In this document: one piece after another, positions 1-64,000 of the stretch
Position numbering within the stretch: the stretch's first letter is position 1
Layout: every line of letters begins with the position of its first letter
Assembly (NCBI RefSeq): GCF_947623445.1
Contig: NC_135240.1
Coordinates: forward strand, 25,854,001 to 25,918,000
Length of the DNA stretch: 64,000 nucleotides
Direction of reading: 5' to 3'
Source of the DNA: Clavelina lepadiformis
Taxonomy: Eukaryota; Chordata; Ascidiacea; Aplousobranchia; Clavelinidae
Notes under the pieces: model-generated
What the model was told of the DNA's origin: nothing
What the model saw: only the letters and a program-made list of their open reading frames with translations
Database searches by the model: none
Made by a program: the position numbers and the translations under genes

Positions 1-1423
1 CGAAAGCCTTTATGTTATTACAGATACAGTTTATCAGAAACAATCCTTTATTGTAGGAACTGTACAAATTCCGATTAATACACAATCACAAACTTAGCAT
101 TCACCATTTGAAACAAGTCTAAAACATTACAATTAACTCGACTAACGTAATACGTTCGTACGATTCTGTATCTCTGTCTGCGCGGTTACTCGCATATCAG
201 TTCGAGTTTATAAAGCGGAGCGATGTGAACGGAAATATTCAACACAATATACACGAACATTTCAGAATGCGCGAACGATAAAATAAAGCGTTGGCAATGG
301 GGATTATTTTCAGTTAAAACTCGGTTGTTATGAAATCACCTGGTAACGTACTAAACGGCGCTTTCACATGAAGTTATTTAGAGATAGTTTCCAAATATTA
401 TGCGACAACTGCAGTTTTCATCACTAAACAATACTTCAATAAATAACTGGCGAATACTTTCCCACGAATGATATATTGGTATTAAAAGTGGCTCCCAGGC
501 CACTACAAGTTCACGGTTCAAACCCAGTGAAAATTCGGTGGACTTGGGTCGGTCGTTGGTCTAGACGGGGAGTCCAGCTAGGCCACCAGCTGGCCAGACT
601 CCCGTCTAGAATGTAGAGGTTGGGGTCATTAAAATGCAGAGGTTGATTCAGCAGATGCAGAGTTTATCGGTCTTAACTTATGTTATTGACTTAATTAACC
701 TGCTGCATTAATTATCTGACTCTATGGTTGCGTGCGGTTAGAATTCTCTAACCTCTTGTCAGCCGAAAGTTCTTATTATATTATAACAGATACAGTTTAC
801 CAGAAAAGGCTTTTATTGTAGGTGCTGTACACTTTCTCAATATTACGCATAACCAAAAACATAGTATTACCACTGCTAATAAGATGTCTATTGAATTACA
901 ATCACCATGACTACCGTAGTACGGTCGTTCAAATCTCTATAACTTTCCGTCTGCGCACTTCTCGCGCAGAAGTTCGAGCTTATAAAATATGGTGCGATGT
1001 GGCGGAAATATACGACAAAAAAGGCATTAACATTTCAAAGCGTGTGAGCGAGAAAAACAGTGCGTTTGCAATGCAAATTACATTCGGTTAAAGCTGGAAA
1101 CAGTTTCTTGGAGTTTCTTGGAAAGGACCTGGTAACGTACTAAAAGGAGTTTTCACACGAAGTTATTCAGAGCAAGTTTTCAAATATACCAACGATAATT
1201 GCAGTGTTCTGAAAAAGCAAGTTCCTAAACTCCAATCACTAACTGGAAAACTCTTTCCCAAGAATGATGTGGTGGTATTGAACGTTTAAAAACTCCAACT
1301 CTTAACTGGAAAACTCATTTCCAAGAATGACGTAATGGTATTACATTTGCCACACAGGTCGCTACATTCCTCACCCGCTACGGAAGGAAAAAGATAACAA
1401 TTAAAATGTAACATACTGAAGAG
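1..1423 (+). repeat. Two diverged copies of a ~780-bp tandem repeat (first copy cut by window edge)
   Basis: Copy A runs from the window start to about 609 and copy B from about 610 to 1,423. They share GCCGAAAG, ACAGATACAGTTTA, TTTATTGTAGG and a TATA-like block (TTATAAA at about 212 and 980) followed by GCGATGTG and CGGAAATAT. Each copy ends at a 28-bp satellite unit. The same pair recurs whole at 15,775-17,325. No protein or known RNA was recognised, and the 89-codon open frame inside copy B has no recognisable domain. Confidence 0.7.
561..609 (+). repeat. Single 28-bp satellite unit with an inverted arm
   Basis: CTAGACGGGGAGTC at 561-574 is the near-perfect inverse of GACTCCCGTCTAG at 597-609. 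Between them lies one satellite unit containing CCAGCTGG. The block follows a B-box-like GGTTCAAACC stretch at about 515. Confidence 0.75.
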
Positions 1424-1478
1424 CTAGGCCACCAGCTGGCCAGACTCCCGTCTAGGCCACCAGCTGGCAAGACTCCCG
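1424..1478 (+). repeat. 28-bp satellite, two units
   Basis: Two units with core CCAGCTGG followed by GACTCCCGTC, the second with GGCAAGACT instead of GGCCAGACT. They run directly into a truncated arginine tRNA. Confidence 0.8.
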
Positions 1479-1547
1479 TCGGCTTAGCCGGATTAGCGCG
1501 CTGGACTTCTAATCCAGAGGTGCCGGGTTCGAGACCCGGCAGGGATT
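1478..1547 (+). pseudogene. Truncated tRNA-Arg(TCT) abutting satellite
   Basis: The anticodon arm (CTGGACTTCTAATCCAG), a fully paired T arm and the 3' CAGGGAT are those of tRNA-Arg(TCT). The 5' acceptor strand and first half of the D arm are replaced by satellite-derived CGTCGGCTTAGCCGG, so no acceptor stem can form. Confidence 0.8.
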
Positions 1548-1656
1548 ATTTGGCTTAATATTTTAAAAAGCTAATCACTTAACTCTACATATTTTCATCG
1601 TAAATTGAGAAAACCGTTAACATCATCTTATTATCAATTTTATCAAGATTTTATCA

Positions 1657-1664
1657 ATTTGCAT
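1657..1664 (+). promoter_or_regulatory. Octamer ATTTGCAT upstream of tRNA-Ser (representative)
   Basis: A perfect POU-type octamer lies at -23 to -16 relative to the mature serine tRNA at 1,680. The same eight bases occur at exactly this distance before 55 of the 57 serine loci, including those with otherwise different upstream DNA. Exceptions are the copies at 33,321 (none) and 43,475 (ATTTGTAT). A Pol III enhancer role is inference from octamer use in snRNA-type promoters. Confidence 0.5.
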
Positions 1665-1679
1665 TGAACATTAAGCACA

Positions 1680-1761
1680 GTTGTCGTGGCCGAGTGGTTA
1701 AGGCGACAGACTCGAAATGTGATGGGCTCTGCCCGCATAGGTTCGAATCCTGCCGACAACG
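1680..1761 (+). tRNA. tRNA-Ser(CGA), weakened
   Basis: 82 nt, loop CTCGAAA. The anticodon stem ACAGA/TGTGA has two mismatches and the T stem starts with an A opposite C. The acceptor and variable arms pair. A strong T-rich terminator follows. Confidence 0.6.
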
Positions 1762-1837
1762 CTGACATAAATTTTCTTTTTCATAAGTGATTCGAGAAGT
1801 GTGCGATTTTATCAATTTGCATTGATCATTAAGCACA

Positions 1838-1919
1838 GTTGTCGTGGCCAAGTGGTTAAGGCGACAGACTAGAAATCTGTTGGGCTCTGCCCGCGTAGGT
1901 TCGAATCCTGCCGACAACG
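1838..1919 (+). tRNA. tRNA-Ser(AGA)
   Basis: All stems pair. Differs from the consensus only by A for G after GCC in the D arm (GCCAAGTGG). TTTT follows within 20 nt. Confidence 0.85.
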
Positions 1920-1995
1920 CTGACATAAAATTACGTTTTCATAAGTGATTCGAGAAGTGTGCGATTTTATCAATTTGCATTGAACATTAAGCACA

Positions 1996-2077
1996 GTTGT
2001 CGTGGCCGAGTGGTTAAGGCGACAGACTAGAAATCTGTTGGGCTCTGCCCGCGTAGGTTCGAATCCTGCCGACAACG
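1996..2077 (+). tRNA. tRNA-Ser(AGA), consensus
   Basis: Acceptor GTTGTCG/CGACAAC, anticodon stem ACAGA/TCTGT, variable arm GGGC/GCCC and T stem all pair, with discriminator G. It is followed by TCTAG repeats rather than an immediate T-run. The first TTTTT is about 50 nt downstream. Confidence 0.92.
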
Positions 2078-2087
2078 CTGACATAAC

Positions 2088-2117
2088 GTCTAGTCTAGTC
2101 TAGTCTAGTCTAGTCTA
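2088..2117 (+). repeat. (TCTAG)n microsatellite, ~6 copies
   Basis: Pure pentamer run directly after the last serine unit of the group and before the leucine tRNA flank. Confidence 0.95.
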
Positions 2118-2342
2118 ATTTAGTCTGAGTCATATTTTTCAAAGCTTTTCACTTAACTGTACATATTTTCATCCTAAATTGAGCAAATCATTAACATCAT
2201 CGTCTACGTCTTCATCGTTGCATGTATCTGTGAATGTTACACAGTCACGAGCGAAAACCACCGTGACATTAGTCCTAAATTAAGCCGTTTACTGGTTTTG
2301 TTGTAAGTATTATTAGAACGGAGATCCATATAAAACATCGAG

Positions 2343-2460
2343 GTCAGGATGGACGAATGGTCTAAGGCGCCAGACTCAAGCAGAGGCTTAGTCGCTTTGT
2401 GCGGCTCTAGGGTGTTCTGGTCTCCGAATCTAAGCGTGGGTTCGAATCCCACTTCTGACA
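2343..2460 (+). tRNA. tRNA-Leu(CAA) with 34-nt intron
   Basis: Acceptor GTCAGGA/TCTGAC and anticodon stem CCAGA/TCTGG are intact. An intron at 2,381-2,414 lies one base 3' of the anticodon, the normal position for eukaryotic tRNA-Leu(CAA). Oddities: the D arm and A box read TGGACGAATGG rather than TGGCCGAGTGG, and the variable arm (CTCC..CTAAG) no longer pairs. TATAAAA lies just upstream and TTTT follows. Confidence 0.8.
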
Positions 2461-2641
2461 GTAGTTTTGGAAAGTTTTACTTCACATATATGCTAACTTT
2501 GTGTCGGATTGCATTGATGTGAACAGTAAAATTGAACATTGCGAAATTTATTTCTTAGTTCCACAACGGTTCGATCAAGTAATTTTTTCCGATTTTCTAG
2601 ACTGGATCGTTTTTTAAAGGGTAAAAGGTTGGTATGAGTTT

Positions 2642-2715
2642 GTCTCTGTGGCGCAATGGATTAGCGCGTTGGACTTCTAATCCAGAGGTTCCGGGTTCGA
2701 GTCCCAGCAGGGATG
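2642..2715 (+). tRNA. tRNA-Arg(TCT)
   Basis: Intronless, 74 nt. Acceptor GTCTCTG/CAGGGAT pairs with wobbles and the anticodon loop is CTTCTAA. One T-stem mismatch (CCGGG/CCCAG). TTTT lies about 17 nt downstream. Confidence 0.8.
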
Positions 2716-2996
2716 ATTGGCTTAATATTTTAAAAAGCTAATCACTTAACTCTACATATTTTCATCCTAAATTGAGAAAACCGTTAACATCATCGTCTAC
2801 GGCTTTTATAAAGTAAATCTAGAAAGAAACAATCTGGATTGGTGCGTTGTATTTATCCTCGATTAAACATCGTTGCTTGGATCTGTGAATTTTATACAGC
2901 CACGAGTAAAACAACCGTGACATTAGTGCTAAATTAAACCTTTACCTAGTTTTGTGGTAATTATTATAAGAACGGAAATCCATACAAAACATCAGG

Positions 2997-3144
2997 GTCA
3001 GGATGGCCGAGTGGTCTAAGGCGCCAGACTCAAGCAGAGGCTTAGTCGCTTTGTGCGGCTCTAGAGGCGTGAGTTCGAATCCCTAGTAGTAGACTAGATA
3101 TCTGTTGAGATCTGCCCGCGGATGTTCGAATCCTGCCGACAACG
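2997..3144 (+). pseudogene. Leu/Ser chimeric tRNA, 148 nt
   Basis: Bases 2,997-3,090 are tRNA-Leu(CAA) with the canonical A box TGGCCGAGTGG and intron, but the 3' strand of the anticodon stem and the variable arm are missing and the T arm runs into CTAGTAGTAG. Bases 3,091-3,144 are the 3' part of tRNA-Ser from the anticodon loop to CGACAACG. Two B-box-like TTCGAATCC blocks are kept, so it may still be a Pol III unit although no cloverleaf can form. Confidence 0.8.
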
Positions 3145-3220
3145 CTGACATAAAATTACGATTTCATAAGTGATTCGAGAAAAGTGCCATTTTATCTATT
3201 TGCATTGAACATTAAGGACA

Positions 3221-3302
3221 GTTTTCGTGGCCGAGTGGTTACGGCGACAGACTCGAAATCTGATGGGATCTGCCCGCGTAGGTTCGAATCCTGCCGACAA
3301 CG
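3221..3302 (+). tRNA. tRNA-Ser(CGA), degenerate
   Basis: The acceptor starts GTTTTCG, breaking one pair with CGACAAC. GTTACGG in the D arm and GGGATCT in the variable arm also deviate. The anticodon loop CTCGAAA is clear. Confidence 0.5.
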
Positions 3303-3377
3303 CTGACATAAACTTTCGTTTTCATAACTGATTCGAGAAAAGTGCCATTTTTTTATTTGCATTTGACATTCATCACA

Positions 3378-3459
3378 GTTGTCGTGCCCAAGTGGTTAAG
3401 GCGACAGACTAGATATCTGTTGGGCTCTGACCGCGTAGGTTCGAATCCTGCCGACAACG
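3378..3459 (+). tRNA. tRNA-Ser(AGA), variant
   Basis: The anticodon loop is CTAGATA. The D arm is changed (TGCCCAAGTGG) and the variable arm reads CTCTGACC, losing one pair. The upstream flank differs from most copies (TTTGACATTCATCAC) but keeps the octamer at the same spacing. Confidence 0.55.
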
Positions 3460-3535
3460 CTGACATAAAATTACCTTTTCATAAGTGATTCGAGAAAAGT
3501 TGGATTATATCTATTTGCATTGAACATTAAGCACA

Positions 3536-3617
3536 ATTGTCGTGGCCGAGTGGTTAAGGCGACAGACTAGAAATCTGTTGGGCTCTGCCCGCGTAGGTTC
3601 GAATCCTGTCGACAACG
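3536..3617 (+). tRNA. tRNA-Ser(AGA), A at position 1
   Basis: A instead of G at the first base breaks the terminal acceptor pair, and the T stem has a G-T wobble (CCTGT). All other stems are consensus. TTTTT follows. Confidence 0.7.
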
Positions 3618-3693
3618 CTGACATTAATATTCTTTTTCATAAGTGATTCGAGAAGTGTGCGATTTTATCAATTTGCATTGATCATTAAGCACA

Positions 3694-3775
3694 GTTGTCG
3701 TGGCCGAGTGGTTAAGGCGACAGACTTGAAATCTGTTGGGTTTTGCCCGCGAAGGTTCGAATCCTGCCGACAACG
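3694..3775 (+). tRNA. tRNA-Ser(TGA)
   Basis: Loop CTTGAAA with a paired anticodon stem. The variable arm GGGT/GCCC uses a wobble. The T stem GAAGG/CCTGC has one mismatch. Followed by TTTTCTTTTT. Confidence 0.75.
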
Positions 3776-3851
3776 CTGACATAAATTTTCTTTTTCATAA
3801 GTGATTCGAGAAGTGTGCGATTTTATCAATTTGCATTGATCATTAAGCACA

Positions 3852-3933
3852 GTTGTCGTGGCCGAGTGGTTAAGGCGACAGACTAGAAATCTGTTGGGCT
3901 CTGCCCGCGTAGGTTCGAATCCTGCCGACAACG
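3852..3933 (+). tRNA. tRNA-Ser(AGA), consensus
   Basis: Identical in mature sequence to the copy at 1,996, with no mismatches in any stem. TTTT follows within 20 nt. Confidence 0.92.
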
Positions 3934-4009
3934 CTGACATAAAATTACGTTTTCATAAGTGATTCGAGAAGTGTGCGATTTTATCAATTTGCATTGAACA
4001 TTAAGCACA

Positions 4010-4091
4010 GTTGTCGTGGCCGAGTGGTTAAGGCGACAGACTAGAAATCTGTTGGGCTCTGCCCGCGTAGGTTCGAATCCTGCCGACAACG
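4010..4091 (+). tRNA. tRNA-Ser(AGA), consensus
   Basis: Fully paired cloverleaf. It stands directly before the second TCTAG run and so lacks a close terminator. Confidence 0.92.
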
Positions 4092-4101
4092 CTGACATAA
4101 C

Positions 4102-4131
4102 GTCTAGTCTAGTCTAGTCTAGTCTAGTCTA
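4102..4131 (+). repeat. (TCTAG)n, ~6 copies
   Basis: Same position relative to serine and leucine genes as the run at 2,088. Confidence 0.95.
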
Positions 4132-4356
4132 ATTTAGTCTGAGTCATATTTTTCAAAGCTTTTCACTTAACTGTACATATTTTCATCCTAAATTGAGCAA
4201 ATCATTAACATTATCGTCTACGTCTTCATCGTTGCATGTATCTGTGAATGTTACACAGTCACGAGCGAAAGCCACCGTGACATTAGTGCTAAATTAAGCC
4301 GTTTACTGGTTTTGTTGTAAGTATTATTAGAACGGAGATCCATATAAAACATTGAG

Positions 4357-4474
4357 GTCAGGATGGACGAATGGTCTAAGGCGCCAGACTCAAGCAGAGG
4401 CTTAGTCGCTTTGTGCGGCTCTAGGGTGTTCTGGTCTCCGAATCTAAGCGTGGGTTCGAATCCCACTTCTGACA
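4357..4474 (+). tRNA. tRNA-Leu(CAA) with intron
   Basis: Intron at 4,395-4,428. Mature part identical to the copy at 2,343, including the D-arm change and unpaired variable arm. TTTT follows after 7 nt. Confidence 0.8.
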
Positions 4475-4655
4475 GTAGTTTTGGAAAGTTTTACTTCACA
4501 TATATGCTAACTTTGTGTCGGATTGCATTGATGTGAACAGTAAAATTGAACATTGCGAAATTTATTTCTTAGTTCCACAACGGTTCGATCAAGTAATTTT
4601 TTCCGATTTTCTAGACTGGATCGTTTTTTAAAGGGTAAAATGTTGGTATGAGTTT

Positions 4656-4729
4656 GTCTCTGTGGCGCAATGGATTAGCGCGTTGGACTTCTAATCCAGA
4701 GGTTCCGGGTTCGAGTCCCGGCAGGGTTG
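4656..4729 (+). tRNA. tRNA-Arg(TCT)
   Basis: The T stem CCGGG/CCCGG is perfect. The 3' strand CAGGGTT loses the second acceptor pair. Confidence 0.82.
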
Positions 4730-5010
4730 ATTGGCTTAATATTTTAAAAAGCTAATCACTTAACTCTACATATTTTCATCCTAAATTGAGAAAACCGTTA
4801 ACATCATCGTCTACGGCTTCTATAAAGTAAATCTAGAATGAAACAATCTGGATTGGTGCGTTGTATTTATCCTCGATTAAACATCGTTGCTTGGATCTGT
4901 GAATTTTATACAGCCACGAGTAAAACAACCGTGATATTAGTGCTAAATTTAGCCTTTACCTAGTTTTGTGGTAATTATTATAAGAACGGAAATCCATACA
5001 AAACATCATC

Positions 5011-5158
5011 GTCAGGATGGCCGAGTGGTCTAAGGCGCCAGACTCAAGCAGAGGCATAGTCGCTTTGTGCGGCTCTAGAGGCGTGGGTTCGAATCCATAG
5101 TAGTAGACTAGATATCTGTTGAGCTCTGCCCGCGGATGTTCGAATCCTGCCGACAACG
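5011..5158 (+). pseudogene. Leu/Ser chimeric tRNA
   Basis: Leucine part 5,011-5,104 (intron variant GGCATAG), serine 3' part 5,105-5,158. Downstream sequence TTTCTTTTTC gives a terminator. Confidence 0.8.
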
Positions 5159-5234
5159 CTGACATAAAATTTCTTTTTCATAAGTGATTCGAAAAGTGTG
5201 CGATTTTATCAATTTGCATTGATCATTAAGCACA

Positions 5235-5316
5235 GTTGTCGTGGCCGAGTGGTTAAGGTGACAGACTTGAAATCTGTTGGGATCTGCCCGCGTAGGTTCG
5301 AATCCTGCCCACAACG
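5235..5316 (+). tRNA. tRNA-Ser(TGA), variant
   Basis: Anticodon arm intact. GGTGAC in the D arm, GGGATCT in the variable arm, and CCCACAAC at the 3' end lose one pair each. No T-run follows; the tRNA leads into the 1-kb repeat. Confidence 0.6.
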
Positions 5317-5333
5317 CTGACATAACGTCTAGT

Positions 5334-6352
5334 CGTAGCCAGCAAGCGAACTTGAATGGAATAGAGCACTGTTAATGGCGTTATTTCTCAAGTTTCGTAC
5401 AAGCGTCACAGTTAGTTCCCACTCCCAGTTACTCAATGTTTTGGGTTCAAATCCCTGCCCAAGCGCTGGTCGTCTATTCTTAAGAAATAAAACGAATATA
5501 TCTTACAAGACTTTGAAAGTTTAAGTGTGCAACAAGACTCTACAAAATTGAAGTTCAGTAACACACAAAAATTTCAGTCCCACGATGAAAAAAGGTGGAA
5601 AGGTATAAATCTACCGATAAGTTTGGACGTAAGCGATGGCGCAGTGAAAACAGCGGAGAACAGCAAATCAAAGGTTTTCGGTTCAAGCTTCTGGCCATCC
5701 AAGCCTAGTCCAAGAAGATTCTGTCGCATAGTTCCCACTCGAAGGTAGGCCACTGAACGTTTTGGGATCAAATCCCTGCCAAAAGGCTGGTCTTCTTTTC
5801 TTAGGAAATAAAACGAAATTATCCTAAAAGACTTTGAAAGTCGAAGTGTGTGATAGGACTCCAAAAAATAGATTTTAACTCACATAAAAAAATTTCAGTC
5901 TCACAACGAAATAAGGTGAAAAGGTATAAATGTACCAGTTGTCAGTGAAGTAAGCGATGGCGCAGTGAAAACATATGCTAGCAGCAAATCAAAGGTTCTC
6001 GGTTCAAACCTCTGTCCATCCAAGCCTAGCCTAAGAAGATACCGTCGCATAGTTCCAACTTCCAGTTAGGTAACTCAAGGTTTTGGGATCAAATCCCGGA
6101 GCAAGCGCTGGTGTTCCTATCTTAAGATACGACGAATTATTCCTGAAAGACTTTTAAAGTCAGTGTAATAAGTAAGTAAAAATTTACTCACATAAAAATA
6201 TTTCAGTCCCGCACTTTTCATGTTAAAAGATAGAAATCCCCCGGGTGGGTGGGTGGGTACACACACCAGCTAAGTGGAAATTTCAGTGAAAAGCAAGGCA
6301 AAGGTTCACGGTTCAAACCCAGTGAAAATTCGGTGGACTTGGGTCGGTCGGT
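5334..6352 (+). repeat. ~1-kb repeat with ~321-bp tRNA-like modules, copy 1
   Basis: The core B-box-like motif (GGGTTCAAATCC or GGGATCAAATCC) recurs at about 5,441, 5,761 and 6,081, a 320-321 bp period. Two modules carry TATAAA exactly 29 bp before GCGATGGCGCAGTG, at 5,604 with 5,633-5,700 and at 5,925 with 5,954-6,021. Each module ends in CCATCC, which pairs with GATGG like an acceptor stem, after GGTTCAAGC or GGTTCAAACC. It resembles a tRNA-derived SINE but no named family was recognised. The 73- and 96-codon open frames inside overlap on opposite strands and have no protein signature. Confidence 0.6.
6243..6257 (+). other. G-quadruplex motif
   Basis: GGGTGGGTGGGTGGG has four G3 runs with one-base loops. 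It is present in this copy and at 22,992-23,006. Copies 2, 4, 5 and 6 of the repeat have only enough units for three usable G3 runs, and copy 7 lacks it. Confidence 0.8.
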
Positions 6353-6372
6353 GGTCTAGACGGGGAGTCCAG

Positions 6373-6473
6373 CTAGGCCACCAGCTCCGAGACCAGCTAG
6401 CCAGACTCCCGTCTAGGTCACCGGCCGGCCAGACTCCCGTCTAGGCCACCGGCTGGCCAGACTCCCGTCTAGG
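6373..6473 (+). repeat. 28-bp satellite, three to four diverged units
   Basis: Units carry substitutions (CCGGCCGG, CCGGCTGG) and an interruption GCTCCGAGACCAGCT. The last unit joins directly to leucine-flank DNA at 6,474. Confidence 0.8.
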
Positions 6474-6633
6474 GATTGGTGCGTTGTATTTATCCTCGAT
6501 TAAACATCGTTGCTTGGATCTGTGAATTTTATACAGCCACGAGTAAAACAACCGTGACATTAGTGCTAAATTAAACCTTTACCTAGTTTTGTGGTAATTA
6601 TTATAAGAACGGAAATCCATACAAAACATCAGG

Positions 6634-6781
6634 GTCAGGATGGCCGAGTGGTCTAAGGCGCCAGGCTCAAGCAGAGGCTTAGTCGCTTTGTGCGGCTCTA
6701 GAGGCGTGGGTTCGAATCCCTAGTAGTAGACTAGATATCTGTTGAGATCTGCCCGCGGATGTTCGCATCCTGCCGACAACG
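6634..6781 (+). pseudogene. Leu/Ser chimeric tRNA
   Basis: Leucine part has CCAGGCTCAAG at the anticodon arm. The serine part has GTTCGCATCC, a changed B box. Confidence 0.78.
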
Positions 6782-6857
6782 CTGACATAAAATTACAATT
6801 TCATAAGTGATTCGAGAAAAGTGCGATTTTATCAATTTGCATTGATCATTAAGCACA

Positions 6858-6872
6858 GTTGTCGTGGCCGAG
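6858..6872 (+). pseudogene. tRNA-Ser 5' stub at array edge
   Basis: Only the first 15 bases of tRNA-Ser (acceptor 5' strand and start of the D arm) remain, with octamer upstream. Unrelated DNA starts at 6,873, marking the array breakpoint. Confidence 0.8.
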
Positions 6873-7158
6873 ACAAATGGGTGATCAACAACCAAGCGAA
6901 TCGTTTATTAGTTAAGATCATGTCGCTTCTATGCAGTCTGTCAGTTTCAAAGTTATTAAATATAGAAAAGCTTTCAAACAAACTTACTTAAGGTTGGTAC
7001 TTTTACAAGAGAAAAAAACAAAAATAACGTACCACGCTGTAACCACCGCAATTATAGCATAACAAGAGGTAGGCCTAGACCATAAGGCTTATATTTTCAA
7101 CTTACGTCATGAGCTTCACGTACCAGCTCCTTAAGACAGAGTAATATTGCGTTTGAGA
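6873..7158 (+). other. 5' flank of SLCO gene
   Basis: Single-copy DNA between the array edge and the first ATG of the SLCO gene. No TATA box at a convincing distance was seen. It probably holds the promoter and 5' UTR. Confidence 0.4.
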
Positions 7159-10100
7159 ATGAAGAAAACACACAAGATGGAGAAGGATCACGACGACTCA
7201 TCGGATGGTGACAACCACTCAGAGGATGTGGATGATGGACCAAGTCCGGAGGAAGGAGATTACAAGTTGTTCTGGTTCCTTAGGATCCCGTTCCTCCAGT
7301 TCCTGAATAATCCTAACGGCCTTATCGTTATTCATTGTTTATTCGGGATTGCTTCAGGTCATGGACATTACCATAGCGTAGCGAAATATTTTGTACTGTT
7401 TTTTCATAAAGGGATGAAAAGCTGTAGCAATACAAAAACTTCCCATTTTTCATTGTTGCACACGGGCAACCAGAATTACTGTACAATAGAAACGATTATA
7501 ACTTAGAAGAGAAAAAACAAAACAAAGATCTTACTTCAGTGAATGAAGGTTAAAATGAATTTAGATGGCAGATTACTGTATAAACATCAGGTTAATACCT
7601 GGCAACGTTTAAACTTGGATTAAACGTATCTTACAGAAACATCTTGTAAATCTAATTTTAAACAATTTCTGCTTTAATTAGGTGCAATGTCAAGTGGAAT
7701 AGCGAATATCAACGTGGCAGTTCTCGAGCAGCGGTTCGGTTTGAATAGTTCGGATTCGGCGTTGATCGTTGTCGGATACGATATTGCATAATTTTGCGTC
7801 CTCACCGTTTTCGTCACCTACTTTGGGGGGAAAAGGCATCGACCGAGATTGGTGACCATCGGGTTTGCAACTTACGGACTAGGATCGTTGGTCTATGCCC
7901 TTCCGCACTTTCTCACCGCTCTTTATGAGTTTGGAGGAAGCAACTTGGAAGGTATTTCTCTTACTTTAAAATCGATTGATTATTTTCATTCCAACTTTGT
8001 TATTAATTAAGCCTACTAATAACACTTTGTAAATATAGACCTACCTGCTACGGAATAAGCACTCTATACACGAGATATAGATATTAACTTAGTATCCAAA
8101 TAATAATTTTAAGTAAAGATTAAATAGGATATTTTGGAAACAATTAATCTGAATGAAAAAAATTAAATTCATTTATTTAACATTTCATCTTTGAAGTTAT
8201 TTGCATCCCGGACTCTGAGATCGTTTGTGACGAAAGCAGGAAGAATTTGCGTTACAACATGTACATCATTCTGGTCGGCCAGTTGCTCATGGGTAGTGGA
8301 GTGACCCCGTTCTACACCCTGGGTCTTGCTTACATCGAGGACAGCGTCTCGAAACGGTCAGCCTCGATATACTTGGGTGAGTGAACCAGCCCGAACTAAT
8401 TTACATAAATATTCATTACGTTTTTATACGCTTGAATCTGTGCAATCATGCACACCTGGGTGAATGCGTGCGTGAATGCATTCACAAGCGCATGCATTCG
8501 TGCACATGTGCACATCTATACTCAGTCGTGGGATTCAGATCGGCTGGTGCTGACTGGTTCTAGGAATTTTAATGGCCTCCGCGAACCGTTTGTTAAAAAG
8601 CGTATGTATGGGCCTATGTGTATATCGGCCCCGGGTCAATATGATATGCTGCTATAGTGAGAGAACTGAATGTTAAAATATTTGAATCCCACAACTGCCT
8701 ATAGGTCCTTATATTGTTCTCTTAAAGTCAATCACTCTCTTTTGCGAATAAACAATGATAGAATGACAATGTAAGAATAAACCAACTTCACCTTTTAAAT
8801 AATTACAACCTATATAATGATCAAGTGTAAAGACACTAAATCCTATACTGGAAAGTTACTATACCTCCACACTGATGGTGACTGAAAATAGATAACTTCT
8901 CTCCCAGAAGTGTACTTGGTATAGTGCAATATATTGCTTATATTCCATCGCATGCGGTTTGATAGATATGGTACTTGACACTATTTAGTTATTACATTAG
9001 TGTAAACACTGAGGCTTTTGGAAATAAGCTTATACGAAATGTTTTCCAGGCATTGCAAATGCAGCATCAGCACTAGGACCAGTAATCGGTTTCATAGCAG
9101 GTGGAGTTATTTTATCCGATTATTACGTCGATTTCGACAAAGTATCTGAGTAAGTTGCTTGACACACCATATAAGCTACATAAATGGTCATAAAATTTTG
9201 TAACCATTGTAGCCTGCATTGACAGATAACGACTTCATAGTAAATAAATAACTGCATCCCGCATTTACGGCTGCACCCTGCAACCAATTGTAAGTTTATT
9301 GCAGCAGGAGCCAATCAACAGCCGTGAATGATTTGTAAATATCTCAGCGGGATTCAAAACTTTATCAAACGTACACATCTGCTGTAGAGGTTCTAATATA
9401 AGTAAACGTTAAAAATTTTAGACCCCCGCTTCCTAATTACGACCCAAGATGGGTTGGTGCATGGTGGGTATTTCTCTTGGCGGCTATGGAGTTCACTTGG
9501 CTCCTTGCGGTACCCATGTCAGGATTCCCAAAACAACTACCTGGTACGTTTTTCGTAATGACTGTGTCTAGTAATCAGGCTTTACATAATGTTGAAGGTG
9601 TTGTGCTTTACCTGGTTTTGCAACCAGTAGCGCTTCTTTATTTCGTTTGCTCATTGTGTTATTTGCAAATAGGAACAGCGAAGAACCGGAAAAACAGGGT
9701 CTCCGAAGTGCACCAAAACGGGGGCGCTCAAATCGCCAACAAAGACGGTTTTGGTTCCTCCTACGAGGACCTGCCCCGCGCCATCGTCACCCTACTGAAA
9801 AACCCTACGTACGTCATAATCACCGTCTGTGGATGCTTGCAATCTCTTCTGATCGCCGGAACAGCGGCTTTCTTTGCCAAGTATATTGAAAATGCTTTCC
9901 GAATGTCTGTAGGCGACGCAGCTGTACTGTCAGGTGACTAATTGTAGGCTGCTTATGAAGGATTATAAGTTATATTTGCTTTGCTTTGTAGTGCGCAAAG
10001 TTAATCTAGTATAGGTCACAGATAAACCAAACTCGAATCAAATAAAACGGAAATAAGCATAAACTTTTTTTTTCCAAACTGGAATAAGACGCTACAACGA

Positions 10101-12611
10101 TGGACTCCGCATTATTGACTTCCACATTCGAGACGCAAACAACCCTTTTAAAGAACTTGAGAATAACAGCATAATTAAAATTCTTGTATTTCAGTTTATA
10201 CAGTAAAGTTCTAGTATATTGTTTTATGCCTGACAAGTTCGTTTTTGGTAATTTTCTGGCTTTGTAAACTTTTTTTTGTTATGTCCTCGTTTAATTAGTT
10301 GTATCTGTTTTTGTTAATTCGATTTTCGGTTATAAGTCTATTATTTTTCTATACACTAGACTCTTAGGTTTTTCCGATTTATCAAGTTATAAATCATGTG
10401 TTTTAGGCGCAGTTAGCGTGCCTGCTGGTGCAGTTGGGAACATTTTGGGAGGACTTTTGATCTAAGTTTATACTTTTAAGTGGAAAACACCAACCATGCT
10501 GAAATATTGCTCATTTGCTGTATTCTCGGTGGCTTGTTTGTCATGCTGCTTCCTTCTGCACTGCAGAGACACACAAATAGCAGGAGTCAATGTGCCTTAT
10601 AGGTAATTCGTGCTTGAATGTCAATGATATCTTTTTCTGCCGGTTTGGTAAAATTTAGTTTGGTAATTCAAACCATGGTAGGCTATAGTTTAGGCTATGA
10701 CGGATGCAAAAAATTTCCGATCTGTTGAAAACATTTCGGCATTGGGAATACCAACTGTTTGGAAAATTAGTCATTCAACTAAAGATAGGTTAATTTCTAT
10801 AGTTTTTACCTAATTGATAAATTCGACTAAAGAGACCATTATTAACTTTGCAGTGACAGTTCTTTTAATTCTGTAACTTCCACCAACCTGACGTCATCCT
10901 GTAATAGTCACTGTCCCTGCCAAGAAGCTTACTACATCCCGGTATGTGGTCCCGAGGAAGTGACGTATTTCTCAGCTTGCCAGGCAGGATGTACCGAAGT
11001 GAATTACTTTGTCCAACCAACGGTGAGCAGCTTCGTAGGGATTCTACCTCAACCAAAGGAACAATTAGGCTGACTAGTTTGAGGCAGTTCAATTTATCTT
11101 GAAGGTTAATTTTATTCAGGTTTACAGCAACTGCAGCTGTTTCCCGAATTCAACAGACGAGGCTGTCGACGGTAGGTGCCCATCGCCATGTTCAACTCGA
11201 AGCGCGTTCCTGGCGCTGTCGTTTTTCATGGTCATGTTCACGTTTTCCATCTTCACACCTATGCTGGTATCCACTTTCAGGTAAGATCTGATATAATTGC
11301 ATGGTGACACCACATCACCATCCCTGGGATATTCTAATTTCCTGTCCTAATGACAATGCTCAGCGAAATGAGAATAATGCATTTCATTTTATTTTCATTT
11401 GCAGCATCGCAATCACAGCAGCTTGGAGCAAAACATGTTTGAATATATTAATACTGTGTCCCGAAATCATACATTAATACATTTTTTAAATTAAGCAAAA
11501 TAGGTCGATAGCCTACGCCACTAACGTTTTAAAAAATCAGAAAGGAGGCATTTATTTGAAGTTCCAGTTACAAAAAATTCTCGACGCTTTCATGTACGGC
11601 CTATTATAAGTTATAATATTCGGGATAACATTCTTAATACCAAGCATTTTTAGGATTGTGCCAGAATCACTTAGGTCGTTTGCCTTGGGTTTGGAATATT
11701 TATTTTACCGTGCTTTGGGGACAATACCAGGACCAAATCTCTACGGCGCTTTTATCGATGCCACTTGCCTTTTATGGCAGGAAACTTCATGCGGTGACAG
11801 GGGATTCTGTTGGACGTACAATAACAGAAACATGGCTCTTACTTTTCTTTACCTATGTAAGTTTTCTGTGGCGCTTTCTACATTATTTGCTTATTTAGTT
11901 TGAGCTTATAATATTGTCTACAAATGGCAGGGTCCCATTCAAGTAGCTTATATTGGAGATATTTCGTGTGTTTCCATGCTTATAGCCAAAGTCGGGATGT
12001 ATGCCCAAATGAATCTATATCGCTATGTCACATAACGTTACTATGTATATCTTTTTTGACGAAAATATTTGCGTATGCGATCTATGTTTTTTGGTTAAAA
12101 TTTAAAAATGTACACAGCTAAAATGTATCTGTATAGTCTACTTTCTACTAATGTGGTGAACCATTGACGGATTGATAAGGAAGAAAATCATGATTGTACC
12201 AAACATAGGTGATTGTCGCCCTTATGCAGTAGGCTGTACTACACATCATACTATACGCAGTTTACTGCCGCATGTGGACCTATTACAATCGTTTATTTTT
12301 GCGTATGAAAACACTTTTGAAACCTCGGTGCTGTTTTGCTGAGGTTAGTAATGTTTCGCTATGCTCGTTACACGATTTTCATTGCAGCTGTTGTTGGCAA
12401 CGGTCTCTCTGCTCTATTGTTTCTTGTGGGGAGCTTCACTTACAAGCCCATGTATGTGGCCGAGTGTTCAACTGACATGGACACTGTTCAGCTTTCAACT
12501 GACAGTGACAAAGATGGCAACAAGAAGAGCAAAGGTCACACAAATTATCCTTCCTACGACGGAAATTTATACGAAAATGCTAAATTAAACGAGGACTGTA
12601 CAAAACTCTGA
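7159..12611 (+). pseudogene. SLCO/OATP organic anion transporter gene with two in-frame stops
   Basis: Eleven coding exons: 7159-7357, 7682-7951, 8197-8376, 9050-9149, 9422-9543, 9673-9933, 10407-10602, 10854-11022, 11120-11280, 11654-11856 and 12388-12611. All ten introns are GT-AG and the phases agree throughout (2,085 nt, 695 codons including the final TGA), the normal size for the family. OATPs are 12-span plasma-membrane carriers of bile salts, hormones and drugs. Visible marks: an N-terminal acidic tail and FLRIPFLQFL, KRHRPRL after span 2, DPRWVGAWW (superfamily signature) in exon 5, a Kazal-like extracellular loop with CHCPC and YIPVCG in exon 8, and RSFALG, LGTIPGPNLYGAFID and CGDRGFCWTYN in exon 10. 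TAA interrupts exon 2 at 7,789 (codon 103, where relatives have N or S after YDI-G/A) and exon 7 at 10,463 (codon 397). With splice sites intact this is a recent pseudogene, a null allele, sequence error or readthrough. The alternative acceptor at 12,349 for exon 11 keeps frame but makes the last span too long. Confidence 0.85.
8472..8513. other. Two 14-bp perfect palindromes in SLCO intron 3
   Basis: GTGAATGCATTCAC at 8,472-8,485 and GTGCACATGTGCAC at 8,500-8,513, separated by AAGCGCATGCATTC, which itself repeats ATGCATTC. No function recognised. Confidence 0.9.
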
Positions 12612-12666
12612 ATCGTTATTTTAGCCTTTATATTTCTTGGTTTAAAACAGCAAACTTTTGTAAAAG

Positions 12667-12672
12667 AATAAA
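12667..12672 (+). promoter_or_regulatory. Polyadenylation signal of SLCO gene
   Basis: AATAAA 56 nt after the stop codon at 12,609-12,611. Confidence 0.7.
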
Positions 12673-13917
12673 CTTTAGCTTGTAATCTCTAGCTCGTAAT
12701 CTTTAGCTTTCACATCGACTTGGTTTGCTGTTGAAAGTACCAGTACTATAATTTTGTTGTGTTTGTAACTGTTGTGATTAACAGTTCTAGACAGAGGTGT
12801 GAATTTTACATAGATTTACGATTATTACGCCGTTCTCTTTAAATCGGAAGGAATTGTGTGGAGTCGAAGCACAGCGCTGTGGGCTTAATTGCTTAATTTG
12901 GTAAAGTCCTATTAACCCATTCATAAGGAGTTGCATTGCATTAGCCTGTAAGGTAAATTATAATATGATAGCCTAATAGTCCTAGGCTCATTGTGCGCTG
13001 TAATTGGTGCTTTTTTTCATGCAAATAAAGCGGCCGGTATTGCGATATTATGTGGAAGTTGTAAAATGCAGAGTAAGACGGTATCCTGGTTGATTTGGCT
13101 GGTTTTAGGTTGACAATGTCAAGTTTGGTAAGAGCCGTGAGTTAGATGTTGGTTGCAGATAATTGGATTCTGAAGTTAGTATTTTTGCTTCAGTAATAAC
13201 CTTACTCAACTTGGAGTTTAACTTAAGTATTTAGAACACCACACTTAAAGAACAAAAATATTTTCTTCAAGGATTTACTTTACACTTTCAATATCGAAAA
13301 TTGGGCTATCTAAACGGTCGGTTAAGTCAGTTGTCTAACTGCACAATTAGGCAACTAAGTATCTTATTAATTCAATCCTCCATGCAATGACATATAATTT
13401 CTTAAACGACTTTATAAAAAAACGGGATATGCATTCTGAAAACAAACAAGCAAAATACATTTTCTGGTTTTTGTTATCTTGATCAAAATGGCTTTAGCGG
13501 TTATGGGAGAAGCGTAAAATGAAACAATTGCAACGCAGCATCATTCCATTTGCTCCCGAAGTTGGCAGAAGTAATTGAATTAGAGCTCTCATTAATTGAC
13601 AAAGTTGTCTAATGTCATAACATAACCAATGCTGTTCGGAGCGCTATATGAGCGCAGGCTAAACGGGAAATAACGGTAAAATCTGCAAATAAGAAGAAAG
13701 CAAAAATACCGTAACATACTATGTAGGCAGTATTAGGCTCCACGCGTTAGCATTTGTCTTAAACTTCTTACAGCCATGTACTACTTGTACAGAAGGTGAG
13801 AATTTTAAAATACTTTTAATTTTTACTTTTACTTTTTTTTTGTTTTGAAATACTTTTCGGCAGCGACTTTACCGGTTGTTTAACGTCCGTGCCAAACGCC
13901 TGACAATTGAAAGTTTA
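12673..13917. other. Intergenic stretch, no gene seen
   Basis: AT-rich single-copy DNA between the SLCO 3' end and the array. No coding, RNA or repeat signal was recognised on either strand. Confidence 0.5.
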
Positions 13918-13976
13918 GGCGTCCCGTCTAGTTTAGGCGTCCCGTCCCGTCTAGGCCACCAGCTGGCCAGACTCCC
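13918..13976 (+). repeat. 28-bp satellite edge, one unit plus fragments
   Basis: Fragments GTCCCGTCTAG and GGCGTCCCGTC precede one full unit at 13,951. This is the left edge of the main array. Confidence 0.7.
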
Positions 13977-14046
13977 GTCGGCTTAGCCGGATTAGCGCGC
14001 TGGACTTCTAATCCAGAGGTTCCGGGTTCGAGACCCGGCAGGGATT
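13977..14046 (+). pseudogene. Truncated tRNA-Arg(TCT) abutting satellite
   Basis: Same fusion as at 1,478: satellite-derived CGTCGGCTTAGCC replaces the 5' acceptor strand. Confidence 0.8.
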
Positions 14047-14328
14047 ATTTGGCTTAATATTTTAAAAAGCTAATCACTTAACTCTACATATTTTCATCCT
14101 AAATTGAGAAAACCGTTAACATCATCGTCTACGGCTTCTATAAAGTAAATCTAGAATGAAACAATCTGGATTGGTGCGTTGTATTTATCCTCGATTAAAC
14201 ATCGTTGCTTGGATCTGTGAATTTTATACAGCCACGAGTAAAACAACCGTGATATTAGTGCTAAATTAAACCTTTACCTAGTTTTGTGGTAATTATTATA
14301 AGAACGGAAATCCATACAAAACATCAGG

Positions 14329-14476
14329 GTCAGGATGGCCGAGTGGTCTAAGGCGCCAGATTCAAGCAGAGGCATAGTCGCTTTGTGCGGCTCTAGAGGC
14401 GTGGGTTCGAATCCCTAGTAGTAGACTAGATATCTGTTGAGATCTGCCCGCGGATGTTCGCATCCTGCCGACAACG
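14329..14476 (+). pseudogene. Leu/Ser chimeric tRNA
   Basis: CCAGATTCAAG at the leucine anticodon arm. The serine part has GTTCGCATCC as at 6,634. Confidence 0.78.
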
Positions 14477-14552
14477 CTGACATAAAATTACAATTTCATA
14501 AGTGATTCGAGAAAAGTGCGATTTTATCAATTTGCATTGATCATTAAGCACA

Positions 14553-14634
14553 GTTGTCGTGGCCGAGTGGTTAAGGCGACAGACCCGAAATGTGATGGGC
14601 TCTGCCCGCGTAGGTTCGAATCCTGCCCACAACG
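14553..14634 (+). tRNA. tRNA-Ser(CGA), weakened
   Basis: Loop CCCGAAA with two anticodon-stem mismatches (ACAGA/TGTGA), and CCCACAAC breaks an acceptor pair. Confidence 0.5.
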
Positions 14635-14710
14635 CTGACATAAATTTTCTTTTTCATAAGTGATTCGAGAAAAGTGCCATTTTATCAATTTGCATTGATC
14701 ATTAAGCACA

Positions 14711-14792
14711 GTTGTCGTGGCCGAGTGGTTAAGGTGACAGACTTGAAATCTGTTGGGATCTGCCCGCGTAGGTTCGAATCCTGCCCACAACG
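14711..14792 (+). tRNA. tRNA-Ser(TGA), variant
   Basis: Same mature sequence as 5,235. Runs into the 1-kb repeat without a close T-run. Confidence 0.6.
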
Positions 14793-14809
14793 CTGACATA
14801 ACGTCTAGT

Positions 14810-15777
14810 CGTAGCCAGCAAGCGAACTTGAATGGAATAGAGCACTGTTAATGGCGTTATTTCTCAAGGTTCGTACAAGCGTCACAGTTAGTTCCCACTC
14901 CCAGTTACTAAATGTTTTGGGTTCAAATCCCTGCCCAAGCGCTGGTCGTCTATTCTTAGAAAATAAAACGAAATTATCCTACAAGACTTTGAAAGTTTAA
15001 GTGTGCAACAAGACTCTACAAAATTGAAGTTCAGTAACACACAAAAATTTCAGTCCCACAATGAAAAAAGGTGGAAAGGTATAAATCTACCGATAAGGTT
15101 GGACGTAAGCGATGGCGCAGTGAAAATAGCGGAGAACAGCAAATCAAAGGTTTTCGGTTCAAGCCTCTGGCCATCCAAGCCTAGTCCAAGAAGATTCTGT
15201 CGCATAGTTCCCACTCGAAGGTAGGCCACTGAAGGTTTTGGGATCAAATCCCTGCCAAAAGGCTGGTCTTCTTTTCTTAGAAAATAAAACGAAATTATCC
15301 TACAAGACTTTGAAAGTCGAAGTGTGTGATAGGACTCCACAAAATAGATTTTAACTCACATAAAAAAATTTCAGTCCCACAATGAAATAAGGTGAAAAGG
15401 TATAAATGTACCAGTTGTCAGTGAAGTAAGCGATGGCGCAGTGAAAACATATGCTAGCAGCAAATCAAAGGTTCTCGGTTCAAACCTCTGTCCATCCAAG
15501 ACTAGCCTAAGAAGATACCGTCGCATAGTTCCAACTTCCAGTTAGGTAACTCAAGGTTTTGGGATCAAATCCCGGAGCAAGCGCTGGTGTTCCTATCTTA
15601 AGATACGACGAATTATTCCTGAAAGACTTTGAAAGTCAGTGTAATAAGTAAGTAAAAATTTACTCACATAAAAATATTTCAGTCCCGCACTTTTCATGTT
15701 AAAAGATAGAAATCCCCCGGGTGGGTGGGTACACACACCAGCTAAGTGGAAATTTCAGTTAACAGCAAGGCAAAGGT
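14810..15777 (+). repeat. ~1-kb tRNA-like module repeat, copy 2
   Basis: Modules at 15,109-15,176 and 15,430-15,497. It lacks the satellite tail and instead joins the ~780-bp repeat at about 15,777. Confidence 0.6.
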
Positions 15778-17325
15778 TTGCAGAGGGCTTGCACTGCTTA
15801 TCAGTCTTAACTTGTTATTTTGACTTAATTTACCTGCCGAATTAATGATCTGACTCCGTGGTTGCGTGCGGTTAGAATTCTCTAACCTAACGTTCTACTA
15901 GCCGAAAGCCTTTATGTTATTACAGATACAGTTTATCAGAAACAATCCTTTATTGTAGGAACTGTACAAATTCCGATTAATACACAATCACAAACTTAGC
16001 ATTCACCATTTGAAACAAGTCTAAAACATTACAATTAACTCGACTAACGTAATACGTTCGTACGATTCTGTATCTCTGTCTGCGCGGTTACTCGCATATC
16101 AGTTCGAGTTTATAAAGCGGAGCGATGTGAACGGAAATATTCAACACAATATACACGAACATTTCAGAATGCGCGAACGATAAAATAAAGCGTTGGCAAT
16201 GGGGATTATTTTCAGTTAAAACTCGGTTGTTATGAAATCACCTGGTAACGTACTAAACGGCGCTTTCACATGAAGTTATTTAGAGATAGTTTCCAAATAT
16301 TATGCGACAACTGCAGTTTTCATCACTAAACAATACTTCAATAAATAACTGGCGAATACTTTCCCACGAATGATATATTGGTATTAAAAGTGGCTCCCAG
16401 GCCACTACAAGTTCACGGTTCAAACCCAGTGAAAATTCGGTGGACTTGGGTCGGTCGTTGGTCTAGACGGGGAGTCCAGCTAGGCCACCAGCTGGCCAGA
16501 CTCCCGTCTAGAATGTAGAGGTTGGGGTCATTAAAATGCAGAGGTTGATTCAGCAGATGCAGAGTTTATCGGTCTTAACTTATGTTATTGACTTAATTAA
16601 CCTGCTGCATTAATTATCTGACTCTATGGTTGCGTGCGGTTAGAATTCTCTAACCTCTTGTCAGCCGAAAGTTCTTATTATATTATAACAGATACAGTTT
16701 ACCAGAAAAGGCTTTTATTGTAGGTGCTGTACACTTTCTCAATATTACGCATAACCAAAAACATAGTATTACCACTGCTAATAAGATGTCTATTGAATTA
16801 CAATCACCATGACTACCGTAGTACGGTCGTTCAAATCTCTATAACTTTCCGTCTGCGCACTTCTCGCGCAGAAGTTCGAGCTTATAAAATATGGTGCGAT
16901 GTGGCGGAAATATACGACAAAAAAGGCATTAACATTTCAAAGCGTGTGAGCGAGAAAAACAGTGCGTTTGCAATGCAAATTACATTCGGTTAAAGCTGGA
17001 AACAGTTTCTTGGAGTTTCTTGGAAAGGACCTGGTAACGTACTAAAAGGAGTTTTCACACGAAGTTATTCAGAGCAAGTTTTCAAATATACCAACGATAA
17101 TTGCAGTGTTCTGAAAAAGCAAGTTCCTAAACTCCAATCACTAACTGGAAAACTCTTTCCCAAGAATGATGTGGTGGTATTGAACGTTTAAAAACTCCAA
17201 CTCTTAACTGGAAAACTCATTTCCAAGAATGACGTAATGGTATTACATTTGCCACACAGGTCGCTACATTCCTCACCCGCTACGGAAGGAAAAAGATAAC
17301 AATTAAAATGTAACATACTGAAGAG
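15775..17325 (+). repeat. ~780-bp tandem repeat pair, complete
   Basis: Copy A about 15,775-16,511 and copy B about 16,512-17,325. TTATAAA in a shared context occurs at about 16,114 and 16,882. Single satellite unit with inverted arm at 16,463-16,511. Confidence 0.7.
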
Positions 17326-17380
17326 CTAGGCCACCAGCTGGCCAGACTCCCGTCTAGGCCACCAGCTGGCAAGACTCCCG
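17326..17380 (+). repeat. 28-bp satellite, two units
   Basis: Duplicate of 1,424-1,478. Confidence 0.8.
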
Positions 17381-17449
17381 TCGGCTTAGCCGGATTAGCG
17401 CGCTGGACTTCTAATCCAGAGGTGCCGGGTTCGAGACCCGGCAGGGATT
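17380..17449 (+). pseudogene. Truncated tRNA-Arg(TCT) abutting satellite
   Basis: Duplicate of 1,478-1,547. Confidence 0.8.
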
Positions 17450-17731
17450 ATTTGGCTTAATATTTTAAAAAGCTAATCACTTAACTCTACATATTTTCAT
17501 CCTAAATTGAGAAAACCGTTAACATCATCGTCTACGGCTTCTATAAAGTAAATCTAGAATGAAACAATCTGGATTGGTGCGTTGTATTTATCCTCGATTA
17601 AACATCGTTGCTTGGATCTGTGAATTTTATACAGCCACGAGTAAAACAACCGTGATATTAGTGCTAAATTAAACCTTTACCTAGTTTTGTGATAATTATT
17701 ATAACAACGGAAATCCATACAAAACATCAGG

Positions 17732-17879
17732 GTCAGGATGGCCGAGTGGTCTAAGGCTCCAGATTCAAGCAGAGGCTTAGTCGCTTTGTGCGGCTCTAGA
17801 GGCGTGAGTTCGAATCCCTAGTAGTAGACTAGATATCTGTTGAGATCTGCCCGCGGATGTTCGAATCCTGCCGACAACG
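17732..17879 (+). pseudogene. Leu/Ser chimeric tRNA
   Basis: Leucine part with GGCTCCAGATTCAAG. Not present at the matching place in the left duplicate. Confidence 0.78.
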
Positions 17880-17955
17880 CTGACATAAAATTACAATTTC
17901 ATAAGTGATTCGAGAAAAGTGCGATTTTATCAATTTGCATTGAACATTAAGCACA

Positions 17956-18037
17956 GTTGTCGTGGCCGAGTGGTTAAGGCGACAGACTCGAAATGTGATG
18001 GGCTCTGCCCGCATAGGTTCGAATCCTGCCGACAACG
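17956..18037 (+). tRNA. tRNA-Ser(CGA), weakened
   Basis: Mature sequence as at 1,680. First member of the extra 316-bp pair. Confidence 0.6.
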
Positions 18038-18113
18038 CTGACATAAATTTTCTTTTTCATAAGTGATTCGAGAAGTGTGCGATTTTATCAATTTGCATTG
18101 ATCATTAAGCACA

Positions 18114-18195
18114 GTTGTCGTGGCCAAGTGGTTAAGGCGACAGACTAGAAATCTGTTGGGCTCTGCCCGCGTAGGTTCGAATCCTGCCGACAACG
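18114..18195 (+). tRNA. tRNA-Ser(AGA)
   Basis: GCCAAGTGG D arm, otherwise consensus. Second member of the extra pair. Confidence 0.85.
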
Positions 18196-18271
18196 CTGAC
18201 ATAAAATTACGTTTTCATAAGTGATTCGAGAAGTGTGCGATTTTATCAATTTGCATTGAACATTAAGCACA

Positions 18272-18353
18272 GTTGTCGTGGCCGAGTGGTTAAGGCGACA
18301 GACTCGAAATGTGATGGGCTCTGCCCGCATAGGTTCGAATCCTGCCGACAACG
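18272..18353 (+). tRNA. tRNA-Ser(CGA), weakened
   Basis: Duplicate of 1,680. Strong T-rich terminator. Confidence 0.6.
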
Positions 18354-18429
18354 CTGACATAAATTTTCTTTTTCATAAGTGATTCGAGAAGTGTGCGATT
18401 TTATCAATTTGCATTGATCATTAAGCACA

Positions 18430-18511
18430 GTTGTCGTGGCCAAGTGGTTAAGGCGACAGACTAGAAATCTGTTGGGCTCTGCCCGCGTAGGTTCGAATCC
18501 TGCCGACAACG
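18430..18511 (+). tRNA. tRNA-Ser(AGA)
   Basis: Duplicate of 1,838. Confidence 0.85.
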
Positions 18512-18587
18512 CTGACATAAAATTACGTTTTCATAAGTGATTCGAGAAGTGTGCGATTTTATCAATTTGCATTGAACATTAAGCACA

Positions 18588-18669
18588 GTTGTCGTGGCCG
18601 AGTGGTTAAGGCGACAGACTAGAAATCTGTTGGGCTCTGCCCGCGTAGGTTCGAATCCTGCCGACAACG
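18588..18669 (+). tRNA. tRNA-Ser(AGA), consensus
   Basis: Duplicate of 1,996, before a TCTAG run. Confidence 0.92.
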
Positions 18670-18679
18670 CTGACATAAC

Positions 18680-18709
18680 GTCTAGTCTAGTCTAGTCTAG
18701 TCTAGTCTA
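18680..18709 (+). repeat. (TCTAG)n, ~6 copies
   Basis: Duplicate of 2,088. Confidence 0.95.
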
Positions 18710-18934
18710 ATTTAGTCTGAGTCATATTTTTCAAAGCTTTTCACTTAACTGTACATATTTTCATCCTAAATTGAGCAAATCATTAACATCATCGTCTACG
18801 TCTTCATCGTTGCATGTATCTGTGAATGTTACACAGTCACGAGCGAAAACCACCGTGACATTAGTCCTAAATTAAGCCGTTTACTGGTTTTGTTGTAAGT
18901 ATTATTAGAACGGAGATCCATATAAAACATCGAG

Positions 18935-19052
18935 GTCAGGATGGACGAATGGTCTAAGGCGCCAGACTCAAGCAGAGGCTTAGTCGCTTTGTGCGGCTCT
19001 AGGGTGTTCTGGTCTCCGAATCTAAGCGTGGGTTCGAATCCCACTTCTGACA
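18935..19052 (+). tRNA. tRNA-Leu(CAA) with intron
   Basis: Intron at 18,973-19,006. Duplicate of 2,343. Confidence 0.8.
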
Positions 19053-19233
19053 GTAGTTTTGGAAAGTTTTACTTCACATATATGCTAACTTTGTGTCGGA
19101 TTGCATTGATGTGAACAGTAAAATTGAACATTGCGAAATTTATTTCTTAGTTCCACAACGGTTCGATCAAGTAATTTTTTCCGATTTTCTAGACTGGATC
19201 GTTTTTTAAAGGGTAAAAGGTTGGTATGAGTTT

Positions 19234-19307
19234 GTCTCTGTGGCGCAATGGATTAGCGCGTTGGACTTCTAATCCAGAGGTTCCGGGTTCGAGTCCCAGC
19301 AGGGATG
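19234..19307 (+). tRNA. tRNA-Arg(TCT)
   Basis: Duplicate of 2,642, T stem CCGGG/CCCAG. Confidence 0.8.
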
Positions 19308-19588
19308 ATTGGCTTAATATTTTAAAAAGCTAATCACTTAACTCTACATATTTTCATCCTAAATTGAGAAAACCGTTAACATCATCGTCTACGGCTTTTA
19401 TAAAGTAAATCTAGAAAGAAACAATCTGGATTGGTGCGTTGTATTTATCCTCGATTAAACATCGTTGCTTGGATCTGTGAATTTTATACAGCCACGAGTA
19501 AAACAACCGTGACATTAGTGCTAAATTAAACCTTTACCTAGTTTTGTGGTAATTATTATAAGAACGGAAATCCATACAAAACATCAGG

Positions 19589-19736
19589 GTCAGGATGGCC
19601 GAGTGGTCTAAGGCGCCAGACTCAAGCAGAGGCTTAGTCGCTTTGTGCGGCTCTAGAGGCGTGAGTTCGAATCCCTAGTAGTAGACTAGATATCTGTTGA
19701 GATCTGCCCGCGGATGTTCGAATCCTGCCGACAACG
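19589..19736 (+). pseudogene. Leu/Ser chimeric tRNA
   Basis: Duplicate of 2,997. Confidence 0.8.
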
Positions 19737-19812
19737 CTGACATAAAATTACGATTTCATAAGTGATTCGAGAAAAGTGCCATTTTATCTATTTGCATTGA
19801 ACATTAAGGACA

Positions 19813-19894
19813 GTTTTCGTGGCCGAGTGGTTACGGCGACAGACTCGAAATCTGATGGGATCTGCCCGCGTAGGTTCGAATCCTGCCGACAACG
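19813..19894 (+). tRNA. tRNA-Ser(CGA), degenerate
   Basis: Duplicate of 3,221 with GTTTTCG acceptor. Confidence 0.5.
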
Positions 19895-19969
19895 CTGACA
19901 TAAACTTTCGTTTTCATAACTGATTCGAGAAAAGTGCCATTTTTTTATTTGCATTTGACATTCATCACA

Positions 19970-20051
19970 GTTGTCGTGCCCAAGTGGTTAAGGCGACAGA
20001 CTAGATATCTGTTGGGCTCTGACCGCGTAGGTTCGAATCCTGCCGACAACG
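19970..20051 (+). tRNA. tRNA-Ser(AGA), variant
   Basis: Duplicate of 3,378, D arm TGCCCAAGTGG. Confidence 0.55.
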
Positions 20052-20127
20052 CTGACATAAAATTACCTTTTCATAAGTGATTCGAGAAAAGTTGGATTAT
20101 ATCTATTTGCATTGAACATTAAGCACA

Positions 20128-20209
20128 ATTGTCGTGGCCGAGTGGTTAAGGCGACAGACTAGAAATCTGTTGGGCTCTGCCCGCGTAGGTTCGAATCCTG
20201 TCGACAACG
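20128..20209 (+). tRNA. tRNA-Ser(AGA), A at position 1
   Basis: Duplicate of 3,536. Confidence 0.7.
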
Positions 20210-20285
20210 CTGACATTAATATTCTTTTTCATAAGTGATTCGAGAAGTGTGCGATTTTATCAATTTGCATTGATCATTAAGCACA

Positions 20286-20367
20286 GTTGTCGTGGCCGAG
20301 TGGTTAAGGCGACAGACTTGAAATCTGTTGGGTTTTGCCCGCGAAGGTTCGAATCCTGCCGACAACG
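20286..20367 (+). tRNA. tRNA-Ser(TGA)
   Basis: Duplicate of 3,694. Confidence 0.75.
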
Positions 20368-20443
20368 CTGACATAAATTTTCTTTTTCATAAGTGATTCG
20401 AGAAGTGTGCGATTTTATCAATTTGCATTGATCATTAAGCACA

Positions 20444-20525
20444 GTTGTCGTGGCCGAGTGGTTAAGGCGACAGACTAGAAATCTGTTGGGCTCTGCCCGC
20501 GTAGGTTCGAATCCTGCCGACAACG
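20444..20525 (+). tRNA. tRNA-Ser(AGA), consensus
   Basis: Fully paired. Downstream CTTTCGCTTTC has no run of four T; T7 follows about 45 nt on. Confidence 0.9.
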
Positions 20526-20600
20526 CTGACATAAACTTTCGCTTTCATAAGTGATTCGAGAAAAGTGCAATTTTTTTATTTGCATTTGACATTCATCACA

Positions 20601-20682
20601 GTTGTCGTGGCCAAGTGGTTAAGGCGACAGACTAGAAATCTGTTGGGCTCTGCCCGCGTAGGTTCGAATCCTGCCGACAACG
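20601..20682 (+). tRNA. tRNA-Ser(AGA)
   Basis: Extra 157-bp unit absent from the left duplicate. GCCAAGTGG D arm, otherwise consensus. Upstream TTTGACATTCATCAC type with octamer. Confidence 0.85.
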
Positions 20683-20758
20683 CTGACATAAAATTACGTT
20701 TTCATAAGTGATTCGAGAAGTGTGCGATTTTATCAATTTGCATTGAACATTAAGCACA

Positions 20759-20840
20759 GTTGTCGTGGCCGAGTGGTTAAGGCGACAGACTAGAAATCTG
20801 TTGGGCTCTGCCCGCGTAGGTTCGAATCCTGCCGACAACG
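20759..20840 (+). tRNA. tRNA-Ser(AGA), consensus
   Basis: Duplicate of 4,010, before a TCTAG run. Confidence 0.92.
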
Positions 20841-20850
20841 CTGACATAAC

Positions 20851-20880
20851 GTCTAGTCTAGTCTAGTCTAGTCTAGTCTA
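20851..20880 (+). repeat. (TCTAG)n, ~6 copies
   Basis: Duplicate of 4,102. Confidence 0.95.
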
Positions 20881-21105
20881 ATTTAGTCTGAGTCATATTT
20901 TTCAAAGCTTTTCACTTAACTGTACATATTTTCATCCTAAATTGAGCAAATCATTAACATTATCGTCTACGTCTTCATCGTTGCATGTATCTGTGAATGT
21001 TACACAGTCACGAGCGAAAGCCACCGTGACATTAGTGCTAAATTAAGCCGTTTACTGGTTTTGTTGTAAGTATTATTAGAACGGAGATCCATATAAAACA
21101 TTGAG

Positions 21106-21223
21106 GTCAGGATGGACGAATGGTCTAAGGCGCCAGACTCAAGCAGAGGCTTAGTCGCTTTGTGCGGCTCTAGGGTGTTCTGGTCTCCGAATCTAAGCGT
21201 GGGTTCGAATCCCACTTCTGACA
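21106..21223 (+). tRNA. tRNA-Leu(CAA) with intron
   Basis: Intron at 21,144-21,177. Duplicate of 4,357. Confidence 0.8.
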
Positions 21224-21404
21224 GTAGTTTTGGAAAGTTTTACTTCACATATATGCTAACTTTGTGTCGGATTGCATTGATGTGAACAGTAAAATTGAAC
21301 ATTGCGAAATTTATTTCTTAGTTCCACAACGGTTCGATCAAGTAATTTTTTCCGATTTTCTAGACTGGATCGTTTTTTAAAGGGTAAAATGTTGGTATGA
21401 GTTT

Positions 21405-21478
21405 GTCTCTGTGGCGCAATGGATTAGCGCGTTGGACTTCTAATCCAGAGGTTCCGGGTTCGAGTCCCGGCAGGGTTG
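21405..21478 (+). tRNA. tRNA-Arg(TCT)
   Basis: Duplicate of 4,656: perfect T stem, 3' CAGGGTT. Confidence 0.82.
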
Positions 21479-21759
21479 ATTGGCTTAATATTTTAAAAAG
21501 CTAATCACTTAACTCTACATATTTTCATCCTAAATTGAGAAAACCGTTAACATCATCGTCTACGGCTTCTATAAAGTAAATCTAGAATGAAACAATCTGG
21601 ATTGGTGCGTTGTATTTATCCTCGATTAAACATCGTTGCTTGGATCTGTGAATTTTATACAGCCACGAGTAAAACAACCGTGATATTAGTGCTAAATTTA
21701 GCCTTTACCTAGTTTTGTGGTAATTATTATAAGAACGGAAATCCATACAAAACATCATC

Positions 21760-21907
21760 GTCAGGATGGCCGAGTGGTCTAAGGCGCCAGACTCAAGCAG
21801 AGGCATAGTCGCTTTGTGCGGCTCTAGAGGCGTGGGTTCGAATCCATAGTAGTAGACTAGATATCTGTTGAGCTCTGCCCGCGGATGTTCGAATCCTGCC
21901 GACAACG
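21760..21907 (+). pseudogene. Leu/Ser chimeric tRNA
   Basis: Duplicate of 5,011. Confidence 0.8.
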
Positions 21908-21983
21908 CTGACATAAAATTTCTTTTTCATAAGTGATTCGAAAAGTGTGCGATTTTATCAATTTGCATTGATCATTAAGCACA

Positions 21984-22065
21984 GTTGTCGTGGCCGAGTG
22001 GTTAAGGTGACAGACTTGAAATCTGTTGGGATCTGCCCGCGTAGGTTCGAATCCTGCCCACAACG
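21984..22065 (+). tRNA. tRNA-Ser(TGA), variant
   Basis: Duplicate of 5,235. Confidence 0.6.
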
Positions 22066-22082
22066 CTGACATAACGTCTAGT

Positions 22083-23101
22083 CGTAGCCAGCAAGCGAAC
22101 TTGAATGGAATAGAGCACTGTTAATGGCGTTATTTCTCAAGTTTCGTACAAGCGTCACAGTTAGTTCCCACTCCCAGTTACTCAATGTTTTGGGTTCAAA
22201 TCCCTGCCCAAGCGCTGGTCGTCTATTCTTAAGAAATAAAACGAATATATCTTACAAGACTTTGAAAGTTTAAGTGTGCAACAAGACTCTACAAAATTGA
22301 AGTTCAGTAACACACAAAAATTTCAGTCCCACGATGAAAAAAGGTGGAAAGGTATAAATCTACCGATAAGTTTGGACGTAAGCGATGGCGCAGTGAAAAC
22401 AGCGGAGAACAGCAAATCAAAGGTTTTCGGTTCAAGCTTCTGGCCATCCAAGCCTAGTCCAAGAAGATTCTGTCGCATAGTTCCCACTCGAAGGTAGGCC
22501 ACTGAACGTTTTGGGATCAAATCCCTGCCAAAAGGCTGGTCTTCTTTTCTTAGGAAATAAAACGAAATTATCCTAAAAGACTTTGAAAGTCGAAGTGTGT
22601 GATAGGACTCCAAAAAATAGATTTTAACTCACATAAAAAAATTTCAGTCTCACAACGAAATAAGGTGAAAAGGTATAAATGTACCAGTTGTCAGTGAAGT
22701 AAGCGATGGCGCAGTGAAAACATATGCTAGCAGCAAATCAAAGGTTCTCGGTTCAAACCTCTGTCCATCCAAGCCTAGCCTAAGAAGATACCGTCGCATA
22801 GTTCCAACTTCCAGTTAGGTAACTCAAGGTTTTGGGATCAAATCCCGGAGCAAGCGCTGGTGTTCCTATCTTAAGATACGACGAATTATTCCTGAAAGAC
22901 TTTTAAAGTCAGTGTAATAAGTAAGTAAAAATTTACTCACATAAAAATATTTCAGTCCCGCACTTTTCATGTTAAAAGATAGAAATCCCCCGGGTGGGTG
23001 GGTGGGTACACACACCAGCTAAGTGGAAATTTCAGTGAAAAGCAAGGCAAAGGTTCACGGTTCAAACCCAGTGAAAATTCGGTGGACTTGGGTCGGTCGG
23101 T
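22083..23101 (+). repeat. ~1-kb tRNA-like module repeat, copy 3
   Basis: Modules at 22,382-22,449 and 22,703-22,770. Four-run G-quadruplex at 22,992-23,006. Confidence 0.6.
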
Positions 23102-23121
23102 GGTCTAGACGGGGAGTCCAG

Positions 23122-23222
23122 CTAGGCCACCAGCTCCGAGACCAGCTAGCCAGACTCCCGTCTAGGTCACCGGCCGGCCAGACTCCCGTCTAGGCCACCG
23201 GCTGGCCAGACTCCCGTCTAGG
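23122..23222 (+). repeat. 28-bp satellite, three to four diverged units
   Basis: Duplicate of 6,373-6,473. Confidence 0.8.
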
Positions 23223-23382
23223 GATTGGTGCGTTGTATTTATCCTCGATTAAACATCGTTGCTTGGATCTGTGAATTTTATACAGCCACGAGTAAAACAA
23301 CCGTGACATTAGTGCTAAATTAAACCTTTACCTAGTTTTGTGGTAATTATTATAAGAACGGAAATCCATACAAAACATCAGG

Positions 23383-23530
23383 GTCAGGATGGCCGAGTGG
23401 TCTAAGGCGCCAGGCTCAAGCAGAGGCTTAGTCGCTTTGTGCGGCTCTAGAGGCGTGGGTTCGAATCCCTAGTAGTAGACTAGATATCTGTTGAGATCTG
23501 CCCGCGGATGTTCGAATCCTGCCGACAACG
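23383..23530 (+). pseudogene. Leu/Ser chimeric tRNA
   Basis: CCAGGCTCAAG as at 6,634, but the serine part keeps GTTCGAATCC. The duplication with the left arm ends here. Confidence 0.78.
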
Positions 23531-23606
23531 CCGACATAAAATTACGATTTCATAAGTGATTCGAGAAAAGTTGGATTATATCTATTTGCATTGAACATTA
23601 AGCACA

Positions 23607-23688
23607 ATTGTCGTGGCCGAGTGGTTAAGGCGACAGACTAGAAATCCGTTGGGCTCTGCCCGCGTAGGTTCGAATCCTGTCGACAACG
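23607..23688 (+). tRNA. tRNA-Ser(AGA), A at position 1
   Basis: The anticodon stem has one mismatch (TCCGT), plus the A1 change and a T-stem wobble. Confidence 0.6.
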
Positions 23689-23764
23689 CTGACATTAAAA
23701 TTCTTTTTCATAAGTGATTCGAGAAGTGTGCGATTTTATTAATTTGCATTGATCATTAAGCACA

Positions 23765-23846
23765 ATTGTCGTGGCCGAGTGGTTAAGGCGACAGACTTGA
23801 AATCTGTTGGGTTTTGCCCGCGAAGGTTCGAATCCTGCCGACAACG
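23765..23846 (+). tRNA. tRNA-Ser(TGA), A at position 1
   Basis: GGGTTTTGCCC variable arm and GAAGG T stem. TTTTCTTTTT follows. Confidence 0.65.
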
Positions 23847-23922
23847 CTGACATAAATTTTCTTTTTCATAAATGATTCGAGAAGTGTGCCATTTTATCAA
23901 TTTGCATTGATCATTAAGCACA

Positions 23923-24004
23923 GTTGTCGTGGCCGAGTGGTTAAGGCGACAGACTAGAAATCTGTTGGGCTCTGCCCGCGTAGGTTCGAATCCTGCCGAC
24001 AACG
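23923..24004 (+). tRNA. tRNA-Ser(AGA), consensus
   Basis: No mismatches. Weak downstream CTTTCGCTTTC. Confidence 0.9.
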
Positions 24005-24079
24005 CTGACATAAACTTTCGCTTTCATAAGTGATTCGAGAAAAGTGCAATTTTTTTATTTGCATTTGACATTCATCACA

Positions 24080-24161
24080 GTTGTCGTGGCCAAGTGGTTA
24101 AGCCGACAGACTAGATATCTGTTGGGCTCTGCCCGCGTAGGTTCGAATCCTGCCGACAACG
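24080..24161 (+). tRNA. tRNA-Ser(AGA), D-arm variant
   Basis: GCCAAGTGGTTAAGCC breaks D-stem pairing. Loop CTAGATA. Confidence 0.6.
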
Positions 24162-24237
24162 CCGACATAAAATTACGTTTTCATAAGTGATTCGAGAAAA
24201 GTGCGATTATATCTATTTGCATTGAATATTAAGCACA

Positions 24238-24319
24238 GTTGTCGTGGCCGAGTGGTTAAGGCGACAGACTTGAAATCTGTTGGGCTCTTGCCGCGTAGGT
24301 TCGAATCCTGCCGACAACG
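24238..24319 (+). tRNA. tRNA-Ser(TGA)
   Basis: Anticodon, acceptor and T arms consensus. The variable arm is altered to GGGCTCTTGCC. Confidence 0.75.
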
Positions 24320-24395
24320 CTGACATAAATTTTCTTTTTCATAAGTGATTCGAGAAGTGTGCGATTTTATCAATTTGCATTGATCATTAAGCACA

Positions 24396-24477
24396 GTTGT
24401 CGTGGCCGAGTGGTTAAGGCGACAGACTTGAAATCTTTTGGGCTCTGCCCGCGTAGGTTCGAATCCTGCCGACAACG
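24396..24477 (+). tRNA. tRNA-Ser(TGA)
   Basis: One anticodon-stem mismatch (ACAGA/TCTTT), rest consensus. Confidence 0.75.
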
Positions 24478-24553
24478 CTGACATAAATTTTCTTTTTCAT
24501 AAGTGTTTCGAGAAGTGTGCGATTTTATCAATTTGCATTGATCATTAAGCACA

Positions 24554-24635
24554 GTTGTCGTGGCCGAGTGGTTAAGGCGACAGACTAGAAATCTGTTGGG
24601 CTCTGCCCGCGTAGGTTCGAATCTTGCCGACAACG
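24554..24635 (+). tRNA. tRNA-Ser(AGA)
   Basis: T stem CTTGC gives a G-T wobble. CGTTTTG lies before the TCTAG run, so this copy has a close terminator unlike others at this position. Confidence 0.85.
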
Positions 24636-24650
24636 CTGACATAACGTTTT

Positions 24651-24679
24651 GTCTAGTCTAGTCTAGTCTAGTCTAGTCT
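24651..24679 (+). repeat. (TCTAG)n, ~6 copies
   Basis: Pentamer run after CGTTTT. Confidence 0.95.
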
Positions 24680-24895
24680 TAGTCATATTTTTCAAATCTT
24701 TTCACTTAACTGTACATATTTTCATCCTAAATTGAGCAAATCATTAACATCATCGTCTACGTCTTCATCGTTGCATGTATCTGTGAATGTTACACAGTCA
24801 CGAGAGAAACCCACCGTGACATTAGTGCTAAATTAAGCCGTTTACTGGTTTTGTTGTAAGTATTATTAGAACGGAGATCCATATAAAACATCGAG

Positions 24896-25013
24896 GTCAG
24901 GATGGACGAATGGTCTAAGGCGCCAGACTCAAGCAGAGGCTTAGTCGCTTTGTGCGGCTCTAGGGTGTTCTGGTCTCCGAATCTAAGCGTGGGTTCGAAT
25001 CCCACTTCTGACA
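24896..25013 (+). tRNA. tRNA-Leu(CAA) with intron
   Basis: Intron at 24,934-24,967, GACGAATGG D arm. Confidence 0.8.
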
Positions 25014-25194
25014 GTAGTTTTGGAAAGTTTTACTTCACATATATGCTAACTTTGTGTCGGATTGCATTGATGTGAACAGTAAAATTGAACATTGCGAAAT
25101 TTATTTCTTAGTTCCACAACGGTTCGATCAAGTAATTTTTTCCGATTTTCTAGACTGGATCGTTTTTTAAAGGGTAAAAGGTTGGTATGAGTTT

Positions 25195-25268
25195 GTCTCT
25201 GTGGCGCAATGGATTAGCGCGTTGGACTTCTAATCCAGAGGTTCCGGGTTCGAGTCCCAGCAGGGATG
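25195..25268 (+). tRNA. tRNA-Arg(TCT)
   Basis: Acceptor CAGGGAT, one T-stem mismatch (CCCAG). Confidence 0.8.
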
Positions 25269-25549
25269 ATTGGCTTAATATTTTAAAAAGCTAATCACTT
25301 AACTCTACATATTTTCATCCTAAATTGAGAAAACTGTTAACATCATCGTCTACGGCTTCTATAAAGTAAATCTAGAATGAAACATTCTGGATTGGTGCGT
25401 TGTATTTATCCTCGATTAAACATCGTTGCTTGGATCTGTGAATTTTATACAGCCACGAGTAAAACAACCGTGATATTAGTGCTAAATTTAGCCTTTACCT
25501 AGTTTTGTGGTAATTATTATAAGAACGGAAATCCATACAAAACATCAGG

Positions 25550-25697
25550 GTCAGGATGGCCGAGTGGTCTAAGGCGCCAGACTCAAGCAGGGGCTTAGAC
25601 GCTTTGTGCGGCTCTAGAGGCGTGGGTTCGAATCCCTAGTAGTATACTAGATATCTGTTGAGCTCTGCCGGCGGATGTTCGAATCCTGCCGACAACA
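25550..25697 (+). pseudogene. Leu/Ser chimeric tRNA
   Basis: Intron variant GGGGCTTAGACGC. It ends CGACAACA and joins the next unit's TTGATTTTATC without the usual spacer, a local deletion also seen at 39,806. Confidence 0.78.
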
Positions 25698-25733
25698 ATT
25701 GATTTTATCAATTTGCATTGATCATTAAGCACA

Positions 25734-25815
25734 ATTGTCGTGGCCGAGTGGTTAAGGCGACAGACTTGAAATCTGTTGGGCTTTGCCCGCGAAGGTTCGA
25801 ATCCTGCCGACAACG
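25734..25815 (+). tRNA. tRNA-Ser(TGA), A at position 1
   Basis: GGGCTTTGCCC variable arm pairs. T stem GAAGG has one mismatch. Confidence 0.68.
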
Positions 25816-25891
25816 CTGACATAAATTTTCTTTTTCATAAGTGATTCGAGAAGTGTGCGATTTTATCAATTTGCATTGACCATTAAACACA

Positions 25892-25973
25892 GTTGTCGTG
25901 GCCGAGTGGTTAAGGTGACAGACTAGAAATCTGTTGGGCTCTGCCCGCGTAGTTTCGAATCCTGCCGACAACG
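25892..25973 (+). tRNA. tRNA-Ser(AGA), variant
   Basis: The T arm reads GTAGTTTCGAATCC, losing the closing pair and altering the B box. D arm GGTGAC. Confidence 0.6.
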
Positions 25974-26048
25974 CTGACATAAACTTTCGTTTTCATAAGT
26001 CATTCGAGAAAAGTGCCATTTTTTTATTTGCATTTGACATTCATCACA

Positions 26049-26130
26049 GTTGTCGTGGCCAAGTGGTTCAGCCGACAGACTAGATATCTGTTGGGCTCTG
26101 CCCGCGTAGGTTCGAATCCTGCCGACAACG
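26049..26130 (+). tRNA. tRNA-Ser(AGA), D-arm variant
   Basis: GGTTCAGCC in the D arm, loop CTAGATA. Confidence 0.55.
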
Positions 26131-26206
26131 CTGACATATAATTACGTTTTCATAAGTGATTCGATAAAAGTTCGATTATATCTATTTGCATTGAACATTA
26201 AGCACA

Positions 26207-26288
26207 GTTGTCGTGGCCGAGTGGTTAAGGCGACAGACTTGAAATCTGTTGGGCTCTGCCCGCGTAGGTTCGAATCCTGCCGACAACG
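26207..26288 (+). tRNA. tRNA-Ser(TGA), consensus
   Basis: All stems pair, loop CTTGAAA, followed by TTTTCTTTTT. One of the best TGA copies. Confidence 0.92.
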
Positions 26289-26364
26289 CTGACATAAATT
26301 TTCTTTTTCATAAGTGATTCGAGAAGTGTGCGATGTTATCAATTTGCATTCATCATTAAGCACA

Positions 26365-26446
26365 ATTGTCGTGGCCGAGTGGTTAAGGTGAAAGACTAGA
26401 AATCTTTTGGCATCTGCCCGCGTAGGTTCGAATCCTGCCGACAACG
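26365..26446 (+). tRNA. tRNA-Ser(AGA), rewired anticodon stem
   Basis: The stem is AAAGA/TCTTT, a paired double change from ACAGA/TCTGT. A1 and GGCATCT variable arm. Followed by TCTAG repeats. Confidence 0.65.
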
Positions 26447-26456
26447 CTGACATAAC

Positions 26457-26500
26457 GTCTAGTCTAGTCTAGTCTAGTCTAGTCTAGTCTAGTCTAGTCT
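26457..26500 (+). repeat. (TCTAG)n, ~9 copies
   Basis: Pure pentamer run. Confidence 0.95.
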
Positions 26501-26716
26501 TAGTCATATTTTTCAAAGCTTTTCACTTAACTGTACATATTTTCATCCTAAATTGAGCAAATCATTAACATCATCGTCTACGTCTTCATCGTTGCATGTA
26601 TCTGTGAATGTTACACAGTCACGAGCGAAAACCACCGTGACATTAGTGCTAAATTAAGCCGTTTACTGGTTTTGTTGTAAGTATTATTAGAACGGAGATC
26701 CATATAAAACATCGAG

Positions 26717-26834
26717 GTCAGGATGGACGAATGGTCTAAGGCGCCAGACTCAAGCAGAGGCTTAGTCGCTTTGTGCGGCTCTAGGGTGTTCTGGTCTCCG
26801 AATCTAAGCGTGGGTTCGAATCCCACTTCTGACA
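26717..26834 (+). tRNA. tRNA-Leu(CAA) with intron
   Basis: Intron at 26,755-26,788, same D-arm and variable-arm changes as the other copies. Confidence 0.8.
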
Positions 26835-27003
26835 GTAGTTTTGGAAAGTTTTACTTCACATATATGCTAACTTTGTGTCGGATTGCATTGATGTGAACAG
26901 TAAAATTGAACATTGCGAAATTTATTTCTTAGTTCCACAACGGTTCGATCAAGTAATTTTTTCCGATTTTCTAGACTGGAGGGTAAAAGGTTGGTATGAG
27001 TTT

Positions 27004-27077
27004 GTCTCTGTGGCGCAATGGATTAGCGCGTTGTACTTCTAATCCAGAGGTTCCGGGTTCGAGTCCCGACAGGGTTG
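27004..27077 (+). tRNA. tRNA-Arg(TCT), damaged
   Basis: G to T in the anticodon stem (TTGTA/TCCAG), T-stem mismatch (CCCGA) and CAGGGTT. Shared with 31,342 and 35,004. Confidence 0.6.
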
Positions 27078-27298
27078 ATTGGCTTAATACTTTAAAAAGC
27101 TAATCACTTAACTCTACATATTTTCATCCTAAATTGAGAAAACCGTTAACATCATCGTCTACGGCTTCTATAAAGTAAATCTAGAATGAAACAATCTGGA
27201 TTGGTGCGTTGTATTTATCCTCGATTAAACATCGTTGCTTGGATCTGTGAATTTTATACAGCCACGAGTAAAACAACCGTGATATTAGTGCTAATATT

Positions 27299-27446
27299 AG
27301 CAGGATGGCCGAGTGGTCTAAGGCGCCAGACTCAAGCAGAGGCATAGTCGCTTTGTGCGGCTCTAGAGGCGTGGGTTCGAATCCCTAGTAGTAGACTAGA
27401 TATCTGTTGAGCTCTGCCGGCGGATGTTCGAATCCTGCCGACAACG
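27299..27446 (+). pseudogene. Leu/Ser chimeric tRNA, 5' shortened
   Basis: An upstream deletion fuses CTAATATTAG to CAGGATGG, removing the first bases of the acceptor. A box intact. Confidence 0.75.
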
Positions 27447-27522
27447 CTGACATAAGATTTCTTTTTCATAAGTGATTCGAGAAGTGTGCGATTTTATCAA
27501 TTTGCATTGATCATTAAGCACA

Positions 27523-27604
27523 GTTGTCGTGGCCGAGTGGTTAAGGTGACAGATTAGAAATCTCTTGGGATCTGCCCGCGTAGGTTCGAATCCTGCCCAC
27601 AACG
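27523..27604 (+). tRNA. tRNA-Ser(AGA), variant
   Basis: Loop TTAGAAA, stem mismatch (TCTCT), GGGATCT variable arm, CCCACAAC 3' strand. No close terminator. Confidence 0.5.
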
Positions 27605-27621
27605 CTGACATAACGTCTAGT

Positions 27622-28635
27622 CGTAGCCAGCAAGCGAACTTGAATGGAATAGAGCACTGTTAATGGCGTTATTTCTCAAGGATCGTACAAGCGTCACAGT
27701 TAGTTCCCACTCCCAGTTACTAAATGTTTTGGATTCAAATCCCTGCCCAAGCGCTGGTCGTCTATTCTTAGGAAATAAAATGAAATTATCCTACAAGACA
27801 TTGAAAGTTTAAGTGTGCAACAAGACTCTACAAAATTGAAGTTCAGTAACACACAAAAATTTCAGTCCCACAATGAAAAAAGGTGGAAAGGTATAAATCT
27901 ACCGATAAGGTTGGACGTAAGCGATGGCGCAGTGAAAACAGCGGAGAACAGCAAATCAAAGGTTTTCGGTTCAAGCTTCTGGCCATCCAAGCCTAGTCCA
28001 AGAAGATTCTGTCGCATAGTTCCCACTCGAAGGTAGGCCACTGAACGTTTTGGGATCAAATCCCTGCCAAAAGGCTGGTCTTCTTTTCTTAGGAAATAAA
28101 ACGAAATTATCCTAAAAGACTTTGAAAGTCGAAGTGTGTGATAGGACTCCATAAAATAGATTTTAACTCACATAAAAAAATTTCAGTCCCACAACGAAAT
28201 AAGGTGAAAAGGTATAAATGTACCAGTTGTCAGTGAAGTAAGCGATGGCGCAGTGAAAACATATGCTAGCAGCAAATCAAAGGTTCTCGGTTCAAACCTC
28301 TGTCCATCCAAGCCTAGCCTAAGAAGATACCGTCGCATAGTTCCAACTTCCAGTTAGGTAACTCAAGGTTTTGGGATCAAATCCCGGAGCAAGCGCTGGT
28401 GTTCCTATCTTAAGATACGACGAATTATTCCTGAAAGACTTTGAAAGTCAGTGTAATAAGTAAGTAAAAATTTACTCACATAAAAATATTTCAGTCCCGC
28501 CCTTTTCATGTTAAATGATAGAAATCCCCCGGGTGGGTGGGTACACACACCAGCTAAGTGGAAATTTCAGTGAACAGCAAGGCAAAGGTTCACGGTTCAA
28601 ACCCAGTAAAAATTCGGTGGACTTGGGTTGGTCGG
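27622..28635 (+). repeat. ~1-kb tRNA-like module repeat, copy 4
   Basis: Modules at 27,921-27,988 and 28,242-28,309. It feeds directly into the long satellite through an inverted CTAGACGGGGAGTCC arm. Confidence 0.6.
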
Positions 28636-28675
28636 TGGTCTAGACGGGGAGTCCAGCTTGGCCACCAGCTCCGAG

Positions 28676-30800
28676 ACCAGCTGGCCAGACTCCCGTCTAG
28701 GCCACCAGCTGGCCAGACTCCCGTCTAGGCCACCAGCTGGCCAGACTCCCGTCTAGGCCACCAGCTGGCCAGACTCCCGTCTAGGCCACCAGCTGGCCAG
28801 ACTCCCGTCTAGGCCACCAGCTGGCCAGACTCCCGTCTAGGCCACCAGCTGGCCAGACTCCCGTCTAGGCCACCAGCTGGCCAGACTCCCGTCTAGGCCA
28901 CCAGCTGGCCAGACTCCCGTCTAGGCCACCAGCTGGCCAGACTCCCGTCTAGGCCACCAGCTGGCCAGACTCCCGTCTAGGCCACCAGCTGGCCAGACTC
29001 CCGTCTAGGCCACCAGCTGGCCAGACTCCCGTCTAGGCCACCAGCTGGCCAGACTCCCGTCTAGGCCACCAGCTGGCCAGACTCCCGTCTAGGCCACCAG
29101 CTGGCCAGACTCCCGTCTAGGCCACCAGCTGGCCAGACTCCCGTCTAGGCCACCAGCTGGCCAGACTCCCGTCTAGGCCACCAGCTGGCCAGACTCCCGT
29201 CTAGGCCACCAGCTGGCCAGACTCCCGTCTAGGCCACCAGCTGGCCAGACTCCCGTCTAGGCCACCAGCTGGCCAGACTCCCGTCTAGGCCACCAGCTGG
29301 CCAGACTCCCGTCTAGGCCACCAGCTGGCCAGACTCCCGTCTAGGCCACCAGCTGGCCAGACTCCCGTCTAGGCCACCAGCTGGCCAGACTCCCGTCTAG
29401 GCCACCAGCTGGCCAGACTCCCGTCTAGGCCACCAGCTGGCCAGACTCCCGTCTAGGCCACCAGCTGGCCAGACTCCCGTCTAGGCCACCAGCTGGCCAG
29501 ACTCCCGTCTAGGCCACCAGCTGGCCAGACTCCCGTCTAGGCCACCAGCTGGCCAGACTCCCGTCTAGGCCACCAGCTGGCCAGACTCCCGTCTAGGCCA
29601 CCAGCTGGCCAGACTCCCGTCTAGGCCACCAGCTGGCCAGACTCCCGTCTAGGCCACCAGCTGGCCAGACTCCCGTCTAGGCCACCAGCTGGCCAGACTC
29701 CCGTCTAGGCCACCAGCTGGCCAGACTCCCGTCTAGGCCACCAGCTGGCCAGACTCCCGTCTAGGCCACCAGCTGGCCAGACTCCCGTCTAGGCCACCAG
29801 CTGGCCAGACTCCCGTCTAGGCCACCAGCTGGCCAGACTCCCGTCTAGGCCACCAGCTGGCCAGACTCCCGTCTAGGCCACCAGCTGGCCAGACTCCCGT
29901 CTAGGCCACCAGCTGGCCAGACTCCCGTCTAGGCCACCAGCTGGCCAGACTCCCGTCTAGGCCACCAGCTGGCCAGACTCCCGTCTAGGCCACCAGCTGG
30001 CCAGACTCCCGTCTAGGCCACCAGCTGGCCAGACTCCCGTCTAGGCCACCAGCTGGCCAGACTCCCGTCTAGGCCACCAGCTGGCCAGACTCCCGTCTAG
30101 GCCACCAGCTGGCCAGACTCCCGTCTAGGCCACCAGCTGGCCAGACTCCCGTCTAGGCCACCAGCTGGCCAGACTCCCGTCTAGGCCACCAGCTGGCCAG
30201 ACTCCCGTCTAGGCCACCAGCTGGCCAGACTCCCGTCTAGGCCACCAGCTGGCCAGACTCCCGTCTAGGCCACCAGCTGGCCAGACTCCCGTCTAGGCCA
30301 CCAGCTGGCCAGACTCCCGTCTAGGCCACCAGCTGGCCAGACTCCCGTCTAGGCCACCAGCTGGCCAGACTCCCGTCTAGGCCACCAGCTGGCCAGACTC
30401 CCGTCTAGGCCACCAGCTGGCCAGACTCCCGTCTAGGCCACCAGCTGGCCAGACTCCCGTCTAGGCCACCAGCTGGCCAGACTCCCGTCTAGGCCACCAG
30501 CTGGCCAGACTCCCGTCTAGGCCACCAGCTGGCCAGACTCCCGTCTAGGCCACCAGCTGGCCAGACTCCCGTCTAGGCCACCAGCTGGCCAGACTCCCGT
30601 CTAGGCCACCAGCTGGCCAGACTCCCGTCTAGGCCACCAGCTGGCCAGACTCCCGTCTAGGCCACCAGCTGGCCAGACTCCCGTCTAGGCCACCAGCTGG
30701 CCAGACTCCCGTCTAGGCCACCAGCTGGCCAGACTCCCGTCTAGGCCACCAGCTGGCCAGACTCCCGTCTAGGCCACCAGCTGGCCAGACTCCCGTCTAG
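28676..30800 (+). repeat. 28-bp satellite array, ~76 copies
   Basis: Unit of 28 bp, 19 of 28 G or C, containing the palindrome CCAGCTGG, TGGCCAGACT and CCCGTCTAGG. Every row of the sequence repeats exactly at 420 bp (15 units), so the copies look identical. The CTAG in each unit gives stops in all frames on both strands, so it encodes nothing. There are no unique spacers. Confidence 0.97.
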
Positions 30801-30838
30801 TCTAGTCTAGTCTAGTCTAGTCTAGTCTAGTCTAGTCT
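30795..30838 (+). repeat. (TCTAG)n, ~8 copies
   Basis: Continues without a break from the GTCTAG that ends the last 28-bp unit. Confidence 0.95.
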
Positions 30839-31054
30839 TAGTCATATTTTTCAAAGCTTTTCACTTAACTGTACATATTTTCATCCTAAATTGAGCAAAT
30901 CATTAACATCATCGTCTACGTCTTCATCGTTGCATGTATCTGTGAATGTTACACAGTCACGAGCGAAAACCACCGTGACATTAGTGCTAAATTAAGCCGT
31001 TTACTGGTTTTGTTGTAAGTATTATTAGAACGGAGATCCTTATAAAACATCGAG

Positions 31055-31172
31055 GTCAGGATGGACGAATGGTCTAAGGCGCCAGACTCAAGCAAAGGCT
31101 TAGTCGCTTTGTGCGGCTCTAGGGTGTTCTGGTCTCCGAATCTAAGCGTGGGTTCGAATCCCACTTCTGACA
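31055..31172 (+). tRNA. tRNA-Leu(CAA) with intron
   Basis: Intron at 31,093-31,126 with CAAAGGCTT at its start. Upstream TTATAAAA. Confidence 0.8.
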
Positions 31173-31341
31173 GTAGTTTTGGAAAGTTTTACTTCACATA
31201 TATGCTAACTTTGTGTCGGATTGCATTGATGTGAACAGTAAAATTGAACATTGCGAAATTTATTTCTTAGTTCCACAACGGTTCGATCAAGTAATTTTTT
31301 CCGATTTTCTAGACTGGAGGGTAAAAGGTTGGTATGAGTTT

Positions 31342-31415
31342 GTCTCTGTGGCGCAATGGATTAGCGCGTTGTACTTCTAATCCAGAGGTTCCGGGTTCGA
31401 GTCCCGACAGGGTTG
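31342..31415 (+). tRNA. tRNA-Arg(TCT), damaged
   Basis: Same anticodon-stem and T-stem lesions as 27,004. Confidence 0.6.
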
Positions 31416-31636
31416 ATTGGCTTAATACTTTAAAAAGCTAATCACTTAACTCTACATATTTTCATCCTAAATTGAGAAAACCGTTAACATCATCGTCTAC
31501 GGCTTCTATAAAGTAAATCTAGAATGAAACAATCTGGATTGGTGCGTTGTATTTATCCTCGATTAAACATCGTTGCTTGGATCTGTGAATTTTATACAGC
31601 CACGAGTAAAACAACCGTGATATTAGTGCTAATATT

Positions 31637-31784
31637 AGCAGGATGGCCGAGTGGTCTAAGGCGCCAGACTCAAGCAGAGGCATAGTCGCTTTGTGCGGCT
31701 CTAGAGGCGTGGGTTCGAATCCCTAGTAGTAGACTAGATATCTGTTGAGCTCTGCCGGCGGATGTTCGAATCCTGCCGACAACG
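31637..31784 (+). pseudogene. Leu/Ser chimeric tRNA, 5' shortened
   Basis: Same CTAATATTAG fusion as 27,299. Confidence 0.75.
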
Positions 31785-31860
31785 CTGACATAAGATTTCT
31801 TTTTCATAAGTGATTCGAGAAGTGTGCGATTTTATCAATTTGCATTGATCATTAAGCACA

Positions 31861-31942
31861 GTTGTCGTGGCCGAGTGGTTAAGGTGACAGATTAGAAATC
31901 TCTTGGGATCTGCCCGCGTAGGTTCGAATCCTGCCCACAACG
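31861..31942 (+). tRNA. tRNA-Ser(AGA), variant
   Basis: Same sequence as 27,523. Confidence 0.5.
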
Positions 31943-31959
31943 CTGACATAACGTCTAGT

Positions 31960-32973
31960 CGTAGCCAGCAAGCGAACTTGAATGGAATAGAGCACTGTTA
32001 ATGGAGTTATTTCTCAAGGTTCGTACAAGCGTCACAGTTAGTTCCCACTCCCAGTTACTAAATGTTTTGGATTCAAATCCCTGCCCAAGCGCTGGTCGTC
32101 TATTCTTAGGAAATAAAATGAAATTATCCTACAAGACATTGAAAGTTTAAGTGTGCAACAAGACTCTACAAAATTGAAGTTCAGTAACACACAAAAATTT
32201 CAGTCCCACAATGAAAAAAGGTGGAAAGGTATAAATCTACCGATAAGGTTGGACGTAAGCGATGGCGCAGTGAAAACAGCGGAGAACAGCAAATCAAAGG
32301 TTTTCGGTTCAAGCTTCTGGCCATCCAAGCCTAGTCCAAGAAGATTCTGTCGCATAGTTCCCACTCGAAGGTAGGCCACTGAACGTTTTGGGATCAAATC
32401 CCTGCCAAAAGGCTGGTCTTCTTTTCTTAGGAAATAAAACGAAATTATCCTAAAAGACTTTGAAAGTCGAAGTGTGTGATAGGACTCCATAAAATAGATT
32501 TTAACTCACATAAAAAAATTTCAGTCCCACAACGAAATAAGGTGAAAAGGTATAAATGTACCAGTTGTCAGTGAAGTAAGCGATGGCGCAGTGAAAACAT
32601 ATGCTAGCAGCAAATCAAAGGTTCTCGGTTCAAACCTCTGTCCATCCAAGCCTAGCCTAAGAAGATACCGTCGCATAGTTCCAACTTCCAGTTAGGTAAC
32701 TCAAGGTTTTGGGATCAAATCCCGGAGCAAGCGCTGGTGTTCCTATCTTAAGATACGACGAATTATTCCTGAAAGACTTTGAAAGTCAGTGTAATAAGTA
32801 AGTAAAAATTTACTCACATAAAAATATTTCAGTGCCGCCCTTTTCATGTTAAACGATAGAAATCCCCCGGGTGGGTGGGTACACACACCAGCTAAGTGGA
32901 AATTTCAGTGAACAGCAAGGCAAAGGTTCACGGTTCAAACCCAGTAAAAATTCGGTGGACTTGGGTTGGTCGG
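31960..32973 (+). repeat. ~1-kb tRNA-like module repeat, copy 5
   Basis: Modules at 32,259-32,326 and 32,580-32,647. Confidence 0.6.
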
Positions 32974-33013
32974 TGGTCTAGACGGGGAGTCCAGCTTGGC
33001 CACCAGCTCCGAG

Positions 33014-33190
33014 ACCAGCTGGCCAGACTCCCGTCTAGGCCACCAGCTGGCCAGACTCCCGTCTAGGCCACCAGCTGGCCAGACTCCCGTCTAGGCCACC
33101 AGCTGGCCAGACTCCCGTCTAGGCCACCAGCTGGCCAGACTCCCGTCTAGGCCACCAGCTGGCCAAGACTCCCGTCTAGGCCACCAGCTT
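33014..33190 (+). repeat. 28-bp satellite, ~6 copies
   Basis: Short tract at the place where its sister blocks carry 76 and 78 copies. One unit has an inserted A (GGCCAAGACT). Confidence 0.95.
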
Positions 33191-33252
33191 AGCCGGATTA
33201 GCGCGCTGGACTTCTAATCCAGAGGTTCCGGGTTCGAGACACGGCAGGGATT
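33189..33252 (+). pseudogene. Truncated tRNA-Arg(TCT) abutting satellite
   Basis: CCACCAGCTTAGCCGG fusion. T arm damaged (GAGACACGG). Confidence 0.78.
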
Positions 33253-33320
33253 ATTTGGCTTAATCTTTTAAAAAGCTAATCACTTAACTCTACATATTTG
33301 CATCCTAAATTGAGAAAACC

Positions 33321-33402
33321 GTTGTCGTGGCCAAGTGGTTAAGGCGACAGACTTGAAATTTGTTGGGTTTTGCCCGCGAAGGTTCGAATCCTGCCGACAA
33401 CG
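33321..33402 (+). tRNA. tRNA-Ser(TGA), relocated
   Basis: The arginine 3' flank (GAGAAAACC) joins the gene at a shared GTT, so the normal upstream DNA and octamer are missing. Stem TTTGT pairs by wobble. D arm GCCAAGTGG. Confidence 0.65.
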
Positions 33403-33478
33403 CTGACATAAATTTTCTTTTTCATAAGTGATTCGAGAAGTGTGCGATTTTATCAATTTGCATTGATCATTAAGCACA

Positions 33479-33560
33479 GTTGTCGTGGCCGAGTGGTTAA
33501 AGCGACAGACTTGAAATCTCTTGGGTTTTGCCCGCGAAGGTTCGAATCCTGCCGACAACG
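33479..33560 (+). tRNA. tRNA-Ser(TGA)
   Basis: GGTTAAAGCG D arm and one anticodon-stem mismatch (TCTCT). Strong terminator. Confidence 0.65.
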
Positions 33561-33636
33561 CTGACATAAATTTTCTTTTTCATAAGTGATTCGAGAAGTG
33601 TGCGATTTTATCAATTTGCATTGATCATTAAGCGCA

Positions 33637-33718
33637 GTTGTCGTGGTCGAGTGGTTAAGGCGACAGACTAGAAATCTGTTGGGCTCTGCCCGCGTAGGTT
33701 CGAATCCTGCCGACAACG
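33637..33718 (+). tRNA. tRNA-Ser(AGA)
   Basis: Consensus except GGTCGAGTGG in the D arm. Confidence 0.8.
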
Positions 33719-33793
33719 CTGACATAAACTTTCGTTTTCATAAGTCATTCGAGAAAAGTGCCATTTTTTTATTTGCATTTGACATTCATCACA

Positions 33794-33875
33794 GTTGTCG
33801 TGGCCAAGTGGTTCAGCCGACAGACTAGATATCTGTTGGGCTCTGCCCGCGTAGGTTCGAATCCTGCCGACAACG
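33794..33875 (+). tRNA. tRNA-Ser(AGA), D-arm variant
   Basis: GGTTCAGCC and loop CTAGATA as at 26,049. Confidence 0.55.
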
Positions 33876-33951
33876 CTGACATAAAATTACGTTTTCATAA
33901 GTGATTCGATAAAAGTTCGATTATATCTATTTGCATTGAACATTAAGCACA

Positions 33952-34033
33952 GTTGTCGTGGCCGAGTGGTTAAGGCGACAGACTTGAAATCTGTTGGGCT
34001 CTGCCCGCGTAGGTTCGAATCCTGCCGACAACG
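33952..34033 (+). tRNA. tRNA-Ser(TGA), consensus
   Basis: No mismatches, TTTTCTTTTT terminator. Confidence 0.92.
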
Positions 34034-34109
34034 CTGACATAAATTTTCTTTTTCATAAGTGATTCGAGAAGTGTGCGATGTTATCAATTTGCATTCATCA
34101 TTAAGCACA

Positions 34110-34191
34110 ATTGTCGTGGCCGAGTGGTTAAGGTGAAAGACTAGAAATCTTTTGGCATCTGCCCGCGTAGGTTCGAATCCTGCCGACAACG
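34110..34191 (+). tRNA. tRNA-Ser(AGA), rewired anticodon stem
   Basis: AAAGA/TCTTT as at 26,365. Followed by about 300 bp of TCTAG repeats before any T-run. Confidence 0.65.
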
Positions 34192-34201
34192 CTGACATAA
34201 C

Positions 34202-34500
34202 GTCTAGTCTAGTCTAGTCTAGTCTAGTCTAGTCTAGTCTAGTCTAGTCTAGTCTAGTCTAGTCTAGTCTAGTCTAGTCTAGTCTAGTCTAGTCTAGTCT
34301 AGTCTAGTCTAGTCTAGTCTAGTCTAGTCTAGTCTAGTCTAGTCTAGTCTAGTCTAGTCTAGTCTAGTCTAGTCTAGTCTAGTCTAGTCTAGTCTAGTCT
34401 AGTCTAGTCTAGTCTAGTCTAGTCTAGTCTAGTCTAGTCTAGTCTAGTCTAGTCTAGTCTAGTCTAGTCTAGTCTAGTCTAGTCTAGTCTAGTCTAGTCT
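34202..34500 (+). repeat. (TCTAG)n, ~60 copies
   Basis: About 300 bp of uninterrupted pentamer, by far the longest such run in the window. Confidence 0.97.
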
Positions 34501-34716
34501 TAGTCATATTTTTCAAAGCTTTTCACTTAACTGTACATATTTTCATCCTAAATTGAGCAAATCATTAACATCATCGTCTACGTCTTCATCGTTGCATGTA
34601 TCTGTGAATGTTACACAGTCACGAGCGAAAACCACCGTGACATTAGTGCTAAATTAAGCCGTTTACTGGTTTTGTTGTAAGTATTATTAGAACGGAGATC
34701 CATATGAAACATCGAG

Positions 34717-34834
34717 GTCAGGATGGACGAATGGTCTAAGGCGCCAGACTCAAGCAGAGGCTTAGTCGCTTTGTGCGGCTCTAGGGTGTTCTGGTCTCCG
34801 AATCTAAGCGTGGGTTCGAATCCCACTTCTGACA
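34717..34834 (+). tRNA. tRNA-Leu(CAA) with intron
   Basis: Intron at 34,755-34,788. The upstream TATA-like motif is changed to ATATGAAA. Confidence 0.78.
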
Positions 34835-35003
34835 GTAGTTTTGGAAAGTTTTACTTCACATATATGCTAACTTTGTGTCGGATTGCATTGATGTGAACAG
34901 TAAAATTGAACATTGCGAAATTTATTTCTTAGTTCCACAACGGTTCGATCAAGTAATTTTTTCCGATTTTCTAGACTGGAGGGTAAAAGGTTGGTATGAG
35001 TTT

Positions 35004-35077
35004 GTCTCTGTGGCGCAATGGATTAGCGCGTTGTACTTCTAATCCAGAGGTTCCGGGTTCGAGTCCCGACAGGGTTG
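35004..35077 (+). tRNA. tRNA-Arg(TCT), damaged
   Basis: Same lesions as 27,004. Confidence 0.6.
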
Positions 35078-35298
35078 ATTGGCTTAATACTTTAAAAAGC
35101 TAATCACTTAACTCTACATATTTTCATCCTAAATTGAGAAAACCGTTAACATCATCGTCTACGGCTTCTATAAAGTAAATCTAGAATGAAACAATCTGGA
35201 TTGGTGCGTTGTATTTATCCTCGATTAAACATCGTTGCTTGGATCTGTGAATTTTATACAGCCACGAGTAAAACAACCGTGATATTAGTGCTAATATT

Positions 35299-35446
35299 AG
35301 CAGGATGGCCGAGTGGTCTAAGGCGCCAGACTCAAGCAGAGGCATAGTCGCTTTGTGCGGCTCTAGAGGCGTGGGTTCGAATCCCTAGTAGTAGACTAGA
35401 TATCTGTTGAGCTCTGCCGGCGGATGTTCGAATCCTGCCGACAACG
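35299..35446 (+). pseudogene. Leu/Ser chimeric tRNA, 5' shortened
   Basis: Same fusion as 27,299. Confidence 0.75.
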
Positions 35447-35522
35447 CTGACATAAGATTTCTTTTTCATAAGTGATTCGAGAAGTGTGCGATTTTATCAA
35501 TTTGCATTGATCATTAAGCACA

Positions 35523-35604
35523 GTTGTCGTGGCCGAGTGGTTAAGGTGACAGATTAGAAATCTCTTGGGATCTGCCCGCGTAGGTTCGAATCCTGCCCAC
35601 AACG
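35523..35604 (+). tRNA. tRNA-Ser(AGA), variant
   Basis: Same sequence as 27,523. Confidence 0.5.
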
Positions 35605-35621
35605 CTGACATAACGTCTAGT

Positions 35622-36635
35622 CGTAGCCAGCAAGCGAACTTGAATGGAATAGAGCACTGTTAATGGCGTTATTTCTCAAGGTTCGTACAAGCGTCACAGT
35701 TAGTTCCCACTCCCAGTTACTAAATGTTTTGGATTCAAATCCCTGCCCAAGCGCTGGTCGTCTATTCTTAGGAAATAAAATGAAATTATCCTACAAGACA
35801 TTGAAAGTTTAAGTGTGCAACAAGACTCTACAAAATTGAAGTTCAGTAACACACAAAAATTTCAGTCCCACAATGAAAAAAGGTGGAAAGGTATAAATCT
35901 ACCGATAAGGTTGGACGTAAGCGATGGCGCAGTGAAAACAGCGGAGAACAGCAAATCAAAGGTTTTCGGTTCAAGCTTCTGGCCATCCAAGCCTAGTCCA
36001 AGAAGATTCTGTCGCATAGTTCCCACTCGAAGGTAGGCCACTGAACGTTTTGGGATCAAATCCCTGCCAAAAGGCTGGTCTTCTTTTCTTAGGAAATAAA
36101 ACGAAATTATCCTAAAAGACTTTGAAAGTCGAAGTGTGTGATAGGACTCCATAAAATAGATTTTAACTCACATAAAAAAATTTCAGTCCCACAACGAAAT
36201 AAGGTGAAAAGGTATAAATGTACCAGTTGTCAGTGAAGTAAGCGATGGCGCAGTGAAAACATATGCTAGCAGCAAATCAAAGGTTCTCGGTTCAAACCTC
36301 TGTCCATCCAAGCCTAGCCTAAGAAGATACCGTCGCATAGTTCCAACTTCCAGTTAGGTAACTCAAGGTTTTGGGATCAAATCCCGGAGCAAGCGCTGGT
36401 GTTCCTATCTTAAGATACGACGAATTATTCCTGAAAGACTTTGAAAGTCAGTGTAATAAGTAAGTAAAAATTTACTCACATAAAAATATTTCAGTGCCGC
36501 CCTTTTCATGTTAAACGATAGAAATCCCCCGGGTGGGTGGGTACACACACCAGCTAAGTGGAAATTTCAGTGAACAGCAAGGCAAAGGTTCACGGTTCAA
36601 ACCCAGTAAAAATTCGGTGGACTTGGGTTGGTCGG
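35622..36635 (+). repeat. ~1-kb tRNA-like module repeat, copy 6
   Basis: Modules at 35,921-35,988 and 36,242-36,309. Confidence 0.6.
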
Positions 36636-36675
36636 TGGTCTAGACGGGGAGTCCAGCTTGGCCACCAGCTCCGAG

Positions 36676-38866
36676 ACCAGCTGGCCAGACTCCCGTCTAG
36701 GCCACCAGCTGGCCAGACTCCCGTCTAGGCCACCAGCTGGCCAGACTCCCGTCTAGGCCACCAGCTGGCCAGACTCCCGTCTAGGCCACCAGCTGGCCAG
36801 ACTCCCGTCTAGGCCACCAGCTGGCCAGACTCCCGTCTAGGCCACCAGCTGGCCAGACTCCCGTCTAGGCCACCAGCTGGCCAGACTCCCGTCTAGGCCA
36901 CCAGCTGGCCAGACTCCCGTCTAGGCCACCAGCTGGCCAGACTCCCGTCTAGGCCACCAGCTGGCCAGACTCCCGTCTAGGCCACCAGCTGGCCAGACTC
37001 CCGTCTAGGCCACCAGCTGGCCAGACTCCCGTCTAGGCCACCAGCTGGCCAGACTCCCGTCTAGGCCACCAGCTGGCCAGACTCCCGTCTAGGCCACCAG
37101 CTGGCCAGACTCCCGTCTAGGCCACCAGCTGGCCAGACTCCCGTCTAGGCCACCAGCTGGCCAGACTCCCGTCTAGGCCACCAGCTGGCCAGACTCCCGT
37201 CTAGGCCACCAGCTGGCCAGACTCCCGTCTAGGCCACCAGCTGGCCAGACTCCCGTCTAGGCCACCAGCTGGCCAGACTCCCGTCTAGGCCACCAGCTGG
37301 CCAGACTCCCGTCTAGGCCACCAGCTGGCCAGACTCCCGTCTAGGCCACCAGCTGGCCAGACTCCCGTCTAGGCCACCAGCTGGCCAGACTCCCGTCTAG
37401 GCCACCAGCTGGCCAGACTCCCGTCTAGGCCACCAGCTGGCCAGACTCCCGTCTAGGCCACCAGCTGGCCAGACTCCCGTCTAGGCCACCAGCTGGCCAG
37501 ACTCCCGTCTAGGCCACCAGCTGGCCAGACTCCCGTCTAGGCCACCAGCTGGCCAGACTCCCGTCTAGGCCACCAGCTGGCCAGACTCCCGTCTAGGCCA
37601 CCAGCTGGCCAGACTCCCGTCTAGGCCACCAGCTGGCCAGACTCCCGTCTAGGCCACCAGCTGGCCAGACTCCCGTCTAGGCCACCAGCTGGCCAGACTC
37701 CCGTCTAGGCCACCAGCTGGCCAGACTCCCGTCTAGGCCACCAGCTGGCCAGACTCCCGTCTAGGCCACCAGCTGGCCAGACTCCCGTCTAGGCCACCAG
37801 CTGGCCAGACTCCCGTCTAGGCCACCAGCTGGCCAGACTCCCGTCTAGGCCACCAGCTGGCCAGACTCCCGTCTAGGCCACCAGCTGGCCAGACTCCCGT
37901 CTAGGCCACCAGCTGGCCAGACTCCCGTCTAGGCCACCAGCTGGCCAGACTCCCGTCTAGGCCACCAGCTGGCCAGACTCCCGTCTAGGCCACCAGCTGG
38001 CCAGACTCCCGTCTAGGCCACCAGCTGGCCAGACTCCCGTCTAGGCCACCAGCTGGCCAGACTCCCGTCTAGGCCACCAGCTGGCCAGACTCCCGTCTAG
38101 GCCACCAGCTGGCCAGACTCCCGTCTAGGCCACCAGCTGGCCAGACTCCCGTCTAGGCCACCAGCTGGCCAGACTCCCGTCTAGGCCACCAGCTGGCCAG
38201 ACTCCCGTCTAGGCCACCAGCTGGCCAGACTCCCGTCTAGGCCACCAGCTGGCCAGACTCCCGTCTAGGCCACCAGCTGGCCAGACTCCCGTCTAGGCCA
38301 CCAGCTGGCCAGACTCCCGTCTAGGCCACCAGCTGGCCAGACTCCCGTCTAGGCCACCAGCTGGCCAGACTCCCGTCTAGGCCACCAGCTGGCCAGACTC
38401 CCGTCTAGGCCACCAGCTGGCCAGACTCCCGTCTAGGCCACCAGCTGGCCAGACTCCCGTCTAGGCCACCAGCTGGCCAGACTCCCGTCTAGGCCACCAG
38501 CTGGCCAGACTCCCGTCTAGGCCACCAGCTGGCCAGACTCCCGTCTAGGCCACCAGCTGGCCAGACTCCCGTCTAGGCCACCAGCTGGCCAGACTCCCGT
38601 CTAGGCCACCAGCTGGCCAGACTCCCGTCTAGGCCACCAGCTGGCCAGACTCCCGTCTAGGCCACCAGCTGGCCAGACTCCCGTCTAGGCCACCAGCTGG
38701 CCAGACTCCCGTCTAGGCCACCAGCTGGCCAGACTCCCGTCTAGGCCACCAGCTGGCCAGACTCCCGTCTAGGCCACCAGCTGGCCAGACTCCCGTCTAG
38801 GCCACCAGCTGGCCAGACTCCCGTCTAGGCCACCAGCTGGCCAGACTCCCGTCTAGGCCACCAGCT
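36676..38866 (+). repeat. 28-bp satellite array, ~78 copies
   Basis: Same unit as at 28,676 with no variant seen. Its end is cut in the middle of a unit (CCAGCT) by the truncated arginine tRNA. Confidence 0.97.
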
Positions 38867-38929
38867 TAGCCGGATTAGCGCGCTGGACTTCTAATCCAGA
38901 GGTTCCGGGTTCGAGACACGGCAGGGATT
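38865..38929 (+). pseudogene. Truncated tRNA-Arg(TCT) abutting satellite
   Basis: Same fusion and GAGACACGG lesion as 33,189. Confidence 0.78.
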
Positions 38930-39150
38930 ATTTGGCTTAATATTTTAAAAAGCTAATCACTTAACTCTACATATTTTCATCCTAAATTGAGCAAATCATT
39001 AACATCATCGTTCACGTCTTTATCGTTGCATGTATCTGTGAATGTTACACAGTCACGAGCGAAAACCACCGAGACATTAGTGCAAAATTAAGCCGTTTAC
39101 TGGTTTTGTTGTAAGTATTATTAGAACGGAGATCCATATAAAACATCGAG

Positions 39151-39268
39151 GTCAGGATGGACGAATGGTCTAAGGCGCCAGACTCAAGCAGAGGCCTAGT
39201 CGCTTTGTTCGGCTCTAGGGTGTTCTGGTCTCCGAATCTAAGCGTGGGTTCGAATCCCACTTCTGACA
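39151..39268 (+). tRNA. tRNA-Leu(CAA) with intron
   Basis: Intron at 39,189-39,222 with two changes (GGCCTAG, TTGTTCGG). Its upstream flank begins within arginine 3' flank, joined in the shared CATCCTAAATTGAG. Confidence 0.78.
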
Positions 39269-39450
39269 GTAGTTTTGGAAAGTTTTACTTCACATATATG
39301 CTAACTTTGTGTCGGATTGCATTGATGTGAACAGTAAAATTGAACATTGCGAAATTTATTTCTTAGTTCCACAACGGTTCGATCAAGTAATTTTTTCCGA
39401 TTTTCTAGACTGGATCGTTTTTTTACAGGGTAAAAGGTTGGTATGAGTTT

Positions 39451-39524
39451 GTCTCTGTGGCGCAATGGATTAGCGCGTTGGACTTCTAATCCAGAGGTTC
39501 CGGGTTCGAGTCCCAGCAGGGATG
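39451..39524 (+). tRNA. tRNA-Arg(TCT)
   Basis: Like 2,642, one T-stem mismatch. Confidence 0.8.
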
Positions 39525-39805
39525 ATTGGCTTAATATTTTAAAAAGCTAATCACTTAACTCTACATATTTTCATCCTAAATTGAGAAAACCGTTAACATC
39601 ATCGTCTACGGCTTCTATAAAGTAAATCTAGAATGAAACAATCTGGATTGGTGCGTTGTATTTATCCTCGATTAAACATCGTTGCTTGGATCTGTGAATT
39701 TTATACAGCCACGAGTAAAACAACCGTGATATTAGTGCTAAATTTAGCCTTTACCTAGTTTTGTGGTAATTATTATAAGAACGGAAATCCATACAAAACA
39801 TCAGG

Positions 39806-39953
39806 GTCAGGATGGCCGAGTGGTCTAAGGCGCCAGACTCAAGCAGGGGCTTAGACGCTTTGTGCGGCTCTAGAGGCGTGGGTTCGAATCCTTAGTAGTA
39901 GACTAGATATCTGTTGAGCTCTGCCGGCGGATGTTCGAATCCTGCCGACAACA
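39806..39953 (+). pseudogene. Leu/Ser chimeric tRNA
   Basis: GGGGCTTAGACGC intron and lost spacer as at 25,550. Confidence 0.78.
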
Positions 39954-39989
39954 ATTGATTTTATCAATTTGCATTGATCATTAAGCACA

Positions 39990-40071
39990 ATTGTCGTGGC
40001 CGAGTGGTTAAGGCGACAGACTTGAAATCTGTTGGGCTTTGCCCGCGAAGGTTCGAATCCTGCCGACAACG
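39990..40071 (+). tRNA. tRNA-Ser(TGA), A at position 1
   Basis: Same sequence as 25,734. Confidence 0.68.
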
Positions 40072-40147
40072 CTGACATAAATTTTCTTTTTCATAAGTGA
40101 TTCGAGAAGTGTGCGATTTTATCAATTTGCATTGATCATTAAGCACA

Positions 40148-40229
40148 GTTGTCGTGGCCGAGTGGTTAAGGCGACAGACTAGAAATCTGTTGGGCTCTGC
40201 CCGCGTAGGTTCGAATCCTGCCGACAACG
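40148..40229 (+). tRNA. tRNA-Ser(AGA), consensus
   Basis: All stems paired, TTTT follows. Confidence 0.92.
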
Positions 40230-40304
40230 CTGACATAAACTTTCGTTTTCATAAGTCATTCGAGAAAAGTGCCATTTTTTTATTTGCATTTGACATTCAT
40301 CACA

Positions 40305-40386
40305 GTTGTCGTGGCCAAGTGGTTCAGCCGACAGACTAGATATCTGTTGGGCTCTGCCCGCGTAGGTTCGAATCCTGCCGACAACG
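40305..40386 (+). tRNA. tRNA-Ser(AGA), D-arm variant
   Basis: GGTTCAGCC and CTAGATA loop. Confidence 0.55.
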
Positions 40387-40462
40387 CTGACATAAAATTA
40401 CGTTTTCATAAGTGATTCGATAAAAGTTCGATTATATCTATTTGCATTGAACATTAAGCACA

Positions 40463-40544
40463 GTTGTCGTGGCCGAGTGGTTAAGGCGACAGACTTGAAA
40501 TCTGTTGGGCTCTGCCCGCGTAGGTTCGAATCCTGCCGACAACG
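40463..40544 (+). tRNA. tRNA-Ser(TGA), consensus
   Basis: No mismatches. TTTT terminator of the ACGTTTTC type. Confidence 0.92.
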
Positions 40545-40620
40545 CTGACATAAAATTACGTTTTCATAAGTGATTCGATAAAAGTTCGATTATATCTATT
40601 TGCATTCATCATTAAGCACA

Positions 40621-40702
40621 ATTGTCGTGGCCGAGTGGTTAAGGTGAAAGACTAGAAATCTTTTGGCATCTGCCCGCGTAGGTTCGAATCCTGCCGACAA
40701 CG
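40621..40702 (+). tRNA. tRNA-Ser(AGA), rewired anticodon stem
   Basis: AAAGA/TCTTT, A1, before a TCTAG run. Confidence 0.65.
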
Positions 40703-40712
40703 CTGACATAAC

Positions 40713-40760
40713 GTCTAGTCTAGTCTAGTCTAGTCTAGTCTAGTCTAGTCTAGTCTAGTC
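40713..40760 (+). repeat. (TCTAG)n, ~9-10 copies
   Basis: Pure pentamer run. Confidence 0.95.
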
Positions 40761-40977
40761 TTAGTCATATTTTTCAAAGCTTTTCACTTAACTGTACATA
40801 TTTTCATCTTAAATTGAGCAAATCATTAACATCATCGTCCACGTCTTCATCGTTGCATGTATCTGTGAATGTTACACAGTCACGAGCGAAAACCACCGTG
40901 ACATTAGTGCTAATTTAAGCCGTTTACTGGTTTTGTTGTAAGTATTATTAGAACGGAGATCCATGTAAAACATCGAG

Positions 40978-41095
40978 GTCAGGATGGACGAATGGTCTAA
41001 GGCGCCAGACTCAAGCAAAGGCTTAGTCGCTTTGTGCGGCTCTAGGGTGTTCTGGTCTCCGAATCTAAGCGTGAGTTCGAATCCCACTTCTAACA
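40978..41095 (+). tRNA. tRNA-Leu(CAA) with intron, decayed
   Basis: Intron at 41,016-41,049. Extra lesions: GTGAGTTCG in the T arm and CTTCTAACA at the 3' end, each losing a pair. Upstream ATGTAAAA. Confidence 0.65.
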
Positions 41096-41275
41096 GTAGT
41101 TTTGGAAAGTTTTACTTCACATATATGCTAACTTTGTGTCGGATTGCATTGATGTGAACAGTAAAATTGAACATTGCGAAATTTATTTCTTAGTTCCACA
41201 ACGGTTCGATCAAGTAATTTTTTCCGATTTTCTAGACTGGATCGTTTTTAAAGGGTAAAAGGTTGGTATGAGTTT

Positions 41276-41349
41276 GTCTCTGTGGCGCAATGGATTAGCG
41301 CGTTGGACTTCTAATCCAGAGGTTCCGGGTTCGAGTCCCGGCAGGGTTG
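41276..41349 (+). tRNA. tRNA-Arg(TCT)
   Basis: Perfect T stem, 3' CAGGGTT. Confidence 0.82.
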
Positions 41350-41570
41350 ATTGGCTTAATATTTTAAAAAGCTAATCACTTAACTCTACATATTTTCATC
41401 CTAAATTGAGAAAACCGTTAACATCATCGTCTACGGCTTCTATAAAGTAAATCTAGAATGAAACAATCTGGATTGGTGCGTTGTATTTATCCTCGATTAA
41501 ACATCGTTGCTTGGATCTGTGAATTTTATACAGCCACGAGTAAAACAACCGTGATATTAGTGCTAATATT

Positions 41571-41718
41571 AGCAGGATGGCCGAGTGGTCTAAGGCGCCA
41601 GACTCAAGCAGAGGCATAGTCGCTTTGTGCGGCTCTAGAGGCGTGGGTTCGAATCCCTAGTAGTAGACTAGATATCGGTTGAGCTCTGCCGGCGTAGGTT
41701 CGAATCCTGCCGACAACG
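41571..41718 (+). pseudogene. Leu/Ser chimeric tRNA, 5' shortened
   Basis: CTAATATTAG fusion. Unlike the other chimeras, its serine half has the consensus GTAGGTTCG T arm, suggesting gene conversion from an intact serine copy. Confidence 0.75.
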
Positions 41719-41794
41719 CTGACATAAGATTTCTTTTTCATAAGTGATTCGAGAAGTGTACGATTTTATCAATTTGCATTGATCATTAAGCACA

Positions 41795-41876
41795 GTTGTC
41801 GTGGCCGAGTGGTTAAGGTGAAAGACTAGAAATCTGTTGGCATCTGCCCGCGTAGGTTCGAATCCTGCCGACAACG
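41795..41876 (+). tRNA. tRNA-Ser(AGA), half-rewired stem
   Basis: AAAGA/TCTGT leaves one mismatch, a possible intermediate towards AAAGA/TCTTT. Confidence 0.6.
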
Positions 41877-41886
41877 CTGACATAAC

Positions 41887-41920
41887 GTCTAGTCTAGTCT
41901 AGTCTAGTCTAGTCTAGTCT
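41887..41920 (+). repeat. (TCTAG)n, ~7 copies
   Basis: Pure pentamer run. Confidence 0.95.
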
Positions 41921-42136
41921 TAGTCATATTTTTCAAAGCTTTTCACTTAACTGTACATATTTTCATCTTAAATTGAGCAAATCATTAACATCATCGTCCA
42001 CGTCTTCATCGTTGCATGTATCTGTGAATGTTACACAGTCACGAGCGAAAACCACCGTGACATTAGTGCTAAATTAAGCCGTTTACTGGTTTTGTTGTAA
42101 GTATTATTAGAACGGAGATCCATATAAAACATCGAG

Positions 42137-42254
42137 GTCAGGATGGACGAATGGTCTAAGGCGCCAGACTCAAGCAGAGGCTTAGTCGCTTTGTGCGGCT
42201 CTAGGGTGTTCTGGTCTCCGAATCTAAGCGTGGGTTCGAATCCCACTTCTGACA
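42137..42254 (+). tRNA. tRNA-Leu(CAA) with intron
   Basis: Intron at 42,175-42,208, mature part as at 2,343. Confidence 0.8.
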
Positions 42255-42422
42255 GTAGTTTGGAAAGTTTTACTTCACATATATGCTAACTTTGTGTCGG
42301 ATTGCATTGATGTGAACAGTAAAATTGAACATTGCGAAATTTATTTCTTAGTTCCACAACGGTTCGATCAAGTAATTTTTTCCGATTTTCTAGACTGGAG
42401 GGTAAAACGTTGGTATGAGTTT

Positions 42423-42496
42423 GTCTCTGTGGCGCAATGGATTAGCGCGTTGGACTTCTAATCCAGAGGTTCCGGGTTCGAGTCCCGGCAGGGATG
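42423..42496 (+). tRNA. tRNA-Arg(TCT), best copy
   Basis: The only arginine copy here with both the paired acceptor (CAGGGAT) and a perfect T stem (CCGGG/CCCGG) plus an intact anticodon stem. Confidence 0.92.
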
Positions 42497-42777
42497 ATTG
42501 GCTTAATATTTTAAAAAGCTAATCACTTAACTCTACATATTTTCATCCTAAATTGAGAAAACCGTAAACATCATCGTCTACGGCTTCTATAAAGTAAATC
42601 TAGAATGAAACAATCTGGATTGGTGCGTTGTATTTATCCTCGATTAAACATCGTTGCTTGGATCTGTGAATTTTATACAGCCACGAGTAAAACAACCGTG
42701 ACATTAGTGCTAAATTTAGCCGTTACCTAGTTTTGTGGTAATTATTATAACAACGGAAATCCATACAAAACATCAGG

Positions 42778-42925
42778 GTCAGGATGGCCGAGTGGTCTAA
42801 GGCGCCAGACTCAAGCAGAGGCTTAGTCGCTTTGTGCGGCTCTAGAGGCGTGAGTTCGAATCCTTAGTAGTAGACTAGATATCTGTTGAGCTCTGCCGGC
42901 GGATGTTCGAATCCTGCCGACAACG
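42778..42925 (+). pseudogene. Leu/Ser chimeric tRNA
   Basis: Full-length 5' end, GTGAGTTCG in the leucine T arm. Confidence 0.8.
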
Positions 42926-43001
42926 CTGACATAAAATTACGATTTCATAAGTGATTCGAGAAAAGTGCGATTTTATCTATTTGCATTGAACATTAAGGAC
43001 A

Positions 43002-43083
43002 GTTGTCGTGGCCGAGTGGTTAAGGCGACAGACTCGAAATGTGATGGGATCTGCCCGCGTAGGTTCGAATCCTGCCGACAACG
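43002..43083 (+). tRNA. tRNA-Ser(CGA), weakened
   Basis: Loop CTCGAAA, stem ACAGA/TGTGA with two mismatches, GGGATCT variable arm. No T4 close by. Confidence 0.55.
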
Positions 43084-43158
43084 CTGACATAAACTTTCGC
43101 TTTCATAAGTGATTCGAGAAAAGTGCCATTTTTTTATTTGCATTTGACATTCATCACA

Positions 43159-43240
43159 GTTGTCGTGGCCAAGTGGTTAAGCCGACAGACTAGATATCTG
43201 TTGGGCTCTGCCCGCGTAGGTTCGAATCCTGCCGACAACG
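43159..43240 (+). tRNA. tRNA-Ser(AGA), D-arm variant
   Basis: GGTTAAGCC and CTAGATA as at 24,080. Confidence 0.6.
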
Positions 43241-43316
43241 CTGACATAAAATTACGTTTTCATAAGTGATTCGAGAAAATTTCGATTATATCTATTTGCA
43301 TTGAATATTAAGCACA

Positions 43317-43398
43317 GTTGTCGTGGCCGAGTGGTTAAGGCGACAGACTTGAAATCTGTTGGGCTCTGCCCGCGTAGGTTCGAATCCTGCCGACAACG
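43317..43398 (+). tRNA. tRNA-Ser(TGA), consensus
   Basis: No mismatches, TTTTCTTTTT terminator. Confidence 0.92.
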
Positions 43399-43474
43399 CT
43401 GACATAAATTTTCTTTTTCATAAGTGATTCGAGAAGTGTGCGATGTTATCAATTTGTATTGATCATTAAGCACA

Positions 43475-43556
43475 GTTGTCGTGGCCGAGTGGTTAAGGTG
43501 AAAGACTAGAAATCTGTTGGCATCTGCCCGCGTAGGTTCGAATCCTGCCGACAACG
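43475..43556 (+). tRNA. tRNA-Ser(AGA), half-rewired stem
   Basis: AAAGA/TCTGT as at 41,795. The upstream octamer is mutated to ATTTGTAT. Confidence 0.6.
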
Positions 43557-43566
43557 CTGACATAAC

Positions 43567-43605
43567 GTCTAGTCTAGTCTAGTCTAGTCTAGTCTAGTCT
43601 AGTCT
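43567..43605 (+). repeat. (TCTAG)n, ~8 copies
   Basis: Pure pentamer run. Confidence 0.95.
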
Positions 43606-43821
43606 TAGTCATATTTTTCAAAGCTTTTCACTTAACTGTACATATTTTCATCCTAAATTGAGCAAATCATTAACATCATCGTCCACGTCTTCATCGTTGC
43701 ATGTATCTGTGAATGTTACACAGTCACGAGCGAAAACCACCGTGACATTAGTGCTAAATTAAGCCGTTTACTGGTTTTGTTGTAAGTATTATTAGAACGG
43801 AGATCCATATAAAACATCGAG

Positions 43822-43939
43822 GTCAGGATGGACGAATGGTCTAAGGCGCCAGACTCAAGCAGAGGCTTAGTCGCTTTGTGCGGCTCTAGGGTGTTCTGGT
43901 CTCCGAATCTAAGCGTGGGTTCGAATCCCACTTCTGACA
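43822..43939 (+). tRNA. tRNA-Leu(CAA) with intron
   Basis: Intron at 43,860-43,893, mature part as at 2,343. Confidence 0.8.
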
Positions 43940-44120
43940 GTAGTTTTGGAAAGTTTTACTTCACATATATGCTAACTTTGTGTCGGATTGCATTGATGTG
44001 AACAGTAAAATTGAACATTGCGAAATTTATTTCTTAGTTCCACAACGGTTCGATCAAGTAATTTTTTCCGATTTTCTAGACTGGATCGTTTTTTAAAGGG
44101 TAAAAGGTTGGTATGAGTTT

Positions 44121-44194
44121 GTCTCTGTGGCGCAATGGATTAGCGCGTTGGACTTCTAATCCAGAGGTTCCGGGTTCGAGTCCCGGCAGGGTTG
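44121..44194 (+). tRNA. tRNA-Arg(TCT)
   Basis: Perfect T stem, 3' CAGGGTT. Confidence 0.82.
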
Positions 44195-44475
44195 ATTGGC
44201 TTAATACTTTAAAAAGCTAATCACTTAACTCTACATATTTTCATCCTAAATTGAGAAAACCGTTAACATCATCGTCTACGGCTTCTATAAAGTAAATCTA
44301 GAATGAAACAATCTGGATTGGTGCGTTGTATTTATCCTCGATTAAACATCGTTGCTTGGATCTGTGAATTTTATACAGCAACGAGTAAAACAACCGTGAT
44401 ATTAGTGCTAAATTTAGCCTTTACCTAGTTTTGTGGTAATTATTATAAGAACGGAAATCCATACAAAACATCAGG

Positions 44476-44623
44476 GTCAGGATGGCCGAGTGGTCTAAGG
44501 CGCCAGACTCAAGCAGAGGCATAGTCGCTTTGTGCGGCTCTAGAGGCGTGGGTTCGAATCCCTAGTAGTAGACTAGATATCTGTTGAGCTCTGCCGGCGG
44601 ATGTTCGAATCCTGCCGACAACG
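44476..44623 (+). pseudogene. Leu/Ser chimeric tRNA
   Basis: Full-length 5' end, intron variant GGCATAG. Confidence 0.8.
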
Positions 44624-44699
44624 CTGACATAAGATTTCTTTTTCATAAGTGATTCGAGAAGTGTGCGATTTTATCAATTTGCATTGATCATTAAGCACA

Positions 44700-44781
44700 G
44701 TTGTCGTGGCCGAGTGGTTAAGGTGACAGATTAGAAATCTCTTGGGATCTGTCCGCGTAGGTTCGAATCCTGCCCACAACG
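44700..44781 (+). tRNA. tRNA-Ser(AGA), variant
   Basis: As at 27,523, with a further variable-arm change (CTGTCCGCG). Confidence 0.45.
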
Positions 44782-44798
44782 CTGACATAACGTCTAGT

Positions 44799-45712
44799 CG
44801 TAGCCAGCAAGCGAACTTGAATGGAATAGAGCACTGTTAATGGCGTTATTTCTCAAGGTTCGTACAAGCGTCACAGTTAGTTCCCACTCCCAGTTACTAA
44901 ATGTTTTGGATTCAAATCCCTGCCCAAGCGCTGGTCGTCTATTCTTAGGAAATAAAATGAAATTATCCTACAAGACATTGAAAGTTTAAGTGTGCAACAA
45001 GACTCTACAAAATTGAAGTTCAGTAACACACAAAAATTTCAGTCCCACAATGAAAAAAGGTGGAAAGGTATAAATCTACCGATAAGGTTGGACGTAAGCG
45101 ATGGCGCAGTGAAAACAGCGGAGAACAGCAAATCAAAGGTTTTCGGTTCAAGCTTCTGGCCATCCAAGCCTAGTCCAAGAAGATTCTGTCGCATAGTTCC
45201 CACTCGAAGGTAGGCCACTGAACGTTTTGGGATCAAATCCCTGCCAAAAGGCTGGTCTTCTTTTCTTAGGAAATAAAACGAAATTATCCTAAAAGACTTT
45301 GAAAGTCGAAGTGTGTGATAGGACTCCATAAAATAGATTTTAACTCACATAAAAAAATTTCAGTCCCACAACGAAATAAGGTGAAAAGGTATAAATGTAC
45401 CAGTTGTCAGTGAAGTAAGCGATGGCGCAGTGAAAACATATGCTAGCAGCAAATCAAAGGTTCTCGGTTCAAACCTCTGTCCATCCAAGCCTAGCCTAAG
45501 AAGATACCGTCGCATAGTTCCAACTTCCAGTTAGGTAATTCAAGGTTTTGGGATCAAATCCCGGAGCAAGCGCTGGTGTTCCTATCTTAAGATACGACGA
45601 ATTATTCCTGAAAGACTTTGAAAGTCAGTGTAATAAGTAAGTAAAAATTTACTCACATAAAAATATTTCAGTCCCGCACTTTTCATGTTAAAAGATAGAA
45701 ACTCCCATTGAA
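44799..45712 (+). repeat. ~1-kb tRNA-like module repeat, copy 7
   Basis: Modules at 45,098-45,165 and 45,419-45,486. It ends early, without the G-rich and satellite-leader part. Confidence 0.6.
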
Positions 45713-45716
45713 ACGT

Positions 45717-45794
45717 CTAGGCCACCAGCTGGCCAGACTCCCGTCTAGGCCACCAGCTGGCCAGACTCCCGTCTAGGCCACCAGCTGGCCAGAC
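45717..45794 (+). repeat. 28-bp satellite, ~3 copies
   Basis: Right edge of the array. The last unit breaks off at CCAGACG. Confidence 0.9.
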
Positions 45795-46240
45795 GTTTGT
45801 ATAAGCAGGGCAAAGAATAGATTATTTAGAACAGCACCGCCCACCGCAAGTTTGTGATAAATTTTTATCCGCTAGGTGATAATATGTGTGGAACAAACCA
45901 ACTCGTTTTCTGTGTCAGAGTTTGCAGGAACCGAGGTTTACTTCTGTTTTGGGTGAAATCGGAGCGTTTATTCTCGCGTAATTTTAATCCAACTTTCAAC
46001 TTATAACACTTTAATTTGAATTTAACCATAATCTATCACTTACCACAACTTAAAACTGAACCTAACTAGTATTAAGGTAGTTTAGCTTAACTGTTTATAC
46101 CGTATATGTCGTTTCTCCTAAACCAGCTGCTTTTTACTAAACAACTTAACCTATCTGTGAAATAGTCACTTGGTTCAGTTTTTCCTGGTAAGGTTGGAAG
46201 TTGGTTGAGTGATTCAACTTGTGTTACCTTTATCAGCAAA
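45795..46240 (+). promoter_or_regulatory. SPARC upstream region
   Basis: Single-copy DNA from the array edge to the SPARC start codon, so it should contain the promoter and 5' UTR. No TATA box was recognised. ACCTTTATCAG at 46,226-46,236 resembles a splice acceptor just before the ATG. Confidence 0.4.
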
Positions 46241-49200
46241 ATGAAGCTTTTGATAGCAATCTTACTTGGAGTGGTAGTTTTTGCTTGTGCGAAGGTAAGT
46301 TCAGCGCAGTACTTACCGTAGCCTACTGTTTCGAATAATTTAATGGATAGTTTTTTTAAAATTTAAACGAACTAGGATTTGTTTCATTATGTAGGCTACC
46401 CCGACATTTAAAGAATTAAATTAAAAATCGTTTAAGACGTCATTGTAGCCGTTGATAATTTAGATTTAGTATGCAAGTGCACAACCACAGGATGCCTTGC
46501 ATACTAGACTGGACAATTTTACCTGATTTGCCCATGTCAGAAAGATAAACCTTCGCCTTGCCCTAAATACCTTTGCTTTTGTGCAAAAGTAAAATAGGTC
46601 ACATATCAACATTGTAGTCAAGCAGCAGGCCACTAGTAGTGTGGGTAATGCCTAACGCCTTTGTGCACTATTACACTAGACCCAGAGCCAATAACTTGCC
46701 TGGGCACTTAGCATTGATATTTGTTAGCAAGCTACCAAGTAAATTGCTTAAATTTATCCACATTAACACCATATTCAATTGGATAAAATCTGTATCTTGT
46801 TGTATTATTATCGATGTACTAGGCAGCTCAAAAAGACGAATTTGACATCATTCAGCCAGGTGTGAGGAACATACATGAAGCAAACGAACCAGATCCCACC
46901 ACTCAGGAAGATGACTTCGATGTAAATGAGGTTGGAAAACTACATAATTTGTCTTTTGTTCGTGTATCAAAGAAGTTAGAATATTACCATACTGTTGAAA
47001 TGTTTTAATGAGATATTTCATTTATCTTAGGAAAGGGATGAAAATATTGAGATTCAAGAAATTGAGGAAGAACAAGAAGATGACGAAACTTTAATTGATG
47101 AGCAAGATGAAGAAGAAGAAGAACTTGGTGGAGATGAAGAAGAACCATACGATGACGGAGAGGAGATTGCTGAAGAGAATGATGATAACGAAGAGGCAGA
47201 CATGGATGATAACGATGAAGAATCAGAAGATGAAGATGAACTAACTGAAGCAGAGCTCATTGGTATGCCGGTTCTATGCTGACAAAACATCTTGCTGCAT
47301 CTTTTATCTTGTTTATGTGGTGGAATGAAGTTTAGTATTTCATTTAAACAATCATTTTTGTTCTGCCTACTACCACTACTGCTAACACATCAGTTAATTT
47401 AAGTTCTGTTCTGAACACATTTGTCAAGTCTTCTTCTATACAATGTTGCCTAGAAACCCACAGTCGATATCACAACTACTGTTTACTTTTCCACCGCTTG
47501 TGATTTTAAGTTTAACCCCTAACAAAGATTTTCAAACAATTAGTATGATAACATTTTAACTTGGCTGACTTGGCTGTAGCAGATCCATGCAAGAATGTTC
47601 AGTGCAAGCCTGGAAGAGAATGTGTAGTCACGGCAACCAAAGAAGCAAAATGCAGATGCATGTCTGAGTGCCCACAAACTGAAAGTGAACACGAAAAGTT
47701 AGTTTATTCATTATGCAAAGTAGCTTTGGATAACACTATTTTTATTGGCTGATTGACCATGGGTGTGTCCTCAATTTTGTTTAATTTGGAGGTTTTTAAA
47801 TCTACAATTAATGTAGTATATGATAAATATATTTTGTTTTACTTTTTATGTGATGGCCTAGAGTTTGTGCGAACAACAATGTGACGTACGCCTCCGAGTG
47901 TGACTTGTATCGTACAAAGTGCCTTGCTAAGCACGACAATGTAGAATGGGGTAAACACCTTAAAGTTGAATACTATGGACCTTGTAAAGGTATGTCATTA
48001 AACGACTGTTTGCTAAATGTCTCATCAAATATCATTAAATAGTTGTGTTTGACATGTTTGTGTATGAATGAATTGTAAGAATGTAGCATATTTTTTATGA
48101 GCTTTGCTGTACCTACAAGTAAGTTAAATTTATAGTGTTCTTAGCTCCGTTATTTTATAGCCAGTAATCAGTATTATGGACTTAGTTTTCAACAAAACCT
48201 TTTACATCCATGCTATGATACAGTATCAATAGACATGTCCAATTACAATAATAAAATTGTGACTGACAATTTTTAATTGTAAGGCATTTAACGAAAACTG
48301 ATCCATGTGAAAAATTGTGGTTATTCAGAAAAACAGCTTTAAAGCTCTTATGCCAAAAGAAAAGTACCTTGCTGCAACAAACTTTAACAGCATGGCACTA
48401 CTTGACTTAAGGAATTATTTCTACACTTTTTTATGCTTTGAAGCTTTACCTCCAAAGTTTTCTCTGTATAAAGTTAGAAAATAACAAAAAAGGACAGATT
48501 TTTATTAAAATCAAGCTTACTTGCAAGTATAAAATTCAAAACTCACTCTTTTGCCCACTATTGCTGAATTATGATTTAATGACAAAAACTGGCTCAAGTA
48601 CTCTTAGTCATGGAAGCATTTAGAATATTACTTTTCGTGGGTAGTAGCATGTTTACCTAGGAAACTTATTTTGTAATAACTTTTCAATTGATCTACTAAA
48701 CTTGTTCTTTATCAAATTATCATACAAACTTCTACAAAAATTTTGCATCCTCTGTATCATTCCAAAACATGGGCAAAGTGACCCAAGTTGATATTGGTCT
48801 GTTTTGAAATTCATTTCACAATCAAAAATGCAGAATTAAGCCCATGCGGAGATGTTGAATTGTCCGAATTTCCCACAAGGATGAGATCCTGGCTGAAAAA
48901 TTTATACCTCCAGCTCTTTGACATGGAAGAGGAATTTGGGGGCTTGAGCGATGAGCAAAGAAACCACGTGAGTAGTTTCCGGTTTTCTCATCGGCCTTGT
49001 TTGTGTTTACCCAGAAATGTCATGCCACAGTGCAAAGCTTTGTTCTGTTGTATAGACATCTTCACATAGGTAGTTTGTGGTGTCATTTGATCTAGTTCCG
49101 TGTTCATGTTTGCCTTGTATTTTGCTGTCTCTGCCACATTGCAAAACTTGTTATACTGTATAGATGGGCGGTTGTAGCTGCTAGGTGTAGAAGTCTTAAT

Positions 49201-51680
49201 ATTCTTCGCAAAATTCGCCTCGGAAAATGGCACCTTATGACTGGCAGTATATTGTCAGTAATATAGAACTGTAGAAGTTTAATAGAGCAGAAAATAAATT
49301 GGTTGTTACTCCCAAACTAACCTTTCTAACGTTTGGTTTCCTGTGACGTTCCACACAGACGGTTGTCAAACTATCCTCAGAGAGATATAGTTGTAGAAAA
49401 ACATCATGCCACAGTACCGAAGTGTGCTCATGAAAATGTGCCAGTAGTTATATGTATTCCGATCAAATTACACAAAATAACTTCATATCGTTTCTTGCAA
49501 ATTATTAGTTGGAACGAGTGATACTGTTTTTGTGTTTAAAACTAAGTTTCTTAACGCATTTAATGTATAATTTAGCCATAGTTATAGGACGGCTAGATTT
49601 AGACAAAAAGCGTTGTAAAGGTTCACCAGTTCAATTTAAACCGAGCCTTGCATCATAATTTGAAATGAACAACTTTATAGGCAGTATTACTTGCGAATAA
49701 GAAAGTAAACCTTCTAGTAATACCAGATTGTAGTCTGTAGTTTTTTTTTAAGAAAAAACTTGGCTTATCGATCTGCATAGCCGGAGGGTGTAAAAAAAGG
49801 AAACGTTTGATTGTGACGTCAGAAATAAGTCATCTTTTTATCGCAGGGAAGACGACTCGTCGCAAATCGAGTCAGAGTGGAGGAGTTTGAGCGCCAAACA
49901 GTGGAGGAAATGTCGCGGGAATTAGAGCAATTTTACCCCCTCTACGTGTACCCAGTTCATTGGAAATTCTCAACCCTTGACGTTGACCCGAAAGATAGGT
50001 AATCTAGTGAATGTGGAAGAATGACAAATGCTTCTTGCTGTAGTTGGGCCCATGCTAACTCGATTTCAACTAGCAATGTTCATTAAGTAAAAAATTTTGT
50101 TTAAAATTATATTTTTTGCCATGATTATTGTTATTTATTTCTGACACTAGGTCTTTTGCGCAGCACATTGCTGTTTTTACGCATATCTATTAAATAATTA
50201 CTTGATAGTTAATACAATTATGCCTACACTTTTACCAAACATGAAAGGACCTAATATTAAATTGCTTGGGTTACAGAGCGTTGGAATGCTATCGGTATCA
50301 TTTCAGTGTGCAGGAATTTTGCTGAAGCTAGTTAGCTTAGTTTGAGTTGTCAAAAATTTAGTGCAATGCCAGACTCTGCAACGTTAGTAAACGTTATTAT
50401 TGCAACTTTAAACGCGATGTACAACATTATTTAGACTGACAGTAACAACACTTAGGCTAAACATAGTAAAATAGTTCTCGTTAAAAAACTCTTGTTAAAA
50501 CCACTTACGTTATTATGTAACACTCAACAATGTTACGTAACCGAAAATCCTTGGTTTACGTTTACGTAGTTGCGTAATGTTTTGAATTACGTCCAGCTCT
50601 ACGAGATATTAAATTGTTGTTCGTATTTTCTTAGTAATAAGTCGATTGAGGCAGCAACTAAAACCTCTCTTTATTTGACCCACTTGCCTCTATAAAATTT
50701 GAATTTTTACTTGAGTTTTAGACTTAAATTTTCCTCTCATTATGACGTCATTGTTACGTAGTTACCTGAGCAAACGCGAACTTGAGCCAATGAGCGCCGC
50801 CTTGATTCCCTTTGAGCATTGCGCCAAGGACTTCTTGAAGAAGATGGATGCTAACCGCGATCATCACATATCGATCTATGAGTGGGGCGAAGCGATGGGC
50901 ATCAAGGAAGGTAAAAATGTGGCTGAATTCCGCCAAAAAAAAACGAAATTTTCCCGCGTTTCATTTGTAATTTTAGCCAATTGTTTTATGAGTGCTTTTG
51001 TTTCTCAAAAAAATTACGTTATGATGACTAAGATTCTGATATCTTTGCGGGATCAGTTGTAATGATGAAAAGTTTGGAATGTCGCCGGGGATTTCCGACT
51101 TGAACGAAAATTACATGATTTTTCGTAACAATCTCATAACAATGCCATGGCTTTGTTTATTGTATTACCCCGTAATTGGTGCAATTTGCGCGCGAATTGG
51201 ATCATAAATCCGGTTATTTCCGACGCTCATCACCTGGAAGTTTATTGAAATGTGAAATATTGCGATTGATCGATTGAAAGTCGCAAACTTTCACGCCTCA
51301 GGTTAAAGTGGCAAACGATTTTATCGTCCACCGGCTCAAATTAATCATCTGCATGGCAAATTTTTTCGTCTCCTGACGGGGTATTCCCCTGTGTCGAACA
51401 GTCCATCGTCAGATTGGTCAGGGGTTTTCTAGTCTTGTGGGCCCACTGGCCGTAGTTTTGTAACTTTAGTCGGCGAAGGCTTCGATAATGATTGAATCTG
51501 ACAAAATTGGTTACATCGCGGGCTGCACTGAAACGCAAACCCTGCATGGCGTGGCGTGGCGTGGTGGGACGCAGGCTGCGGACTGAGATGTTCGACCACA
51601 TTTACCCTTACCCATGTTTTACGCTTTTTACAGACGACATGGGCCCCAGCCTTCTTGCACGAGGATTAACAGAGATGTGA
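46241..51680 (+). CDS. sparc: SPARC (osteonectin), complete
   Basis: Nine coding exons: 46241-46294, 46823-46930, 47031-47262, 47580-47697, 47862-47989, 48834-48967, 49847-49998, 50762-50910 and 51634-51680. Together they give 1,122 nt, 373 residues plus TGA, with matching phases and GT-AG introns. SPARC is a secreted collagen- and calcium-binding matricellular protein. Order: signal peptide MKLLIAILLGVVVFACA; a long acidic low-affinity calcium domain (about 20-131, rich in E and D); a follistatin-like domain (about 133-212) with all ten cysteines and an NVT glycosylation site where vertebrates have one; an extracellular calcium domain (213-373) with FPTRMRSWLKN, YPVHWKF, EF1 LDVDPKDSYLS and EF2 DANRDHHISIYE at 338-349. 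The second EF-hand lacks both cysteines of its usual disulfide (M337, M354), while C329 of the first EC disulfide remains. The acidic domain is longer than in vertebrates (family about 300 residues). The ATG has A at -3. No recognisable genes were seen in the introns. Confidence 0.95.
49814..49821. promoter_or_regulatory. CRE-type palindrome TGACGTCA
   Basis: Perfect site in SPARC intron 6. Others occur at 50,743, 57,389, 57,670 and 63,467. Confidence 0.4.
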
Positions 51681-52103
51681 ATCTGCCGCTCCGGGACACC
51701 GTTGACTTGTATATTGCTAGCAGCCTTGCTTAGCTTATTATTACTTTGCCTTGCGCTATCAAATGTTGCAGTTATGATATTTCTGAAGATCAGATAATCT
51801 TTGCATTTTCCATATTGTTATTACCAGTTCAATCAGCATATATTTTTAATTTGTGATTTCGTGCATATATTGCAGTGACACGGTTCATATATTTTACACT
51901 TTTTTGAAGTTCTTTCTATGGCAGTAGTTTTTATATTTTCCAAGTAGTTTATAAGCATAGTCTGATTTTTCAACAAGTTCATTTTTTGTAAAACTTGCAT
52001 GTTTCATATACACAATAAGTTCTGCTACATCTTGTAACTTTACCTTAAAATCAATCATGTATGAAGCGTTTCTACACATCTACTTCTTGTATATTGCAAT
52101 AAA
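51681..52103 (+). other. SPARC 3' UTR with polyadenylation signal
   Basis: AT-rich stretch from the stop codon to AATAAA at 52,098-52,103. No earlier AATAAA was noticed. Confidence 0.6.
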
Positions 52104-55100
52104 GGCAACTGCTTTGCTGCATTCATCATTGACTCAGTCTATTCCCGCCGTGAAAGTAGCCCAGATGTTCTGCCAGTTTTGTACAAAATCATCGTGAATG
52201 GCCCATTGTGACGTAATAGTCATAGTTCGCTTAACTTTGAAGTACGTACACGACAGTTTGGTTAGCTTCAAGGCAATTTCTAAAATAAGCCTTTTTGTAC
52301 AAAAAGTATCACTTATTAATTATGCATGCATTTATGCATTGACCGCGTGATCGCTTAGCAAATGAGGAATCTGACTTACCGTTAGGTGGCGCTAACAATT
52401 TGCAGTTTATTTTAAAACGAACCCGGAAAGAATAATCATCAAAATTTTGTTAAATTACAAGGCTATCGGTTACAAACGAACTGTAAAAGCCGCTCAAAGC
52501 GATTGCTTCGATGTTCTGCGTAAGAGACAACAGCAGTTTTTGCCGAGTTTGTTTAGCTGGTTGATTAGTTATACGACTTGAATGCAAATTTTCTATCATA
52601 ATTTGACAACAACTAAAATTAGACTTCGTTTAAGAAATTAATTGTCGGAGTAATCACGAGTTTATCACTGACGCAATTTTGCCGTTAATCAAAAAGCTTC
52701 AAGAAAATTAACCCTCAGTATTGGATCGCTTCCCGTTGGTCTGATCGTTGCCACGTGACAGGATAGATAGACTTGAGTTGTTTGTTGTGACCAGAAAGCT
52801 TTAGTTGACCTTTACAATGCGAGAGGGAACCGTTAACACTTCAGACATTTTAGGTTTGAAGGCGTGAAAACTTTTTACCCTAGTCGAGTAAAAAATTGTT
52901 TTAGGCAGGCTTACAGCTTTTCTCAAAGGTGAGTGCTAACAACGACAATGAAATAAAAGCGAGCGCGAACACAGATGTCTACTTGTGCGGTACAAGTAAC
53001 TCGCCAAAACCAACAACCATCGCACGAGAAGACAAACTGTACGTTCAGTGATAATGCCTGCACAGGTACATTACAACTCGAGATTTGATTTATCACCCGT
53101 TTTTGCTCGTGCTTTCAAAGTAAATACCGCATATTTTGAAATATCGCAGCATGCGGATCGAGACGTTTCAAAAAACAAGAATTCTTTTTTTTTCGACCGG
53201 TTATAGTTTCACGCTCGAGTGGAATTCAAAAGAAAAGTGGGGCCACGAATTTTTTCAATTTTACATTTGTTGTTTTATCTTCACCAGCGATAGTTTTTCT
53301 GTCGATTAACTGAAAGCATTCCAATCGCGTTAGTTTAACCTACTACCAGCGTTCACTCGATGTGTTGTCAAAAAATTTTGCAACGTGTGGAATAATTGCA
53401 ACCCCCATCCTCGAGTTGTGGTAATTTTTTAACTTGGAATTTTATCCACAAATCAGTTTTATCGTACTATTACACATAACATTTTGTCCTGTCAGTTTAA
53501 CGGTATAAGGGTGAGTTTTGCGCAAACCTTACAAAATAAATCCCTCCTAAAGTACAACAATGGCCCTTTTACTTAGCTCTGTTTATAAAAGCCTTTTAAC
53601 ACACGATACCAACACATTTAACTTTTTCGTCACAATTCTAAGCGAACAAACAATGCAGCAAAAAAAGGCAATATGATGAATTATGAAAGCCACCACAACG
53701 CTATTCAGCCATCTCGCATCAGTTGTCCAAGTCATGATTTTTCTTCCGTTTGACGACGACCCAGTAAATCACGTGATGTGTTTGTGAAAGCGCGGCTGGT
53801 GTTAGACGAAGATAATACCAAAATCAACATAAGGGCTGTAAAGGAAGTTTTCAAAATCTATATTTAAGACAAATTACTTTAACTCGTGACTCTGCTCTGA
53901 AAAGGGTAAAAACGTTTCTTGCAGTTAGGGACAAGTTGAAACCAACATGTTCCAAACTGCATTCATGAGTGCTGTGTGTTTTTAATTTGGGAAATTGTCT
54001 GAAGCTCGTTCGTGAAGCTCATTTCACAAAACATCTATTGAACACTGTGCGACTGTAAAATGCGCATCACGGGCGTATTTTTCTACAGATTACCGAAATC
54101 AGAACAATAAGATATTTTGTATGCATTTGGGCTGACTACCCAGTTCCCACGAGGCCACCATATACGTTCTAGGTCTTCCTTTTTTCCTCAAGCAGGATTA
54201 AGAAAGAAATAGCCGTAGTTTGTCGTACGGTTATAACCGGTTGACTCACAAAAACCGCAAAAGGTTATTTTAACGATTTTCAGTTTGGACAAATGTCGAG
54301 TTTCCAGGCAACGCTCTGTCACATTTGCACAGGCTTGTGTGGTGTTGCTATGTTATGGCTGCTATCCCGCCTCTCGCTACCAAATAAATCAATATTTATG
54401 CAAAAGTAGAATAAGGATATCTTGTATCTCGGCCTTATCATTTATTTATTACCGGAGAAACGCTTCAATCGACGTCACGCGTTGCGTTTGTACCTAAAAC
54501 TGAATAAAATGATTGCGTCATGATCTTAGAATATTGTAGTGAGTGCATAAAAATTGTGACGCGCAAACTTATGAGCGACGTCAAAACGTAAAAAACAACT
54601 TTCCACCAATGAGATGTTGCTTCGATTGTTCACATCATAATAGAATAAACACAGTCTGTCTGCTCTGGTTTGGCCCAAGACATCCTCCTTCAAATAAGGT
54701 GGCGCGGGGTTGAATTAAACTTAAAGCAAACGAGGCCAGCTTCTGCAGAACAAGCGGGGAAGCGATTGGAACGTCTCGACAAAAATCGTAGCCAGCGGTC
54801 TTAGAAAACATTCCGTTTAAATTGCTCCCGAATACAATGAAGAGAAAACGAGAAAACGCCGGTGACCTCTCTCCAAACGTCCCACTCTCTCTTCTGACAA
54901 ATCAAAAAGAGAATTAAAATTGACAAGCCAGTTGCGGCGAATGACTGACAGACTTGTCTTATTGTTCGCTTCGGAAAAGATCGTCCTGTTGTAGGCTTTC
55001 AATACAGCGCTGTTACTCAATGTAACACCTAATACGACACAGCCTTTTATGTACTCTTATCGTTTAGTCTCGGTGACTGACGATTGGGCGCTGGCTTGAA

Positions 55101-57388
55101 TGAAGCCTGATCTTCTGGTGGATATTTTTTAGTGCTTCAAAATGTATGCGATAATGTTGTGCAACATGTAACAGAGTGGCAACCTCAGTGTTTGCATGAC
55201 CAAAAAACAGGTCATGTATACACTTAAAATAACTCTGGAGTCACTTTAGCACGACCGAACTCAGTGGTCACGCTGGTACGGCTGACCAACATATTTACAA
55301 CTCACTTAAAACGAAAGTGAGAATACACAACAAAAAAAGATTTAGGAAAATTTTCCTAATGCGAAGGAACAAAACATAATCATATTAAATCCAAGCCACG
55401 TGACTTAATCGTTCCCTTTTTCACGGTGTCGTGATTTCAGCGTCTGGTGTAATTAGCCATGACAATATCAATCTCTTGCGATGTGTAGGCGAGCTTCGAT
55501 CAATGATAAGTGTCGCGTGCTGGAAAGTATTTGTTTCATTCTTACATACGTGTTTATTCAAAGGCTGCAGAATGGAGCGTGAATACACAGCACGCATATT
55601 TAGCTTTTGTGCTGTTCCCAGCAACAGAATATAACGGAGATGAGTGTTAACCTTTGTTTGCCATCAGCTGTAATTGAAAGGTATCCAACATACCCGTATT
55701 TTAAAATAATTAGTTACTGTGGTAGCAATTTTCGTAACAAGACAAGGAAAATCTTATGGTGCGTTGCAGTTAAACAGAAAAAAGTGAGTCTATTTTAAAT
55801 TAACCTTTGTTAATATCCAAGATTTGGTATCACGGCTTTTATTAAGTGTTACTTGTATACGCCGTTAATAAAAGGCTCGTAAGTCATCAAAAGCTCATTC
55901 GTAGCGAAGTTTACTATCTTGTTGACTGGGCCATAGTGTTCGATGGTAACTTATATTTAAATAAGTTTGCTCTTAACTGTCTGTTTGAACAAACTTGGTT
56001 ACATTTTAATCTGCTGTTATATGCCGAGGGTTGCCAAACTGTAAAAGGCCAGCTTAGGCTAGCGTTCGATTTATGCCGCATTTTATGCTAACTACTTACA
56101 GTAGCTAATTGGCGACTGTGATATATCGTCGCTTTGGCTCGTGGCTGTATTGTCACTTGGCTACGGTATCTATTACGTTTTTAAACAATAAATCACACTG
56201 TTCGTTTGTCGTTGAGCTTTTGTAAAAATCTGGAAGTTACCAAACGCAGTTTGGGTCGTGTTAAGCTGTGTTTGAGTTAGTTTGTCCTTACAAGTGGTAT
56301 TGCCTTTGCTTGACCGGCTACTATGAATCATTATGAGGTCACAATTACTTTTGTTACGTTGAATCCGGCGTTGGCGCAAACGTGGACTCTCTGAGACAGT
56401 GATTCAATGTCTTGACCTGAAAGGTGCGATTGGGTTTGATGATATCATTTTGGAACGACTGAGAGTGTTTTGAAGAAGGCGCTTTGTTTTGTAACTAATA
56501 ATCCTTTTCTTCATTAACATAATTTTAACCCAGTCACCGGGTCACGCCGGTCTAACCTGATTTATTGTGGGATGCTTTTCTTGCGTTGTACGCGTGCGCG
56601 GTGCGACCCGTTAATTTACTGAGCGGCGATTCAGTTTTCGATTTGGCGGACTTAATTTGCAGTTATTTATTACTTAGTTTGTGGCGCAAAAAGCAAAAAC
56701 CAAGTTTTGATAACAGCATCTCTATGATTTATGTGTGTTACACTGTACAACGAATGTAAATATAACAACAACCGTAAATTTATCGAAATCAAAACGGGTT
56801 TTCCCCGAAGTGGAAAGCGTTTTGTCAAGAATGTTTATGTCGGTCAGCATTGCCATAATTAGACATGCAGCATGTTTTAAATATTGCAATAAATTTGATG
56901 GTTTTTTCTTGTGACATTTCTTAACCTTGTGACACCTTTTTTGTATAGCTTTTGGTATCGGTTAACCTGTTAATTGTCATTCACTTATAAACGTTTAGCG
57001 CTAGTAATTAGTAACTGACCATCATACGCTTCAGAAGTGGGCGGTTGCAAAATGTCAGTTGAAACTCATACAGCGTCAGGAAATATTTCTCTGCGAAATC
57101 TGCTGCGCTCTTTCTATGCAGCGGCGAATTTAAACGACAAGTAATTGTGGCTTACCCGCCGTAACGAGGGATTGTATAGTAACAGGAAATTGTGAAGGCA
57201 ACCGGGTTATTATTGAGTTACCGACTAAGCAAAGCCGACGTGTACATCAGTCAATTAGAAGGTATGGGTGACTTGAGTTTTGTATCGATCAGTTGTAAGG
57301 TTCGGTCTACGCCTCACAGATATCTCGTCGACGCAGAAAGACGGCTCTTTGGGTTTTTTAAAGGGTTTGCGGCCTTGTTTGCACATCG

Positions 57389-57396
57389 TGACGTCA
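57389..57396. promoter_or_regulatory. CRE-type palindrome TGACGTCA
   Basis: Perfect 8-bp site, extended to GTGACGTCAC (10 bp). Confidence 0.4.
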
Positions 57397-57669
57397 CACC
57401 CAGCAAGACTGCTGGCGTTTCGGGTAGTTTAAAAAAATAACGACAAGTCGCTTATTAAATGGCATGAACATACAGTGCAGTAAAATCTAGAAAAAACAAG
57501 CTGTGTCGCCAAACATGTGGTATTTTAAATTATTTTGTTTTGCTTAGTGTGTTTGTTTAAGCACAAAGAAGCTTGACTCTGACCAGCTTTTATGCGATGT
57601 GCTTATAGTTAATATGAGCAAATGGCTTAAATATATCTTCCCGTTTCAATTGGTTGGGTATTCCTATGA

Positions 57670-57677
57670 TGACGTCA
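57670..57677. promoter_or_regulatory. CRE-type palindrome TGACGTCA
   Basis: 281 bp from the previous site. Confidence 0.4.
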
Positions 57678-60600
57678 ATTTTAATGTTTTGTGAAGTATC
57701 AATGTAGAGTTATATTAACAAGAATATTTCATTGCTGGTTATGTAATAAAAATATATATATATTTATCTAAGAAATGGTTTTGTTAATGCTGGTACAAGT
57801 CCAGCTACCACATTACGTGGTCCTTAAGTTTTGATAAAAAAATAGCTGTGTGTAGAGCGTCAGTCGCACTTGGTTGCCTTTCAGTTGTGTTTTCATTCGC
57901 TTTTGCCAAAGCTGTTTATAATAAAAGCTGCTATTCTTGGTTCTACACATGTAGTGTGGGATTAAAGTAAAAAACAGTGTGTTTATTGATAGAAGAGTTG
58001 CATCGCAGCGTTAATAGCAAACACAGGAAGTCAACCTCGTAACCTGCGTCCTGCTTGGCTCTCAGCCAGATTTCACGCTATGTAGCGAACAATGTCACCT
58101 TGCTATCGCGATTATGAACGAATAAACGATGTGGCTGTTAAAATGGAATTGATTTTCGCAAACTTTCCATTTTTTTCTAAACGCTCCCACCTGCGTTCAT
58201 ACACAACTAAAGGTCGTTTTGCAAAACTAATTCCAACTGGTTTGCAAATATTCGGTGTTTTTTGACCTGATTGCTTACACAATGTACACCTTTTGCACCT
58301 GTGCATACAAATGTCCTTTATTCTCACTCGGTTTGAGCAAAGGAATTCCAATTTTGACTCAAACAATGTGCGAATAGGTCTATCACTTTCTGAGCTGCTG
58401 GCATTGGCAGCCGTCTAATTGTGCTTTATGATGTCACAAGAAAGTTTCTCTCATTTGTTTTAAGTGCCCATGCGCACTTCCTAACGCCATACGGCGATTA
58501 AATTTGACCTTCTGTGGCTCACCTGCGTTCCCTGTGTGTGGCAAAGCGACCAAGCGAAACCGACCCATGGCGTTGGCATGTGCCAAGCTTACAGCTGCGC
58601 CGTGTTTGAAAGGAGATCATCGTTTTTGTTTGTACCGAGGGTTGACAAATAGAAGTGCGGTCGCAAAAGCAGTTTAAAACTTAATCAGCTTAATTACAAT
58701 ACAAACTTTTCATAAGCCATCTCTGCACTACAATTGTTTGCCCTATTTTTGCCAACGATCCTTTCTAATTATGATTGACCCCAATGTGCATCACAGACCC
58801 CATTGTTTGGTCACTTTAGGGTTTACAGTATTTTTACCAGTGTAGCGTTGTTTCAGTTAGTCTGCCATCTTATTGCTAAATGCTAGATGAAGTTGCATAG
58901 AAATGTCGATATGAAAGCTAAGAAGACGGGGGAGAATTAACTAAAATCCGCTCGCACATAACGGACAAGCTCTATGAAAAGAAAAAACATAGAAAATGTC
59001 GAATTTCTTTAATTTTGCATTTTGGGTGATTCTGAAACGTTTGGATTACGATTCTCGTGACTGTTGTATTATTTTTATGAGTCGTGCAAAAACGTAATTG
59101 CTAACCCATGATGTTTAGATATACTATAGCTACCACCAGGCATGATAATGATCAAATATAAGGCACAACTGGTGAAAAATAGAACTTTATTTTTTGCCAT
59201 GGTGTATAGTATACAAGGCACATGCCATAACTGGACCTTCGTTAACGAAAGCGAACTTCAGCAAAAGCAAAGCTCAGAATTATTGAACGTGCAATCGCTA
59301 TTTCATATCAAGTCTTTGCATGATTTTATCCATTAATCAGATAAAAGGTGTCATTACGTTGTGTTAATTGTGATTGTTAGACTTTCCACATTACATGCCG
59401 ACTGGCTGTATCAGCGACGCATACATACTTCCGAGCAAAGCATGCCGGGTTAGTCGCAATTAGTACCCATTTTGCGCCTTTACAATTTGAATAGTCGCCC
59501 GTCGAATCAACGTGCTAATTTCTGTCACGTTTCAGCAATCCGATTAAGTTTCGTGCACGTTTATGATATCACTTGCTTGTCATAAACGTCACACTAGGTA
59601 GAAAACGGAAGGCTCAAGGCCCTTGTCACTGCAGGCCCATTGCTTGTGTATTGCTGTATTACTTGCATGTTGCCTTCTTTCCCGGCTACCAGGCTTAAGG
59701 GGCTACGGCATCCCATTGTTTTGGCAGTTTTTGTTTACGTTGGTGTAATGTATTTGTAAGTTTTTGTTTAACTAGTTGGTGCTGGTAGCATTTGTGGGAA
59801 ATTAAGGCAAAGCTGTGAAACTTAAGTCAAGCGATACAGAGGATGTGTTTCGTACGTAATCACTACAAAACTGACGTTAAAAATAGTACTCTATGACCGT
59901 ATAGGGCAGAAGACTAAAGCGATTTCATCGCGCTGTTGCGACGAGAGGTTTCGTTTTAACTCGCAGGCATCGAAGCTCGTGTATATCAACCGGCAATAAA
60001 AAGATGGTTAAAGAACGCTCAACGGAACACCGTTAACTTTCTAATGAACTTAGATGAGGTTGTATACTAAGACTGGCATGGTTGTCGAAAGACGTTTTTA
60101 AGTAAGAATGAGTTTGGCTTGCAGTGCCCCTAGTTGTGTAAATTAGTGTGCATTACGCCACTAAGCATTTTGGCTACGTTAAAGGCACGTAGGCTATTTA
60201 TAGTGAACAACATTGTTTTTGTTTTGTTTACAATCTGTCGTTAACGCGCCGTATTTCACGTATTAATGGTTTTGCCTTCTCCATTTCAACAACCCTCGAA
60301 GGGTCGTCGTTTTTCTTCGCCTATCGCGTCTGGACTGCCGCTTTCGTTTATTTAGATTCTATTGTGACGACACACTTCTGTACACTTTATCACAAAAGAA
60401 AACGGTGTACAAACAAATTGGGCACGTTTAGTAACTGCCCCACGGGCAACTAACTACGTCGTATATCTCCTAGTACGCGTGTATCTTGTAACTTAATTCA
60501 GTTGAAAAGTGGTCAGGCTATTTGCTGTGCTGTTCGTTACATATTGATATAGACTAATCAATGTTGCTGTGCTTTCCACAAGTAAAAACTAGGTTGCCGT

Positions 60601-63466
60601 GTTCTTTGAACGGATAAAAACTGATTATAAAACAGTGTGGTGTCAGGAAAAGAAAGATAGATAAGGGCTTACAACCGTTGTGCAAGCAAATATTTAATAC
60701 CTGTGACCTTCTGAAAATGACAAGCTGACATGTCTACATACCTTAGTGGTAGTGTCACAGATACTGGCGCAGGAAAAAACACGTACTGTATTATTGTTAA
60801 AAGACATTACTAAAAATTTATGAAGAAGATTCTTGAGAAAGCACAAGACGTTGTAATTGAAAAGGTAACTAAAAATTTGAGCAACATTAGTAATGTACAG
60901 CAGCTGTAGTACTGTTTGGTAACATATAGACCACAAAGGTGTACGCCACCTTTTGTGCGCTGGTGTAATCAATGTTATTGTTTTCTTTTGACCGTGGTCG
61001 TTTTATCATTGTGACGTAGTAAGAAGTTTGAGCTGACGCGTGACCCCATCACTTGATTTGTGGAGGTGTTACGTCAGCAAGCACGTGTGCATTTGTACAC
61101 AAAAGCTTATTCTAGCACGAGCCAACTAAATTTGGCGAAACAGAATGTTGTGCGTTGAATGGAATGGACATTTCAATTGACGTTTCAGACTGCCAGGTCA
61201 TGGTTGGCGGTGTATTTTAAGTGTAACCATTGATGCTGGTGAGGTGTGATATAGCGCCAAGCAGGATGCTTTCGAACATGTTATACAAGATCGATAACTT
61301 TCGGATGTTGAGCGTTTTCTTTGGCAAAATCGTTAGGAGAAGTGGCTAAACGGCCAAAATAACCCATGTGGAAATAAGCTTTACCATCAATAAATTACAT
61401 GTCATATTTGAGTCAGCAAGTATCTACCAGGTGTAAGAAATAGCTCGCTGTCTTGTTCTCTTCTGATGAGAGATTATCAGATTAAGCGTCTTGAGGATAG
61501 CTGGTCGTTTAGCATCGACAGAACACGTCAATCAAAACGGCAGATGTGGAACGTTAGAAAATTAGCTACGCCTATAACACAATTAGTCCTATCGCGAAAG
61601 CTTTCAATTGTTTGATAGTGTTAGCAGGTAGAGCTTGTATGAACGTTTAGCCTGTGTTCCTGAACCGTGTTGTAAGATAGACGGCGTCCTTACACCCTCC
61701 ATAAGTTCTCTAAGCAGTTTAGTCGATTGAATTGCTGGCAGCAAGCTAATTATAAACAATGCGACCTCCTACCGCGACTCGTGCCCTAACTTGCATACGA
61801 TCTACACAAAGGCACATTTCGGCATCCGGTCTAACTGAGAACGGGCCATTAAGAGCAGTTACACGAATTGTATTATCAAACTAGTAAGAAACGACATGCA
61901 GTCATTAAGAGAAATGGTCTCGATGAATTCGGTCACGTTTTGTTTAAACTTTGAAGAGAAAGGAAGACTAGGGCTCAGGCAATCTTAGTTAGGACACTTA
62001 TAATGCCATATGCTATGTGAAGTGTTGTTTGCGACAATTGCGTTTGGGGTTGTATTGTGCAAGGATTGCTGGAATTCAAGTCAGGTGTTTTTGTTGTAGT
62101 CCATTTCTGCCTAGAGTTTATTGCAAACCTTGCGTTGGTTCTGTACTGATTTTGTGTTTATGATTTTATTTTATGAAGAAGTGCTTTTTTGCGTCGTCAG
62201 TTTTTCAGGATTGAAGCCGCACGTTAATCCGCTTAAGCTGGAAGTTCAGTTAGTGAAAGTGATCGTGTTTGATGTAGGACTTTCTCAACCTGATTTCATG
62301 TTCTCTTTCTCCAAGCGTGATTTGCTAAAAGAGTCGACATACTTTTGTCTACAGAAGCAGTTTGCGTCTCAGTGCTATACGTTCACTTAAATTCTTCCCA
62401 CTACGATCACTTACGTCATAATGGTTGCCCGCCTTGCGGATTGTCGCGTTCATAAAAGCAAACTAACCAGATGGCTATTCTCCTTTTATAGGTAGCTTTC
62501 AAGCTGTTATGAATGTAGGGCATTATTGGCCCGTTTCGATAGTGCATACCATATAGTTAAGCATGAGACTCACTGACTGAGCGATAAGAAATAAGAATAG
62601 ACACAGTTGTAGCTCAATCCGTCATGGTTGTTACGGCACTACATTGATGCTTTGAAACGCCTGTAGTGGTGAATGCATCATTATTGTTGCCTATTTATAA
62701 CTTGTGTGAGAGCGTTTATGCTGTACTCTTGAAAAGGTAATGGCATTTGGTGGAAACCGGACACTTTCTCTCTCTCTGCTGTAACGTCACAGTACTCATT
62801 GTGGGTTGTATCCGTTGTTGGACTTGATCCAAGTAATCGCGCTCCCCACACCAAATGCTTCTTCTCTTTTCAAATAAACTTTCCTTCGAACTTCTGTCAA
62901 GTCACTTGTATATTTCCGTTTTGCTATTTTGACATCAAGCCTTGCTTTCCCATTGGTACATGACGGACTCTAGAAAAGTTATTTTATCGAAGCCATAAAT
63001 GCTGGATTTTCGCTTTGCTAACTTGCTATGCCGGAGGGCGGGCATTTTGCGAAAAATCAATTTACCTTGTACAAAAGTAAAATTTTTAATTTTTTTCAGT
63101 AATCAAAAGCTGTGAAATGCCGGTAAAACTTGAGTTTCTGTTAGCATGTCAGGCGACAAACGCGGCAAATGGTCAACAATGTATTCGTCAGCGATTTGAT
63201 GGCACTATTTGAGTTGAGCGTTAGTGTTGTCAGAAAGGCAACCATTTCATTGACAGTTGGCTATAGCTGGAGTTGCTGAGCGGCAAATCTTGCCAATTTA
63301 AAGGGCGAACCTTCTAGAAACGTCTGCGCTCTGACCCTGAATATTTAATGGGATCGACAATAATTCCACATCGGCTTGAAATATGCGGAGGCGACTTAAT
63401 ATTTGTGTTTCGTTTAACAGATTGCGACTCACGTCCCGACGAACGCACTTGGTTAGTCGCTTATTA

Positions 63467-63474
63467 TGACGTCA
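63467..63474. promoter_or_regulatory. CRE-type palindrome TGACGTCA
   Basis: Extended to ATGACGTCAT (10 bp). Confidence 0.4.
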
Positions 63475-64000
63475 TACGGTAATGTCGCGCGAACCAGAGT
63501 GTGCCGCAGGTCTCCCAACGGGAGATGGCAATAATATATTTACGATGACAATATGTCCGTCTTGGCGAGCGACATTTGAAGAGCCATGGCGGTGTGTGAT
63601 TCACCGAGATGTCGTTTACGGTAAAACTGGAACCGTTTTCGGTGTTGGACAAATCTCCTTCTGCGCTATTGTTTGCCGACGTAGTATTCACGTGCAATAT
63701 ATTGTTTGCTTATTCATACAGGGAATATGACATTCGCTTTAAGCGGTAAATCATTAAAATCGCCAGGGCATCCCACCTCTATTATTCCAATGTTTGCTTT
63801 TGTTGAAATTTACACCGCTTGGGTCGCCTGAAGCCGGCCTAACTGCTAAGATACCACCCTAGCACAGTAAATCAATATTTAGTTTCAATTCCCAGTGAAG
63901 CCGCCGTCGTATGTGAGACAAAGAAACTAAGTTTTAACATCACTTCAACTGTTAAATGCAAAATATTTATCACCGCTTCCTTTGAGCTCGATGCGATTGG

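Follow-up and report, generated by a model that had tools for sequence, protein, structure and literature searches.

Among the closest described counterparts of the locus reported here are the tRNA gene arrays of Entamoeba, which, in the available part of the source, consist of tandem units of several tRNA genes of mixed isotypes, with short tandem repeats between the genes in E. histolytica and E. dispar; the copies of an array are for the most part uniform inside one E. histolytica isolate, and nearly the whole set of tRNA genes is arrayed (PMC2652664). Arabidopsis has one tandem, multi-isotype cluster that includes Ser genes, the SYY (Ser-Tyr-Tyr) cluster of chromosome 1, whose expression has been studied (PMC12308677, partial text). 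Two chordate examples can be added, again from portions of the respective reports: in zebrafish most tRNA genes lie in repetitive clusters, especially on one arm, of chromosome 4 (PMC11417395), and the human VNTR at 1q23.3 is a large tandem repeat with tRNA genes, whose 7.3-kb GC-rich unit is bound by CTCF and varies in copy number (PMC4041453).

The window that we analysed, 64,000 nucleotides of chromosome 1 (C1) of the ascidian Clavelina lepadiformis, contains most of a composite higher-order tandem array of nuclear tRNA genes. It shares with the Entamoeba arrays the mixed units and the intervening short repeats, but it belongs to a chordate, its units are variable, its copies mostly decayed, and every unit includes a chimeric pseudogene. 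Its partner genes are not those of the Arabidopsis cluster, and it is known from sequence, whereas for the latter expression was followed. Unlike the zebrafish clusters, Clavelina Ser arrays are located on C1, C2, C4, C7, C8 and C9 (among the matches listed), and instead of the large human unit there are 158-bp Ser monomers nested within units of ~0.9-1.9 kb. Clavelina was unmentioned among the matches listed in a loose search of the tRNA literature, from which we do not claim that such an array is absent from print.

Organization of the array

BLAST searches with Ser, Leu-CAA and Arg-TCT sequences gave 57 Ser, 12 Leu and 12 Arg full-length copies, 16 chimeras made of a Leu 5′ part and a Ser 3′ part, and 5 truncated Arg, exactly the numbers behind the ‘about 100 tRNA-like loci’ of an earlier sequence-only reading. 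The single orientation it had described also holds, since none of the 123 matches in the window and the upstream stretch L003 is on the minus strand. With Rfam model RF00005, 84 of the 102 loci reached the gathering score; by position these are all 57 Ser, the 12 Leu (118 nt, intron-bearing), the 12 Arg and 3 of the 5 truncated Arg, the 16 chimeras and the two other truncated Arg being detected through homology only. ARAGORN reported 72 tRNAs in the window (57 Ser and 15 Arg) and none in each of 10 first-order Markov shuffles. As in tandem tRNA gene arrays generally, there are several head-to-tail units with recognisable tRNA genes (84 Rfam matches, 158-bp units, single strand).

The repeating higher-order blocks with satellites between them could be mapped as 12 units, blocks of a 28-bp satellite and 321-bp repeats (Table 1). 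The order Leu, Arg, chimera and 1-7 Ser is kept in all 12 Leu-headed units, and (GTCTA)n runs close six of them. The 321-bp repeat recurs at 14907, 22180, 27719, 32057, 35719 and 44896; its A-box-like and B-box-like strings were searched for at 5431..6161 only. Exact copies of the 28-bp satellite number 166 in the genome, 162 in the window and 4 in stretch L018 on C8. The left edge, previously placed at 1424, is in fact 1.9 kb outside the window, at L003:8068 (C1:25,852,068), and the upstream part adds one truncated Arg, one chimera and two full Ser. On the other side, an Rfam search of 45,800-64,000, with E up to 0.1, gave no match.

Table 1. Features of the array in window coordinates
Feature	Position	Strand
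truncated Arg, 3 Ser, (GTCTA)6	1490..2117	+
unit 1: Leu, Arg, Leu/Ser chimera, 6 Ser, (GTCTA)6	2343..4131	+
unit 2: Leu, Arg, chimera, 1 Ser	4357..5316	+
321-bp repeat x 2.3, with A-box-like and B-box-like strings	5431..6161	
Leu/Ser chimera ahead of SLCO segment	6634..6781	+
10,657-bp stretch, second copy, 1 mismatch	6873..17529	+
SLCO/OATP pseudogene, inferred exons	7684..12611	+
truncated Arg, chimera, 2 Ser	13989..14792	+
truncated Arg, chimera, 5 Ser, (GTCTA)6	17392..18709	+
unit 3: Leu, Arg, chimera, 7 Ser, (GTCTA)6	18935..20880	+
unit 4: Leu, Arg, chimera, 1 Ser	21106..22065	+
chimera, 7 Ser, (GTCTA)5	23383..24675	+
unit 5: Leu, Arg, chimera, 5 Ser, (GTCTA)8	24896..26496	+
unit 6: Leu, Arg, chimera, 1 Ser	26717..27604	+
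28-bp satellite, ~76 copies	28676..30800	
unit 7: Leu, Arg, chimera, 1 Ser; (GTCTA)8 ahead at 30795	31055..31942	+
28-bp satellite, ~6 copies	33014..33189	
truncated Arg, 6 Ser, (GTCTA)59	33195..34496	+
unit 8: Leu, Arg, chimera, 1 Ser	34717..35604	+
28-bp satellite, ~78 copies	36676..38866	
truncated Arg	38872..38928	+
unit 9: Leu, Arg, chimera, 5 Ser, (GTCTA)9	39151..40757	+
unit 10: Leu, Arg, chimera, 1 Ser, (GTCTA)6	40978..41916	+
unit 11: Leu, Arg, chimera, 4 Ser, (GTCTA)7	42137..43601	+
unit 12: Leu, Arg, chimera, 1 Ser	43822..44781	+
28-bp satellite remnant, right array edge	45714..45794	

An SLCO gene had been seen inside the array as its sole interruption. It is present, but not as an intact single gene: there are in-frame TAA codons at 7789-7791 and 10463-10465, and it belongs to a 10,657-bp stretch that occurs twice with a single mismatch, the first copy at window coordinates -9029 to 1627 and the second with its left end 15 bases inside a Ser tRNA gene. 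Nor is it the sole interruption, given further tRNA-free gaps of 0.9-2.6 kb that hold the 321-bp repeats and the 28-bp satellite.

Neighbouring Ser monomers are 91.0% identical (30 pairs), whereas the best match lying more than 1.5 kb away is on average 99.2% identical and reaches at least 98% for 35 of 40 monomers, these 40 being the window Ser, out of 57, for which 150 bases or more of the 158-bp unit could be aligned. Neighbours are thus less alike than counterparts in other blocks, as expected of a higher-order repeat. In repeats of the alpha-satellite type, neighbouring monomers are likewise diverged and counterparts in distant blocks nearly identical; the Clavelina monomer, however, is a tRNA gene with its spacer and not a centromere satellite. 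An origin as SINEs was set aside because the units are arranged head to tail: tRNA-derived SINEs are dispersed single copies with a retroposon tail, whereas nearly all listed Ser-unit matches are clustered (among the 100 listed of 727 places, one stands alone, at C1:7.75 Mb, and five are 6-19 kb apart).

The junction of the chimera (up to 2 mismatches) was found 25 times genome-wide, 17 times in the window array on C1, 7 times on C8 and once on C4, and the backwards-sequence control gave no match in the genome. Judging from this distribution, a Leu-Arg array and a Ser array would have fused once, the fusion then being amplified and spread to three chromosomes. Five Leu substitutions are common to all 12 window Leu and the sole full Leu of L017 (C8) and absent from the 17 full Leu of L018, L027 and L029. 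Arg base 28 is T in the 12 window Arg and in the one in L017, and C in the 19 full Arg of L018, L027, L028 and L029.

Other tRNA arrays in the genome

The window array is not solitary but one among many in the Clavelina genome. The families found arrayed are Ser-NGA, Leu-CAA, Arg-TCT, Leu-AAG/TAG, Lys-TTT and iMet. A pure Leu-Arg array exists elsewhere (L027, period ~663 bp), and the C2 array is nearly pure Ser, with 326 gap-free full copies in L007-L015. The searches also covered Trp, Gly-GCC and Sec: 13 of the 40 Trp matches listed fall in 14 kb on C5, the others being scattered or paired and many of them diverged; 7 of 17 close Gly-GCC matches fall in 11 kb on C7, the rest being single or loosely grouped, and 15 weaker ones (77-79%) are clustered on C4. 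tRNA-Sec has a single copy above its cut-off.

Decay of the copies and conservation of the family

Copies were said to range from perfect to badly damaged, and this is what we found: 8 window Ser are identical to the 82-base family form and most others are decayed, as are most tRNA copies of the array. All 24 stem pairs are intact in 18 of the 57 Ser (14 Ser-AGA and 4 Ser-TGA), and in 11 of these a canonical B box is present as well, together with T4 no more than 40 nt downstream; one of the 12 Arg is unchanged relative to the reference form, itself taken from the window. With full pairing limited to a minority of the Ser and the shared substitutions present in every one of the 12 Leu, the figure of about 100 refers to tRNA-like loci, and it would be wrong to call these working genes. 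A minority of the Ser-AGA and Ser-TGA genes still looks transcribable. On C8, none of 20 Ser is fully paired. Pol III terminators gave a mixed picture of use: T4 follows within 40 nt downstream in 38 of 57 Ser in the window vs 34 of 326 in the C2 array. Minimum-energy folding of the intron-bearing Leu yielded no cloverleaf for either the window form or the L027 form, so that it does not tell the two apart. CpG decay was rejected as the chief cause of the damage, no dominant signature being seen: CpG positions, 16 of the 81 counted, account for 26 of the 115 distinct body variants, and 13 of these 26 are transitions.

The proposal that the array is a birth-and-death nursery fares well as to the process, with uneven unit numbers, block duplication, amplification of already damaged genes, decay of the majority of copies and differences in anticodon base 34 among Ser copies, but not as to a nursery of new functions. 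On the latter point we may observe that the fully paired Ser are solely of the two anticodon types given above.

At the level of the family, the consensus Ser body shows no difference over 82 bases between C1 and C2, against 11 of 76 in the spacer, and in the ten pairs of five arrays net divergence is 0.003-0.013 for the body (base 34 excluded) vs 0.019-0.090 for the spacer. Because consensus bodies barely differ among arrays while spacers diverge, the comparison suggests selection on the Ser family, although conversion limited to gene bodies could mimic it. Within arrays, the gap in diversity per site between body and spacer is weakly significant (p = 0.03 for C1 and 0.09 for C2, the copies being non-independent), and two three-copy arrays show either no such gap or the opposite one (ratio 0.93 and 3.71). 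We also tested for selection on base pairing among the variants and did not find it: in 157 distinct Ser bodies, all arrays pooled, single stem changes retain pairing in 14 of 74 states vs 25 of 144 possible ones, no oftener than chance, and two of four double changes pair. Seryl-tRNA synthetase ignores the anticodon. Base 34 in the 444 gap-free full Ser copies is A in 278, T in 93, C in 67 and another base in 6; none has the GGA anticodon (G34), an absence that we do not put forward as proof of selection.

A proposed history and its alternatives

The unit grammar, the junction and substitutions shared between arrays, the duplication and the copy counts are direct observations, from which we infer the recombination events as follows, with a probability of roughly 80% for the history as a whole. 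An array of tandem Leu-CAA/Arg-TCT pairs and a tandem Ser-NGA array would have been joined by one illegitimate junction, giving the Leu/Ser chimeric pseudogene. Made up of Leu, Arg, chimera and a number of Ser, the composite unit would then have multiplied via unequal crossing-over and conversion, acquired its own satellites (28-bp and GTCTA) and arrived on three chromosomes, with an extra enlargement on chromosome 1 by a tandem duplication that dragged the SLCO pseudogene along. Individual copies would drift and mostly decay while selection keeps the family consensus, since, as we propose, the whole set of arrays supplies the Ser tRNA of the cell. Constant consensus bodies beside diverged spacers are observed; selection as their cause, and which copies are transcribed, we infer.

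One alternative, quite possible although we do not favor it, is that the array is inert tRNA-derived satellite DNA, amplified by chance and with no copy here in use. The small share of intact Ser (18 fully paired, 11 with B box and T4), the substitutions in every Leu, the one unchanged Arg and stem changes that disregard pairing would be expected of such DNA; eight copies of the exact family form, and a body near constant between arrays whose spacers diverge, would not. As this alternative fits the proposed history and denies its last step alone, the odds of the two overlap.

Another possibility, by analogy and in our opinion unlikely, is that the arrays are on in oocytes and early embryos and silent in somatic tissue. 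Maternally deposited isodecoders of zebrafish come from highly repetitive regions and later ones from single or few copies, according to the available part of PMC11417395, and in Arabidopsis most tissues keep the SYY cluster silent (PMC12308677, partial text). The distribution of families in Clavelina agrees with this, iMet, Ser-NGA, Leu-CAA, Arg-TCT, Leu-TAG/AAG and Lys-TTT being arrayed and the 17 close Gly-GCC matches single or in small groups.

An assembly artefact, i.e. a false copy number or a false SLCO duplication, is very unlikely. A 10,657-bp repeat with a single mismatch, shorter than the shear size of the HiFi library (12-20 kb), would fit it, but the assembly is reported to have 117-fold HiFi coverage and a QV of 67.4 (PMC10884593). 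Furthermore, 124 kb are free of any N, the listed block pairs of at least 900 bp (SLCO stretch and satellite excluded) are 87.5-99.8% identical, so that copies are distinguishable, the composite junction is present on two further chromosomes and tRNA-Sec stays single over its cut-off. That the array or its satellites form a chromatin boundary or insulator is most improbable: the human VNTR binds CTCF and the 28-bp satellite has a palindromic string one mismatch off a CTCF core motif, but this motif was picked after the sequence had been seen and multiplied through satellite growth, and exact satellite copies are confined to the C1 and C8 arrays.

Implications

Extending the proposed history to the whole genome, we may only tentatively, as a rather doubtful possibility, suggest that Clavelina has a largely arrayed tRNA set resembling that of Entamoeba, with exchange and fusion of arrays across chromosomes to give composite higher-order units, and that Ser-NGA moves among A34, T34 and C34, since the synthetase does not read the anticodon; the arrays may supply the germline or early embryo. 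Because each composite unit carries a unique break point, the spread of the array between chromosomes can be traced as if the array had been tagged. Since the genome is assembled to chromosome scale and has many arrays of one family, the upkeep of a consensus becomes measurable while single copies decay, and one may ask which members of so highly amplified a tRNA family the cell uses, and at what time. With its nested repeat blocks, mostly damaged and some intact, the array illustrates both the growth and the decay of tRNA gene families.

Census and limits of the array

Homology searches with Ser, Leu-CAA and Arg-TCT sequences as queries found 57 full Ser, 12 full Leu and 12 full Arg genes, 16 Leu/Ser chimeras (Leu-5'/Ser-3' pseudogenes) and five truncated Arg genes in the window, exactly the numbers counted in the sequence-only reading. 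The single orientation claimed there was also borne out, since none of 123 matches in the window and the C1 stretch directly upstream (L003) lay on the minus strand, but the left edge at 1424 had to be abandoned: the array begins upstream of the window (C1:25,854,001-25,918,000 in this 209-Mb genome), at C1:25,852,068. ARAGORN reported 72 tRNAs in the window and none in ten Markov shuffles of its sequence; 84 reached the Rfam gathering score. With introns allowed, ARAGORN assigned 11 of the 12 Leu genes, all of which carry an intron, to Thr(CGT); we take them to be Leu-CAA from their resemblance to the animal Leu-CAA gene. For the Ser sequence, the predicted minimum-energy structure is a clean cloverleaf whose variable arm is long. 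No tRNA-like sequence was found by Rfam in the window right of the array, or by ARAGORN in the 30 kb beyond the window's right end.

Unit order and associated repeats

The array obeys one grammar: in 12/12 Leu-headed units, Leu is followed by Arg, a chimera and one to seven Ser. Six units end with a GTCTA run and the other six with a single Ser, which then runs into a 321-bp tandem repeat. Adjacent Ser monomers are 91.0% identical (30 pairs), whereas best matches more than 1.5 kb away average 99.2% (40 monomers, 35 of them at ≥98%), values computed from the 40 of 57 window Ser in which 150 or more bases of the 158-bp unit were aligned, many run-end copies being excluded. Because neighbours are less alike than distant best matches, this is the signature of a higher-order repeat, and together with the constant unit order it upholds the repeating blocks proposed earlier.

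GTCTA runs of at least four units occur in the window only, among 30 stretches compared. At six of the seven occurrences of the 321-bp repeat, a 28-bp satellite begins less than 300 bp away; its 166 exact copies genome-wide comprise 162 in the window and four in a C8 stretch (L018). The 321-bp repeat is possibly a tRNA-derived SINE or an old tRNA relic. The satellite also contains a palindromic string one mismatch away from a CTCF core motif, which was picked after the fact.

Coordinates of features (window positions unless a chromosome is given)
Feature	Position	Remark
321-bp tandem repeat	5431-6161	A-box-like and B-box-like strings in this first copy
321-bp tandem repeat	14907-15637	
321-bp tandem repeat	22180-22910	
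321-bp tandem repeat	27719-28449	
321-bp tandem repeat	32057-32787	
321-bp tandem repeat	35719-36449	
321-bp tandem repeat	44896-45626	
28-bp satellite	28676-30800	
28-bp satellite	36676-38866	
(GTCTA)59 microsatellite	34202-34496	other ten GTCTA runs 5-9 units
SLCO/OATP gene	7684-12611, and upstream copy in L003	carried by 10,657-bp stretch
Lys-TTT array with Leu-TAG and Leu-AAG	C9:4.93-5.17 Mb	
iMet array	C9:3.80-3.96 Mb	39 of 40 among matches listed

A proposed single fusion and its spread

In the chimera, an internally deleted Leu gene runs into a Ser gene, which is present from about position 29 onward. Allowing up to two mismatches, a genome-wide search located 25 copies of this junction, 17 of them in this array (16 in the window), seven on C8 and one on C4; the backwards pattern, used as a control, gave no match. 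Five identical substitutions, which alter the A box and the stem of the variable arm, are present in all 12 window Leu and the single full Leu of the C8 stretch L017, and absent from the 17 full Leu of L018, the pure Leu-Arg array on C1 (L027) and a C2 stretch (L029). Arg base 28 divides the arrays in the same way: all 12 window Arg and the L017 Arg have T, the 19 full Arg of L018, L027, L029 and a further stretch, L028, have C. These shared marks, with the distribution of the satellite and GTCTA runs, lead us to favour a single fusion followed by spread: one illegitimate junction would have united a Leu-Arg array, such as L027, with a Ser array, such as that at C2:23.29-23.38 Mb, and the composite would then have been amplified and moved between chromosomes. 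On C8 at 1.325-1.327 Mb (L018), intact-type Leu-Arg genes lie on the minus strand amid plus-strand composite segments.

The array also carries a large duplication. A 10,657-bp stretch at -9029 to 1627 recurs, with one mismatch, at 6873-17529, the second copy starting 15 bases inside a Ser gene. On inferred exons, its SLCO/OATP gene has in-frame stops at 7789 and 10463; the Pfam OATP profile matches in two pieces, positions 14-48 (E 0.0002, below the family's cut-off) and 50-98, which adjoin, one on either side of the first stop. One SLCO exon searched genome-wide was fully identical solely in the two copies, remaining matches being at most 56%. Between the two copies, the flanking tRNA blocks are less alike than the SLCO stretch; one example is 99.4% identity over 2.4 kb, seen at a shifted offset. 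This would fit ongoing exchange within the array.

Drifting copies and a probable family constraint

As the sequence-only reading had stated, copies range from perfect to damaged: 18/57 Ser keep all 24 scored stem pairs and 30/57 have at most one break. A canonical B box is retained by 55/57 and a T4 within 40 nt by 38/57; full pairing, B box and T4 coincide in 11/57 (seven AGA, four TGA, no CGA), the window anticodons being 34 AGA, 16 TGA and 7 CGA. Only 1/12 Arg is identical to the reference form, itself drawn from the window. Among 157 distinct Ser bodies from all arrays sampled, single stem changes preserve pairing in 14/74 states as against 25/144 possible, which argues that individual Ser copies drift.

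The family consensus behaves otherwise. Within arrays, diversity of the 82-base body is about half that of the spacer (C1, p = 0.03; C2, p = 0.09), a contrast absent or reversed in two three-copy arrays. Between arrays it is clear: the C1 and C2 consensus Ser differ at 0/82 body and 11/76 spacer positions, and net divergence over all ten pairs of the five arrays that have at least eight units is 0.003-0.013 for bodies against 0.019-0.090 for spacers. Consensus bodies of seven other arrays are one to three bases off C1, five of the seven at base 34, further differences lying at bases 13, 37, 40 and 43. We read this as selection acting on the Ser family while single copies drift; conversion confined to gene bodies would be the alternative to such selection. 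At base 34 diversity reaches 0.63 (C1) and 0.51 (C2); the other body sites average 0.049 and 0.044, respectively. The 444 gap-free full Ser copies (two indel-bearing copies omitted) carry 278 AGA, 93 TGA, 67 CGA and six other anticodons; GGA occurs in none of the 444.

tRNA arrays in the genome and in other organisms

Exact matches to a 35-base Ser pattern number 727 genome-wide (control, 0). Among the 100 places listed of these 727, those at C2:2.05-2.086 Mb follow a regular AGA, TGA, CGA order on the minus strand with a period of ~1.9-2.4 kb. The pure Leu-Arg array lies at 24.98-25.02 Mb of C1; among matches listed, Leu is also found on C2, C6, C7 and C8 and Arg on C7 and C8, and L029 holds both together. 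The C9 stretch L026 carries tandem Leu-TAG, Leu-AAG and Lys-TTT, and its region accounts for 62 of the 63 tRNAs scored, out of 18,458 candidates, in a genome-wide Rfam search. For Trp, 13 of 40 among the matches listed fall within 14 kb of C5, the remainder mostly apart. Gly-GCC gave 36 matches, 17 of them close and single or in small groups and 15 weaker and clustered on C4; the latter (C4:19.33-19.42 Mb, ~85 kb, 77-79% like human-type Gly-GCC) are probably an array of another tRNA. tRNA-Sec has one copy above cut-off. Arrays are thus common in this genome among the families searched, though they may not be the rule.

Tandem or repetitive tRNA clusters have been described from Entamoeba (PMC2652664), Arabidopsis (PMC12308677), zebrafish (PMC11417395) and man (PMC4041453). 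The Clavelina array differs from these in its nested composite unit, which includes a chimeric gene that can be traced and is shared by three chromosomes in a chordate, and in its mixture of decayed and intact copies.
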